Shown one piece after another: positions 1 to 64,000 of a stretch of DNA of 64,000 nucleotides. The translations under genes were made by a program, and so were the position numbers. Numbering within the stretch: the stretch's first letter is position 1; every line of letters begins with the position of its first letter. Origin of the DNA: Cinnamomum chago (taxonomy: Eukaryota > Streptophyta > Magnoliopsida > Laurales > Lauraceae); contig CP142451.1 of the NCBI GenBank assembly GCA_038049695.1, positions 71,626,001 through 71,690,000 of the forward strand. The letters run 5' to 3'. Below the pieces are notes generated by a model, which did not search any database, was not told the DNA's origin, and saw only the letters and a list, made by a program, of their open reading frames with translations.

Positions 1-1954
1 GCATAACACGCTTAGGAAGTGATCCCCTTTTTCTTGAAACACATCTTCAAAACGAGCTTGTACTTATACTTCAAAACGAGTACACGATGATATTCATTAT
101 ATCGAAACCAAAGTACGAATACAAAGCCTATCAAGCTCATGCAAGGACCTTTGGTTGATCGTTGTGCAGCCGAAGCCCAGATGTTGGAATTAAAACAGAA
201 TTGGTGCCCCAGAAGTTCAAGGACATCTCGGGTTTCGAGTGCATAATATCAGGCAAAAGACCACTTAACATGTTCTAGTTTTCATTCTTGCAAAGACTCT
301 TCAAAACAGGTAATTTGTCAATTTCGGTCACCTCGCGGTTAGGTGTCGGCTAGCCGAACTAGAGTCTGGTGGCTAGCCGCCAGCTGACCGACAGGCTGAC
401 CGCTGGAAATCCAGGTCCAACACAGCCCTCTGGAAAAGAAACCGAACTGACTGCGGTTAGCCGAACTGAGACTTGGCGGTTAGCCGTAAGCTGACCGTAG
501 GGTTGACCGTGAGAGATCCAGTCTGAAATATAGCTCTCGGAAAAAGGAACCGACAACGCGCGGTTGGCCAGCGGTTAGCCGACATGGGGTATGGCGGCTA
601 GCCGCTTGCTAACCGTCAAACTGACCGAAACTCACTATAGAAAAGTCATCTTCTGGAAAGGAAACCGCCGATCTCGGTCAGCTCGCGGTTAACTGAAATG
701 AGGATTTCGCCTAGCCGCCAGCTGACCGACTGCTGACCGAAACTGCACGGGAGATGCAGTTCAGTTCAGATTTTCACATTTCCTTCTTCCCTTCTTCTTG
801 TTTCTCATTCCACTTGCACTCCCTGAGCCTACATACTCTCCAAGGGACAAAACACACATTTTTCCCAATTTCAAACATTCAATCCAAGGAAAACATGATC
901 ATGAAGCTTATAAACATATTTATATGCAAAATTTCCAAAACAACAATGAAGCTTAAAATACACATGCACAATGGTCCTATAGAGATTACTTGCCTTGCCC
1001 AAATGCTAAACACTCCTCTTCAAGCACTTCACTCAAAAGCTAAGCCAACACTACAAGAAAACCCAAGAGAAAACCACATAAACTCACTCAAAAATGGAAC
1101 CAAAGAACCCATTTTAACAAAAGGGTTTGTAAACATGAAAAACATGATCTTTAAGGAACCAAAAGACTTCATGAAAAGTATGGGTTGAAACTCTTACCTA
1201 ACAATGGTTAAACAAGAAGAGGTGAAGAAAATGAAGAGCTTGTCCCACAAGAAACTCCAAGAAATTTGTACCAATAGAAAGCTTGCAAGGAGAGGAAGAA
1301 GATGATGGTCTTGGAATTCTATTTGGAGATCTCTAGCTAGATCATGCAAGGTGAGGAAGATGGAAAGGAAAGAGGGGTTTTCAACCCTAGGTTAAGAAAG
1401 TTGCAGGATTTTTGTAAAGTGAATGAAAAAGATGAGGGTTAGGTTTAAAACTTTAACAAATGGGTCCCAATAAACTTGAACCTTGAAATGACAAAAACAT
1501 GATCTTGTGGACCTCGAATGACTTCGACGAAGAAGGATAAAACGATCATCGAAATATCTTGTTTCCAAAAAGTATACTTTTGACATGGTTTTGAGATCTC
1601 GAAAATTGTGTCCAGATTTGTGCATAAAAGACAATTTTACCCTATTTGGGCCAAAACATGGGTTTTTGGGCTTCAAACATGAATGTGCTTAAAACGAAAG
1701 TTATAACACATAGAAAAATCATTCAAATGAAATCAAGATCACAATCACATGGAAATCGATACGATCCTCCCAAGCTTACACGTGCACTTAGGCCTTCCTG
1801 AGTGTGTCAGACTAACACTAAACGTTCTCAAAATTCCCAAAGCTATGTTCAAGACTAAACTAATTACTTCTAACCCAACGACCACTAAACCCACTTAGGA
1901 CTAAACACATACTAATCGCACACTAATCGACTTGGTCTGGGTCGGGGTCTAACA
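1..1954 (-). mobile_element. Gypsy-type LTR, family B, copy 1 (cut by window edge)
   Basis: The segment ends at 1954 with GGGTCGGGGTCTAACA, the outer terminus shared by the gypsy-type LTRs of this window, and matches the complete LTR-B at 38143-40951 nearly end to end (for example 1-60 against 39194 onward, and 1390-1954 against about 40390-40951). Read on the minus strand it begins at 1954 (U3 start), so the window edge removes its U5 end. No coding capacity is seen; the open frames in it are shadows. Whether it is a solo LTR or the 3' LTR of a longer element lies outside the window, so its TSD cannot be tested (right flank GCAAG). Confidence 0.8.
322..742. repeat. Palindromic array, CGGCTAGCCG / CGGTTAGCCG type, in LTR-B copy 1
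   Basis: About a dozen short GC-rich palindromes or half-palindromes (CGGCTAGCCG, GCGGCTAGCCGC, CGGTTAGCCG, plus CTGACCG partners) lie 15-60 bp apart. Spacers contain the recurring word TCTGGAAA. The equivalent position of LTR-B copy 2 holds CGCTCGAGCG palindromes instead, although both flanks are homologous. Confidence 0.85.
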
Positions 1955-2016
1955 GCAAGAGCATGTAATGTGTGTCTATGCTTGAAGTGGATCCTGAAAG
2001 TGCAGGCTAGGGCCAA

Positions 2017-3542
2017 TGACTAAGTCCTAGAGGGGGGGTGAATATGACTAAGAGTAATCAATTACCAATTTTAAACTTTTTAAGGCGATTTTAAAATAAC
2101 CAGAACAAAGAACATAACAAACACAATAAAGAGAATGACTTAAGTGGAATATGTGTTCATCAAGGCAGTACTTAATCAGTAAAGAAGAGATACAAGTAGA
2201 TGTAAGTTGATAAGCATAAGTGTATGTGTCTATTGAGCTTAGTGATGAAATATCATATACAACAATTTCCACAATATATATAGAAATGTAAATCATGCCA
2301 AAAGGAATAGACACAGGAAAATTATAGTGGTTCGGTCACATAGACCTACATCCACTCTCAAAGTTCACACAGTCCCTTGGTTCCATTAAGAAGAATCAAA
2401 CTACACAAGTACTGATTCAACTTCAGTTTTGCTATCGAGGTTCGATCACTCAGATCTACTCCTCCTCACACAATTACAAGGTGATTTAGTCACATAGATC
2501 TGAATCACCATCACAGTTTGTAGAAGTTTAAAGAAGGGTGAACACTTGCCTTTGATGAAGATGAAAAGAGTTCTAAGGAGTTTTGACAATAGTCGAAGCT
2601 TTCACCTCTTGACGACGCAATGGATTTGAGAAGGAAGCATCCATTGTGTAGCACAACCAAGGTTCAGAGGTCTGGTCTTCTAGGATAACAAGGATAAGAC
2701 TTTCATACAATAAAGGATCCTAGAAGAGGCTCTTCTCACACAACACACTCATCTTGGAGCTAATGAAGCTCTTGGATTTTCCTAAATCTAACACATGAGT
2801 GTTTGGAAGAAGATTTGAGAGCTTAGATTTGTTGGAAAGAAAATAGCATGCAAAGCTCTCTCAAAAGAGTCCACCGGAAAAGAGAAACAAGCTTCAGATA
2901 TATAGAAAACATCCAACGGCTATATTGGCGGCTAGCCCCTTTAGACCATCGGCTAGCCTCTTTCAAACAACGATCAGAAAACTCAAATCAGGTTGGCTCA
3001 CGGTTAGCCGTAGGAAAAGTTGGAGGCTAGCCGTGAGGCAACCGCAAGGGTGACCGCAAGGAGGGTTCTGAAAAAAATGGTCTTTGGAAAGTAAACCGTA
3101 ACCCACGGTTAGCACTGCGGCTAGCCGCAGGTGCACATGGCGGTTAGCCGCAGGAAGAGTCAAATGTCAACCTGAGAAAAGAGGCTTACTGGAAAGCTGA
3201 CCGTGGGTTTGGCGGCTAGCCCCCTTGCAAAGGGCTGCTAGCTAAGGTCACCTGACCCTTTTTAGAAGGACTATTTAAGCTGAGATAAAAAGGATAGAAA
3301 TCATGATTTTAAAACACATCTTTTTCCCAGGGATCTAAGGATTGGTCTGGGTATAAAATACCTGAAAAGGTTGTCAAACACAAATGGAGACCTTCTTTGA
3401 TGAATCCGGACTTTCCCATAGCTTGATAATCATTCTGAATATGATCTTCCTTAAGGCACTTTGAGAGGCAAGGACTTTGGAATACATTGGCACGGAATTG
3501 TCAAAACAAACTCAGTGCTCACAGACATGTGACACTTATAGA
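2017..3542 (-). mobile_element. Probable solo copia-type LTR (family F)
   Basis: It begins TGACTAAGTCC followed by a G-run and GTGAATATGAC, the same layout as the start of the array LTRs at 6629 (TGAAAGTCC, G-run, GTGAATAGGG). It shares with them the line TAGTGGTTCGGYCAMA near 2320-2340. GCCAA precedes it (2012-2016) and follows it (3543-3547), a candidate TSD. The end is TATAGA rather than CA, so the right boundary is uncertain. No PBS, PPT or coding region lies next to it. The short pieces 1955-2016 and 3548-3659 on either side hold nothing recognised. Confidence 0.5.
2928..3253. repeat. Palindromic array, GGCTAGCC type, in LTR-F
   Basis: Repeated GCGGCTAGCC, CGGTTAGCCG, GAGGCTAGCCG and related words lie between TTTGGAAAG-like spacers. 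It is the same palindrome class as 322-742, although the host LTR is copia-type rather than gypsy-type. Confidence 0.8.
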
Positions 3543-3659
3543 GCCAAAGACCTCCTTTTATAGGCTCTTGGAGGGCACTTGAAAGGTCACAGAGGGAGTT
3601 GAAAGGCTAGAAGTCACCATAACGGGTGCATTTTTCATAAGTGGGTGCTTTGAAATGCA

Positions 3660-3664
3660 TTGAA
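3660..3664. repeat. TSD TTGAA, left copy (LTR-C)
   Basis: The 5-bp direct repeat partner of 33952-33956; it brackets LTR-C and everything nested in it. Confidence 0.85.
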
Positions 3665-4007
3665 TGTGGGTTTTCATTTGTTGTAATTTGATTGGATGCA
3701 TTCATTTTCATGTTAGCTTGATCTCTCATGCACTCATACTTTTAAATGTTGGTATCGTCATGCATTTTTGTTTAAGTTTTCATTGTTGGCATCATGATTG
3801 TTAAGACTTGAGTTTTATGCACGATTTAAATATTTCAATTTACTTTCAAAGTCTTTATCAAATGATTTTTTGAAATTCATGCATATATATGTTTTGAATC
3901 ACATTTTAAAACTCCATTTTAATCTTGTTTGTCTCAAGTCAAGTCTAGTTGTCCATGGCCAATCTTCCCTCTTTAGAAAATCACTTTCATATCAATTTTC
4001 AAGGAAA

Positions 4008-4197
4008 ATTCGGTCAACTAAATATGGGAAAATGGCCGACCGAAAACTCACAGAACCAAAAAGATATTTTTGGTCACCATTCGGTCAACCGAAATGTGCA
4101 ACTCGATCAACTGAAATGCACAATTCAGTCAACCGAATTTTCACAGAGTTGCAGCGTTTGAATTTTCCAATCGTTAGGAATTCAGTCAATCAAACAA
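4008..4197. repeat. Palindromic array, TTCGGTCAACCGAA type, in LTR-C
   Basis: Five or six near-palindromes of the form TTCGGTCAACCGAA, with decayed versions (TCAGTCAACCGAA, TCGATCAACTGAA), lie 15-45 bp apart, about 340-530 bp from the LTR start. Confidence 0.75.
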
Positions 4198-4721
4198 AGA
4201 GCCGTTGGACAACCTTTTTGTATAATTTTGAGCTCTTCCTTGGTATTTGTCCCAACACTTTCGAGTCTTTTGAGGGCCAAGGAAGGTGAGAGAGCTAGGT
4301 TAGGCTAGAGGAAGGTTAGGAGGGCTAACCAATGGATTTCAAAATTTGATTCTTCAAATGTGTTTGCTCTTTTGATCTCAAAATTAATTAATGCCTTGTT
4401 TTCAATCTTGGTTTTCCTTAAATGGCATGATTTAGTATTCACCTGAATTGTTCAAATGTTGTTTGATTCAATTTCTTAGATTTTAAACATGCGTAGCAAC
4501 TTCATTACAAAATTTGAATAGATTTACACATGTTATTAAAATGATTTTTGAACAAACTCAACTAGTTTGTTCATCATTTAAAAACATGTGTGCATCATTT
4601 AATCACTCTATGTCTCATTTATGGTTTTCACCTTTGCATCATTTATGAACATTTAATTTCAAAAAGAGATAGAGGCTTTCAAGCATATGCATCATTTATG
4701 GATCTTTGCATTCACTATGCA

Positions 4722-4726
4722 TGTCT
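4722..4726. repeat. TSD TGTCT, left copy (solo LTR-A1)
   Basis: It matches 33382-33386 exactly and marks insertion of LTR-A1 into LTR-C. Confidence 0.9.
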
Positions 4727-5501
4727 TGTCGCGACCCCGGACCGGGTTACCGAGGTCCTAATCTGGGATCGAGATTGAAGATGTGTGTATACGTTTATTT
4801 AATTTCCCACAAGTGTCCGCGGTGAGGATATCACAACAACATAGTACATTTCTTTTAATGCAGAAGCGTGTAGCAAATAAAATTGATGATTTAAGTGACA
4901 AGATAAAATCATATATGTAAATCAAGTATCAGAATGAGCAATGATCATAAGTGCTTTCCAAAAGAAAAGTTAAAGTTTATATAAAAGATCATTTAATTAT
5001 ATTTCCCAAAAATAGAGGCCAACAAAGGCCAATAAAAACAAACTACCAATCCCTAAAAGAATTGTTAAAAGTTTTCCCAAAATGTTATCTCTCTCTAGCA
5101 ATCAAATATCTAAACGACATCATCAGCATGCCACTCAACTAGCCGTTGCGGTTCACCGACCGCCTCCTCAAGCTCCGCTTCGGGATAGGCAATATCCGGA
5201 CCTGAGTACTAAAGAGTGGGTCAAACATGACGGTTTGACAAATGGGTGAAGAGACATAACAATATAATAATAAATGAATTCACATTCAAAAGCATTTAAA
5301 ACCTGTTTAAATAACAATTTCCATAAAAGAGATAAATGATTTATTCAAATACAAGTATGCGTTGTAAAACATGTAAAGGTAACCAAGGAAACGGGAAACA
5401 AGCAAGATGACAACCACACGAAGCTAAGTCCTCTATCACCGAAGTGACAGAGCAATATCAAGGCGTTGATCTCAGTCATACGAGGTGAGGAGAAACAATA
5501 A

Positions 5502-5519
5502 AATATATATATATATATA
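5502..5519. repeat. (AT)n microsatellite
   Basis: A short alternating AT run inside LTR-A1. Related LTRs have an interrupted AT stretch at the same place (about 51450-51480). Confidence 0.9.
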
Positions 5520-6212
5520 CATATACATATAATATACGGGACATGACCATGGTAGCGAGCCGGGCATCGGGAACCACGGTAGAAATCCGGGGTATCGGGA
5601 TAAGACCACGGTAATAACCGGGTAGCGGGATCCAAACTGCAGCTGGCGGGACAAGAGGGGGATCTCCAAGTCGGTGAATCAGACCAACAGGGTTATCCAA
5701 ACTTAGTGGTGCCGACTCATAGGTCGAATGACAAGATCAAAGCATGTATGAAATACATCAAGTGCAAGTACATAAATAAACGGGATGGGGGTGTTCAAAG
5801 GCACAACTATCGTATCAATCCGAGCAATGCATTTCTGGACTAATAACTATATCAAATACAATTTTAATGCTTTCGGAAATGACAAGTCATGTAGTATAAA
5901 TCTATGGAATAGTGAAGTACAATAAGCCATTGAAGTTTCGGGTTCAAGATTTGTTTGAAGTGAATAGGGATCCCGTATGTCTAAATCGATAAAGACTTGG
6001 TACTCTTTGAGTTTGGGGACATTCTGGGGTCTTTATACGCTTTGAATTTTCAAAACTTCAAATGAAATCTTCATGTTGTGGTTTCTTTCTCAAATGGCCT
6101 CATACATTGCCTAGTAAATCTCCCTGACATAGAGGGGTTCTCAATGAATAGTACCGAAACGTTTAAACAATTCATCACTGTCCCAAACATGACCCTTGAT
6201 CGACAGTGCACA

Positions 6213-6475
6213 TCGCTCGAGCGAACCGGAGACTTCGCTTGAGCGAGGTGGTCTCTGGAATGGTCTTCTGGGAGGGTTCGCTCGAGCGAAATTGAGGTCG
6301 CTCGAGCGAACTCATCTAGCATCAGGTTGGCTCGAGCGAAAGTTCAGTTTGCTCGAACTAACCACTCTCTAGAATGAGTTCTGGGAGGGTTCGCTCGAGC
6401 GACAAACGGGGTCCGCTCGAGCGAACTGTCCACTGGAATGGCACGAACCCTTTTCTGGATACTTCGCTCAAGCGA
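6213..6475. repeat. Palindromic array, TCGCTCGAGCGA type, in LTR-A1
   Basis: Nine copies of the TCGCTCGAGCGA palindrome or one-base variants are spaced 12-50 bp apart. Spacers repeat CTCTGGAATG, TTCTGGGAGGG and TGTCCAGAAACT. Most variants change the central CpG to TG or CA (CTTGAG, CTCAAG), as expected of 5-methylcytosine decay. Confidence 0.9.
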
Positions 6476-6623
6476 TCTGTCCAGAAACTAGTTCCGAGAG
6501 AATTATTCTCCTCTCTTTCTCTTCCTTCTATAACCTACTTTAAACACCAAATGAGGAGTTCCAAAACTCCATCCAAATCAATATCAAATCTCCTATAACA
6601 TCCATTCCATCTTCCTCCAACAA

Positions 6624-6628
6624 TATTG
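6624..6628. repeat. TSD AATAT, left copy (tandem array)
   Basis: Repeated at 32219-32223. The homologous place in LTR-A3 (about 52579-52592) has no insertion and a single ATAT, which serves as a paralogous empty site. Confidence 0.9.
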
Positions 6629-6840
6629 AAAGTCCACGAGGATCCTAACCCTAGAGGGGGGGGGGGGGGTGAATAGGGTGAGCTACAATTGAAACCATAC
6701 AAAATGCGGAAGCTCAAATAAACAATCACCACAATAGCAAGCACCACAACACCAAGATTTATAGTGGTTCGGCCAACATGCCTACATCCACTACCGGCTT
6801 GTGCATCCAACACCCCACCGGATTTCCACTATGTATGCTT

Positions 6841-7009
6841 TTTACTAGGCTAAGCAATAACCTTTACAAAGTTGTTTTTCTAAGGCTAAACAACAACCTC
6901 TCAATGTGCTTTTCTAGGCTTAGCAATAACCTTTACAAAATGCTTTTCTTAGGCTAAGCAATAACCTTACACAATGCTTTTCTTAGGCTAAGCAATAACC
7001 TTTACAAAC
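6841..7009 (+). repeat. Minisatellite inside array LTR1
   Basis: Five degenerate units of about 34 bp are built on CTTAGGCTAAGCAATAACC. The same run is present in LTR2, LTR4 and LTR5. LTR3 has lost 68 bp (two units), which shows that the run is unstable. Confidence 0.85.
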
Positions 7010-7833
7010 AAAGATTTCTCTAAGAAGGTGTCTTTCCAAAAGATCACTCTAAGAGATTACAATTTAAAGCTCAATGAAATTGCCTCTTGAAAAGGCTAAT
7101 AAGAAAGTTTAAAACAAACTCACACAAACACTCTATGAATGCAAAGGTGTATATGCTCATGATGTGTGTGTGTGATGACTTCAATCAAGATTAAAAAGAA
7201 GGCTTATTCAAATGTATGCTCAAAGCATTTCAAAGTTTAAGACATATAAAAGACTTGATTGAAGTCTTATGCAAATCACATGTATGAAATTCAACTTGTT
7301 TATGACATGAAAATCAAGGACTAACAAGTTGTATGAAAAAGACTAATTTAGAACATGTGATGCATGTGCATGTTGTTTTCAAAACCAAATTAATTTTACT
7401 AATGCTTAAATGAATGAAAACAACAAAAAATGTTTCAACCAAGTAAAAGACTCATGCTATGAAAGAAAAACAAAGATTTTGTCTAAGCATGATTAATAAA
7501 GTTAACAACTTGGATTGAAAACAAAGGTGAAGAATCCAATCTTAATTAGACCAAGGATTAGAACAAGAATGGATTCAACACATCATAGTTATTATGCTAA
7601 ATATCATATACCAAAAGTTTAAACAAAGCACATAACTATGATTAATAAAGGTAGAGCTTACTTGGAGGTTTAACTCATTAATCCCAAGCTTTAGCTCTCC
7701 TAAAGACCTCCTAGCCTTTCCAACTTCATCCCCTTTCAATGGCTCCAAAATGGTCTCAAAGGTTCAAGATTCAAGCCTTCAAAAAGGTTGGAAAAGAATG
7801 GACTTTACAGCCAAAAAGTTGCCAACGGCTAGT

Positions 7834-7987
7834 TCTCGGTCGACCGGCAAAGGGGTCTCGGTCGACCGAGAAAGCACAACGGTCATAAAAATGACCGTTG
7901 GCAGCTTGCAGTTCAGAAACTGCACAGTCGCCCTACAGTGTCCTCGGTCGACCGAGACACAGGTCTCGGTCGACCGGCGACACTGCC
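7834..7987. repeat. Palindromic array, TCTCGGTCGACCGAGA type, LTR1
   Basis: Four CGGTCGACCG palindromes, two of them extended to 14-16 bp (TCTCGGTCGACCGAGA). Between them is a separate hairpin, CAACGGTCAT-AAAA-ATGACCGTTG, and the outer GACACTG/CAGTGTC words can also pair. It lies 505-660 bp from the LTR sense start. The SRSTE/SVDR-rich frames called here are translations of these palindromes, not proteins. Confidence 0.92.
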
Positions 7988-8495
7988 GGGCGAGTCCCTG
8001 GGGCCAAAAATCCAACTTTTTTCCATTTCAAAGTATTTCTTTGAGGGATCTTTGGGCCACTAAATCAAGCTTAAATAACATGTTTTAAGACATTCTAAGA
8101 TGTTTAAAAACATGAAAAACACAAAGCCTAAAATGATTCAAAAGTTTAAAACCAAAGGCTAGCTTGATTTGATAAAACTCTTTTCAAATGAAAATGCATA
8201 CAAAAATGATTCTTTTTTAAATGAATGTATGCAAAGCTCAAACCTAAATTCACAAGATGATTTTCCAAATATAATGCACAAGGAATTAGGTTTTCAAAAG
8301 AGTTTTGGGTTCTAAAACCAATGCATCCAAGTTTATGACCAAAACATGCATAAACCAAAAACTTTTCCAAATCTAAAAACCAATGCATGTATAAAACTAG
8401 ATTTCAAGGTATTTTAAATCAATGCATGTGTGAAATATCAAATGATGCTAAAGTGCAAATGCATCCATCAAATTGCAATTACAAAAACCCTAACA

Positions 8496-8507
8496 ATCTC
8501 CCCCTTT
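8496..8507 (-). promoter_or_regulatory. Polypurine tract, unit 1
   Basis: The minus strand reads AAAGGGGGAGAT directly before the LTR start TGTTAGGG. This is the usual plus-strand DNA primer site of plant copia elements. Confidence 0.9.
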
Positions 8508-10648
8508 GCAATTTGATGGCAACTTACTCATCATTGAAATTACACACCAAGGTCTTCAGCCCCCCCTCAGCTGGACAAGTCTTGAAATCTTCTTGGATGC
8601 TTCTTCTCTTAGCTTGGGCTCTTGAGCTCTTTTCTTCAATCTTCTTGATGCTTGGAGCTTGATCATTCTTCAAGCTTTCTTGCTTCTTTCTTTCTTTATC
8701 CAAGCATCTCCTTTAGCTCCAAGCTTTCTTTCTTCTATTTGCTCTCCCCCTTTGACCATGCATCTCTCTCCCTTTGGCAAGGTATGCATTCTCTCCCTTT
8801 GTAGAAGATCATACACAACTCTCCTTAGGAAGCTTGGACATTCTCTTCACCCTTTGAGAACTTGAGTTCTTTCTCCCCCTTTGATGGATAGGAGATCTTC
8901 AAGTACTTGAACTCTCGAACTCTCTCCCCCTTTGAAGAGTAGGAGATCTTTGAGTCACACTTGAACTCTCTCTCCCCCTTTGACATTAAATTGCAAAGGT
9001 ACCTACACACATGAGACAAGAAGAATACCTTTAGTAGCACCTGTTAACAAATGAAATCGAAAATGAAATACATAACAGGCTATCATGTATGGAAGTAGTC
9101 TCTAAGGGTTCAAAAGGCAATCCAAGGGTGAATTTGATCAAAACTAATACTTCCTATGAAGGTTTACACTCCCCCTCAATCCATTCTCTTCTTTTGTCAA
9201 ACTTTTGACAAGGTATAACTATTTGATTCAAGAAGTAGATGGTTTATCCAATTGAGGGTCAACTTCAAGAGAAGGATTATATTCATTTAACTATAAAGCT
9301 CAATATGATCAAATTACCAAAAGAGAGCTAGGTCTAATGGGAAAAGCAATCATGGATACCAATTGGAAAAACAAAGAATACCAATTGAGATTTAAGGATA
9401 TGACTATTAAATCAATCACTCTAAAATGGATTTAAAAGTATGACTATTAGGAAAAATCCAAATTAGAGCTATCCATGATGCAATGGGGTTTACTAAACAT
9501 AGCATCAGTCAATTTAACTTATGAAAATCATATGCTATGTAAGTTTTGAAATCATTTCATTCAAACAATAAATATGACTATTAATGTGCAAGAAAGAGTG
9601 AAATGAAATTCAATCATGAAGCCAACCTCAAATAATAACCAACCAATATTATTAACACATAAACATGGTGGTCATGAGATATACCTATAAGAGCAAGTGA
9701 GGAGGCAATCATGAACATTATGATGCTAATGGTGTGTGACATGGAACAAATATATTACTATCAAGTTTAGTCCAATGCACACAAGGTCTATCACATACAC
9801 AAGATAAGTCATCAATAGGTTATTAAATCAATGGAAAATTATACCAAATGAAACCAATTGAATATGATAACATGATTAAAAGCAAGGATGTGACAAACTC
9901 AAAATTCCATCAAGCATCATAAATGCATATTCATCACTTTTAAGGATATGACTATTGAGCATAGTGATGAACAAGGTAAATTGCAATGCAAAAGAATATG
10001 ACTTGGTAATGCATGCAATTTCCAAAGTGTCAAAATCATATGAATTCAACATCTAAGATATCCATCAAACATATAGAAACATGAGAAATGGGTTTCAAAG
10101 CGTTTCATATGATTAAGAACACTACTTATGAAGTTGAAACATGTATTAGAATGACATCAAGAGAATCTACATGAATCAACATCATAACCATCCAAAAAGA
10201 TATGACTATAAGGCATAGAGGATGGATTTGGGTTCTAGTATGGTTTCGACAAATGTTACTAAGATCACAACCATACATGGAACCAATTGACATTTGCATA
10301 TAAAAAGAATAACTAAATAAGCATAGATGCAAATGGCATGAAACAACAATTGATCATGAATAAATTAGCTAGGAAAGCTTTTAAAATCACAATCAATTAA
10401 TCATGTAATGAAATGCAATGCAAGGCATATGAGTGCAAAAAGCAAATCAAACATGATGAAATTATAATCAAAAGATTTTGAAAACCATGAAGTGTAACTT
10501 AGAATGGTGCATGAAAACAAAATCAATTGATCATAAAGAAACAATGCATTTTAATAAATGTAACTAAGAAAGAACAAAATGCAAAGCAACAAGACCAACA
10601 AAATGATTTAACTATTAAAGAATAGGTTGGTCAAGTAGGTTCAAGGCC
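8508..10648 (-). other. Non-coding 3' part of internal domain I1
   Basis: There is no credible frame on either strand. Two features stand out. First, the 8508-9180 part holds at least four further copies of the PPT-like word CAAAGGGGGAGA (minus strand; near 8742, 8872, 8922, 8971) and weaker ones near 8560 and 9170. Second, ATATGACTAT recurs near 9400, 9445, 9575, 9945 and 10200. The domain occupies the place where pol would be in an autonomous copia element, but no pol motif is visible, so the sequence was replaced or has decayed completely. Confidence 0.75.
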
Positions 10649-12232
10649 CTAAGGTTTGTCTAGGTAAATAACTTTAGGAATCCACCTAAGGTCTTGAGAG
10701 GGTTGAACTTTGAGGTCTATTTTGGACTTCGCACCAACTATAGGAGATTTAACTTGATAAATTTTCAATTTGAACTTATCACCATGATATTTAGATTTTA
10801 CTAAATTTGGCTTAGAATGGTGATTAGTCTTTTGATGTTGGTGAGTTTGTTTCTTTGGGGATTGTTTCACTTTTCTTTTCTTCTTATTTTCTCCCTTTCT
10901 TTGACTTTTGAAATTTAGATTTAACTTTGTAATTTTCTTCAAAAGTTCTTTCATGTTTTGACTTAAGGGAGGTAGGTTGAGAAGCTTTTTGTTAATAGAT
11001 TCTTTCAAACTTGGTTTAACTTGTTTAAGCTTTTTAGAATCTATCTTGGGAGACTCCTTGTTAATTGGTTTAACTTGTTTAAGCTTTATGGAGTCTTCCT
11101 TGGATTTTAGTGTCTTACCCTTCAAGTATGATTTTACTTTCTTTGGTTCAAAGAAGGGATTAGACACATTGCTTCTTCTTAGTTTGCACTCAAACCTAAA
11201 GTGTCCTTCATTGCCACAATAATCACATTTTGTTTTAGGCAAGTGACAAAGAGTGCTAGAGAAAGAGGACTCACCTTTCACAAATGTGTTGGTGAATTTA
11301 GGGTCATAAGACATATTCCTATTAAATCCAATACCCGTCCTATCTCCATGAGGTTTACCCAATTTAAATAATTTTTCAAGTCTATCTTCACTTTGGGTAA
11401 ACTTGCACTCATACTTTTGTTTATACTCTTCAAGTTGAGTGACTTTTGTTTTAAGGGTTGAATTTTCATTTTTAACTTTTGTTAGTTCATTTTCAATTCC
11501 CTTAAAATTGTTTAGCTCTTCATAGGCAAGTTTTAACTTAGATTTAAGCTCATTAACAACATTTGATCCAAGTTCTAAAGTTTTTAAATTACTTTGAGCA
11601 TTAGACAAATTTTCATTGGAAATTGTCAACTTGGATTTTAAATAGTTAATGTTTTCATCTTGTCTTTTAATTGTATCTCTTAGGTTCAAATTTTCATTTT
11701 TAAGCTCATCACAATTTATCTTAATCTCATTTAATTCATCTTGAGCATTAGATAAATTTTCCTTAGAGATAGTCAATTTAGATTCAAGATTGTTAAAGTC
11801 TTTACCTTGCCTTTGTAATTGATCTCTTAGTTTTAGATTTTCCTTATTGACATTTTCATAACCCATCTTTAATTCTTTTAGTTCATCTTGAGTGTTGGAT
11901 AGGTTATTTAAAGAGATCATGAACTTAGAGTCTAGACATTTTATTACTTCTTCTTTCTCTCTAAGTTCATCTTTTGAAGAGGCTAGCTCTTTGTTTAGTC
12001 TATTTGATTCTTCTTTTAGACTTTTATTTCTCTTATCAAGCTTTGAAGATAATGTATATAATTCATTATAGGCTTGTTGAAGATCATCTTCATCATACTC
12101 ATTTTCTTCCTCTTTTGAGTCAAATTGATATTCATTTAAGTGAGGGTTTGAATTTCCAATAGAAGGAAGAATGAGGGTTCTAGAAGAGTCTACAAAGTCT
12201 AGCATAGTGGAGTCCATTCTAATGATTTTCAA
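10649..12232 (-). CDS. Gag-like coiled-coil / CCHC zinc-knuckle protein, unit 1
   Basis: 527 residues. The acidic N-terminus (38-50) leads into a long coiled coil (about 50-290). Within it residues 102-150 and 151-199 are two 49-residue repeats (SK..IS..NLSN.QDEL), followed by a partial third from 200; 49 is seven heptads. A zinc knuckle CX2CX4HX4C lies at C336, C339, H344 and C349. A very basic, lysine-rich tail (357-495) follows, with a repeated KLKQVKP, and the frame ends DLRWIPKV...KP. The coil-knuckle-basic order and the closing WIPK resemble the second half of plant copia Gag; the N-terminal UBN2-type capsid domain is absent. The likely role is RNA binding and particle assembly. This copy has T19, D101 and A501 (E501 in the other three). 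M6 is an alternative start. No pol frame follows. Confidence 0.85.
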   Translation of the reverse strand: MKIIRMDSTMLDFVDSSRTLILPSIGNSNPHLNEYQFDSKEEENEYDEDDLQQAYNELYTLSSKLDKRNKSLKEESNRLNKELASSKDELREKEEVIKCLDSKFMISLNNLSNTQDELKELKMGYENVNKENLKLRDQLQRQGKDFNNLESKLTISKENLSNAQDELNEIKINCDELKNENLNLRDTIKRQDENINYLKSKLTISNENLSNAQSNLKTLELGSNVVNELKSKLKLAYEELNNFKGIENELTKVKNENSTLKTKVTQLEEYKQKYECKFTQSEDRLEKLFKLGKPHGDRTGIGFNRNMSYDPKFTNTFVKGESSFSSTLCHLPKTKCDYCGNEGHFRFECKLRRSNVSNPFFEPKKVKSYLKGKTLKSKEDSIKLKQVKPINKESPKIDSKKLKQVKPSLKESINKKLLNLPPLSQNMKELLKKITKLNLNFKSQRKGENKKKRKVKQSPKKQTHQHQKTNHHSKPNLVKSKYHGDKFKLKIYQVKSPIVGAKSKIDLKVQPSQDLRWIPKVIYLDKP

Positions 12233-12318
12233 ATAAGCACTACTCTAGGGTTTTAACTCTAGGTTTTTACACCTAATCAAGAGTTCCAAACACTTGATCC
12301 TATAAGATAGAGCACGAG

Positions 12319-12330
12319 GCTCTGATACCA
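12319..12330 (-). other. Second, internal PBS-like site, unit 1
   Basis: The minus strand reads TGGTATCAGAGC again, 234 bp downstream of the PBS next to the LTR, and is preceded by ...CCTCATCA-AT. That resembles another LTR end plus spacer, so the leader may be a relic of an older LTR/PBS junction. Confidence 0.75.
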
Positions 12331-12552
12331 ATTGATGAGGGGTCTGAATTTCTTCAAAACCCTTGAGGACCCACATCCTCTTAACACGGATCACCAAATG
12401 GTACCTATCAGAGTCCAGACACATGGAGCACGATAGTCCCCCCCCACATGCCTGCCACGAACGGAGAGTCTCTATTTATCCGCTATTTCAAGCGAGAGTT
12501 TCTGTGGATGCGAGTGATCACGACTCACAAGGAGTTTTTCCGAGGCTCTACA

Positions 12553-12564
12553 GCTCTGATACCA
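12553..12564 (-). promoter_or_regulatory. Primer binding site, unit 1
   Basis: TGGTATCAGAGC on the minus strand, two bases from the LTR2 end (...CTTTCA). It is the standard initiator tRNA-Met-complementary site of plant copia elements. Confidence 0.93.
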
Positions 12565-12566
12565 AT

Positions 12567-14446
12567 TGAAAGTCCACGAGGATCCTAACCCTAGAGGGGG
12601 GGGGGGGGGGTGAATAGGGTGAGCTACAATTATGACCAATTTAAACCATACAAAATGCGGAAGCTCAAATAAACAATCACCACAATAGCAAGCACCACAA
12701 CACCAAGATTTATAGTGGTTCGGCCAACATGCCTACATCCACTACCGGCTTGTGCATCCAACACCCCACCGGATTTCCACTATGTATGCTTTTTACTAGG
12801 CTAAGCAATAACCTTTACAAAGTTGTTTTTCTAAGGCTAAACAACAACCTCTCAATGTGCTTTTCTAGGCTTAGCAATAACCTTTACAAAATGCTTTTCT
12901 TAGGCTAAGCAATAACCTTACACAATGCTTTTCTTAGGCTAAGCAATAACCTTTACAAACAAAGATTTCTCTAAGAAGGTGTCTTTCCAAAAGATCACTC
13001 TAAGAGATTACAATTTAAAGCTCAATGAAATTGCCTCTTGAAAAGGCTAATAAGAAAGTTTAAAACAAACTCACACAAACACTCTATGAATGCAAAGGTG
13101 TATATGCTCATGATGTGTGTGTGTGATGACTTCAATCAAGATTAAAAAGAAGGCTTATTCAAATGTATGCTCAAAGCATTTCAAAGTTTAAGACATATAA
13201 AAGACTTGATTGAAGTCTTATGCAAATCACATGTATGAAATTCAACTTGTTTATGACATGAAAATCAAGGACTAACAAGTTGTATGAAAAAGACTAATTT
13301 AGAACATGTGATGCATGTGCATGTTGTTTTCAAAACCAAATTAATTTTACTAATGCTTAAATGAATGAAAACAACAAAAAATGTTTCAACCAAGTAAAAG
13401 ACTCATGCTATGAAAGAAAAACAAAGATTTTGTCTAAGCATGATTAATAAAGTTAACAACTTGGATTGAAAACAAAGGTGAAGAATCCAATCTTAATTAG
13501 ACCAAGGATTAGAACAAGAATGGATTCAACACATCATAGTTATTATGCTAAATATCATATACCAAAAGTTTAAACAAAGCACATAACTATGATTAATAAA
13601 GGTAGAGCTTACTTGGAGGTTTAACTCATTAATCCCAAGCTTTAGCTCTCCTAAAGACCTCCTAGCCTTTCCAACTTCATCCCCTTTCAATGGCTCCAAA
13701 ATGGTCTCAAAGGTTCAAGATTCAAGCCTTCAAAAAGGTTGGAAAAGAATGGACTTTACAGCCAAAAAGTTGCCAACGGCTAGTTCTCGGTCGACCGGCA
13801 AAGGGGTCTCGGTCGACCGAGAAAGCACAACGGTCATAAAAATGACCGTTGGCAGCTTGCAGTTCAGAAACTGCACAGTCGCCCTACAGTGTCCTCGGTC
13901 GACCGAGACACAGGTCTCGGTCGACCGGCGACACTGCCGGGCGAGTCCCTGGGGCCAAAAATCCAACTTTTTTCCATTTCAAAGTATTTCTTTGAGGGAT
14001 CTTTGGGCCACTAAATCAAGCTTAAATAACATGTTTTAAGACATTCTAAGATGTTTAAAAACATGAAAAACACAAAGCCTAAAATGATTCAAAAGTTTAA
14101 AACCAAAGGCTAGCTTGATTTGATAAAACTCTTTTCAAATGAAAATGCATACAAAAATGATTCTTTTTTAAATGAATGTATGCAAAGCTCAAACCTAAAT
14201 TCACAAGATGATTTTCCAAATATAATGCACAAGGAATTAGGTTTTCAAAAGAGTTTTGGGTTCTAAAACCAATGCATCCAAGTTTATGACCAAAACATGC
14301 ATAAACCAAAAACTTTTCCAAATCTAAAAACCAATGCATGTATAAAACTAGATTTCAAGGTATTTTAAATCAATGCATGTGTGAAATATCAAATGATGCT
14401 AAAGTGCAAATGCATCCATCAAATTGCAATTACAAAAACCCTAACA
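12567..14446 (-). repeat. Array LTR2
   Basis: 1880 bp with a run of 15 G. It shares ACAACAAAAAATG with LTR1 where LTR3, LTR4 and LTR5 have ACAACAAACAATG. It acts both as the 5' LTR of unit 1 and the 3' LTR of unit 2. Confidence 0.93.
13785..13938. repeat. Palindromic array, TCTCGGTCGACCGAGA type, LTR2
   Basis: I see no difference from the LTR1 copy; all four CpG-rich palindromes are intact. Confidence 0.92.
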
Positions 14447-14458
14447 ATCTCCCCCTTT
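14447..14458 (-). promoter_or_regulatory. Polypurine tract, unit 2
   Basis: AAAGGGGGAGAT on the minus strand abutting LTR2. Confidence 0.9.
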
Positions 14459-16599
14459 GCAATTTGATGGCAACTTACTCATCATTGAAATTACACACCA
14501 AGGTCTTCAGCCCCCCCTCAGCTGGACAAGTCTTGAAATCTTCTTGGATGCTTCTTCTCTTAGCTTGGGCTCTTGAGCTCTTTTCTTCAATCTTCTTGAT
14601 GCTTGGAGCTTGATCATTCTTCAAGCTTTCTTGCTTCTTTCTTTCTTTATCCAAGCATCTCCTTTAGCTCCAAGCTTTCTTTCTTCTATTTGCTCTCCCC
14701 CTTTGACCATGCATCTCTCTCCCTTTGGCAAGGTATGCATTCTCTCCCTTTGTAGAAGATCATACACAACTCTCCTTAGGAAGCTTGGACATTCTCTTCA
14801 CCCTTTGAGAACTTGAGTTCTTTCTCCCCCTTTGATGGATAGGAGATCTTCAAGTACTTGAACTCTCGAACTCTCTCCCCCTTTGAAGAGTAGGAGATCT
14901 TTGAGTCACACTTGAACTCTCTCTCCCCCTTTGACATTAAATTGCAAAGGTACCTACACACATGAGACAAGAAGAATACCTTTAGTAGCACCTGTTAACA
15001 AATGAAATCGAAAATGAAATACATAACAGGCTATCATGTATGGAAGTAGTCTCTAAGGGTTCAAAAGGCAATCCAAGGGTGAATTTGATCAAAACTAATA
15101 CTTCCTATGAAGGTTTACACTCCCCCTCAATCCATTCTCTTCTTTTGTCAAACTTTTGACAAGGTATAACTATTTGATTCAAGAAGTAGATGGTTTATCC
15201 AATTGAGGGTCAACTTCAAGAGAAGGATTATATTCATTTAACTATAAAGCTCAATATGATCAAATTACCAAAAGAGAGCTAGGTCTAATGGGAAAAGCAA
15301 TCATGGATACCAATTGGAAAAACAAAGAATACCAATTGAGATTTAAGGATATGACTATTAAATCAATCACTCTAAAATGGATTTAAAAGTATGACTATTA
15401 GGAAAAATCCAAATTAGAGCTATCCATGATGCAATGGGGTTTACTAAACATAGCATCAGTCAATTTAACTTATGAAAATCATATGCTATGTAAGTTTTGA
15501 AATCATTTCATTCAAACAATAAATATGACTATTAATGTGCAAGAAAGAGTGAAATGAAATTCAATCATGAAGCCAACCTCAAATAATAACCAACCAATAT
15601 TATTAACACATAAACATGGTGGTCATGAGATATACCTATAAGAGCAAGTGAGGAGGCAATCATGAACATTATGATGCTAATGGTGTGTGACATGGAACAA
15701 ATATATTACTATCAAGTTTAGTCCAATGCACACAAGGTCTATCACATACACAAGATAAGTCATCAATAGGTTATTAAATCAATGGAAAATTATACCAAAT
15801 GAAACCAATTGAATATGATAACATGATTAAAAGCAAGGATGTGACAAACTCAAAATTCCATCAAGCATCATAAATGCATATTCATCACTTTTAAGGATAT
15901 GACTATTGAGCATAGTGATGAACAAGGTAAATTGCAATGCAAAAGAATATGACTTGGTAATGCATGCAATTTCCAAAGTGTCAAAATCATATGAATTCAA
16001 CATCTAAGATATCCATCAAACATATAGAAACATGAGAAATGGGTTTCAAAGCGTTTCATATGATTAAGAACACTACTTATGAAGTTGAAACATGTATTAG
16101 AATGACATCAAGAGAATCTACATGAATCAACATCATAACCATCCAAAAAGATATGACTATAAGGCATAGAGGATGGATTTGGGTTCTAGTATGGTTTCGA
16201 CAAATGTTACTAAGATCACAACCATACATGGAACCAATTGACATTTGCATATAAAAAGAATAACTAAATAAGCATAGATGCAAATGGCATGAAACAACAA
16301 TTGATCATGAATAAATTAGCTAGGAAAGCTTTTAAAATCACAATCAATTAATCATGTAATGAAATGCAATGCAAGGCATATGAGTGCAAAAAGCAAATCA
16401 AACATGATGAAATTATAATCAAAAGATTTTGAAAACCATGAAGTGTAACTTAGAATGGTGCATGAAAACAAAATCAATTGATCATAAAGAAACAATGCAT
16501 TTTAATAAATGTAACTAAGAAAGAACAAAATGCAAAGCAACAAGACCAACAAAATGATTTAACTATTAAAGAATAGGTTGGTCAAGTAGGTTCAAGGCC
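14459..16599 (-). other. Non-coding 3' part of internal domain I2
   Basis: Near-identical to the I1 region, with the same PPT-like cluster (14459-15130) and ATATGACTAT words. No coding region is seen. Confidence 0.75.
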
Positions 16600-18183
16600 C
16601 TAAGGTTTGTCTAGGTAAATAACTTTAGGAATCCACCTAAGGTCTTGAGAGGGTTGAACTTTGAGGTCTATTTTGGACTTCTCACCAACTATAGGAGATT
16701 TAACTTGATAAATTTTCAATTTGAACTTATCACCATGATATTTAGATTTTACTAAATTTGGCTTAGAATGGTGATTAGTCTTTTGATGTTGGTGAGTTTG
16801 TTTCTTTGGGGATTGTTTCACTTTTCTTTTCTTCTTATTTTCTCCCTTTCTTTGACTTTTGAAATTTAGATTTAACTTTGTAATTTTCTTCAAAAGTTCT
16901 TTCATGTTTTGACTTAAGGGAGGTAGGTTGAGAAGCTTTTTGTTAATAGATTCTTTCAAACTTGGTTTAACTTGTTTAAGCTTTTTAGAATCTATCTTGG
17001 GAGACTCCTTGTTAATTGGTTTAACTTGTTTAAGCTTTATGGAGTCTTCCTTGGATTTTAGTGTCTTACCCTTCAAGTATGATTTTACTTTCTTTGGTTC
17101 AAAGAAGGGATTAGACACATTGCTTCTTCTTAGTTTGCACTCAAACCTAAAGTGTCCTTCATTGCCACAATAATCACATTTTGTTTTAGGCAAGTGACAA
17201 AGAGTGCTAGAGAAAGAGGACTCACCTTTCACAAATGTGTTGGTGAATTTAGGGTCATAAGACATATTCCTATTAAATCCAATACCCGTCCTATCTCCAT
17301 GAGGTTTACCCAATTTAAATAATTTTTCAAGTCTATCTTCACTTTGGGTAAACTTGCACTCATACTTTTGTTTATACTCTTCAAGTTGAGTGACTTTTGT
17401 TTTAAGGGTTGAATTTTCATTTTTAACTTTTGTTAGTTCATTTTCAATTCCCTTAAAATTGTTTAGCTCTTCATAGGCAAGTTTTAACTTAGATTTAAGC
17501 TCATTAACAACATTTGATCCAAGTTCTAAAGTTTTTAAATTACTTTGAGCATTAGACAAATTTTCATTGGAAATTGTCAACTTGGATTTTAAATAGTTAA
17601 TGTTTTCATCTTGTCTTTTAATTGTATCTCTTAGGTTCAAATTTTCATTTTTAAGCTCATCACAATTTATCTTAATCTCATTTAATTCATCTTGAGCATT
17701 AGATAAATTTTCCTTAGAGATAGTCAATTTAGATTCAAGATTGTTAAAGTCTTTACCTTGCCTTTGTAATTGATCTCTTAGTTTTAGATTTTCCTTATTG
17801 ACATTTTCATAACCCATCTTTAATTCTTTTAGTTCATCTTGAGTGTTGGATAGGTTATTTAAAGAGATCATGAACTTAGAGTCTAGACATTTTATTACTT
17901 CTTCTTTCTCTCTAAGTTCATCTTTTGAAGAGGCTAGCTCTTTGTTTAGTCTATTTGATTCTTCTTTTAGACTTTTATTTCTCTTATCAAGCTTTGAAGA
18001 TAATGTATATAATTCATTATAGGCTTGTTGAAGATCATCTTCATCATACTCATTTTCTTCCTCTTTTGAGTCAAATTGATATTCATTTAAGTGAGGGTTT
18101 GAATTTCCAATAGAAGGAAGAATGAGGGTTCTAGAAGAGTCTACAAAGTCTAGCATAGTGGAGTCCATTCTAATGATTTTCAA
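16600..18183 (-). CDS. Gag-like coiled-coil / CCHC protein, unit 2
   Basis: An intact 527-residue copy differing from unit 1 at residue 501 (E instead of A). It keeps T19 and D101, which groups it with unit 1 against units 3 and 4. Zinc-knuckle residues C336, C339, H344 and C349 and both 49-residue coil repeats are unchanged. Its LTR2 and LTR3 flanks, PBS and PPT are all present, so this unit keeps every cis signal of the non-autonomous element. Confidence 0.85.
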   Translation of the reverse strand: MKIIRMDSTMLDFVDSSRTLILPSIGNSNPHLNEYQFDSKEEENEYDEDDLQQAYNELYTLSSKLDKRNKSLKEESNRLNKELASSKDELREKEEVIKCLDSKFMISLNNLSNTQDELKELKMGYENVNKENLKLRDQLQRQGKDFNNLESKLTISKENLSNAQDELNEIKINCDELKNENLNLRDTIKRQDENINYLKSKLTISNENLSNAQSNLKTLELGSNVVNELKSKLKLAYEELNNFKGIENELTKVKNENSTLKTKVTQLEEYKQKYECKFTQSEDRLEKLFKLGKPHGDRTGIGFNRNMSYDPKFTNTFVKGESSFSSTLCHLPKTKCDYCGNEGHFRFECKLRRSNVSNPFFEPKKVKSYLKGKTLKSKEDSIKLKQVKPINKESPKIDSKKLKQVKPSLKESINKKLLNLPPLSQNMKELLKKITKLNLNFKSQRKGENKKKRKVKQSPKKQTHQHQKTNHHSKPNLVKSKYHGDKFKLKIYQVKSPIVGEKSKIDLKVQPSQDLRWIPKVIYLDKP

Positions 18184-18269
18184 ATAAGCACTACTCTAGG
18201 GTTTTAACTCTAGGTTTTTACACCTAATCAAGAGTTCCAAACACTTGATCCTATAAGATAGAGCACGAG

Positions 18270-18281
18270 GCTCTGATACCA
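18270..18281 (-). other. Second, internal PBS-like site, unit 2
   Basis: TGGTATCAGAGC on the minus strand, 234 bp inside the true PBS. Confidence 0.75.
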
Positions 18282-18503
18282 ATTGATGAGGGGTCTGAAT
18301 TTCTTCAAAACCCTTGAGGACCCACATCCTCTTAACACGGATCACCAAATGGTACCTATCAGAGTCCAGACACATGGAGCACGATAGTCCCCCCCCACAT
18401 GCCTGCCACGAACGGAGAGTCTCTATTTATCCGCTATTTCAAGCGAGAGTTTCTGTGGATGCGAGTGATCACGACTCACAAGGAGTTTTTCCGAGGCTCT
18501 ACA

Positions 18504-18515
18504 GCTCTGATACCA
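18504..18515 (-). promoter_or_regulatory. Primer binding site, unit 2
   Basis: TGGTATCAGAGC on the minus strand, two bases from LTR3. Confidence 0.93.
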
Positions 18516-18517
18516 AT

Positions 18518-20323
18518 TGAAAGTCCACGAGGATCCTAACCCTAGAGGGGGGGGGTGAATAGGGTGAGCTACAATTATGACCAATTTAAACCATACAAAA
18601 TGCGGAAGCTCAAATAAACAATCACCACAATAGCAAGCACCACAACACCAAGATTTATAGTGGTTCGGCCAACATGCCTACATCCACTACCGGCTTGTGC
18701 ATCCAACACCCCACCGGATTTCCACTATGTATGCTTTTTACTAGGCTAAGCAATAACCTTTACAAAGTTGTTTTTCTAAGGCTAAACAACAACCTCTCAA
18801 TGTGCTTTTCTTAGGCTAAGCAATAACCTTTACAAACAAAGATTTCTCTAAGAAGGTGTCTTTCCAAAAGATCACTCTAAGAGATTACAATTTAAAGCTC
18901 AATGAAATTGCCTCTTGAAAAGGCTAATAAGAAAGTTTAAAACAAACTCACACAAACACTCTATGAATGCAAAGGTGTATATGCTCATGATGTGTGTGTG
19001 TGATGACTTCAATCAAGATTAAAAAGAAGGCTTATTCAAATGTATGCTCAAAGCATTTCAAAGTTTAAGACATATAAAAGACTTGATTGAAGTCTTATGC
19101 AAATCACATGTATGAAATTCAACTTGTTTATGACATGAAAATCAAGGACTAACAAGTTGTATGAAAAAGACTAATTTAGAACATGTGATGCATGTGCATG
19201 TTGTTTTCAAAACCAAATTAATTTTACTAATGCTTAAATGAATGAAAACAACAAACAATGTTTCAACCAAGTAAAAGACTCATGCTATGAAAGAAAAACA
19301 AAGATTTTGTCTAAGCATGATTAATAAAGTTAACAACTTGGATTGAAAACAAAGGTGAAGAATCCAATCTTAATTAGACCAAGGATTAGAACAAGAATGG
19401 ATTCAACACATCATAGTTATTATGCTAAATATCATATACCAAAAGTTTAAACAAAGCACATAACTATGATTAATAAAGGTAGAGCTTACTTGGAGGTTTA
19501 ACTCATTAATCCCAAGCTTTAGCTCTCCTAAAGACCTCCTAGCCTTTCCAACTTCATCCCCTTTCAATGGCTCCAAAATGGTCTCAAAGGTTCAAGATTC
19601 AAGCCTTCAAAAAGGTTGGAAAAGAATGGACTTTACAGCCAAAAAGTTGCCAACGGCTAGTTCTCGGTCGACCGGCAAAGGGGTCTCGGTCGACCGAGAA
19701 AGCACAACGGTCATAAAAATGACCGTTGGCAGCTTGCAGTTCAGAAACTGCACAGTCGCCCTACAGTGTCCTCGGTCGACCGAGACACAGGTCTCGGTCG
19801 ACCGGCGACACTGCCGGGCGAGTCCCTGGGGCCAAAAATCCAACTTTTTTCCATTTCAAAGTATTTCTTTGAGGGATCTTTGGGCCACTAAATCAAGCTT
19901 AAATAACATGTTTTAAGACATTCTAAGATGTTTAAAAACATGAAAAACACAAAGCCTAAAATGATTCAAAAGTTTAAAACCAAAGGCTAGCTTGATTTGA
20001 TAAAACTCTTTTCAAATGAAAATGCATACAAAAATGATTCTTTTTTAAATGAATGTATGCAAAGCTCAAACCTAAATTCACAAGATGATTTTCCAAATAT
20101 AATGCACAAGGAATTAGGTTTTCAAAAGAGTTTTGGGTTCTAAAACCAATGCATCCAAGTTTATGACCAAAACATGCATAAACCAAAAACTTTTCCAAAT
20201 CTAAAAACCAATGCATGTATAAAACTAGATTTCAAGGTATTTTAAATCAATGCATGTGTGAAATATCAAATGATGCTAAAGTGCAAATGCATCCATCAAA
20301 TTGCAATTACAAAAACCCTAACA
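18518..20323 (-). repeat. Array LTR3 (68-bp deletion)
   Basis: 1806 bp with a run of 9 G. Two minisatellite units (68 bp) are missing after CTCAATGTGC. It carries AAACAATG like LTR4 and LTR5 but AGACCAAGG like LTR1 and LTR2, so it is intermediate between the two halves of the array. Confidence 0.93.
19662..19815. repeat. Palindromic array, TCTCGGTCGACCGAGA type, LTR3
   Basis: Same four palindromes and central hairpin as in LTR1. Confidence 0.92.
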
Positions 20324-20335
20324 ATCTCCCCCTTT
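20324..20335 (-). promoter_or_regulatory. Polypurine tract, unit 3
   Basis: AAAGGGGGAGAT on the minus strand abutting LTR3. Confidence 0.9.
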
Positions 20336-22476
20336 GCAATTTGATGGCAACTTACTCATCATTGAAATTACACACCAAGGTCTTTAGCTCCCCCTCAGCT
20401 GGACAAGTCTTGAAATCTTCTTGGATGCTTCTTCTCTTAGCTTGGGCTCTTGAGCTCTTTTCTTCAATCTTCTTGATGCTTGGAGCTTGATCATTCTTCA
20501 AGCTTTCTTGCTTCTTTCTTTCTTTATCCAAGCATCTCCTTTAGCTCCAAGCTTTCTTTCTTCTATTTGCTCTCCCCCTTTGACCATGCATCTCTCTCCC
20601 TTTGGCAAGGTATGCATTCTCTCCCTTTGTAGAAGATCATACACAACTCTCCTTAGGAAGCTTGGACATTCTCTTCACCCTTTGAGAACTTGAGTTCTTT
20701 CTCCCCCTTTGATGGATAGGAGATCTTCAAGTACTTGAACTCTCGAACTCTCTCCCCCTTTGAAGAGTAGGAGATCTTTGAGTCACACTTGAACTCTCTC
20801 TCCCCCTTTGACATTAAATTGCAAAGGTACCTACACACATGAGACAAGAAGAATACCTTTAGTAGCACCTGTTAACAAATGAAATCGAAAATGAAATACA
20901 TAACAGGCTATCATGTATGGAAGTAGTCTCTAAGGGTTCAAAAGGCAATCCAAGGGTGAATTTGATCAAAACTAATACTTCCTATGAAGGTTTACACTCC
21001 CCCTCAATCCATTCTCTTCTTTTGTCAAACTTTTGACAAGGTATAACTATTTGATTCAAGAAGTAGATGGTTTATCCAATTGAGGGTCAACTTCAAGAGA
21101 AGGATTATATTCATTTAACTATAAAGCTCAATATGATCAAATTACCAAAAGAGAGCTAGGTCTAATGGGAAAAGCAATCATGGATACCAATTGGAAAAAC
21201 AAAGAATACCAATTGAGATTTAAGGATATGACTATTAAATCAATCACTCTAAAATGGATTTAAAAGTATGACTATTAGGAAAAATCCAAATTAGAGCTAT
21301 CCATGATGCAATGGGGTTTACTAAACATAGCATCAGTCAATTTAACTTATGAAAATCATATGCTATGTAAGTTTTGAAATCATTTCATTCAAACAATAAA
21401 TATGACTATTAATGTGCAAGAAAGAGTGAAATGAAATTCAATCATGAAGCCAACCTCAAATAATAACCAACCAATATTATTAACACATAAACATGGTGGT
21501 CATGAGATATACCTATAAGAGCAAGTGAGGAGGCAATCATGAACATTATGATGCTAATGGTGTGTGACATGGAACAAATATATTACTATCAAGTTTAGTC
21601 CAATGCACACAAGGTTTATCACATACACAAGATAAGTCATCAATAGGTTATTAAATCAATGGAAAATTATACCAAATGAAACCAATTGAATATGATAACA
21701 TGATTAAAAGCAAGGATGTGACAAACTCAAAATTCCATCAAGCATCATAAATGCATATTCATCACTTTTAAGGATATGACTATTGAGCATAGTGATGAAC
21801 AAGGTAAATTGCAATGCAAAAGAATATGACTTGGTAATGCATGCAATTTCCAAAGTGTCAAAATCATATGAATTCAACATCTAAGATATCCATCAAACAT
21901 ATAGAAACATGAGAAATGGGTTTCAAAGCGTTTCATATGATTAAGAACACTACTTATGAAGTTGAAACATGTATTAGAATGACATCAAGAGAATCTACAT
22001 GAATCAACATCATAACCATCCAAAAAGATATGACTATAAGGCATAGAGGATGGATTTGGGTTCTAGTATGGTTTCGACAAATGTTACTAAGATCACAAAC
22101 ATACATGGAACCAATTGACATTTGCATATAAAAAGAATAACTAAATAAGCATAGATGCAAATGGCATGAAACAACAATTGATCATGAATAAATTAGCTAG
22201 GAAAGCTTTTAAAATCACAATCAATTAATCATGTAATGAAATGCAATGCAAGGCATATGAGTGCAAAAAGCAAATCAAACATGATGAAATTATAATCAAA
22301 AGATTTTGAAAACCATGAAGTGTAACTTAGAATGGTGCATGAAAACAAAATCAATTGATCATAAAGAAACAATGCATTTTAATAAATGTAACTAAGAAAG
22401 AACAAAATGCAAAGCAACAAGACCAACAAAATGATTTAACTATTAAAGAATAGGTTGGTCAAGTAGGTTCAAGGCC
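20336..22476 (-). other. Non-coding 3' part of internal domain I3
   Basis: As I1, with small changes. Near 20380-20395 it reads TTTAGCTCCCCCTCAGC where I1 and I2 have TTCAGCCCCCCCTCAGC. Confidence 0.75.
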
Positions 22477-24060
22477 CTAAGGTTTGTCTAGGTAAATAAC
22501 TTTAGGAATCCACCTAAGGTCTTGAGAGGGTTGAACTTTGAGGTCTATTTTGGACTTCTCACCAACTATAGGAGATTTAACTTGATAAATTTTCAATTTG
22601 AACTTATCACCATGATATTTAGATTTTACTAAATTTGGCTTAGAATGGTGATTAGTCTTTTGATGTTGGTGAGTTTGTTTCTTTGGGGATTGTTTCACTT
22701 TTCTTTTCTTCTTATTTTCTCCCTTTCTTTGACTTTTGAAATTTAGATTTAACTTTGTAATTTTCTTCAAAAGTTCTTTCATGTTTTGACTTAAGGGAGG
22801 TAGGTTGAGAAGCTTTTTGTTAATAGATTCTTTCAAACTTGGTTTAACTTGTTTAAGCTTTTTAGAATCTATCTTGGGAGACTCCTTGTTAATTGGTTTA
22901 ACTTGTTTAAGCTTTATGGAGTCTTCCTTGGATTTTAGTGTCTTACCCTTCAAGTATGATTTTACTTTCTTTGGTTCAAAGAAGGGATTAGACACATTGC
23001 TTCTTCTTAGTTTGCACTCAAACCTAAAGTGTCCTTCATTGCCACAATAATCACATTTTGTTTTAGGCAAGTGACAAAGAGTGCTAGAGAAAGAGGACTC
23101 ACCTTTCACAAATGTGTTGGTGAATTTAGGGTCATAAGACATATTCCTATTAAATCCAATACCCGTCCTATCTCCATGAGGTTTACCCAATTTAAATAAT
23201 TTTTCAAGTCTATCTTCACTTTGGGTAAACTTGCACTCATACTTTTGTTTATACTCTTCAAGTTGAGTGACTTTTGTTTTAAGGGTTGAATTTTCATTTT
23301 TAACTTTTGTTAGTTCATTTTCAATTCCCTTAAAATTGTTTAGCTCTTCATAGGCAAGTTTTAACTTAGATTTAAGCTCATTAACAACATTTGATCCAAG
23401 TTCTAAAGTTTTTAAATTACTTTGAGCATTAGACAAATTTTCATTGGAAATTGTCAACTTGGATTTTAAATAGTTAATGTTTTCATCTTGTCTTTTAATT
23501 GTATCTCTTAGGTTCAAATTTTCATTTTTAAGCTCATCACAATTTATCTTAATCTCATTTAATTCATCTTGAGCATTAGATAAATTTTCCTTAGAGATAG
23601 TCAATTTAGATTCAAGATTGTTAAAGTCTTTACCTTGCCTTTGTAATTGATCTCTTAGTTTTAGATTTTCCTTATTGACATTTTCATAACCCATCTTTAA
23701 TTCTTTTAGTTCATCTTGAGTGTTGGATAGGTTATTTAAAGAGATCATGAACTTAGAGTTTAGACATTTTATTACTTCTTCTTTCTCTCTAAGTTCATCT
23801 TTTGAAGAGGCTAGCTCTTTGTTTAGTCTATTTGATTCTTCTTTTAGACTTTTATTTCTCTTATCAAGCTTTGAAGATAATGTATATAATTCATTATAGG
23901 CTTGTTGAAGATCATCTTCATCATACTCATTTTCTTCCTCTTTTGAGTCAAATTGATATTCATTTAAGTGAGGGTTTGAATTTCCAATAGAAGGAAGAAT
24001 GAGGGGTCTAGAAGAGTCTACAAAGTCTAGCATAGTGGAGTCCATTCTAATGATTTTCAA
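22477..24060 (-). CDS. Gag-like coiled-coil / CCHC protein, unit 3
   Basis: An intact 527-residue copy with P19, N101 and E501, a combination shared with unit 4. All changes lie outside the zinc knuckle. The frame is bounded by a PBS and leader on the right and the non-coding I3 stretch on the left. Confidence 0.85.
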   Translation of the reverse strand: MKIIRMDSTMLDFVDSSRPLILPSIGNSNPHLNEYQFDSKEEENEYDEDDLQQAYNELYTLSSKLDKRNKSLKEESNRLNKELASSKDELREKEEVIKCLNSKFMISLNNLSNTQDELKELKMGYENVNKENLKLRDQLQRQGKDFNNLESKLTISKENLSNAQDELNEIKINCDELKNENLNLRDTIKRQDENINYLKSKLTISNENLSNAQSNLKTLELGSNVVNELKSKLKLAYEELNNFKGIENELTKVKNENSTLKTKVTQLEEYKQKYECKFTQSEDRLEKLFKLGKPHGDRTGIGFNRNMSYDPKFTNTFVKGESSFSSTLCHLPKTKCDYCGNEGHFRFECKLRRSNVSNPFFEPKKVKSYLKGKTLKSKEDSIKLKQVKPINKESPKIDSKKLKQVKPSLKESINKKLLNLPPLSQNMKELLKKITKLNLNFKSQRKGENKKKRKVKQSPKKQTHQHQKTNHHSKPNLVKSKYHGDKFKLKIYQVKSPIVGEKSKIDLKVQPSQDLRWIPKVIYLDKP

Positions 24061-24146
24061 ATAAGCACTACTCTAGGGTTTTAACTCTAGGTTTTTACAC
24101 CTAATCAAGAGTTCCAAACACTTGATCCTATAAGATAGAGCACGAG

Positions 24147-24158
24147 GCTCTGATACCA
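24147..24158 (-). other. Second, internal PBS-like site, unit 3
   Basis: TGGTATCAGAGC on the minus strand, 234 bp inside the true PBS. Confidence 0.75.
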
Positions 24159-24380
24159 ATTGATGAGGGGTCTGAATTTCTTCAAAACCCTTGAGGACCC
24201 ACATCCTCTTAACACGGATCACCAAATGGTACCTATCAGAGTCCAGACACATGGAGCACGATAGTCCCCCCCCACATGCCTGCCACGAACGGAGAGTCTC
24301 TATTTATCCGCTATTTCAAGCGAGAGTTTCTGTGGATGCGAGTGATCACGACTCACAAGGAGTTTTTCCGAGGCTCTACA

Positions 24381-24392
24381 GCTCTGATACCA
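24381..24392 (-). promoter_or_regulatory. Primer binding site, unit 3
   Basis: TGGTATCAGAGC on the minus strand, two bases from LTR4. Confidence 0.93.
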
Positions 24393-24394
24393 AT

Positions 24395-26271
24395 TGAAAG
24401 TCCACGAGGATCCTAACCCTAGAGGGGGGGGGGGGTGAATAGGGTGAGCTACAATTATGACCAATTTAAACCATACAAAATGCGGAAGCTCAAATAAACA
24501 ATCACCACAATAGCAAGCACCACAACACCAAGATTTATAGTGGTTCGGCCAACATGCCTACATCCACTACCGGCTTGTGCATCCAACACCCCACCGGATT
24601 TCCACTATGTATGCTTTTTACTAGGCTAAGCAATAACCTTTACAAAGTTGTTTTTCTAAGGCTAAACAACAACCTCTCAATGTGCTTTTCTAGGCTTAGC
24701 AATAACCTTTACAAAATGCTTTTCTTAGGCTAAGCAATAACCTTACACAATGCTTTTCTTAGGCTAAGCAATAACCTTTACAAACAAAGATTTCTCTAAG
24801 AAGGTGTCTTTCCAAAAGATCACTCTAAGAGATTACAATTTAAAGCTCAATGAAATTGCCTCTTGAAAAGGCTAATAAGAAAGTTTAAAACAAACTCACA
24901 CAAACACTCTATGAATGCAAAGGTGTATATGCTCATGATGTGTGTGTGTGATGACTTCAATCAAGATTAAAAAGAAGGCTTATTCAAATGTATGCTCAAA
25001 GCATTTCAAAGTTTAAGACATATAAAAGACTTGATTGAAGTCTTATGCAAATCACATGTATGAAATTCAACTTGTTTATGACATGAAAATCAAGGACTAA
25101 CAAGTTGTATGAAAAAGACTAATTTAGAACATGTGATGCATGTGCATGTTGTTTTCAAAACCAAATTAATTTTACTAATGCTTAAATGAATGAAAACAAC
25201 AAACAATGTTTCAACCAAGTAAAAGACTCATGCTATGAAAGAAAAACAAAGATTTTGTCTAAGCATGATTAATAAAGTTAACAACTTGGATTGAAAACAA
25301 AGGTGAAGAATCCAATCTTAATTAGACCAGGGATTAGAACAAGAATGGATTCAACACATCATAGTTATTATGCTAAATATCATATACCAAAAGTTTAAAC
25401 AAAGCACATAACTATGATTAATAAAGGTAGAGCTTACTTGGAGGTTTAACTCATTAATCCCAAGCTTTAGCTCTCCTAAAGACCTCCTAGCCTTTCCAAC
25501 TTCATCCCCTTTCAATGGCTCCAAAATGGTCTCAAAGGTTCAAGATTCAAGCCTTCAAAAAGGTTGGAAAAGAATGGACTTTACAGCCAAAAAGTTGCCA
25601 ACGGCTAGTTCTCGGTCGACCGGCAAAGGGGTCTCGGTCGACCGAGAAAGCACAACGGTCATAAAAATGACCGTTGGCAGCTTGCAGTTCAGAAACTGCA
25701 CAGTCGCCCTACAGTGTCCTCGGTCGACCGAGACACAGGTCTCGGTCGACCGGCGACACTGCCGGGCGAGTCCCTGGGGCCAAAAATCCAACTTTTTTCC
25801 ATTTCAAAGTATTTCTTTGAGGGATCTTTGGGCCACTAAATCAAGCTTAAATAACATGTTTTAAGACATTCTAAGATGTTTAAAAACATGAAAAACACAA
25901 AGCCTAAAATGATTCAAAAGTTTAAAACCAAAGGCTAGCTTGATTTGATAAAACTCTTTTCAAATGAAAATGCATACAAAAATGATTCTTTTTTAAATGA
26001 ATGTATGCAAAGCTCAAACCTAAATTCACAAGATGATTTTCCAAATATAATGCACAAGGAATTAGGTTTTCAAAAGAGTTTTGGGTTCTAAAACCAATGC
26101 ATCCAAGTTTATGACCAAAACATGCATAAACCAAAAACTTTTCCAAATCTAAAAACCAATGCATGTATAAAACTAGATTTCAAGGTATTTTAAATCAATG
26201 CATGTGTGAAATATCAAATGATGCTAAAGTGCAAATGCATCCATCAAATTGCAATTACAAAAACCCTAACA
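24395..26271 (-). repeat. Array LTR4
   Basis: 1877 bp with a run of 12 G and a full minisatellite. It shares AGACCAGGG with LTR5 only. Confidence 0.93.
25610..25763. repeat. Palindromic array, TCTCGGTCGACCGAGA type, LTR4
   Basis: Same four palindromes and central hairpin as in LTR1. Confidence 0.92.
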
Positions 26272-26283
26272 ATCTCCCCCTTT
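26272..26283 (-). promoter_or_regulatory. Polypurine tract, unit 4
   Basis: AAAGGGGGAGAT on the minus strand abutting LTR4. Confidence 0.9.
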
Positions 26284-28424
26284 GCAATTTGATGGCAACT
26301 TACTCATCATTGAAATTACACACCAAGGTCTTCAGCTCCCCCTCAGCTGGACAAGTCTTGAAATCTTCTTGGATGCTTCTTCTCTTAGCTTGGGCTCTTG
26401 AGCTCTTTTCTTCAATCTTCTTGATGCTTGGAGCTTGATCATTCTTCAAGCTTTCTTGCTTCTTTCTTTCTTTATCCAAGCATCTCCTTTAGCTCCAAGC
26501 TTTCTTTCTTCTATTTGCTCTCCCCCTTTGACCATGCCTCTCTCTCCCTTTGGCAAGGTATGCATTCTCTCCCTTTGTAGAAGATCATACACAACTCTCC
26601 TTAGGAAGCTTGGACATTCTCTTCACCCTTTGAGAACTTGAGTTCTTTCTCCCCCTTTGATGGATAGGAGATCTTCAAGTACTTGAACTCTCGAACTCTC
26701 TCCCCCTTTGAAGAGTAGGAGATCTTTGAGTCACACTTGAACTCTCTCTCCCCCTTTGACATTAAATTGCAAAGGTACCTACACACATGAGACAAGAAGA
26801 ATACCTTTACTAGCACCTGTTAACAAATGAAATCGAAAATGAAATACATAACAGGCTATCATGTATGGAAGTAGTCTCTAAGGGTTCAAAAGGCAATCCA
26901 AGGGTGAATTTGATCAAAACTAATACTTCCTATGAAGGTTTACACTCCCCCTCAATCCATTCTCTTCTTTTGTCAAACTTTTGACAAGGTATAACTATTT
27001 GATTCAAGAAGTAGATGGTTTATCCAATTGAGGGTCAACTTCAAGAGAAGGATTAGATTCATTTAACTATAAAGCTCAATATGATGAAATTACCAAAAGA
27101 GAGCTAGGTCTAATGGGAAAAGCAATCATGGATACCAATTGGAAAAACAAAGAATACCAATTGAGATTTAAGGATATGACTATTAAATCAATCACTCTAA
27201 AATGGATTTAAAAGTATGACTATTAGGAAAAATCCAAATTAGAGCTATCCATGATGCAATGGGGTTTACTAAACATAGCATCAGTCAATTTAACTTATGA
27301 AAATCATATGCTATGTAAGTTTTGAAATCATTTCATTCAAACAATAAATATGACTATTAATGTGCAAGAAAGAGTGAAATGAAATTCAATCATGAAGCCA
27401 ACCTCAAATAATAACCAACCAATATTATTAACACATAAACATGGTGGTCATGAGATATACCTATAAGAGCAAGTGAGGAGGCAATCATGAACATTATGAT
27501 GCTAATGGTGTGTGACATGGAACAAATATATTACTATCAAGTTTAGTCCAATGCACACAAGGTCTATCACATACACAAGATAAGTCATCAATAGGTTATT
27601 AAATCAATGGAAAATTATACCAAATGAAACCAATTGAATATGATAACATGATTAAAAGCAAGGATGTGACAAACTCAAAATTCCATCAAGCATCATAAAT
27701 GCATATTCATCACTTTTAAGGATATGACTATTGAGCATAGTGATGAACAAGGTAAATTGCAATGCAAAAGAATATGACTTGGTAATGCATGCAATTTCCA
27801 AAGTGTCAAAATCATATGAATTCAACATCTAAGATATCCATCAAACATATAGAAACATGAGAAATGGGTTTCAAAGAGTTTCATATGATTAAGAACACTA
27901 CTTATGAAGTTGAAACATGTATTAGAATGACATCAAGAGAATCTACATGAATCAACATCATAACCATCCAAAAAGATATGACTATAAGGCATAGAGGATG
28001 GATTTGGGTTCTAGTATGGTTTCGACAAATGTTACTAAGATCACAACCATACATGGAACCAATTGACATTTGCATATAAAAAGATTAACTAAATAAGCAT
28101 AGATGCAAATGGCATGAAACAACAATTGATCATGAATAAATTAGCTAGGAAAGCTTTTAAAATCACAATCAATTAATCATGTAATGAAATGCAATGCAAG
28201 GCATATGAGTGCAAAAAGCAAATCAAACATGATGAAATTATAATCAAAAGATTTTGAAAACCATGAAGTGTAACTTAGAATGGTGCATGAAAACAAAATC
28301 AATTGATCATAAAGAAACAATGCATTTTAATAAATGTAACTAAGAAAGAACAAAATGCAAAGCAACAAGACCAACAAAATGATTTAACTATTAAAGAATA
28401 GGTTGGTCAAGTAGGTTCAAGGCC
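26284..28424 (-). other. Non-coding 3' part of internal domain I4
   Basis: As I1 but with several private substitutions (for example AAAGAGTTTC near 27875 where the others have AAAGCGTTTC, and GATTAGATTC near 27050), the largest number among the four copies. Confidence 0.75.
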
Positions 28425-30008
28425 CTAAGGTTTGTCTAGGTAAATAACTTTAGGAATCCACCTAAGGTCTTGAGAGGGTTGAACTTTGAGGTCTATTTTG
28501 GACTTCTCACCAACTATAGGAGATTTAACTTGATAAATTTTCAATTTGAACTTATCACCATGATATTTAGATTTTACTAAATTTGGCTTAGAATGGTGAT
28601 TAGTCTTTTGATGTTGGTGAGTTTGTTTCTTTGGGGATTGTTTCACTTTTCTTTTCTTCTTATTTTCTCCCTTTCTTTGACTTTTGAAATTTAGATTTAA
28701 CTTTGTAATTTTCTTCAAAAGTTCTTTCATGTTTTGACTTAAGGGAGGTAGGTTGAGAAGCTTTTTGTTAATAGATTCTTTCAAACTTGGTTTAACTTGT
28801 TTAAGCTTTTTAGAATCTATCTTGGGAGACTCCTTGTTAATTGGTTTAACTTGTTTAAGCTTTATGGAGTCTTCCTTGGATTTTAGTGTCTTACCCTTCA
28901 AGTATGATTTTACTTTCTTTGGTTCAAAGAAGGGATTAGACACATTGCTTCTTCTTAGTTTGCACTCAAACCTAAAGTGTCCTTCATTGCCACAATAATC
29001 ACATTTTGTTTTAGGCAAGTGACAAAGAGTGCTAGAGAAAGAGGACTCACCTTTCACAAATGTGTTGGTGAATTTAGGGTCATAAGACATATTCCTATTA
29101 AATCCAATACCCGTCCTATCTCCATGAGGTTTACCCAATTTAAATAATTTTTCAAGTCTATCTTCACTTTGGGTAAACTTGCACTCATACTTTTGTTTAT
29201 ACTCTTCAAGTTGAGTGACTTTTGTTTTAAGGGTTGAATTTTCATTTTTAACTTTTGTTAGTTCATTTTCAATTCCCTTAAAATTGTTTAGCTCTTCATA
29301 GGCAAGTTTTAACTTAGATTTAAGCTCATTAACAACATTTGATCCAAGTTCTAAAGTTTTTAAATTACTTTGAGCATTAGACAAATTTTCATTGGAAATT
29401 GTCAACTTGGATTTTAAATAGTTAATGTTTTCATCTTGTCTTTTAATTGTATCTCTTAGGTTCAAATTTTCATTTTTAAGCTCATCACAATTTATCTTAA
29501 TCTCATTTAATTCATCTTGAGCATTAGATAAATTTTCCTTAGAGATAGTCAATTTAGATTCAAGATTGTTAAAGTCTTTACCTTGCCTTTGTAATTGATC
29601 TCTTAGTTTTAGATTTTCCTTATTGACATTTTCATAACCCATCTTTAATTCTTTTAGTTCATCTTGAGTGTTGGATAGGTTATTTAAAGAGATCATGAAC
29701 TTAGAGTTTAGACATTTTATTACTTCTTCTTTCTCTCTAAGTTCATCTTTTGAAGAGGCTAGCTCTTTGTTTAGTCTATTTGATTCTTCTTTTAGACTTT
29801 TATTTCTCTTATCAAGCTTTGAAGATAATGTATATAATTCATTATAGGCTTGTTGAAGATCATCTTCATCATACTCATTTTCTTCCTCTTTTGAGTCAAA
29901 TTGATATTCATTTAAGTGAGGGTTTGAATTTCCAATAGAAGGAAGAATGAGGGGTCTAGAAGAGTCTACAAAGTCTAGCATAGTGGAGTCCATTCTAATG
30001 ATTTTCAA
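28425..30008 (-). CDS. Gag-like coiled-coil / CCHC protein, unit 4
   Basis: An intact 527-residue copy with P19, N101 and E501, the same as unit 3. That four neighbouring frames are all free of stops fits very recent amplification; selection need not be invoked. Confidence 0.85.
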   Translation of the reverse strand: MKIIRMDSTMLDFVDSSRPLILPSIGNSNPHLNEYQFDSKEEENEYDEDDLQQAYNELYTLSSKLDKRNKSLKEESNRLNKELASSKDELREKEEVIKCLNSKFMISLNNLSNTQDELKELKMGYENVNKENLKLRDQLQRQGKDFNNLESKLTISKENLSNAQDELNEIKINCDELKNENLNLRDTIKRQDENINYLKSKLTISNENLSNAQSNLKTLELGSNVVNELKSKLKLAYEELNNFKGIENELTKVKNENSTLKTKVTQLEEYKQKYECKFTQSEDRLEKLFKLGKPHGDRTGIGFNRNMSYDPKFTNTFVKGESSFSSTLCHLPKTKCDYCGNEGHFRFECKLRRSNVSNPFFEPKKVKSYLKGKTLKSKEDSIKLKQVKPINKESPKIDSKKLKQVKPSLKESINKKLLNLPPLSQNMKELLKKITKLNLNFKSQRKGENKKKRKVKQSPKKQTHQHQKTNHHSKPNLVKSKYHGDKFKLKIYQVKSPIVGEKSKIDLKVQPSQDLRWIPKVIYLDKP

Positions 30009-30094
30009 ATAAGCACTACTCTAGGGTTTTAACTCTAGGTTTTTACACCTAATCAAGAGTTCCAAACACTTGATCCTATAAGATAGAGCACGAG

Positions 30095-30106
30095 GCTCTG
30101 ATACCA
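30095..30106 (-). other. Second, internal PBS-like site, unit 4
   Basis: TGGTATCAGAGC on the minus strand, 234 bp inside the true PBS. Confidence 0.75.
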
Positions 30107-30328
30107 ATTGATGAGGGGTCTGAATTTCTTCAAAACCCTTGAGGACCCACATCCTCTTAACACGGATCACCAAATGGTACCTATCAGAGTCCAGACACAT
30201 GGAGCACGATAGTCCCCCCCCACATGCCTGCCACGAACGGAGAGTCTCTATTTATCCGCTATTTCAAGCGAGAGTTTCCGTGGATGCGAGTGATCACGAC
30301 TCACAAGGAGTTTTTCCGAGGCTCTACA

Positions 30329-30340
30329 GCTCTGATACCA
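30329..30340 (-). promoter_or_regulatory. Primer binding site, unit 4
   Basis: TGGTATCAGAGC on the minus strand, two bases from LTR5. Confidence 0.93.
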
Positions 30341-30342
30341 AT

Positions 30343-32218
30343 TGAAAGTCCACGAGGATCCTAACCCTAGAGGGGGGGGGGGTGAATAGGGTGAGCTACA
30401 ATTATGACCAATTTAAACCATACAAAATGCGGAAGCTCAAATAAACAATCACCACAATAGCAAGCACCACAACACCAAGATTTATAGTGGTTCGGCCAAC
30501 ATGCCTACATCCACTACCGGCTTGTGCATCCAACACCCCACCGGATTTCCACTATGTATGCTTTTTACTAGGCTAAGCAATAACCTTTACAAAGTTGTTT
30601 TTCTAAGGCTAAACAACAACCTCTCAATGTGCTTTTCTAGGCTTAGCAATAACCTTTACAAAATGCTTTTCTTAGGCTAAGCAATAACCTTACACAATGC
30701 TTTTCTTAGGCTAAGCAATAACCTTTACAAACAAAGATTTCTCTAAGAAGGTGTCTTTCCAAAAGATCACTCTAAGAGATTACAATTTAAAGCTCAATGA
30801 AATTGCCTCTTGAAAAGGCTAATAAGAAAGTTTAAAACAAACTCACACAAACACTCTATGAATGCAAAGGTGTATATGCTCATGATGTGTGTGTGTGATG
30901 ACTTCAATCAAGATTAAAAAGAAGGCTTATTCAAATGTATGCTCAAAGCATTTCAAAGTTTAAGACATATAAAAGACTTGATTGAAGTCTTATGCAAATC
31001 ACATGTATGAAATTCAACTTGTTTATGACATGAAAATCAAGGACTAACAAGTTGTATGAAAAAGACTAATTTAGAACATGTGATGCATGTGCATGTTGTT
31101 TTCAAAACCAAATTAATTTTACTAATGCTTAAATGAATGAAAACAACAAACAATGTTTCAACCAAGTAAAAGACTCATGCTATGAAAGAAAAACAAAGAT
31201 TTTGTCTAAGCATGATTAATAAAGTTAACAACTTGGATTGAAAACAAAGGTGAAGAATCCAATCTTAATTAGACCAGGGATTAGAACAAGAATGGATTCA
31301 ACACATCATAGTTATTATGCTAAATATCATATACCAAAAGTTTAAACAAAGCACATAACTATGATTAATAAAGGTAGAGCTTACTTGGAGGTTTAACTCA
31401 TTAATCCCAAGCTTTAGCTCTCCTAAAGACCTCCTAGCCTTTCCAACTTCATCCCCTTTCAATGGCTCCAAAATGGTCTCAAAGGTTCAAGATTCAAGCC
31501 TTCAAAAAGGTTGGAAAAGAATGGACTTTACAGCCAAAAAGTTGCCAACGGCTAGTTCTCGGTCGACCGGCAAAGGGGTCTCGGTCGACCGAGAAAGCAC
31601 AACGGTCATAAAAATGACCGTTGGCAGCTTGCAGTTCAGAAACTGCACAGTCGCCCTACAGTGTCCTCGGTCGACCGAGACACAGGTCTCGGTCGACCGG
31701 CGACACTGCCGGGCGAGTCCCTGGGGCCAAAAATCCAACTTTTTTCCATTTCAAAGTATTTCTTTGAGGGATCTTTGGGCCACTAAATCAAGCTTAAATA
31801 ACATGTTTTAAGACATTCTAAGATGTTTAAAAACATGAAAAACACAAAGCCTAAAATGATTCAAAAGTTTAAAACCAAAGGCTAGCTTGATTTGATAAAA
31901 CTCTTTTCAAATGAAAATGCATACAAAAATGATTCTTTTTTAAATGAATGTATGCAAAGCTCAAACCTAAATTCACAAGATGATTTTCCAAATATAATGC
32001 ACAAGGAATTAGGTTTTCAAAAGAGTTTTGGGTTCTAAAACCAATGCATCCAAGTTTATGACCAAAACATGCATAAACCAAAAACTTTTCCAAATCTAAA
32101 AACCAATGCATGTATAAAACTAGATTTCAAGGTATTTTAAATCAATGCATGTGTGAAATATCAAATGATGCTAAAGTGCAAATGCATCCATCAAATTGCA
32201 ATTACAAAAACCCTAACA
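30343..32218 (-). repeat. Array LTR5 (outer 5' LTR)
   Basis: 1876 bp with a run of 11 G. It ends CCCTAACA at 32218, directly followed by the AATAT TSD and then the interrupted LTR-A1 sequence. Confidence 0.93.
31557..31710. repeat. Palindromic array, TCTCGGTCGACCGAGA type, LTR5
   Basis: Same four palindromes and central hairpin as in LTR1. Confidence 0.92.
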
Positions 32219-32223
32219 AATAT
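32219..32223. repeat. TSD AATAT, right copy (tandem array)
   Basis: Partner of 6624-6628. Confidence 0.9.
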
Positions 32224-33381
32224 CACATCCAAATACAAAGGAAGAAGGGAAGGAAACCACTACACGCAAGAGCACATTTGAGATAAAACAAGAGAAAATT
32301 GAATGTCATGAACCGATACATTTCTTTGACAATAAATGCACCATCAAGGCTCTTTATGCGCATTCATTTCAAGTCAAAGCAATAAATAAGCATGTAAGAG
32401 AAAACAATAAAATCAACCACATTTCTTATAAAATCGTTGAAAACTCATAAAATCAAATCATCCACTTGCCTTGGGTCCAAGATAATCATTAACAAGCTCT
32501 AACACTCCTCCAAGCCAAGAATCCAAGCTATGAACCAAAATCCCCAAAAACAAACCCTAAATGGGTCAAAACAAGAAATATAAAGGGAAACCTTACAATA
32601 ATGAAAATGGAACCTCTTCAAGGCCAAAGGAACACAAATCTAAGAGATGGTGAGGATTACTTACTTGTAGGTTCTCCAAATGGGGCAAGGAGAGCTCAAA
32701 GAGTATCTTGAAATGGAGGGTCTTCTCTAAAAATGTATCAATGGAGAGCTATGGCGGTGAGGAAGAAGATGATAATCTCAACCTCTCAATTTGTGTAAGA
32801 TTGGTGGTGGATTTGGTCGGATAAGAGCAAGAGAAGAAGGAAAAGGGAAAGGGAAAGAGAGAGTTCTCTTTTTATAGAAAAGTGGACTTGGGTCCCACCA
32901 CTAGAATCCTTCGTGGGCTAAAATCATGTTTATCGGGGCTTCGAACGAATTTGACGAAGAAGAGAAAAGTGATCGTTGAAATATCTAGTTTTCAAAAAGT
33001 ATATGTTTTGTGGGTTTCGGGAATATCAAATTCTGGGTACAAATTTAGTGTAAAATGACTGTTTTGCCCTCGATGCTAGGAAGTCTGGTTTCGGGGTCTC
33101 GAATGGGTACGGGATCAACATAAAAGTTGCAGGAATTAATAAGACAAGTAAAAAGGGATTAAATCATCAAACATAAGAATCTCATATAATCCCCCTAGTA
33201 AACACAAAGTTATAGAAGGAACCCCCAAAGGGCCCCACTAGTCACAGAGGCACTCAAAATTCCCCAAAACTATAACAAAAGCAATTCTATTCCCCAATAA
33301 ACCAAAACCTACTAAACACACTTAGAACTAAAACACGACTTAATTAACACTAATCGAGGTCACTCGGGACGAGGTCTTACA
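32224..33381 (-). mobile_element. Solo gypsy-type LTR-A1, right part (U3 side)
   Basis: It continues the sequence broken at 6628 (compare 52585 onward in LTR-A3) and ends GAGGTCTTACA at 33381. Read on the minus strand this is U3, with a TATA box about 505 bp in. Confidence 0.9.
32869..32876 (-). promoter_or_regulatory. TATA box of LTR-A1
   Basis: TATAAAAA on the minus strand, 505 bp from the U3 start. LTR-A3 has the same box at exactly the same distance. Confidence 0.65.
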
Positions 33382-33386
33382 TGTCT
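33382..33386. repeat. TSD TGTCT, right copy (solo LTR-A1)
   Basis: Partner of 4722-4726. Confidence 0.9.
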
Positions 33387-33951
33387 TAAATTAGGTTTTC
33401 ACTTTTATATCAACCTATGTTAAGAGGCATACACATGTACTTAATTGCATCTCTTCTTGTGCATCCTTAGGCATAAAAAAATGAGAGAAAAAGTTTCTTG
33501 TTGTAAAGGTTATTGCTTAGCCTTAAAAGCATAGAGAGTGGTTGTAAATTTTAATGCTAATCCTAGAAAAGAATAGGTGGTGGTTTGTAAGGTTGGAAGT
33601 GAACCTAAACCTCACATTGAGATAGTGAAAAATCCGGTAGGGAAACCGGGAGTGGATTTAGGCAAGTTGGCCGAACCACTATAAAATCTTCTGTTATTGT
33701 GGATGTTTATGTTGTGGATGATGCTCACATGATTAATCTTTTAATGTTCTTTGTTAAATGCATATGTTGAATGATTATATGCTAGTCGGTTCTTTTACTT
33801 GTTCATGTATGTCTTAGAAACATATTATATATTCAAATTAATTAACCTTCACCAAAGCATAATTGGCATTAGAAAATTAAAATTGGACAAAGTTTTGAGC
33901 TCACCCTATCTCCCCCCCCCCCTCTTCTAAGGTTTGGATCTTGAACTTTCA
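33387..33951 (+). mobile_element. Solo copia-type LTR-C, right part
   Basis: It resumes LTR-C. It contains GGCCGAACCACTATAAAATC, a C-run (33911-33922) and the terminus CTTGAACTTTCA, which are the reverse complement of the landmarks at the left end of the array LTRs. Confidence 0.85.
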
Positions 33952-33956
33952 TTGAA
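33952..33956. repeat. TSD TTGAA, right copy (LTR-C)
   Basis: Partner of 3660-3664. Confidence 0.85.
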
Positions 33957-34370
33957 TTCATTAATTTTCCATCATGGGATGAGTTACACTTTTAATGCCA
34001 TTATTTGTAACTTCTTTTTCGTGAATTTTGATTGGCCGGTGCATGATAATGGGCAATTAATTACATTGAGTAACTGCCAAGCATGTGTCGAAAACTGAAA
34101 GGTCGTGACATTTTGCAACCTTTAGGATTCTGTCGCAAGAAACTCTAGTGATGTAGGGACACTTCTATCGCAAGAAGAAAATATGCTTCAATTCCTGTCG
34201 GATCGGCTTGAAATTCCAAAGGTTGATTGTCGCCGATGGATCAAGATCATTTGTCTTTTGGTTTCTTAAATTGTTGAGTGAAATATTGACCTCTCTAGTT
34301 GGCCAGAACACGAATCCGAGATATTGATGAAGAATTTGAAATGTTGATGAAGATCGACGGATATATTGTA
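33957..34370. other. Unassigned AT-rich sequence
   Basis: No frame, repeat of this window or RNA gene is recognised. CTGTCGCAAGAA and CTATCGCAAGAA occur 35 bp apart near 34130-34170, which may be decayed repeat units. Confidence 0.4.
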
Positions 34371-34661
34371 TGAGGCCCCACGCCCTTGTAGACCCTCATT
34401 ATATTTAATTATAGTACATTAATCCTATTTATGCTAATTGATAGGGGTTAGTAAGGGTAGACTAGTCTTTTCCTAGAAATTAGGCCTATTTCATAGGAAA
34501 TAGGGTCTTTTTGAAATTCTAGAATTAGTAGGATGTTAGATAGACTCCCTAGGATTAGTTAGTTAGTTAGAGTCCCCTAGAAGTAATTTATAAGAATAGG
34601 AGGGGTTTCTCTTAGAGAATTTGCAATTAAAACCTAGAATACCCAAAATACCCTAAGCCTT
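34371..34661 (+). mobile_element. Older LTR-like repeat D, first part
   Basis: It starts TGAGGCCCCACGCCC, reminiscent of the U3 starts TGTGAGACCCCGACCC and TGTAAGACCCCGACCC of the other gypsy-type LTRs. It is interrupted by the gypsy element and seems to continue at 48732. Confidence 0.4.
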
Positions 34662-34666
34662 ATCTT
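34662..34666. repeat. TSD ATCTT, left copy (gypsy element)
   Basis: Partner of 48727-48731. Confidence 0.9.
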
Positions 34667-37600
34667 TGTCGCGACCCCGGACCGGGCCCCCGAAGGAACT
34701 GATCCGGAGTCGGGACATTATTAGTGGTGATGATGATGATGATCCACATCACATCTGTTTAAATGGTAACATACACTTATTTAATTTCCCACAGGTGTCT
34801 GCGGTGAGGATATCACAACCATAAATGAACATTCCTATTAAGTGCGGAAGCATGTAGCAAATCAAATAGTCAGACTATCTCTAGTCATCGAAGCATTAAC
34901 ATCAAGTATCAAAAACTGTATCAGAATGAGCAACGTTCTATAGCATGTTTCCCAAAAGTAGTTAAAGTTTAAACAACAGATCATTTAGTTACAATCCCCA
35001 AAATCAGAGGCCAACAAAGGCCAATATAAATAAAACAGTAATCCATAAGAATGGTTAAATAGATCCACTCAAAATGTTACGCCTCTCTTAGCAACCCGAT
35101 GTCTACATGACATCATCGGCACGCCACTCGACTAGAGGTTGCGGCTCAGCTACCGTCTCCTCCGGCTCCTCCTCAAGGTAGCCGGCAACGGGACCTGAGT
35201 ACCAAAGCAAATGGGTCAGACTCGACGGTCTGGCAAGAGAGTGAAAGATATAACAACATATAATAAAGGAAATATCTTGAAAAGCATAGAAATCTGTTTA
35301 AACAAGAACTCTCATAAAGTAGATAAATCATTTGCTAGAAAACAAGTAAACAAGATAAAACACATAAGGTATCCAAGGAATCGGGAACTAACAAGATGGC
35401 AATCACATAAAGCTAAGTCCTCTGTCACTAAAGTGACAACAGTATAACGGGACGTTGATCTCAGTCACACAAGGTGAGGAGATTCAACGCAAATCATTTA
35501 TACAATATAAATATACGGGACGGGACCACGGTAGTGAACTGGGTATCGGGACGGGACCACGGTAATAGACCGGGTATCGGGATCCAAACTGCAGCGGGCG
35601 GGACGGGAAAGGGATCTCCAAGTCGGTGGATCAAACCGACAAGGTATCCAAGCTTAGTGATGCCGACTCATTGGTTAAACACCAAATCGAGACATATGCA
35701 AAATACATCAAGTCCATGTAAATAAATGAACGGGGCAAGAATACTCAAATGCATAACTTTCATTTCATGTCGGGCAATACTCTTCGGGACAAGTCCATGT
35801 TACTAGTGTAACTATCATGCCTTCGGGAAAACAAATCATATAATATAAATCTTGGAATGAAGTGAAACAATGAACTATAACAATTTCGGGTAAAATACTG
35901 GTTTCAAGATCTATTTAGTGTATAGGGGTCCCGTATGTCGATTATAAATAAGGACTTGGTACTCCTCGAGTTAGAAGACATTCCGGGCTCCTTATGCACC
36001 TTGAAGTTTCAAAACTTCGAATGAAATCTTTGTGATATGGTTTCTTTCCACGAATGGCCTCATACATTGTTTAGCAAATCTCCTTGCCATCGAGGGGTTC
36101 CCAGAGAATAGACCCAAACATTGAAATAGTTAAACATCGTCCGAAACATAGCCTTGCCCAACGGGGCCCCTCGCTCTCTGGAATGGCTGTCTGGGTGGTT
36201 TCGCTCGAGCGAAGTTGAGGTTGCTCGAACGAACTCATTGGGTCGAGCGAATATTTAAATGCGTTCGAAAGAACAACTCTCTGGAATGAGTTCTAAGATG
36301 TCCGCTCGAGCGACCAAGGGTGCGCTCGAGCGATCCAGCTACTGGAATGCTCCGAACCCTTTTCTGGACAGGTCACTCGAGCGAAGTGTCATGGTCCCTC
36401 GAGCGAACTGTCCAGAAACTGATTCCGGACCAGTTCAGCTCCACTCTATCTCTTCCTTTTACCATCCCTTTTCTGCCACTTTTATGCATCAAATGAGGAG
36501 TCTAATACTTCATTCAAACTACTACAAGTCCTTCATCACATCCCTCTCATTCTCCTCCATCAATGTCACATTCAATATAAAGAGGGGAAGAAAGAAGGGA
36601 ACCATTTCACATAAGATGCATTTGAAACAACACAAGAAGAATTTAAAAGCTATGCCCCAACACATCTTTAAAATCATAAATGCACCAACAAGGCTCTTCA
36701 TGAGCATTTATTTCAAAGCAAGACAATAAATAGGCATGAGTGAAAATTAATAAAACCAACCATATTTCTCATAAAAACATTAAAAGCTCTTAAATGATCA
36801 TATCATCCACTTGCCTTAGGTCCAAGCTAGCCAAACAATCAAGCCTCTAATCACTTCTTAAGCTCACTTCCAAGCTACAATAAAAAATCCCCAAAACAAA
36901 CCCTAAAATGGGTCAAATAAAGAATGAAAAGGATAGAACTTTCAATAATGCAAATGGAGCTTATCAAGAGCTAGAGGAACACTAATCTAGGAGATGGGGA
37001 GGGTTACTTACTTGGATGACCTTCAAATGAAGAGGGCTAGCTCAAGGGAGGTCTCAAGGTCGTAAGATTTCTCCACAAATGATATCAAGATGAAGCTTGT
37101 AAGATGAGGAAGAAGATGGTGATTTCCATTTCAAGTTTGGTGCAAGATTAGTGTGGTTTGGAGATGGAGAAGCAAGAATAAGAAGAAGAAGAAGAGTTGC
37201 AAGGAAACCCTAAGCTCTCCTCTTGTGCTGGAACATGAAGAAGGAATGGAATGAAGAGTGGCTTCCCTATGTTAACAATGAGTTGGGTCCCACTACTAAG
37301 GCACTAGTTGGGCTGAAATCATCTCTTTCGGGACCTCGGGTGAATTCGACGAAGAAGGAAGAAATGATCTTCGAAATATCTAGTTTCCAAAAAGTGTATG
37401 TTTCGCAGGTTTCGGGAATATCAAGTTTTGGGGTACAAATTTTTGTATGCAATGACTGTTTTGCCCTCAAGGCTATGAAATCGGGTTTCGGAATCTCAAA
37501 CGGGGACGGGATCAACGTGAAAGTTGTATGGAATAACAATACCAATAAAACGGGATTAAAAGCATGAATGCAAAAATCTCCGATGAATCCTCGAGCACAT

Positions 37601-37778
37601 GCCATGCCATAAAAAGGAAAACCCCAAAGGGTCCCACTAATCACAAAACAACCAAAACTCCCCAAAACTATATCAAAAGCTATTCCAAACCCAACTTAGC
37701 CAAAATCATTTATCAAGCTTAGAACTAACACGCAACTTAATTAGTACTAATCGGGTTCACTCGGGTCGGGGTCTTACA
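34667..37778 (-). repeat. Gypsy 3' LTR
   Basis: 3112 bp, TGTCGCGACCCC...GGGGTCTTACA. It has the conserved U5 block at 34788-34816 and is about 99 bp shorter than its partner, mostly by loss within the palindromic array. Confidence 0.92.
36199..36408. repeat. Palindromic array, TCGCTCGAGCGA type, gypsy 3' LTR
   Basis: About seven palindromes. Compared with the 5' LTR it lacks the first pair (before CTCTCTGGAATGG) and one later unit. Confidence 0.9.
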
Positions 37779-37791
37779 TCCTCCACCCCTT
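37779..37791 (-). promoter_or_regulatory. Gypsy polypurine tract
   Basis: AAGGGGTGGAGGA on the minus strand abutting the 3' LTR. The pol reading frame ends inside it at 37790. Confidence 0.85.
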
Positions 37792-38142
37792 AGGGCATTT
37801 GGTCCTCCAAATGAAACATAAGACTCACCTCTGGTAGAAGATGTGGGTACTTCTTCTGCACTTGATCTCGTAATTCCCACGTTGCCTCTTCCGGTCCATG
37901 ATTCTCCCACAGTACCTTTATCCACTGAATAGTCCGTGTCCTCAACTCTTGTTCCTTTGTATCGATGATCTCAACGGGCTTCTCAACATAGGTAGTATCC
38001 TCTCTGATCTCTAATGGCTCATGCCGGAGTACATGCGACGGGTCGGGAACATATTTCTTCAACATAGACACATGGAAGACGTTGTGTAAGCCGGATAGCT
38101 CAGGTGGTAAGGCTAATCTGTAAGCCACATCACCGATCTTGC
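37790..38142 (-). pseudogene. Gypsy integrase C-terminus / chromodomain-like tail (cut off by LTR-B)
   Basis: From IGDVAYRLALPPELSG the frame shows the conserved integrase C-terminal block (HNVFHVSMLKKYVPDPSHV), then a chromodomain-like tail (KVLWENHGPEEATWEL) to the stop at 37790. In chromoviruses this tail directs insertion to particular chromatin. The open frame extends into the inserted LTR upstream, but those residues are not part of the protein. It belongs directly after the segment ending at 40952. Confidence 0.88.
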
Positions 38143-40951
38143 TGTCGCGACCCCGGAACGGATCCCCGGACCCGCGACGTTGGTGAATTGCACTGTCTAC
38201 TGTTTTCCCACAGGTTCCCGCGGTGAGGATTCCCAAAGACACGCGGAATCTGACTCACATGATCAAGTATGCGGAAGCCTGTAGCAAAACACAGCAAGAT
38301 GAGCACCAATACAATGTTTAAGTGCTTATGACAAATAATATCAAAACATAGTATCAAAGAAAGAAGTTCACATGGCATTCCAAACATAGTTCAAGTTATA
38401 AGACTAATTCAAAAGTACTTTAAGTTTTGTTACAATTCCATAAGAGGCCAACAGAGGCCAATACACTTCTCAAAAATAATCAAAAGAAACCCCATGACAA
38501 AAAGGTGACGCGACTCAAGAACCCGCCCGACGTCTAGATGACATCGTCGGGTTGCCACTCTCTCACAGGGGTTGGCTCACAAGCCTCCTCCTGACGCTCC
38601 TCCTCAAAGGTAACGTCTCCTGCACCTGGGCACCAACAAACAAGGGTCAAACACGATGGTTTGGCAGGTAATCAAGTTAGGCATGAACATGAACAATAAC
38701 ATTTAGAGAAAACATGTAAGCAAATCTTTGACATGCAATACTATGACAACTGAGATACATTTCAAAAATGCGAACAAAGATGAGATACCAAAACAAACTA
38801 GCATGAATAAATAATATATCATGAGCAGTTACAATCCACAAAAAGCCCATCCTTTCTCTATCATTTATATAATGAAAAGAGCAAGCACGCACGACAGGCA
38901 CGATATACATAATATAAGCACGACACGATTTCCCACAAAGACGGGAATTCCGGCAGCGGAACCGGACACGCACGATGTGTAATAAATACACGACCAGTAT
39001 GCAGACAGTCCACATGTTTAAAGACCCCCAGACAGTAGATCAAACTGAAAGGGCAGTCTAAGCTCAGTGGTGTTTACTTAATTCATGAATGAACAAAACA
39101 CGCGAAACACGATCAAAGCATGTCGAGATAAAAAGGGGGAAATCACTTATCAAAACACGACGAACACGACTAGCAAGAGGCATAATAATTATGCATAACA
39201 CGCTTAGGAAGTGGTCCCCTTTTTCTTGAAACAAGACTTCAAACAAACTTATACTTGAAATCTAAAACGAGTACACGAGGGTACTTAACGTACTCAAAAC
39301 GGAATTCAAACACGAAATCTGACAAGCATGTGTTAAGGCTACTAATTGACCCTTGTGTAAATGGGATTCCAAATGTCAGATTATACAAGAGTTGGCGTCC
39401 CCGAAGTTGGGTTGCATTTCAAAGTCCCATTTTCACAATGTCAAGTCAAAACCCTTAACATAGTCTAGTTTTCCAACCTTCACGAAAATACACTCGAATT
39501 AAATCTTCTCCTGAATCTGGCAGGTTCGCTCGAGCGAACGTTATAAGGTGATGACACTTCGCTCGAACGACACAGTTCGTTCGAGCGGACAATAAGTGCG
39601 TTCGAACGGACGACTCTCTGCCTCGTTCCAGATTATACAGAGGGCAATTCGCTCGAGCGGACAGCTCTCTGTCTGCGCTCGGACCAAACAGAGGCTTGGT
39701 CGCTCGAGCGGACCCAAGGGTCGCTCGAGCGAATCGGCTTCTGCCTGAACTCACAGAGTGCAGAAATACCTTCCTTTTTTTCACAACTTTTGCTACATTT
39801 CTCTCCTTCTTCTCATCAATCAATCACATGTCATCCCTTGAGCCTCCATGCTCACCAAGGGTTCATTCCATCATTCCAACCATCCCAAATCAAATGAAAA
39901 CAAACTCATGAAGCTTATAAACAAGATAAATGCACAATTTACTAAAATATACTGAAATCAAAACACATGCATCATTTCCTAAAGAGATTACTTGCCTTGA
40001 CCAACGCTAAAACTCTTCTCAAGCACCTCTTTCTCAAGCTAATCCAACACTACAAGAACCCAAGAGAAAACCATACCAAACTCAAACAAAATGGAACAAA
40101 GAACCCATTTTTAACAAAAAAGGGTTTGAATACTTGAAAAACATGATCTTTAAAGAACCAAAAGACTTATGAAAAACAAGGATTGAAGCTCTTACCTAAC
40201 AATGGCCAAACAAGAAGAGATGAAGAAGATGAAGAGCTTGTCCCCAAGAACCCCAAGAGATTTGTATGGATGGAAAGCTTGCAAGGAGAGGAGAAAGATG
40301 ATGGTCTTGGAACCTTCCTTGGAGATCTATAGCTAGGGCATGCAAGAGAAATGAAGATGGAAGGGAAAGAGGTTTTCCTTGCCCTAGGTTCAGAAAATTG
40401 CAGAGAATGGGGGAAATGAATGAAAGGAGAGGGAGATGGGGCTTTAGTGAGGTTAATGGGCCCCAAATGACTTGAACTTTGAAATGGTCAAAACACAAAC
40501 TTGTGGGCCTCGGATGACTTCGACGAAGAAGGATAAAACGATCGTCGAAATATCTAGTTTTCAAAAAGTATATTTTTGACATGGTTTTGAGATCTCGAAA
40601 ATTGTGTCCAGATTTGTGCAAGAAAGACAATTTTACCCTCTTTGGGCCAAAACATGGGTTTTTTGGCTTCAAATATGAATATGCTTAAAACGAAAGTTGC
40701 AACACGTCGAAACATCATTCAAATGAAATCAAAACCACAATCACACGGAACCCAACACGATCTTCCCAAGTTCACACGTGCACTCAGGCCTTCCTGAGTG
40801 TGTCTAACCAATACTAAACGTTCTCAAAAACCCCAAAGCTATGTCCAAGACTAAAACTAATCACTTCTAACCCAACAATAACTAAACCCACTTAGGACTA
40901 AACACATACTAATCGCACACTAATCGACTTGGTCTGGGTCGGGGTCTAACT
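38143..40951 (-). mobile_element. Solo gypsy-type LTR-B, copy 2, inside integrase
   Basis: 2809 bp, starting TGTCGCGACCCCGGA and ending GGTCTAACT, the last base being changed from the usual A. The flanking 5-mers CTTGC (38138-38142) and TCTGC (40952-40956) look like a decayed TSD; with that reading the interrupted integrase frame matches the family norm on both sides. It matches window copy 1-1954 over its U3 two-thirds. Confidence 0.85.
39525..39733. repeat. Palindromic array, TTCGCTCGAGCGAA type, in LTR-B copy 2
   Basis: About eight palindromes including GTTCGTTCGAGCGGAC variants. It sits where LTR-B copy 1 has GCTAGC palindromes. Confidence 0.9.
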
Positions 40952-41232
40952 TCTGCTCACAATGTCATAGGGTCCATTGTATCTCCGTGATAGCTTGCCC
41001 TTCTGTCCAAATCTCAAAGTTCCCCTTGTAGGTGACACTTTCAAGAAAACCTTATCTCCTTCTTTGAACTGTAGATCTCTGCGGTTGGAGTCTGCATAGC
41101 TCTTCTGTCTACTCCGGGACACTTTCAGACGTTCTTGAATCAATTTGATCTTATCGCTGGTCTCACTAACCATAGTCGGTCCATGGAAACTGCGAGTGCC
41201 AAGTTCTTCCCGACAAACAGGTGACACCTTCT
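40952..41232 (-). pseudogene. Gypsy integrase, linker and start of C-terminal domain
   Basis: The frame reads SPVCREELG... through KIKLIQERLKVSRSRQKSYAD and FKEGDKVFLKVSPTRG to GPYDIVS, the standard post-catalytic region of plant gypsy integrase. It is in a different frame from the catalytic core upstream (frameshift near 41230) and is broken at 40952 by solo LTR-B. Confidence 0.9.
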
Positions 41233-41790
41233 GCCATACAAAGCCTCAAAAGGAGCCATCCCAATGCTCGAATGGTAACTGTTGTTGTAAGCGAACTCAC
41301 ACAACGGTAGAGTGTCATCCCATTGAGTCTTGAAATCTAACACACAGGCACAGAGCATATCCTCAAGAGTCTGAATCGTTCTCTCTGACTGGCCATCTGT
41401 CTGAGGGTGATACGCTGTGCTGAACTGTAATCTCGTACCCATAGACTCATGCAATGTCTTCCAGAACCTCGAGATGAATCTGCTGTCTCTGTCGGAAGTG
41501 ATAGAAACTGGCTGCCCATGACGACTGACAATCTCGTTGACAAACAACTCTGCAAAAGGTAGCATGTGCATCTTCTTCCCTATCTTCATAGCAAGGAAAT
41601 GCGTTGACTTGGTGAGACAGTCTACAATGACCCATATCGCATCGTTGCCTCTGCTAGTCTTCGGTAATCCCAAAATAAAGTCCATGGTAATGTGCTCCCA
41701 CTTCCATTTCGGGATCTCTAATGGTTGTAACAATCCTGGAGGCCTCTGATGCTCTGCTTTAATCAACTGACAAGTCATACAACGGGAGAC
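41233..41790 (-). pseudogene. Gypsy integrase catalytic core
   Basis: It contains the CX2C half of the zinc-binding domain ([10 protein letters not shown]), then a D-D-E core: D in HITMDFILGLP, D in ITSDRDSRF, and E in TDGQSERTIQ. The region is complete, but frameshifts at both edges (near 41790 and 41230) detach it from its neighbours. Confidence 0.9.
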
Positions 41791-42926
41791 AACGCTGCAA
41801 TCTCTCTCTTCATGTTGTTCCACCAAAATCTGCCCTTCAAGTTTTGATACATCTTTGTGCTGCCGGGATGCATGGAGTACTTCGTGTTGTGAGCCTCAGT
41901 CATGATGTCATTTCTCAAATCTTCGATGTTAGGCACACACAGACGGTCACGGTAGTACAAAACTCCATCAACAAAATGAAAATCAGGACGTTCTGCTATA
42001 TGCTCTGAAATCTTGGCCAACTCTGGATCTTGCAACTGGCTGTCCTTGATCTTCTGAATGAAAGAAGGTTCTGACATCGTCATGTTAGCTAACAAAATAC
42101 CCTTCCTTAGTGGCTGTAGGTCTATACTCAATTCTTCAAACTGCTCGAAAATACAAGTGCCACTTAGATTTGCCAAGCCTACTGATTTCCTACTCAAGGC
42201 ATCTGCAACAACATTTGCTTTCCCCGGGTGGTACTTGATTGGAAAATCATAGTCCTTGATATATTCCATCAATCTTCTCTGCCTCATGTTCAAATCCTTC
42301 TGTGAAAACAGATACTGTAAGCTGTGGTGGTCGGAGTGGACTTCGAACTGCTCTCCATAGAGGTAATGTCTCCACATTTTCAACGCGAACACAACCGCTG
42401 CTAACTCCAGATCATGGGTGACATAGTTCTTCTCGTGATCTTTCAACTGTCGAGATCCATAAGCAATCACTTTTCCTTTTTGCATCAACACACAACCAAG
42501 TCCAACATTCGAAGCATCGGTAAAAATGGTAAAACCGCCGCTTCCGGATGGTAAGGTAAGGACTGGTGCTGTAGTCAATCTCTTCTTTAGCTCTTGGAAA
42601 CTCTCTTCACACTGATTTGTCCATACATATGGTGCATTTTTCCTTGTCAACTTTGTCAATGGTGACGCAATCGACGAAAAACCTTGCACAAACCTCCGAT
42701 AATAACCTGCCAATCCCAGAAAACTTCTGATCTCTGTTGCATTCTTCGGTCTTTCCCAACTCATAACTGCTTCAACCTTGGATGGATCCACTGATAATCC
42801 TTCTTTGGAGATGATGTGCCCCAAAAATGCTACTTGCTCCAACCAAAAATCACACTTGTTGAGCTTCGCATACAACTGGTTCTCTCTCAAGAGTTGCAAT
42901 GCTATCCTCAAGTGCTCTTCATGCTC
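41775..42926 (-). pseudogene. Gypsy RT C-terminal part, RNase H, integrase N-terminus
   Basis: It follows the stop at 42927-42929 in the same frame. It shows the RT thumb/connection ([27 protein letters not shown]), RNase H with D in FTDASNVG, E in [10 protein letters not shown] in [10 protein letters not shown] and D in VVADALSRK, and then the HPG-type integrase zinc-binding half ([18 protein letters not shown]). The frame is lost near 41790. Confidence 0.92.
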
Positions 42927-45038
42927 TTATCTAGTCTTGGAGTACACCAAAATGTCATCTATGAATACTACAACAAACTGATCTAGATACTCTGCAAATA
43001 TCTTGTTCATCAAAGCCATGAACACTGCCGGTGCATTAGTCAACCCAAATGGCATCACTAGGAACTCATAGTGGTCATATCTTGTCCGGAAAGCTTTTTT
43101 CAACACATCTGCTTCTCTAACTCTCAGCTGATGGTAACCGGATCTCAAGTCAATCTTCGAAAAGTATGATGCACCTTGCAATTGATCAAACAATTCATCT
43201 ATTCTTGGCAATGGGTACTTGTTCTTGATGGTCACTTGATTCAATCTTCTATAATCTATACACATTCTCATCGAACCATCCTTCTTCTTAACAAACAAAA
43301 CTGGAGCTCCCCATGGTGAAACACTCGGTCTCACAAAACCTTTGTCCAATAATTCTTGCAACTGAGTCTTCAACTCTCCCAACTCTGTTGGAGCCATTCT
43401 ATATGGTGCAATAGATATCGGGGCGGTCCCTGGTAGCAACTCAATGGTGAAATCAATTTCTCTCTTGGGTGGCAAACCTGGAATCTCCTCCGAAAAAACA
43501 TCCGGGAACTCCCAAACAACTGGGATCTCCTCCACCCCTTGGGACCGTTTATCCTCCGTGATAAACGCTAAATAAGCTTCACAACCACTTCTCAAAAGTC
43601 TGTCAGCCTTCAACGCTGAAACAAACCCTGCACGAGGATTCCTCCTCTCTCCCTGAAACGACACTCCTGCTGGTGTCTCAACCAACTTGAAGGTGAGGGT
43701 CTTATGGAAACAATCCATTGTGGCATGGTACCCTGCCAGCCAATCCATCCCTAGGATGACATCATAATCAAACATCTCCAAAGAATTGAGATTTGCGGTT
43801 AAAACCACTTCTCCTATCTGAACTGTGCAAATAGGGTAAAAGGTTCTACAAATAACTTGTTTACCTATTGGGGTTGCCACAGTCAAAATGAACTCAAGTT
43901 CTCTAGCATGCATATCAATCAACTTAGAAAATTTATGGGAGACGAAAGAATGTGTAGAGCCAGGGTCAAACAAAATCATAGCTTTAATCCCACAAACAAG
44001 AAGTGTACCTTCCACTACATTTCCCGCTGCCTTTGCATCAACTCTATTGACCCCGTAGATTTGCCCTCGAAGCTGTGGCCTGTTCTGAGCTTGTTGTGTC
44101 CTGCCATGTGGTGCATTCCTGTTCTGCTGCGGTGCACGCTGATGTCCCTGCTGGTGACGGGCCTGCTGCTGTCTAAACTGCTGTTGCTGTGGTGCTTGCT
44201 GCTGAAGTGGCCTTGCCTGGTTTTGGACAACCAATGCATTTTGTGGTGGTGGTGGTGGACGTTGTGGCCCTTGCTGCTGCTGCTGATTCTGTCTGTTTGG
44301 CCTAGGGCAATCCCTCATTCGATGGTCCATCGACCCACACCTGAAGCACGCTCCCGTGATGGTACGACATTCCGCACTAGCATGGTTCTTCCCACAGTGG
44401 ATGCAAACCACTGGATTCTGCACATTTGGTCCTGTCCTTTGCCTCTTATTCTGATGGTTTCTCTGATGTTGATAATTCTGCTGTTGAGCTGGACTCTTGC
44501 CTTGGACTCTGAGGATCTTGTTGTGGAAGTTCTCAAACTTGTAAGCCCTCTTGACTGCCTCATCGAAAGTAGCAGGTGGTACAACTCCGGTGGCATCCCT
44601 CTCAATGAAAGGGGTGAGTCCCTCAAAGAACTTAGCAATTTTCTTCTCCACCGTATCTACCAACTCCGAGGCATATTTGGACAGTCTCTCAAACTTGGTG
44701 AGATATTCTAAGACTGTCATACTCCCCTGCACCTGCTGCTGAAACTCTATGGCCTTTTGTCTCTTGATATGGGCAGGTACATATTTATCATGGAATTGTC
44801 TCTTAAAGTTTGCCCACACCTCTGCATCAGCCATGTTCCTGTATTCTTCCCTAACCGTTTTCCACCATCTGTCTGCTGTACCGCTGAAAAGGGATGATGC
44901 TAGCTTTACCCTTTCTCCTCCTGTACACTGGAAAATCTCGAAGATGTTCTCTGTATGTTCTAACCAGTCATCTGCAGCCAATGGATCTTCTTCCCCAAGA
45001 AATTCCTTCGGAGCCCTCTTCCGAAACCGTTCAAACAA
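42927..45038 (-). pseudogene. Gypsy Gag - protease - reverse transcriptase
   Basis: 703 codons. Residues 1-170 are retrotransposon Gag ([17 protein letters not shown]). A Q/P-rich linker spans 183-320 and includes two zinc knuckles (C212-C224 with spacing CX2CX3HX4C, and C231-C244, CX2CX4HX4C). The aspartic protease is at 345-435 (DPGSTHSF, where DSG is usual, and VILGMDWL). RT runs from about 515, with D630 in [12 protein letters not shown] and the FIDD box at 692-695. A TAA stop ends the frame eight codons after FIDD, where the family continues; a single-base change of a GAA codon would explain it. Gag upstream is in another frame. Confidence 0.93.
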
Positions 45039-45049
45039 GGCATTAGGGT

Positions 45050-45358
45050 CATGTTGTCTTTGATTGATAACGATTGTGGGTTGGGTTGAACCGGTTCTAG
45101 TCTTCTCTGTAAGACCTCAAGCAATTGCCTTTGCATCTTTGCCATTTCCTTAGCATGGTCTTCTTCTCTCTTGAGCATCTGTTCTTGCAATCTAGCTTGG
45201 TTTTCATTGGCTTGACGTTGCTGGTCAAGCATTGCTCGCATCATTTCTTGGAATTGATTTGGTGGGTTGTTCTCAACTATATCCTCTTCTATCGGTCCGG
45301 TGTGATCACTGTTACTTCCAGAAGGAATGCCATTCACTGTTCTCTTACGGGGAGGCAT
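45050..45358 (-). pseudogene. Gypsy Gag N-terminus
   Basis: It begins MPPRKRTVNG (M at 45358, chosen because the MPPR start is usual for this group and the open stretch before it is leader), followed by a Q/E-rich coil (residues 30-90). The frame is lost around 45060-45090 by a 1-base indel and Gag continues in the next frame. The site is too far upstream to be the Gag-Pol programmed frameshift. Confidence 0.85.
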
Positions 45359-45500
45359 GATGCTGCAAAACAAATCGTTAGCACATCATAATATAATGGG
45401 TCACACATTGCTCACACGATACTAGCTATCGAAAGATCTAACGAATCCTCGCCACGTCCTTAGGATTTCTAGTTTCTTTTAATTGCTTGAAACACGTCTC

Positions 45501-45512
45501 GCTCTAATACCA
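45501..45512 (-). promoter_or_regulatory. Gypsy primer binding site
   Basis: TGGTATTAGAGC on the minus strand, three bases from the 5' LTR. It is a one-base variant of the tRNA-Met-type site. The leader to the gag start holds nothing else recognised. Confidence 0.85.
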
Positions 45513-45515
45513 GTC

Positions 45516-48500
45516 TGTCGCGACCCTGGACCGGGCCCCCGAAGAAACTGATCCGGAGTCGGGACATTATTAGTGGTGATGATGATGATGATCCACATCA
45601 CATCTGTTTAAATGGTAACATACACTTATTTAATTTCCCACAGGTGTCCGTGGTGAGGATATCACAACCATAAATGAACATTCCTATTAAGTGCGGAAGC
45701 ATGTAGCAAATCAAATAGTCAAACTATCTCTAATCATCGAAGCATTAACATCAAGTATTATAAACTGTATCAGAATGAGCAACGTTCTATAGCATGTTTC
45801 CCAAAAGTAGTTAAAGTTTAAACAACAGATCATTTAGTTACAATCCCCAAAATTAGAGGCCAACAAAGGCCAATATAAACAAAACGGTAATCCATAAGAA
45901 TGGTTAAATAGATCCCCTCAAAATGTTACGCCTCTCTTAGCAACCCGATGTCTACATGACATCGTCGGCACGCCACTCGACTAGAGGTTGCGGCTCACCT
46001 ACCGCCTCCTCCGGCTCCTCCTCAAGGTAGCCGGTAACGAGACCTGAGTGCCAAAGCAAATGGGTCAGACTCGACGGTCTGGCAAGAGAGTGAAAGATAT
46101 AACAACATATAATAAAGGAAATATCTTGAAAAGCATAGAAATCTGTTTAAACAAGAACTCTCATAAAGTAGATAAATCATTTGCTAGAAAACAAGTAAAC
46201 AAGATAAAATACATAAGGTATCCAAGGAATCGGGAACTAACAAGATGACAATCACATAAAACTAAGTCCTCTGTCACTAAAGTGACAACAGTATAACGGG
46301 ACGTTGATCTCAGTCACACAAGGTGAGGAGATTCAACGCAAATCATATATACAATATAAATATACGGGACGGGACCACGGTAGCGAACCGGTTATCAGGA
46401 CGGGACCACGGTAATAGACCGGGTATCGGGATCCAAACTGCAGCTGGCAGGACGGGAAAGGGATCTCCAAGTCGGTGGATCAAACCGACAAGGTATCCAA
46501 GCTTAGTGATGCAGACTCATAGGTTAAACAACAAATCGAGACATATGCAAAATACATCAAGTCCAAGTAAATAAATGAACGGGGCAAGAATACTCAAATG
46601 CATAACTTTCATTTCATGTCGGGCAATACTCTTCGGGACAAGTCCATGTTACTAGTGTAACTATCATGCCTTCGGGAAAACAAATCATATAATATAAATC
46701 TTGGAATGAAGTGAAACAATGAACTATAACAATTTCGGGTAAAATACTGGTTTCAAGATCTATTTAGTGTATAGGGGTCCCGTATGTCGATTATAAATAA
46801 GGACTTGGTACTCCTCGAGTTAGAAGACATTCCGGGCTCCTTATGCACCTTGAAGTTTCAAAACTTCAAATGAAATCTTTGTGATATGGTTTCTTTCCAC
46901 GAATGGCCTCATACATTGTTTAGCAAATCTCCTTGCCATCGAGGGGTTCCCAGAGAATAGACCCAAACATTGAAATAGTTAAACATCGTCCGAAACATAG
47001 CCTTGCCCAACGGGGCCCCTCGTTCGAGCGGACTGGAGAGTTCGCTCGAGCGAGTCGCTCTCTGGAATGGCTGTCTGGGTGGGTTCGCTCGAGCGAAGTT
47101 GAGGTCGCTCGAACAAACTCATTGGGTCGAGCGAATATTTAAATGCGTTCGAACAAACAACTCTCTGGAATGAGTTCTGGGATGTCCGCTCGAGCGACCA
47201 AGAGTGCGCTCGAGCGACCCAGCTACTGGAATGCTCCGAACCCTTTTCTGGACAGGTCGCTCGAGCGAAGTGTCATGGTCGCTCGAGCGAACTGTCTAGA
47301 AACTGATTCCAGACCAGTTCAGGTCGCTCGAGCAAAGTGTCATGGTCGCTCGAGCGAACTGTCCAGAAACTGATTCCGGACCAGTTCAGCTCCACTCTAT
47401 CTCTTCCTTCTACCATCCTTTTTCAGCCACTTTTATGCATCAAATGAGGAGTCTAATACTTCATTCAAACTACTACAAATCCTTCATCACATCCCTCTCA
47501 TTCTCCTCCATCAATGTCACATTCAATATAAAGAGGGGAAGAAAGAAGGGAACCATTTCACATAAGATGCATTTGAAACAACACAAGAAGAATTTAAAAG
47601 CTATGCCCCAACACATCTTTAAAATCATAAATGCACCAACAAGGCTCTTCATGAGCATTTATTTCAAAGCAAGACAATAAATAGGCATGAGTGAAAATTA
47701 ATAAAACCAACCATATTTCTCATAAAAACATTAAAAGCTCTTAAATGATCATATCATCCACTTGCCTTAGGTCCAAGCTAGCCAAACAATCAAGCCTCTA
47801 ATCACTTCTTAAGCTCACTTCCAAGCTACAATAAAAAATCCCCAAAACAAACCCTAAAATGGGTCAAACAAAGAATGAAAAGGATAGAACTTTCAATAAT
47901 GCAAATGGAGCTTATCAAGAGCTAGAGGAACACTAATCTAGGAGATGGGGAGGGTTACTTACTTGGATGACCTTCAAATGAAGAGGGCTAGCTCAAGGGA
48001 GGTCTCAAGGTCGTAAGATTTCTCCACAAATGATATCAAGATGAAGCTTGTAAGATGAGGAAGAAGATGGTGATTTCCATTTCAAGTTTGGTGCAAGATT
48101 AGTGTGGTTTGGAGATGGAGAAGCAAGAAGAAGAAGAAGAAGAGTTGCAAGGAAACCCTAAACTCTCCTCTTGTGCTGGAACATGAAGAAGGAATGGAAT
48201 GAAGAGTGGCTTCCCTATGTTAACAATGAGTTGGGTCCCACTACTAAGGCACTAGTTGGGCTGGAATCATCTCTTTCGGGATCTCGGGTGAATTCGACGA
48301 AGAAGGAAGAAATGATCGTCGAAATATCTAGTTTCCAAAAACTGTATGTTTCGCAGGTTTCGGGAATATCAAGTTTTGGGGTACAAATTTTTGTGTGCAA
48401 TGACTGTTTTGCCCTCAAGGCTATGAAATCGGGTTTCGGAATCTCAAACGAGGACGGGATCAACGTGAAAGTTGTATGGAATAACAATACCAATAAAACG

Positions 48501-48726
48501 GGATTAAAACCATGAATGCAAAAATCTCCGATGAATCCTCGAGCACATGCCATGCCATAAAAAGGAAAACCCCAAAGGGTCCCACTAATCACAAGATAGC
48601 CAAAACTCCCCAAAACTATATCAAAAGCTATTCCAAACCCAACTTAGCCAAAATCACTAATCAAGCTTAGAACTAACACGCAACTTAATTAGTACTAATC
48701 GGGTTCACTCGGGTCGGGGTCTTACA
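45516..48726 (-). repeat. Gypsy 5' LTR
   Basis: 3211 bp with the same termini as the 3' LTR and the conserved U5 block at 45637-45665. The longer palindromic array accounts for most of the length difference. Confidence 0.92.
47020..47359. repeat. Palindromic array, TCGCTCGAGCGA type, gypsy 5' LTR
   Basis: About eleven palindromes. A unit of about 63 bp (from GGTCGCTCGAGC through CCAGTTCAG) is present twice in a row near 47254-47390, a fresh duplication absent from the 3' LTR. Confidence 0.9.
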
Positions 48727-48731
48727 ATCTT
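48727..48731. repeat. TSD ATCTT, right copy (gypsy element)
   Basis: Partner of 34662-34666. Confidence 0.9.
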
Positions 48732-50335
48732 TAAACTAATTAACTAAAGGAGGGCATTCTAGTTAGATTACCCAAACCCAAGCTTATATAACTAAACCAA
48801 GCCCCCTTTATAACGATATCTATTTCCCTCTCATTTCTCTTTTCTTCCCTCTCTTCTTCTTCCATTCCTTGTAGATCATCTCCATCAGCTGACTATTTCT
48901 CTTTCAAACAAGGTGAATTTCCTTCCCTTAGCTTTCATTCCTTGTAGATTCATTTATTCTTATAGAATTTCTCTTACTTTTTCATTTTCTCCATGGCAAT
49001 TGGGTGTAGGAGTCTTAGATCTCTATAGATCTGAGAATTGGTGGGCTGTTGTGAGAGTTAGAGACCTTAGAGCTTGGATTTGAGGAATTGGAGCTTGGAT
49101 CTTGAAGATCAAGCAAAGGAGACCCTCAATTGAACCAAACGTAAGTCCAATATACCCATTTAGCATAGAATGCTTGTTCTTCCCTTTGAATTATGTGAAT
49201 TCTCATTCTCTTGATAAATTGATGTTTCTATCTATCTTTTAGGCCTTGGTTGTATGGTTTGATGGCCATTGATGGATGTGATCTCCCATTTGGAAGATAA
49301 ATGGCCCATGGATGATGAGATTGTGATGGATAAAGGGATTTTTTTATGTTTGGAAATGAATTTTGTGATGAATGGGAACGAGATTGATGGATTTTGGTTG
49401 AGAATTGGATGAAGGAGATGAATGGCAGAAGTCTGGAATTTCTAGAATTTGTGTGTACTAGGTTGGTTGAGCCCAGGGATGTTGACTAGGGACACCGCAT
49501 GCTCCATTGTATCTGAGAGATGGCCTGTAGACTCTATATCACGATTTCAATGGAGTCGGTCGACCAAGCGCACTGTACAACTGAGAATGATTGATAGACC
49601 AATCCACAGGTATCTCTGTGTAGCAGGTCGACTTGGCACACAACCAACTGAGACAGACCTATCAGTCAGATCCCTGACTCCCTAGTGCACTCAGTTGACC
49701 GACTTGGACCCATGTGGCTACACAAAGTAGGGTCTAGGGTTTTGAAATGAAAACTGACTCAATCCTTAAAGGTGGTGTTAGATGCCCTGTAACTTTAGAG
49801 CACCAAATACACTTCTTTTGGCGTGTATGACTTCTTTTAATGATTGAATTGGGTGAACTGAGACCATGGACCTGAAAAGGGGCATAGACTTAGGTTGGAC
49901 CATTGTGACCTTATTCCTTTGATTGGTATTGATGTTATATGATTAGATGCTCTTTTATTACTATAAACTACTGTCCTTAATATCATTGTTGCACCTAAGT
50001 AATAAATGGAAAATGGAGGACCTTGACGTAGGGTGTCTTAGAGTGACCTTGTCTATGTATGGAGAATACTTGACCTGTGTATGTGGTTAGGCGGGTTATT
50101 CTATAGACTAATGGATGGATAACTGAGATGACCACGGAGTAGAGGGATGGACTACAGGCATTAGGGACCCGTTTATGAATGAATAATGAAATGAGCCTAT
50201 ATGGCTCATTGTAATGACAATGGATGTGGAAAGGAACATGGAAACAAACTATGGGCATGATGATGGACAATATGGTATGCATGATGAGGATATGGACTGG
50301 AGTGTTACACTGGACCTTGAATGGACATGTGATTA
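48732..50335 (+). mobile_element. Older LTR-like repeat D, middle part
   Basis: It has a TATA-like TATATAA at 48785-48791 followed by a pyrimidine-rich stretch (48820-48880), as in the other gypsy-type LTRs, and a degraded palindromic cluster further on. No conserved protein motif is present. Its end is not identified; assignment rests on layout only. Confidence 0.4.
49555..49705. repeat. Degraded palindromic cluster, GTCGAC / GTTGAC type, in repeat D
   Basis: GTCGGTCGACC, AGGTCGACTTGG and CAGTTGACCGACT are the clearest survivors; the others have lost their CpGs. Confidence 0.5.
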
Positions 50336-50340
50336 CCATG

Positions 50341-50657
50341 TGTCACGACCTCGGACCGGGTCTATCGAACTAATCTTGGAACGGGACTAATTGGTGAGAT
50401 GTTAGGTGATGAGTATAAGGTGTGCACATTTATTTAATTTCTCACAGGTGTCCGCGGTGAGGATATCACAACCATATATGAACATTTCTTTTAAGTGCGG
50501 AAGCGTGTAGCAAATCAATTATTCAAGCCATCTCTAGTCATAAAGACATTAACACAAGTATAAATACTGTATCAGAATGAGCAATGATCATTAGCATGTT
50601 TCCCAAAAGTAAGTTAAAGTTTATGCAAAAGATCATTTAATTACATTCCCAAAAATG
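50341..50657. repeat. 317-bp tandem duplication, copy 1 of LTR-A3 end
   Basis: 50341-50657 repeats as 50658-50973 with few differences (CACGACCTCGG against CGCGACCCCGG, TCTTGG against TCCTGG). The break is at CCCAAAAAT. The LTR terminus and conserved U5 block therefore occur twice. Confidence 0.88.
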
Positions 50658-52149
50658 TGTCGCGACCCCGGACCGGGTCTATCGAACTAATCCTGGAACG
50701 GGACTAATTGGTGAGATGTTAGGTAATGAGTATAAGGTGTGCACATTTATTTAATTTCTCACAGGTGTCCGCAGTGAGGATATCACAACCATATATGAAC
50801 ATTTCTTTTAAGTGCGGAAGCGTGTAGCAAATCAAGTATTCAAGCCATCTCTAGTCATAAAGACATTAACACAAGTATAAATACTGTATCAGAATGAGCA
50901 ATGATCATTAGCATGTTTCCCAAAAGTAAGTTAAAGTTTATGCAAAAGATCATTTAATTACATTCCCAAAAATAGAGGCCAACAAAGGCCAATGCAAACA
51001 AAATACCAATCCCCAAAAGAATGGTTAAACGTTCCCAAAATATAATGTCTCTCATAGCAATTGAATGTCTACATGACATCATCAGCACGCCACTCAACTA
51101 GGCGTTGTTGTTCACCGACCGCATCCTCAAACTCCGCCTTGGGATAAACAATGTCTGGACCTGAGTACCAAAGAGTGGGTCAAACACAACAGTTTGGCAA
51201 ATGGGTGAAAAGACATAACAAATACATTTACCTTTAAAAGCATTTAGACCTGTTCGATCAATAATTTTCATAAAAGAAACGAATCATTTATTGAAACCAT
51301 AAATATAGTATAAAACATGTATGGGTATCCAAGGAAATCGGGAAACAAGCAAGATGGCAACCACACAAAGCTAAGTCCTCTATCACCTAAGTGACAGAGC
51401 AAGATCAAGGCGCTGACCTCAGTCACCATAGTGAGGAGGTACAACAAAATATACATATACATATACATATAATATACTATACATGACCATGGTAGCGAGC
51501 CGGACATCGGGAACCATAGTAGCAGTCTGCGACATCAGGACAAGACCACGGTAATAACCGGATAGCGAGATCCAAACTGCAGCTGGCGGGACAAGAGGGG
51601 GATCTTTAAGTCGGTGGATCAAACCAATGAGGTTATCCAAGCTTAGTGGTGCCGACTCATAGGTCAAATAACCAATCGAGCCATGTGTAAATAAATCAAG
51701 TACAAGTAAATAAACGGGCAGGACAGGGGTGCTCAAAGGTACAACTGTCATTTGATATGGTGCAATGCACTTGAAGACAAATAACTATTTCAAGTGTAAT
51801 TTCGATGCTTTCGGGAAAACAAGGCATATAGTATAAATCTTGGGATCAGTAAAGTACAATAAACAATCGGAGTTTCGGGTTCAAGATTGCTCAAAGTGAA
51901 TAGGGATGTTGTATCTCTAAATAGATAAAGGCTTGGTACTCATTGAGTTTGGGAACATCCCGGGGTCCTTATACACTTCGGATTTTTCAAGACTTTAAAC
52001 GAAATCTAGGTGATGTGGTTTTCTTCACGAATGGATGTTTAAACATAGGAACGGTTCTTCTCATTGCAATAGGGCTCTCAACAGACCTTTCTCAAACATT
52101 TAGACATTTCATTAGTGCTCCCAAAACAGTCCCAGGTGAACAGTACCCA

Positions 52150-52432
52150 TCGCTCGAGTGGACTATGGGTTCGCTCGAGCGGTGAGCTCTCTGGAATGGT
52201 TGTCTGGGTGGGTTCGCTTGAGCGAAGTTGAGGTCGCACGAGCGAACTCATCCAGTAGGTGGTTGGCTCGAGCGAAGATTCAGTTCACTCGAACTAACCA
52301 CTCTCTGGAACGAGTTCTGGGAGGGTTCGTTTGAGCGGTAAAGGGTTCGCTCGAGCGAACTGTCCTCTGGAAAGACTCGAACCCTTTTCTGGACACTTTG
52401 CTCGAGCGAAGTGTCATGTTCGCTCAAGCGAA
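52150..52432. repeat. Palindromic array, TCGCTCGAGCGA type, in LTR-A3
   Basis: About nine palindromes with CTCTGGAA and CCAGAAACTG spacers, in the same order as LTR-A1. Several have lost the central CpG. Confidence 0.88.
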
Positions 52433-53260
52433 TTGTCCAGAAACTGATTCTGGGACAATTCTCCTCTCTTTCTTTTCCTTTTACAATCCCTTTTAGGTCC
52501 TTTGTATACACTAAGAGAGGGGTTCAAAACTTCGTCCAAATCAACATCAATTTTCCAACAACATCCATTCTAACCTCCTCCAACATATCACATCCAAAAA
52601 TAAGGAAAAAAGGGAAGGAGATCACTACACACAAGAGTACATTCGAGATAAAACAAGAGAAAATTAAATGCTATGAACCAATACATCTCTATGGCAATAA
52701 ATGCACTATCAAGGCTCTTCATGAGCATTCATTTCAAGTCAAAGTAAAAAATAAGCATGTATGGAAAAACAATGAAATCAACCACATTTCTTATAAAACC
52801 ATTGAAAGCTCATAAAATCAAATCATCCACTAGCCTTAGGTCTCTAAGAAGCAAATGAAGCTCTAATCATCTCTCCAAGCTATGAATCAAAATCCCCAAA
52901 AACAAACCCTAAATGGGTCAAAACAAGAAATAGAAAGGGAAACCTTACAATAATGAAAATGGAACCTCTTTAAGGTCAAAGAAACACAAATGTAAGATAT
53001 GGGGAAGGTTGCTTACTTGTAGGTTCTCCAAATGGATAAGGTGAGCTCAAAGAGAGTCTTGGAATGGGAGGTCTTCTACAAAAATGGTATCAATGGAGAG
53101 CTACGGTGGTGAGGAAGAAGATGATGATCTGTACCTCATAATTTGTGCAAGATTGGTGGTGGATTTGGTGATGGAAAGCAAGAGCAAAAGAGAAAAGGGG
53201 AAAACCCTAGTTTGAGATTGGAGTTGAGCTAGAAAAGGGAAAAGGAAGGAGAGAGTTCTC

Positions 53261-53268
53261 TTTTTATA
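53261..53268 (-). promoter_or_regulatory. TATA box of LTR-A3
   Basis: TATAAAAA on the minus strand, 505 bp from the U3 start. Confidence 0.65.
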
Positions 53269-53778
53269 GAAAAGTGGAGTTGGGTCCCACCACTAGAATC
53301 CTTCATGGGCTAAAATCATGTTTATCAGGATCTCGAATGAATTCGACGAAAAATGAAGAAATGATCGTCGAAATATCTAGTTTCTAAAAAGTATATGTTT
53401 CGCGGGTTTCAGGGATACCAAAATTTGGGTATAGATTTAGTGTAAAAAGACTGTTTTGCCCTCAAGGCTAGGAAATCGGGTTTCGGGATCTCGGACGGGA
53501 ACGGGATCAACATAAAAGTTGTAGGCATTAACAAGATAAAAAAAACAGGATTAAAACAATAAATACAGGAATCTCCGATAAATCCCCTAGTAAACGCAAA
53601 GTCATATAAGGAACCCCCAAAGGGCCCCACTAATTACTAAAGCACTCAAAACTTCCCAAAACTATATCAAAAGTTATTCCAAACCCAATTTAGTCAATGA
53701 CTACTAATCACGCTTAAGACTAACACACGACTTAATTAGCACTAATTGGGTTCACTCGGGTCGGGGTCTTACACCTTG

Positions 53779-54286
53779 CTTACGCGAGGGTAGCTTAGCT
53801 AGACACCAACTTGATTTCATGGTTCCTTGATTCAGTATAAAACATTCACTCGGTTGATATGAGTTTAGCCTTGGCACTATCAACCCTAGTAAAAGATAAT
53901 TATATAGTGAGGCCATCATGATGAGGCAGATAGAGATGGACGTATTCCACCGGGGAGTCATATGACATTACACGATACCAATATACGGTCGGCAAACTCC
54001 GGCAATTTATATTCTGACCGAGCTATGATCCCGTGCTTTTTCCCGCAATAACTCTAAGGTAGTATGGGAGGGCATCATCATAATATCCCGCGGTGCCAGT
54101 CTATGTGGATGTGCCATATTGAATAGATGGTTGTATAACATGTTTACTTTATGTTAATCCTCATTGATATATATATATATATATATTGCGCCCGATTACC
54201 TAGCGTTGTACCTTTGTTACTCCATTAATCATATTACTGTCATTATTTCCTTTTGATAGATCCATCATATGTTATCTGTATACTGC
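53779..54286 (+). mobile_element. Unassigned repeat sequence, possibly the end of repeat D
   Basis: Interrupted by LTR-A3 from 48732-50335. It includes an (AT)n run. No frame or motif is recognised. Confidence 0.3.
54166..54186. repeat. (AT)n microsatellite
   Basis: About 20 bp of alternating AT. Confidence 0.9.
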
Positions 54287-54563
54287 TGTGAGACCCCGAC
54301 CCCTAATTTTCGGGATTATTGTTGATTTATTTGTGGATTAGTTTTCTAAGTGGGATTAGTGGTTGTTTAGCCGAGTTTGTAAGTTAGAATGACTTTTCAT
54401 TAACTTTGGTAAGTTTTGAGAACCAGTGAATCTAGTTAGTAACCATAGGGTCCTTTTTTTTTGCGTGGTCAGCATGGGGAGGTTCTTTTTTATTCTTAAA
54501 AGTTCCCATTTTAGCTTCGTTTGACTAATATCGTCATTTCCTATAACTTTCGTGTTCACTCCA
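54287..54563 (+). mobile_element. Old gypsy-type LTR (A'), U3 start
   Basis: It begins TGTGAGACCCCGACCCC, the reverse complement of the usual right terminus. It is interrupted at 54563 by a younger LTR and resumes at 57652. Confidence 0.7.
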
Positions 54564-55066
54564 TGTACGACACCATCCCGAGTGACCTCGATTAATACTA
54601 ATTATGTCATATTTTAGTTCTAAGTGTGATTAGTGAGTTTTGACTAAGTTGGGATTAGAATAGCTCTTTTATAGTTTTGGAAATTTTGAGTGCCTTTGTG
54701 ACTAGTGGGGCCATTTGGGGGTTCCTTTTATGACTTTGCGTTTACTTGAGAGTTTATCTAAGATTCTTGTGTTTATTGTTTTAATCCCGTTTTTCTTATC
54801 TCATTAATCCCTACAACTTTTATGTTGATCCCGTCCAAGTCTGGAATCCCGAAACCCGACTTTCCTAGCTTTGAGGGCAAAATAGTCTTTTCACACTAAA
54901 TCTGTACCCAAAATTTGATATCACCGAAACCCGCGAAACATATACATTTTGGAAACTAGATATTTCGGCAATCGTTTTTCTCTTCTTCGTCGAATTCATC
55001 CGAAGTCCCGAAAACCATGACTTCAACACCACAAGAATTCTAGTGGTGGAGCCCATCTCACTTGCT

Positions 55067-55074
55067 TATATAAG
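55067..55074 (+). promoter_or_regulatory. TATA box of LTR-A4
   Basis: TATATAAG, 503 bp after the U3 start and followed by a C/T-rich stretch. Confidence 0.65.
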
Positions 55075-55924
55075 GATAACCCTCCTTCTTCATCTCCTAT
55101 TTCTAGCTCAAGCTTCAACCATCAACTAGGGTTTTTCTCTTTTCTCTTCTTCTTCTTGCTTTTCCATCCCATTACCTCTATCAACCTTGCATCACTTGAA
55201 GATTGGATGTCATCATCTTCTTCACCATCTTAGAAGCTTTCCATTGATACCATTTTTGGAGAAAACCTCACATTCCAAGACCCTCTTTGATCTAGCCTTA
55301 TCCATTTGAAGAACTTCCAAGTAAGAAATCCCTCCCATCTCTTTTATATGTGTCTTTCTAGCCTAAGAGAAGCTTCCTTTTCATTATCGAAAACTTTCCT
55401 TTCTTGTTTTTGTTTTAACCTATTTAGGGTTTGTATTTTGGGGGTTTCTGTTTGTGCTTGTAGGTTATCTTGAGAGAGCTTAACTCGTTGCTTGATTTCT
55501 TGTTTAGAGACCCTAAGGCAAGTGGATGATTGATATTAGGAGCTTTCAATGGTTTTCATGAGAAATGTGATGGATTTGGTTATTTTTATTCATGTTTATT
55601 CAACTTGCATTGATTGTGAAATAAATGCTCATGAAAGAATTTTCTTAGCTCATTTATTGTCATGGAAAAGTGTGGTTTATAGTCCTTTATTTATCTCTTG
55701 TTTATGGCTCTAATGAATGTTGGAGATTATGGATTTTCTCCGCTCTCTTGTGGTTGATTATGGTTGAGAAGAAGTTGATTGAATGTGAAGTGATTGGAGG
55801 AGAATGTAATGGATATTGTAGAAGGTTTTGAGCTCCTCATTTGATGTATACAAGGGGCTCAAGAGAAGTTGCAAAAGGATGAGAAAGAGAGGAGAAAAAT
55901 TGTCCTGGAACCAGTTTCTGGATA

Positions 55925-56185
55925 GTTCGCTCAAGCGAACTTGACAGGTCACTCGAGCGAAGTGTCCAGAAAAGGGTTCGAACCATTCCAGTGGATAGTT
56001 CGCTTGAGCGAACCCTCCCAGAACTTGTTCCAGAGAATGGTTAGCTCGAGCAAACTGAAATTTCGCTCGAGCCAACCTGAACTGAATGAGTTCGCTAGAA
56101 CGACCTCAACTTCGCTCGAGCGAGCTCACCCAGAAAACCATTCCAGAGAGCTCTCCGCTCTAGCGAACTCCAGGTCCACTCGACA
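55925..56185. repeat. Palindromic array, TTCGCTCGAGCGAA type, in LTR-A4
   Basis: About ten palindromes, many with TG/CA changes (GCTCAAGCGAA, GCTTGAGCGAA). Spacers GTTCCAGAGA and CATTCCAG are the complement of those in the minus-strand LTRs. Confidence 0.87.
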
Positions 56186-57891
56186 TTGGATACTGTTCAT
56201 CTGGGACTATTTCGGGAGCACAAATGAAATGTTTAAAAGATTGAGAGAGGTTTGTTGGGAGCCCTATTGTGCTGGGAAGACTTATTCTTATTATTTATAT
56301 CCGTTTAAGAAAGAAACCACATCACGAAGATTCATTTGAAGTTTTGAAAATCCTAAGGTGTATAAGGAGCCCAGAATGTCTCCAAACTCAAGGAGTACCA
56401 AGTCTTTACTGATTTAGACATACGGGATCCCTATTCACTTTGAACTAGTCTTGAACCCCGATACTTGTCTTGAGATTTTGAAAGTTCATTTGTATTTCAT
56501 TATTCCTGAATTTCCTATGCATTTCCGAAAATATTGAAATTGCAATTTTAGCATTTTGCTAGCCCGATATGCATTCCCGGATTGAAATGCCAGTTGTGCC
56601 TTTGAGCACCCCCGTCCCGCTTGTTTACATATTTTATACATGTTTTGATTTTGTCATTTGACCTATGAGTCGGCACCACTAAGCGTGGATAACTCTGTTG
56701 GTCTGAACTACTGACTTGGAAATCCTCCTCTTGTCCTGCCAGCTGCAGTTTGGATCCCGCTACCCGGTTATTACCGTGGTCTTGTCCCGATATCTTGAAT
56801 TGCTACCGTGGTCATGTCCCGTATAATATATATATATATGTATTTATTTATTTCGTTGAATCTCCTCACCTGTTGTGACTGAGATCAACGCCTTGATATG
56901 CTCTTGTCACTTTGGTGATAGAGGACTTAGCTTCGTGTGGTTGCTTGTTTCCCATTTCCTTGATTACCTTCACATGATTTACATTGCATACTTGTCTTTA
57001 AATAAATGATTTATCTCTTTTATGGAAATTGTTATTTAAACATGTTTAAATGCTTTTAAAGGTAATTTTTTTTATTATTATGTTGTTATATCTTTTCATC
57101 CACTTGCTGACCGTCGTGTCAGATCCATTTTTTTGGTATTTAAGTTCGGATATTGTCTACCCCGAGGCGGAGCTTGAGGAGGAGGTTGGTGAACCGTAAC
57201 GTTTAGTTGAGTGGAATGCTGATGATGTCGTTTAGACATTCAGTTGCTACGAGAGACATAACATTTTGGGAATTGTCTAACTCATTTTTTTGGGAATTTC
57301 ATTTTGTTTATATTGGCCTTTGTTGGCCTCTATTTTTGGGAATGTAATTAAATGATCTTTTCTATAAACTTTAACCAATACTTTGGGAAAGCACTAATGA
57401 TCATTATTCATTTTGATACTTGGTTTATACATGTGTTATAGTCTTGTGACTAGAGTTAAATTGCCAATTTGATTTGCTACACGCTTCCGCACTTAAACAA
57501 AAAATGTACTATGTTGTTGTGATATCCTCACCGCGGACACCTATGGGAAATTAAATATATGTGTGTATCTTATCGTCACACTACAATTCTCATCACTTCT
57601 ATTAGTCCCGATCCCGGATTAGTTCGGTGGACCTGGTCTGGGGTCGCGACACTCTGTACCCATTCGAAGCTCCGAAAACCAGTTTTTCCAACCCTGGGGG
57701 AAAAATCGGTCTTTTCACATTGAATTTGGACCCATATTTTAGATCTTAGAACCATGCCAAAATTATACATTTTGAAAACTAGATTTTTTTAGAAACATTT
57801 TTCCCTTCTACGTCGATCGTATCCAGGGCTCAGAAATTGATGTTTTAACCATTGACAACTTTTTGATGTCGTAGGGCCCACACCTACCCAT

Positions 57892-57899
57892 TATAAAAA
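57892..57899 (+). promoter_or_regulatory. TATA box of old LTR A'
   Basis: TATAAAAA, about 517 bp from the U3 start once the insertion is discounted, so the spacing is kept even in this old copy. Confidence 0.55.
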
Positions 57900-58783
57900 G
57901 TACCACCCTCCTCTCTTTCTCCCTCATTCGTTGTAGCCCAAGGGGGGAGCTTTGCAACTGAGCTCTCCCCTCCCTTTCTCCTTGTTTTTCTTCTCCCCAA
58001 TCATGGAGGAACCCTTGCCAAATGGGAGACCTAAGCCCATCATCACTCTCTTCTCACTCTCCTCTCCCTATTGGTGTTTTTCTTTCTCAAAGGAGGCTGG
58101 GCAGCCCCTTCTCCAAGCTCCTCCTTGTTGATTTGTGGTCTTAGAGGTAAGAATGTCCTTCCCATCTTCTATTTTGTGCAATGGCATCCCCTTAGGTTCC
58201 ATTTCCCTAGCTTTGTGTGCCCCATTCCTTGTCTTTCTTGACTCGCCATTTTAGGGTTCTAAATGGGTGTATTTTGGGAGTTTTGTATAGCTTGGAGATC
58301 TTTGGCTTGGGAGTGAGCTTAGGAGCTTGTTTAGCTATCTTGGAGGTGAAGGCAAGTGGATGAATGGATGGTTTTGAATGCTAACATGTTTTATGAGAAA
58401 AACATGGATTTCATTACCTGCTCATAGTGATTAAATACTTGCTTTTATATATGCTTGTCACTATGGTTTTTATTGATCTAAAAAATGTGCATATTGATGG
58501 GTATTTCCCTCTTGCTTAATCTCTTGGAAATGTATGAATTTGATTTTTGATAAAACTTGCTGTATATTACATATGGATTACATGAATGATGGGTTTTCTC
58601 TTGTGTTGAATGAGATAGTAATGAAGGAGATTTGATGTATGTTATGGAGTGTTTGATGAAGGAATAAGTGTGGTCTTGAGAGGGCTAGGAGCCCCCTTTT
58701 TGTGACAAAGGGGTGGCTCAAAGGAGAACTGAAAGAAGAGGAAGAAGGAGCCCGAACTGCACAAAAATCCACTTTTTGAAGGA

Positions 58784-58860
58784 GTTCGCTCAAGTGAACC
58801 CCCTTCCGGAGGCCAATTGGCACTAGACAACCTGCCAGGGGATCAGATCGCTCGAGCGAA
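58784..58860. repeat. Palindromic remnant, TTCGCTCAAGTGAA / TCGCTCGAGCGAA
   Basis: Only two copies remain, at about 1.4-1.5 kb from the LTR start, the same relative place as the larger arrays. Confidence 0.7.
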
Positions 58861-60381
58861 CCCCTCCCAGAGAGAAGTTGTCTCTGTCTTTCATGATTGG
58901 GTCTATATTAGGAGCTTGGGAATGATGTTTCAAGGCTTGGGAAGGTTTGTTTGGAGCCCTAATGTAATGGTGAGACCTAAGAAATGATGTATGGGTCTCG
59001 GTTGAGAAAGAAACCCCATCACGGAGATGTATTGAGGACTCCTTGACTTGCCAATGTGTATATGGTGCTTGGAATGTCCACAGTCTTCTGGAGTAGTAAG
59101 CCAAAAATAAAATCGACATACGGGACCCCTATACACATTGATTTAATTCTTGAAGCCTCAATACATGGTCCGGACTTGTATGGAAATCCATTTGTGTTTC
59201 ATTTGACCCGCATTATACATGTACTCTCTCGTTTTTGTGGAACATCACTAGTTTTGCTTCACAAATAATGAATTATGCCATTTGAGCATCCTGCTAGCCC
59301 TATATATGCATGACCTGATACTAATGTGATAGATGTGCCTATGAACACTCAGTTTAGCCTATTGGGTGTTAAGCCCCTATATGTGTTTTGATTTATTCAT
59401 GTGACCTATGTGTTGGTACCACTAAGCTTGGACAACCTTGTCGGCTTGATCCACCAACTTGGAGGTCCCCTTTTTGCTCCTGCCAACTGCAGTCTAGGTC
59501 TTGTCCTGCCTCGCTCCCGGTTTTGCGGCCGTGGTCTTGTCTAGCTATATGTAAATATATATATTTAGTTGGCTCTCGTTACTTCGCGTGTCTAAGACCA
59601 ATGCCCCGACTGTGCTCTCATCACATTAGTGAAGGAGGATTTAGCTTTGTGTGGTTTCCATCTTGCCAATTTTTCAATTCATTAGTACCTATTCATGTTT
59701 TACAATGATCATGTGTTTTCGAATAAATGATGCATCATATTTCATGAAAATTGTTGTTTAAATAGGTTTTAATTATTTTCCAAGGTAACTTTTAAATTAT
59801 TATATTGTTTATATCTTTTCACCCACTTGCCAGACCGTCGTGTCTGACCCACTATTTTGATACTTAGGTCCAGACTTCTTCGCCCCGAGCTGAGTTTGCG
59901 GGTTGTCATGTAGACATTGAGCTTCACATAGAAGCTACGTTATTGTATGGCTTTTATTAACCTTTTTCTTCCGGATTTTTAATTAATACACTTTGATAAT
60001 TTGTAACTTGAATATATGTGGGAATGATTATCATGTTACTGTTAGCTTTGTATTTTATTATGATGGTTTGTTCCATTTTGATATGGTTTTTCATATGATA
60101 GCTATATGTTATCTGTTGAGTGTGACACGAAATCCGATGGCCACGGATTCTGGGTCACAACGCCACGAATGCTTTCGTGAAAATATTCAGAGTGTGTTGG
60201 AATGTGTCACCCTCACACACGTGGATTTTGAGAGAAAAATAATTTTACTTAATTTCCATTCTCACTCCTCGAGGTCGGGCCGCTGCAGGGTCCGGGTCTG
60301 GGGTTACGACAACTTTGCTGCCAGATCCTTTGGATCTGAGCCAATATATTTGGTGCTTATGTATCATTCCTGGCCCCATCC

Positions 60382-60965
60382 TTAAAGGTAGCAAACCTTT
60401 AATGACCTAGAGATAGAATCCACTAAGCTAAGTCTCGTGATAAAATATCGTAACTTTTGTAGGTACACAACATAATCAGAAGAAATTGGACATTTCTTTA
60501 CTCTCGAGGATCTTCTTAATCCTTTCTCTTCATCCATATTTTCTTGCATAGGGTGTAAAGTGAGAACTTGGTCCTCATCCATATTTTGTGGTATTTGAAT
60601 AGGAGGTTTAATGACAACTTGATCCTCGTGGGGTGACATTTCTTGAATCAACTGTTATTCCATGACGATATGTTTTGGATTGCATTGAAGAATAATTAAC
60701 CATCCTAAATTTGAAGGTGTAGTAACCTGAACCTGCATTTCCTCAAAAGTTAAATTTTGAGGTTGCTCACTCCTCCCACTGATGTCATTATCCTCAAGAA
60801 ATCTTGGATTTCTTACTTCAACAATATTGGGTGTGTGGGAAGGACAATAGAACCCAACTCTCTTGGACCTTTATGCATAACCAATGAAATAGCCACTAAT
60901 TGTCTTTGAGTCTAGCTTTTCTCTTATGGATTGTACACCCTAACATCAACTGACGCCTTTGGTTG
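60382..60965 (-). pseudogene. Copia integrase C-terminus and integrase-RT linker remnant
   Basis: Minus-strand pieces read KLDSKTISGYFIGY, then FYCPSHTPNIVEVRNPRFLED, then a linker ending GLRRSSRVKKCPISSDYVVYLQ. That is the standard order between integrase and RT in plant copia polyproteins. At least one stop and frame changes are present. The RT that should follow is missing; the old gypsy LTR ends 70 bp away. Confidence 0.85.
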
Positions 60966-61019
60966 AATGTTGACACCTGATCCACCATCTGCTTTTCCTA
61001 TCGTTTTCTATATGAACAA

Positions 61020-61574
61020 ACAACAAACAAATCACTAACAGAATCTGGACTAGTATGGGGCGGAGCCATATATATTAAGATAAGGGGTAGATACTTTTTT
61101 AGCAGAGACATAGCTCAAATTGTGCGCGTTCTTAAGTTAGCCAAAAGAGAGACCTTTAGTCCTCGATGCATTGCTGGGCTTTGTTCAAAAGTCCAGTTAT
61201 GTATCTTCGGTCGTTTGTCCAAAGATAAGTGCATTGTGGTCTACTTGTTCATTAAGTGGTTCCATAGGTTTCGTAAGTCTGCTGGTTGGCTGAACACTAC
61301 ACTTTATTTAAAAGTGAGCTTGGTCAGCTTAATGCGTGCTTATGCGGGTTCTTGGGTCGTGACTGAAACCTCCCATCATGTGTCCTTGAATAGGTCTGGT
61401 CTACCGAGATGCATCCCAGCATTCCATCGACGAGTGATTAGGGAGAAGTCTGAAAAAGCGGATTTGCTAAGTGGTAGAAAATCTGTTTGGGGTAATTTAA
61501 ATGGATTGATTCTTTACGAACCCATGGACAATCCCATAGTGTACGATTCCTCCATTCAGCTACACCGTTTTTGA
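61020..61574 (+). pseudogene. Possible mitovirus-like RdRp N-terminal fragment (endogenous)
   Basis: A continuous plus-strand frame of about 180 codons crosses the region where the copia integrase should continue. It is richer in hydrophobic and aromatic runs than the palindrome-derived frames and contains HHVSLNRSGLPRCIPAFHRR followed by REKSEKADLL. The pattern basic/serine - G-P-R/C - IP - FHR - KAD recalls the conserved block ahead of the polymerase motifs in plant mitovirus RdRps, copies of which are known in plant nuclear and mitochondrial genomes. The catalytic motifs (GDD region) are absent, so it would be a dead fragment. This is recognition by eye only; an unrelated host or transferred mitochondrial sequence is possible. 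Confidence 0.4.
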
Positions 61575-62275
61575 TGTGGTGAACCAGACATTGTGTATTG
61601 AGCAATAATTTCTTGTTTCTTAAGGAAATTTGAAAATGGACCTAGTTTTTTGTCCCGTACCCGTGTACCTTCCATAATATTCCCCCCTTCTACATGATCT
61701 AACGATTTTGATCATTTTCCAGTTTGTTTCTCAGCCTCTGCTTTTATAAGATTTGAAGGCATCTAGTGCCTCACTTTTCTCATGCAGTGGGTATAGATAC
61801 ATATATCGTGTATAATCGATCATCTATCAATGAGATGGAATATTTTTGATAATTCAAACACGGAGTTGGAGAATACCCACATATGTCAGTGTGTATAATT
61901 TCTAATGTTTCAGAATTTCTCCTGGTTTTGTTGGTCTGCTTACCCTTTATGAAGTCCACACAAACACCATGATAAGAAAAGTCAAGAGCTTTAAGGACTC
62001 TATCATTTATTAGTCTTCTGATTCTCTCAATCGAGATATGTCTCAATCTTCTATGCCAAAGCATGAAGGATTTCTCATTCACAATGCTACACTTATTGCC
62101 AACATTCCCATGCAAGGTTAAGAAACTATGAATAAAAGTAGCATCTAATAAAAGTCTATAACCATCAACACATGTCTCATTTCCAACAACAACAAAATCT
62201 TTGATCAAACTAAAAGATTCAACAAAGCCGAAAATAAAATCATAAGGAACAAGTCTAGATACAGAAATAAGGTTT
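61535..62275 (-). pseudogene. Copia pre-integrase and integrase core remnant
   Basis: It starts at GFVESFSLIKDFVVVG and includes the GAG-pre-integrase block (SFMLWHRRLRHISIERIRRLINDRVL). The HHCC finger has the last Cys changed (CVDF for CVDC). IHTDICGYSPTPCLN carries the first catalytic Asp. Near 61560-61590 the QNGVAERRNRT-type block around the catalytic Glu survives in altered form. Several frame breaks occur between 61590 and 61780. Confidence 0.85.
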
Positions 62276-62283
62276 TTTTTTTT

Positions 62284-62830
62284 TTAAATGATGGAATATA
62301 GAAGGTTTTTTCTAGTTATAGCCTTATATTTGAGGCATTCTTTCTTATTGTGCATTTTCTTCTTACAGAATAAGCATTTCATAATATCCTTATTGTCAAC
62401 TTGACTAGTTGACATCTTCTTATTCTTCTTATTATGAGCACATTTTCTTGACGTCTTCTTATTCTTTTTTTTATGATGAGCACCTTGTCCCTTTCTTGCT
62501 CGTCCCTTTTCACGAGTCACTAGATGGGCACTTTCTAGTTTCTCTTGCCTTAATCTCCCTTCCTCGTGAACACACATCGTCATTAGTTCATTGATCGACC
62601 ATTTTTCTTTGTGTGTGTTATAGGAAATCTTAAATGGCCCATATTCAACAGGTAGAAGTCAAGCACGAATTCAACAAGAAAAGATTATGAGAATGTGACT
62701 TCCAAAAATTTTGATTGAGCCGCTGTGTCTTTCATTTCCATAATGTGTTCACGTACACTTTTATTACCAACAAGTTTCATGGATGAAAATTTGTTCATTA
62801 AGGTTTTTGATATGCCTGGCATAATATTAA
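62284..62830 (-). pseudogene. Copia Gag remnant (UBN2-type, CCHC)
   Basis: Minus-strand pieces LMNKFSSMKLVGNKSVREHIMEMKDTA and NELMTMCVHEEGRLRQEKLESAHLV are UBN2-type capsid sequence. A basic KKNKK region and a CX2CX4HX4C knuckle (CLFCKKKMHNKKEC) follow. An in-frame stop interrupts the middle. The protease (DSGA box) is missing: Gag runs into the pre-integrase block across a T-run at 62273-62285. Confidence 0.85.
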
Positions 62831-62839
62831 TAATTACCC

Positions 62840-63318
62840 TTTTATTTGAAATTTCTAGTTGTTTATTTTGTTTTAAATGTTCTAATTATAGTCTTCTTAT
62901 TATTATGTAAGAATTAGAAGGAGTGAGCATATTTGAGCTTGATTTGGAGAGGTTTAAAGTCAAAAACCCATTAGAGAAAAGTTATACACGATGAGCATGA
63001 ATGCATGTGGAGGAGAGCTGGAATTTCAAGTTAGAGGTCATGAGATCAAGTCTTGGGAAAATCAATTTTTACTTTTGAAGACCAAATTTGGTGGGGCCCA
63101 CCTACCTAATAGTTGCTAAAAAGTAGCAACCAACCCTACAAGAAAAGCAAGTGATCAAATTTTGAAGGAAAGAAGATTTTTGAAATTGTAGCCATCTGCC
63201 CAAGCTTTACTATTTTGATCATAACTTTTAACTTAGGACTCTGAATAAGGCAAGGTTGGATGCGTTAGAAAGAGGATTCAAAGGAGAAATAAATCATGGC
63301 TCATGAGGATCTCCTAAT
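62840..63318. other. Unassigned sequence upstream of copia gag remnant
   Basis: No frame, PBS or LTR end is recognised. GGTGGGGCCCACC near 63090 is a perfect 13-base inverted repeat. Confidence 0.35.
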
Positions 63319-64000
63319 TGTCACACCCCGAGCCTGAGACTGCATTCATCTCGAGGCTTGATGTACACCTGCATGGGGATTCAAGTCAAACTTGTTGACC
63401 TTTTGTACCCACGAACAAAATTCACCCACAGGATATCACGTGTCAGGTTAAAATGTCCATAAACCTTTATTTTTCACCTGTACAATCTTGTCAAATAGAT
63501 ATCAAATAGAGCATAAAAGTACATGAGCATAGTTAAAGGTTCGAGTTTTAAATTCAAGTGATAGAGAGAGAAAGAAGTAAGTTAAGTTATGGTTTACGAG
63601 CCGTAATATAGATAAGTCCATAAACGAAAGCAAAAGATGTGGCAATCCAAGCGACGATCCATGGGTCGTGTGACGTCCAAACTCAACGTGTAGATGTCCA
63701 GAAAACATCATCAGGAATCCATTTAGCTATGTGTCGAGGCGATTCCTCCTCATTGATCTCCGGGGCAGTGGCATCGAGGTCCTCACCTGTAACTTCAAGT
63801 GTAGCATCATTAGACTAGGCTAAGCAAGATAAACAAAATATATAATGTAACATGTGGAAAATGAATAGCTCAACAGATATACATCATATGAGGCCAGAGT
63901 GTGTACATTAGGTAAGTATGTGCATGAGTAAGTGTGAGACATACAAATCATAAATGACAGATATGCATAAATAACAGAACTAGATGGCACATTCGTATTA
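63319..64000 (-). mobile_element. Gypsy-type LTR (family E), cut by window end
   Basis: It starts TGTCACACCCCGAGCCTGAG and about 105 bp in has CACCCACAGGATATCACGTG, a divergent form of the U5 block seen in LTR-A and LTR-B. It is therefore probably a minus-strand LTR whose U3 lies beyond the window. The rest holds no coding signal. Confidence 0.6.

Follow-up and report, generated by a model that had tools for sequence, protein, structure and literature searches.

The window, by which is meant the whole stretch of 64,000 nucleotides that was analyzed, comes from a 1.06-Gb plant genome and contains two lineages of LTR retrotransposons, the chromoviruses A, B1, and B2, which we take to be Tekay/Del, and the Sireviruses T and F, together with an unclassified fragment, C. 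It begins inside LTR B1 (1–1954, minus strand), which holds an array of palindromes with the core CGGYTAGCCG in pairs 23 bp apart (347–717, minus strand); LTR F (approximate ends 1997–3540, minus strand) carries an array with this core at 2929–3222 on the same strand. Fragment C (4075–4137, no strand assigned) consists of 22-bp tandem units around CGGTCAACCG. The first part of LTR A1 (4727–6626, minus strand; array 6214–6474, minus strand) is separated from its continuation at 32219–33381 by the insertion of T, a head-to-tail Sirevirus-type array (6627–32218, minus strand) of five LTRs and four internal parts with a period of about 5.95 kb, for which the inferred TSD is AATAT (6622–6626 and 32219–32223). 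The palindromes of T have the core CGGTCGACCG, with two pairs 22 bp apart in LTR copy 1 (7837–7976, minus strand) and further copies of the array at 13788, 19665, 25613, and 31560. The chromovirus element at 34667–48726 has A2 as its 3' LTR (34667–37778; array 36202–36412) and A3 as its 5' LTR (45516–48726; array 47021–47356), all on the minus strand, and its coding pieces (37793–45116, minus strand) for gag, protease, RT, RNase H, integrase, SH3, and a chromo-like domain are interrupted by a lone LTR B2 (38143–40951, minus strand, right end accurate to one or two bases) that is nested inside the pol gene, with its array at 39527–39731 (minus strand). LTR A4 (50658–53773; array 52151–52430, both minus strand) is followed by LTR A5 in the opposite orientation (54564–57651; array 55928–56165, both plus strand). 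The A and B2 arrays have the core CGCTCGAGCG, a single copy of which lies at 58849–58858 (no strand assigned) within a diverged LTR-A relative at about 57693–59905. The cores named in the original prediction are found within the span it gave for them, but the LTR-A and gypsy element that it listed separately are one family with five LTRs of 71–98% identity, and its repeat D was not identified in the window.

In the A element, matches to Retrotrans_gag, RVP_2, RVT_1, RNase H, Integrase_H2C2, and SH3_Tf2-1 exceed the Pfam cut-offs, and those to rve and Chromo (E 4.6e-4, 20.5 bits versus a cut-off of 25.1) fall below them. The element has the gag-PR-RT-RH-INT order and the C-terminal chromo-like domain (the sub-cut-off Chromo match) of a chromovirus. 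B1 and B2 are classed through pol pieces only, one from a B1-type element elsewhere and one from a B2-type element, both of which are gypsy. F has a Sirevirus-like PPT in L061 and a copia gag (Retrotran_gag_2, E 5e-29) in L062, evidence from one full-length copy, and a polyC signal at 2027, whereas T is called Sirevirus-type from noncoding signals only, a PPT at 8494 and a polyC at 6651; the PPT letters are those that we take to be a mark of Sireviruses. By these marks T and F are Sirevirus hosts and A, B1, and B2 are not, their pol being gypsy and A also having the chromo-like domain.

Palindrome Clusters and Chance Expectation

With a cluster defined as at least three similar near-palindromes inside 260 bp, the window contains 13 clusters, five of which are the near-identical T copies, and none is present in any of 10 local (1-kb) dinucleotide shuffles, so that the excess over chance anticipated in the original prediction is borne out. 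Two 100-kb blocks at arbitrary sites in the same genome contain five and three clusters (0–1 and 0 in their shuffles); of the five, one sits in an ordinary tandem repeat, and of the three, two come from the paired LTRs of a single element. Two more stretches of 20 kb, which were not shuffled, have none and one, the latter a GC-rich simple repeat. An excess of exact palindromes is absent from all five control stretches of the window. GC-rich 10-mers that recur at a distance of no more than 150 bp form 350 pairs in the window, of which 58 are palindromic; the two blocks give 11 palindromic pairs out of 450 and 4 out of 98. The chance level is about 0.1%, and the counts include non-independent members from the same array or from T copies. 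The arrays are real and above chance. Together with the coding domains, the shuffle test upholds the proposal that one design with different cores is common to copia (Sirevirus) and gypsy (chromovirus) LTRs.

Other parts of the prediction apply less generally. The 4–12 palindromes expected per array are found if imperfect copies are counted but not if the count is of exact GC-rich 10-bp palindromes, which number two in B1, one in F, none in C, and two in each of A4 and A6; relative to shuffles, the exact counts are not elevated in F and C, borderline in B1, A2, A4, and A6, and clear in A1, T, B2, A3, and A5. The general core formula CG-S-Y-N-N-R-S-CG does not extend to the blocks, which hold arrays of TTCCGCGGAA and CGTCCRGACG and a pair of CCGATATCGG, nor are all arrays confined to LTRs, since that of TTCCGCGGAA begins 312 bp beyond the LTR and primer-binding site of a copia element.

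Spacing, Core, and Position

Spacing is the trait most alike across families, 79 of 185 adjacent spacings being 20–24 bp and 10 of the 11 array sets having at least one of them. The best phase over 7–16 bp, all spacings being pooled, is 10.5 bp, but phasing of the gaps of at least 28 bp is weak (P 0.03 for all distinct values and 0.14 for modal values, the best period then being 10.8). The core columns vary less than the spacers in B2-type copies (0.066 versus 0.129, a difference equaled or exceeded in 7 of 205 circular shifts), and the corresponding values for B1-type copies are 0.055 and 0.077 (64 of 371 shifts as extreme); core conservation is therefore clear in one of the two families, the B2-type. 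A neutral by-product, in which short tandem units grow by slippage and gene conversion and palindromy is incidental or comes from a CpG-rich satellite, would accommodate the tandem duplication of units seen in places and the changes among B2-type copies described below, but it is an improbable source of several unlike cores that are every one palindromic, of a palindromic share of repeated 10-mers so far above chance, and of the same spacing recurring with unlike cores.

The place of the array within the LTR, predicted to be fixed, differs by lineage, at sense positions 301–658 in two Sirevirus LTRs versus 1211–1683 in five chromovirus LTRs. The F array occupies 301–612, with TATATA at 637, about 25 bp downstream in the sense direction, and that of T occupies 519–658 with no exact TATA nearby; in F and in a relative of T the arrays are upstream of TATA. 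In the five chromovirus LTRs (B1, B2, A2, A3, and A4), the first 140 bp downstream of the array in the sense direction contain no TATA-like box, so that a promoter-proximal role is unsupported in these LTRs; the nearest is at 142 bp in B2, which has another inside its array, and at 178–256 bp in A4, B1, A3, and A2. The features taken to characterize Sirevirus repeated motifs (RMs) were LTR start 200–400 bp, a TATA downstream, a CGG-CCG palindrome, and at least eight copies per element. The CGG-CCG signature is present in T (CGGTCGACCG) and in F and B1 (CGGYTAGCCG) and absent from A and B2 (CGCTCGAGCG). Copy numbers, with the linker region uncounted, are four exact per LTR in T and 1–7 within one mismatch in F (12 copies).

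Different Arrays in a Common LTR Slot

The pol pieces of a B1-type and a B2-type element are 93.6% identical over 2432 nt, and the LTR flanks are 82.5% (right, 1201 columns) and 69% (left) identical, but the arrays are unrelated (mean scores of 14.5 on the same strand and 12.9 reversed in 110 pairs). Of the copies fetched, 10 of each type, every B1-type copy has a CGGCTAGCCG-type array in the common LTR slot and every B2-type copy has CGCTCGAGCG there, and mixing of cores within one mismatch is absent from all 20; for each type these were 10 of the 39 other listed matches, being the best matches to the queries and not a random sample. A clean difference in array between B1 and B2 is thus shown among the fetched copies. 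Beside the two pol pieces, L070 has CGCTCGAGCG only and L071 and L072 have CGGCTAGCCG only, but it should be noted that identity across the array stretch is only 91.5% between the two LTRs around the B1-type piece, so that their pairing rests on position. B2-type arrays are rearranged from copy to copy.

If the ancestral B LTR had carried both arrays, and each lineage had lost one, the difference would have arisen without exchange between B1 and B2, and the greater length of the B1 array is in keeping with such an ancestor. This is quite unlikely, however, as none of the 20 fetched copies bears both arrays and the likeness of B1 to F would still call for a common source.

Probable Kinship of the B1 and F Arrays

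The B1 array aligns in order with that of F (best pair, 283 columns, 67% identity, 76% ungapped), and in B1-F pairs the same orientation outscores the reverse in 132 of 132 comparisons, with means of 47.4 and 23.1. When the palindromes are held and the spacers shuffled, all seven B1-type arrays tested exceed 200 of 200 shuffles on either side (z 4.4–7.6), as against neither of two B2-type arrays. Reversed arrays with the same core likewise outscore motif-held shuffles (z about 4–10), and therefore a z of 5 for B1-F is by itself no proof. A small same-strand excess also occurs where kinship is not claimed (B1-B2, 86 of 110; A-F, 43 of 60; B2-F, 77 of 120; the counts for A-B1 and A-B2 are 25 of 55 and 31 of 50), but the mean same-strand difference is 0–2 points in such pairs and 24 in B1-F. 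The A, B2, and K arrays, which have the same core, score nearly equally in either orientation, indicating a common core and spacing with no clear collinearity of spacers. Similarity between the LTR flanks of B1 and F in the window is not beyond that of 10 shuffles.

These alignments support a shared ancestry for the B1 and F arrays. With an array apparently homologous to that of Sirevirus F in the B1 slot and CGCTCGAGCG in the B2 slot, the best reading is that cassettes were exchanged between Ty3/gypsy and Ty1/copia elements, the direction presumably being from Sirevirus to chromovirus. Copying of an array between LTRs, which the original prediction had set against itself, fits B1 and F and that pair only.

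Proposed Function of the Arrays

A functional module is the likeliest reading of the arrays. Each array would be a compact cis-regulatory module of its element, composed of several copies of one palindrome that are often paired about 22 bp, or two DNA turns, apart. Each palindrome is a putative site for a homodimeric DNA-binding protein, a pair of which would seat two dimers on the same face of the DNA, and paired sites for dimeric proteins are, from sequence, the most likely identity of the palindromes. The binder, presumably a host protein, would exert a regulatory effect, from just upstream of the TATA box in the Sirevirus module. Cores would be family-specific and the module replaceable as a whole, the slot in the B1 chromovirus LTR now appearing to hold the F-like array instead of CGCTCGAGCG. 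Taken whole, an explanation by a cis-regulatory module of paired dimer sites exchanged between superfamilies is, on balance, somewhat favored. The predicted module under diversification is accordingly retained as regards a common, non-chance design that is likeliest a module, but not as regards diversification alone, since the B1 and F arrays look copied. More tentatively, the arrays may be interchangeable regulatory cassettes that pass between the Ty1/copia and Ty3/gypsy elements within a genome, with every core keyed to its own member of a family of dimeric DNA-binding proteins, and capture of a foreign cassette might switch an activator or evade a repressor with the genes nearly unchanged.

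The palindromes might instead act as RNA or cruciform hairpins, adjacent ones pairing in the transcript and feeding small-RNA production or another RNA-level role. A role of this type was proposed earlier for maize Sireviruses, whose palindrome clusters receive excess small RNAs (Bousios 2016 as cited in PMC10760457). Predicted folding is far below dinucleotide shuffles in three arrays (z −5.3 in B2, −5.0 in F, and −12.9 in T), and with the palindromes and 3 bp on each side held and the spacers shuffled, extra spacer structure is found in 5 of 10 arrays (z −6.8 in T and −2.7 to −3.6 in T2, B1, A3, and G) but B2, F, A1, K, and H have little or none. Core substitutions (C>T 30 and G>A 25 among 118 cores from 16 arrays) lack a sense-RNA bias, those preserving G-U pairs in sense RNA being not in excess (25 of 55), and the antisense strand folds better than the assumed sense in 8 of 11 arrays, two of the 11 having no assigned sense strand. 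Hairpins also call for complementary neighbors and not for a recurrent 22-bp spacing of self-palindromes, and we regard them as unlikely to be the basis of the arrays.

Relationship to Known Systems

A feature described as Sirevirus-specific now extends to chromoviruses. If the proposed exchange is correct, LTR control regions are traded between long-separate superfamilies, beyond inheritance and mutation, and a retrotransposon could change its regulation in one step. B1 and B2, with pol 93.6% identical in the compared pieces, would then be a natural experiment, in which genome and expression data could show how the array affects copy number, age, tissue, and silencing. In the literature searched, no report was found of the same module in Ty3/gypsy chromovirus LTRs (A, B1, and B2) or of near-identical pol with unrelated arrays in one LTR slot. 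The tandem U3 boxes of Tnt1-type elements resemble the arrays here as proposed, being cis elements that recur upstream of the LTR promoter, but we know of no family-specific palindrome series among them that is common to two superfamilies. Such boxes of Tnt1 and similar elements are mentioned in the relevant part of PMC3601003.

As regards copia elements, the idea dates in print from 2010, when the RM boxes of Sirevirus LTRs were published as palindromes (Bousios et al. 2010, PMC2829016); according to the sections bearing on RMs, that paper compared Ty1/copia elements and terms RMs Sirevirus-specific. The T and F arrays match these RM palindromes in being family-specific, CG-rich, and clustered in the LTR, the F array also in lying upstream of TATA, and the T core, CGGTCGACCG, is the Vitis RM (PMC2829016). 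Unlike the RM boxes as described in those sections, the arrays here also occur in chromovirus LTRs, where those of A and B2 have a CGC-GCG core, and differ in LTR position, in the pairs about 22 bp apart, and in the replaced array (PMC2829016). Maize Sireviruses likewise have an LTR palindrome cluster for which strong RNA structure is predicted (Bousios 2016 as cited in PMC10760457), and the same maize palindrome is reported as the most frequent motif in the structured regions of Helitrons, an earlier case of one palindrome occurring in two superfamilies (PMC10760457). In contrast to that case, the cores here differ, the partners are gypsy LTRs rather than Helitrons, and the arrays are known from DNA alone; array replacement is not reported in the pertinent portion of PMC10760457.

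The arrays also resemble the VANC targets of VANDALs, short motifs in tandem repeats that differ among close relatives and co-evolve (PMC5735166, PMC10398659, in the portions concerned with targets). VANDALs, however, are DNA transposons with a known element-encoded cognate protein (PMC5735166, PMC10398659), whereas the arrays here lie in LTR elements with no known cognate protein. That they are family-specific motif arrays in noncoding DNA read by a sequence-specific anti-silencing protein, whether element-made or a co-opted host gene, is very improbable. The three A-element ORFs tested, a set that leaves out a fourth of 302 aa on the other strand, encode gag-pol alone; for the 531-aa ORF of T, no Pfam match exceeds the cut-off, and its two homologues are both unnamed; and the word palindrome is absent from PMC5735166. 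The split between B1 and B2 nevertheless resembles the divergence of such targets.

Retrotransposons of the Window

The window (C1:71,626,001–71,690,000 of the 1.06-Gb genome searched, which comprises 14 contigs and, judging from the elements, belongs to a plant) consists mostly of nested LTR retrotransposons. An element of family A, a Ty3/gypsy chromovirus with two LTRs of 3.1–3.2 kb each, lies on the minus strand at 34667–48726 and encodes, on that strand, gag, protease, RT, RNase H, integrase, SH3, and chromo-like domains. Further A LTRs are located at 4727–33381 (split), 50658–53773, and 54564–57651; the evidence base for this family is five LTRs, all within the window. A 317-bp tandem duplication (50338–50973, 98% identical) borders the LTR designated A4. 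B2 is a lone LTR within pol of A, and its relative B1 is at the left edge of the window.

The Sirevirus-type family T (6627–32218) is inserted into an A LTR as a head-to-tail series in which five LTRs alternate with four internal parts; the period is about 5.95 kb, and the copies are about 99% identical. T has a PPT and a polyC signal, and the second such family, F, has a polyC signal, with a PPT junction and a copia gag in one full-length copy; the PPT letters are taken by us to be a Sirevirus mark in both. Because the single ORF in the internal part of T, 531 aa long, lacks a confident Pfam match, the element is probably non-autonomous; a protein search with this ORF gave two unnamed homologues among 7990 candidates. 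At C3:82,915,590–82,969,318, six B1-type LTR matches with equal scores follow one another in exact 10,647-bp steps, apparently a further array in which complete LTR elements stand in tandem.

Palindrome Arrays in Copia and Gypsy LTRs

The original prediction of an array design common to copia and gypsy LTRs is borne out, since T and F carry Sirevirus marks and the pol of A and B is gypsy. A cluster was counted wherever 260 bp contained three or more similar near-palindromes bearing CG. The window has 13, five of them in the near-identical T copies, and two blocks of 100 kb elsewhere in the genome have 5 and 3; in ten local dinucleotide shuffles per stretch, the count was 0 for the window, at most 1 for the first block, and 0 for the second. 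The arrays are thus beyond chance, as had been claimed, and chance palindromes are excluded as their origin. With exact palindromes alone, enrichment is clear in A1, T, B2, A3, and A5, borderline in B1, A2, A4, and A6, and absent from F, the short fragment C, and five control stretches. A genome-wide count of the pattern TCGCTCGAGCGA-N(4–30)-CGCTCGAGCG gave 6718 matches in forward and 6774 in reverse orientation, two sets that overlap because the sites are palindromic, and zero matches for its backwards-read control. A GGGGCGCCCC cluster in contig C11 resembles a GC-rich simple repeat.

The copying of one satellite into every LTR is excluded as well, in that the arrays with the same core (A, B2, and K) score approximately alike in both orientations. 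Family K, found in the C2 block (L013, 760–1035), has a CGCTCGAGCG cluster in LTR-like sequence with TATAAAAA about 90 bp downstream; its core is the chromovirus core, and its spacers are not clearly collinear with those of chromovirus arrays. The A and B2 arrays likewise have core and spacing in common, with no clear collinear spacers. Comparisons of unlike-core arrays gave no clear kinship (z of 3.6–4.3 in reverse only for T and T2 against the further array G; z of 3.6 and a score of 19 for B1 and B2). Outside an LTR, a copia leader holds three TTCCGCGGAA palindromes at spacings of 22 and 42 bp, about 310 bp past the LTR and PBS (L009, 3292–3365).

Probable Replacement of the Array in B1

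On the right side of the array, the LTRs of B1 and B2 share 82.5% identity across 1201 columns, and on the left side 69% across 291 columns. The pol pieces of one B1-type and one B2-type element, both gypsy, have 93.6% identity over 2432 nt. No resemblance is seen between the two kinds of array (mean score 14.5 on the same strand, 12.9 reversed). Among ten further copies of each type, which are 10 of 39 other listed matches in each case and best matches to the query rather than a random sample, all ten of B1 type have 5–7 CGGCTAGCCG sites and no CGCTCGAGCG sites, and all ten of B2 type have 3–7 CGCTCGAGCG sites and no CGGCTAGCCG sites, with every site counted within one mismatch of the core. 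The LTRs flanking both pol pieces have arrays of the expected type, and the two on the B1-type piece, paired by position only, are 91.5% identical at the arrays. L068 contains a nested inverted B-type LTR, and L069 was used in its place for B1 internal DNA. L042, with an array cut by other DNA, was left out of the B2 matrices and diversity test but kept in the spacing, substitution, and core-site counts.

When B1 arrays are compared with the Sirevirus F arrays, the same orientation outscores the reverse in all 132 pairs (11 B1 × 12 F arrays; means of 47.4 and 23.1), and the best pair has 67% identity over 283 aligned columns; L050, also interrupted by other DNA, was left out of this matrix but kept in the spacing and core-site counts. 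The reversed comparison is the fairer control because it keeps both palindromes and spacing. A smaller same-strand excess, with mean differences of 1–2 points, occurs in pairs called unrelated (86/110 B1-B2, 43/60 A-F, and 77/120 B2-F). Against motif-held shuffles, the comparison with F gave z values of 4.4–7.6 in seven of seven B1 arrays and no signal in two of two B2 arrays, but reversed same-core arrays likewise score above such shuffles, limiting the weight of the B1-F values. The B1 and F copies in the window have LTR flanks with no similarity to each other. Since A and B2 have the CGCTCGAGCG core in common, the simplest direction would be that a Sirevirus-type array replaced a former array in B1. 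By eye, the two superfamilies also seem to share a second word, CTGGAAA or CTGGAAT, which reappears among the palindromes of the A, B1, and F arrays.

Relation to Published Motifs

The Sirevirus half of the pattern is already known from Bousios 2010 (PMC2829016), in the accessible portion of which the Vitis RM matches the T core letter for letter and the motif is called Sirevirus-specific, from a comparison of Ty1/copia. A palindrome in two superfamilies also has precedent, because one maize Sirevirus palindrome is, by the sections available of PMC10760457, common in structured regions of Helitrons. As far as their accessible text goes, PMC6911290 and PMC12477314 concern palindromes at insertion sites and PMC11963269 concerns tandem repeats outside the LTRs of Retand elements, rather than these arrays. 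The open-licence literature searched, mostly titles and abstract openings, contained no report of arrays in chromovirus LTRs or of exchange between LTR superfamilies, nor of the pair spacing of about 22 bp or of one array taking the place of a different one; chromovirus arrays, pair spacing, and array replacement are therefore apparently new within that literature.

Spacing, Position, and Proposed Role

Eight different cores are represented in the 11 array sets, 10 of which have an adjacent spacing of 20–24 bp; such spacings make up 79 of 185 adjacent ones. When all spacings are pooled, the best phase among 7–16 bp is 10.5 bp, although in these spacing and phase tests B1/F (of common descent if the array was replaced) and A/B2 (with a common core) are non-independent. 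The period test with gaps of at least 28 bp alone is weak (P of 0.03 and 0.14). Beyond the window, 240 kb contain 16 near-identical palindrome pairs lying 12–60 bp apart; the spacing is 21 or 22 bp in 11 of them, four of which come from the LTR pair of a single element. A separation of two DNA turns between dyads would suit two protein dimers on one DNA face.

In F, a TATATA box follows the end of the array by about 25 bp in the sense orientation, and TATAAATA occupies a similar place relative to TATA in a T relative from the C5 block; the layout is the same in published Sireviruses, with palindromes upstream of TATA according to the portion of Bousios 2010 (PMC2829016) available. The five measured chromovirus LTRs have their array 1.2–1.7 kb from the LTR start, without a TATA close by. 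Integration-site signals are excluded as the identity of the arrays, which are mid-LTR, whereas vl-att is at LTR termini in the accessible part of PMC4963935.

Judged from sequence, the arrays are somewhat more probably than otherwise putative dimer-binding sites that control LTR activity, in exchangeable modules: the palindromes would seat dimeric proteins with this controlling function, and whole array modules would be exchangeable between elements. In B2-type copies, variability is lower in the core columns than in the spacers (7 of 205 shifts are as extreme); in B1-type copies the two are not clearly different (64 of 371). Neutral expansion of the palindromes is improbable as an account of the arrays, and a function as targets of VANC-like anti-silencing more improbable still.

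That the palindromes act as RNA or cruciform hairpins is unlikely: several arrays do fold strongly as RNA, but substitutions keeping and breaking G-U pairing in the sense RNA are balanced (25 versus 30), giving no sign of selection on transcript hairpins. The T array at 7825–8010, close to long inverted repeats, has an RNA fold z of −12.9, or −6.8 with palindromes held, the lowest of ten arrays. Folding of the antisense strand is more stable than that of the presumed sense strand in eight arrays out of 11 (T, F, B2, A1, A3, K, and the further arrays H and M), with a difference of as much as about 18 kcal/mol.
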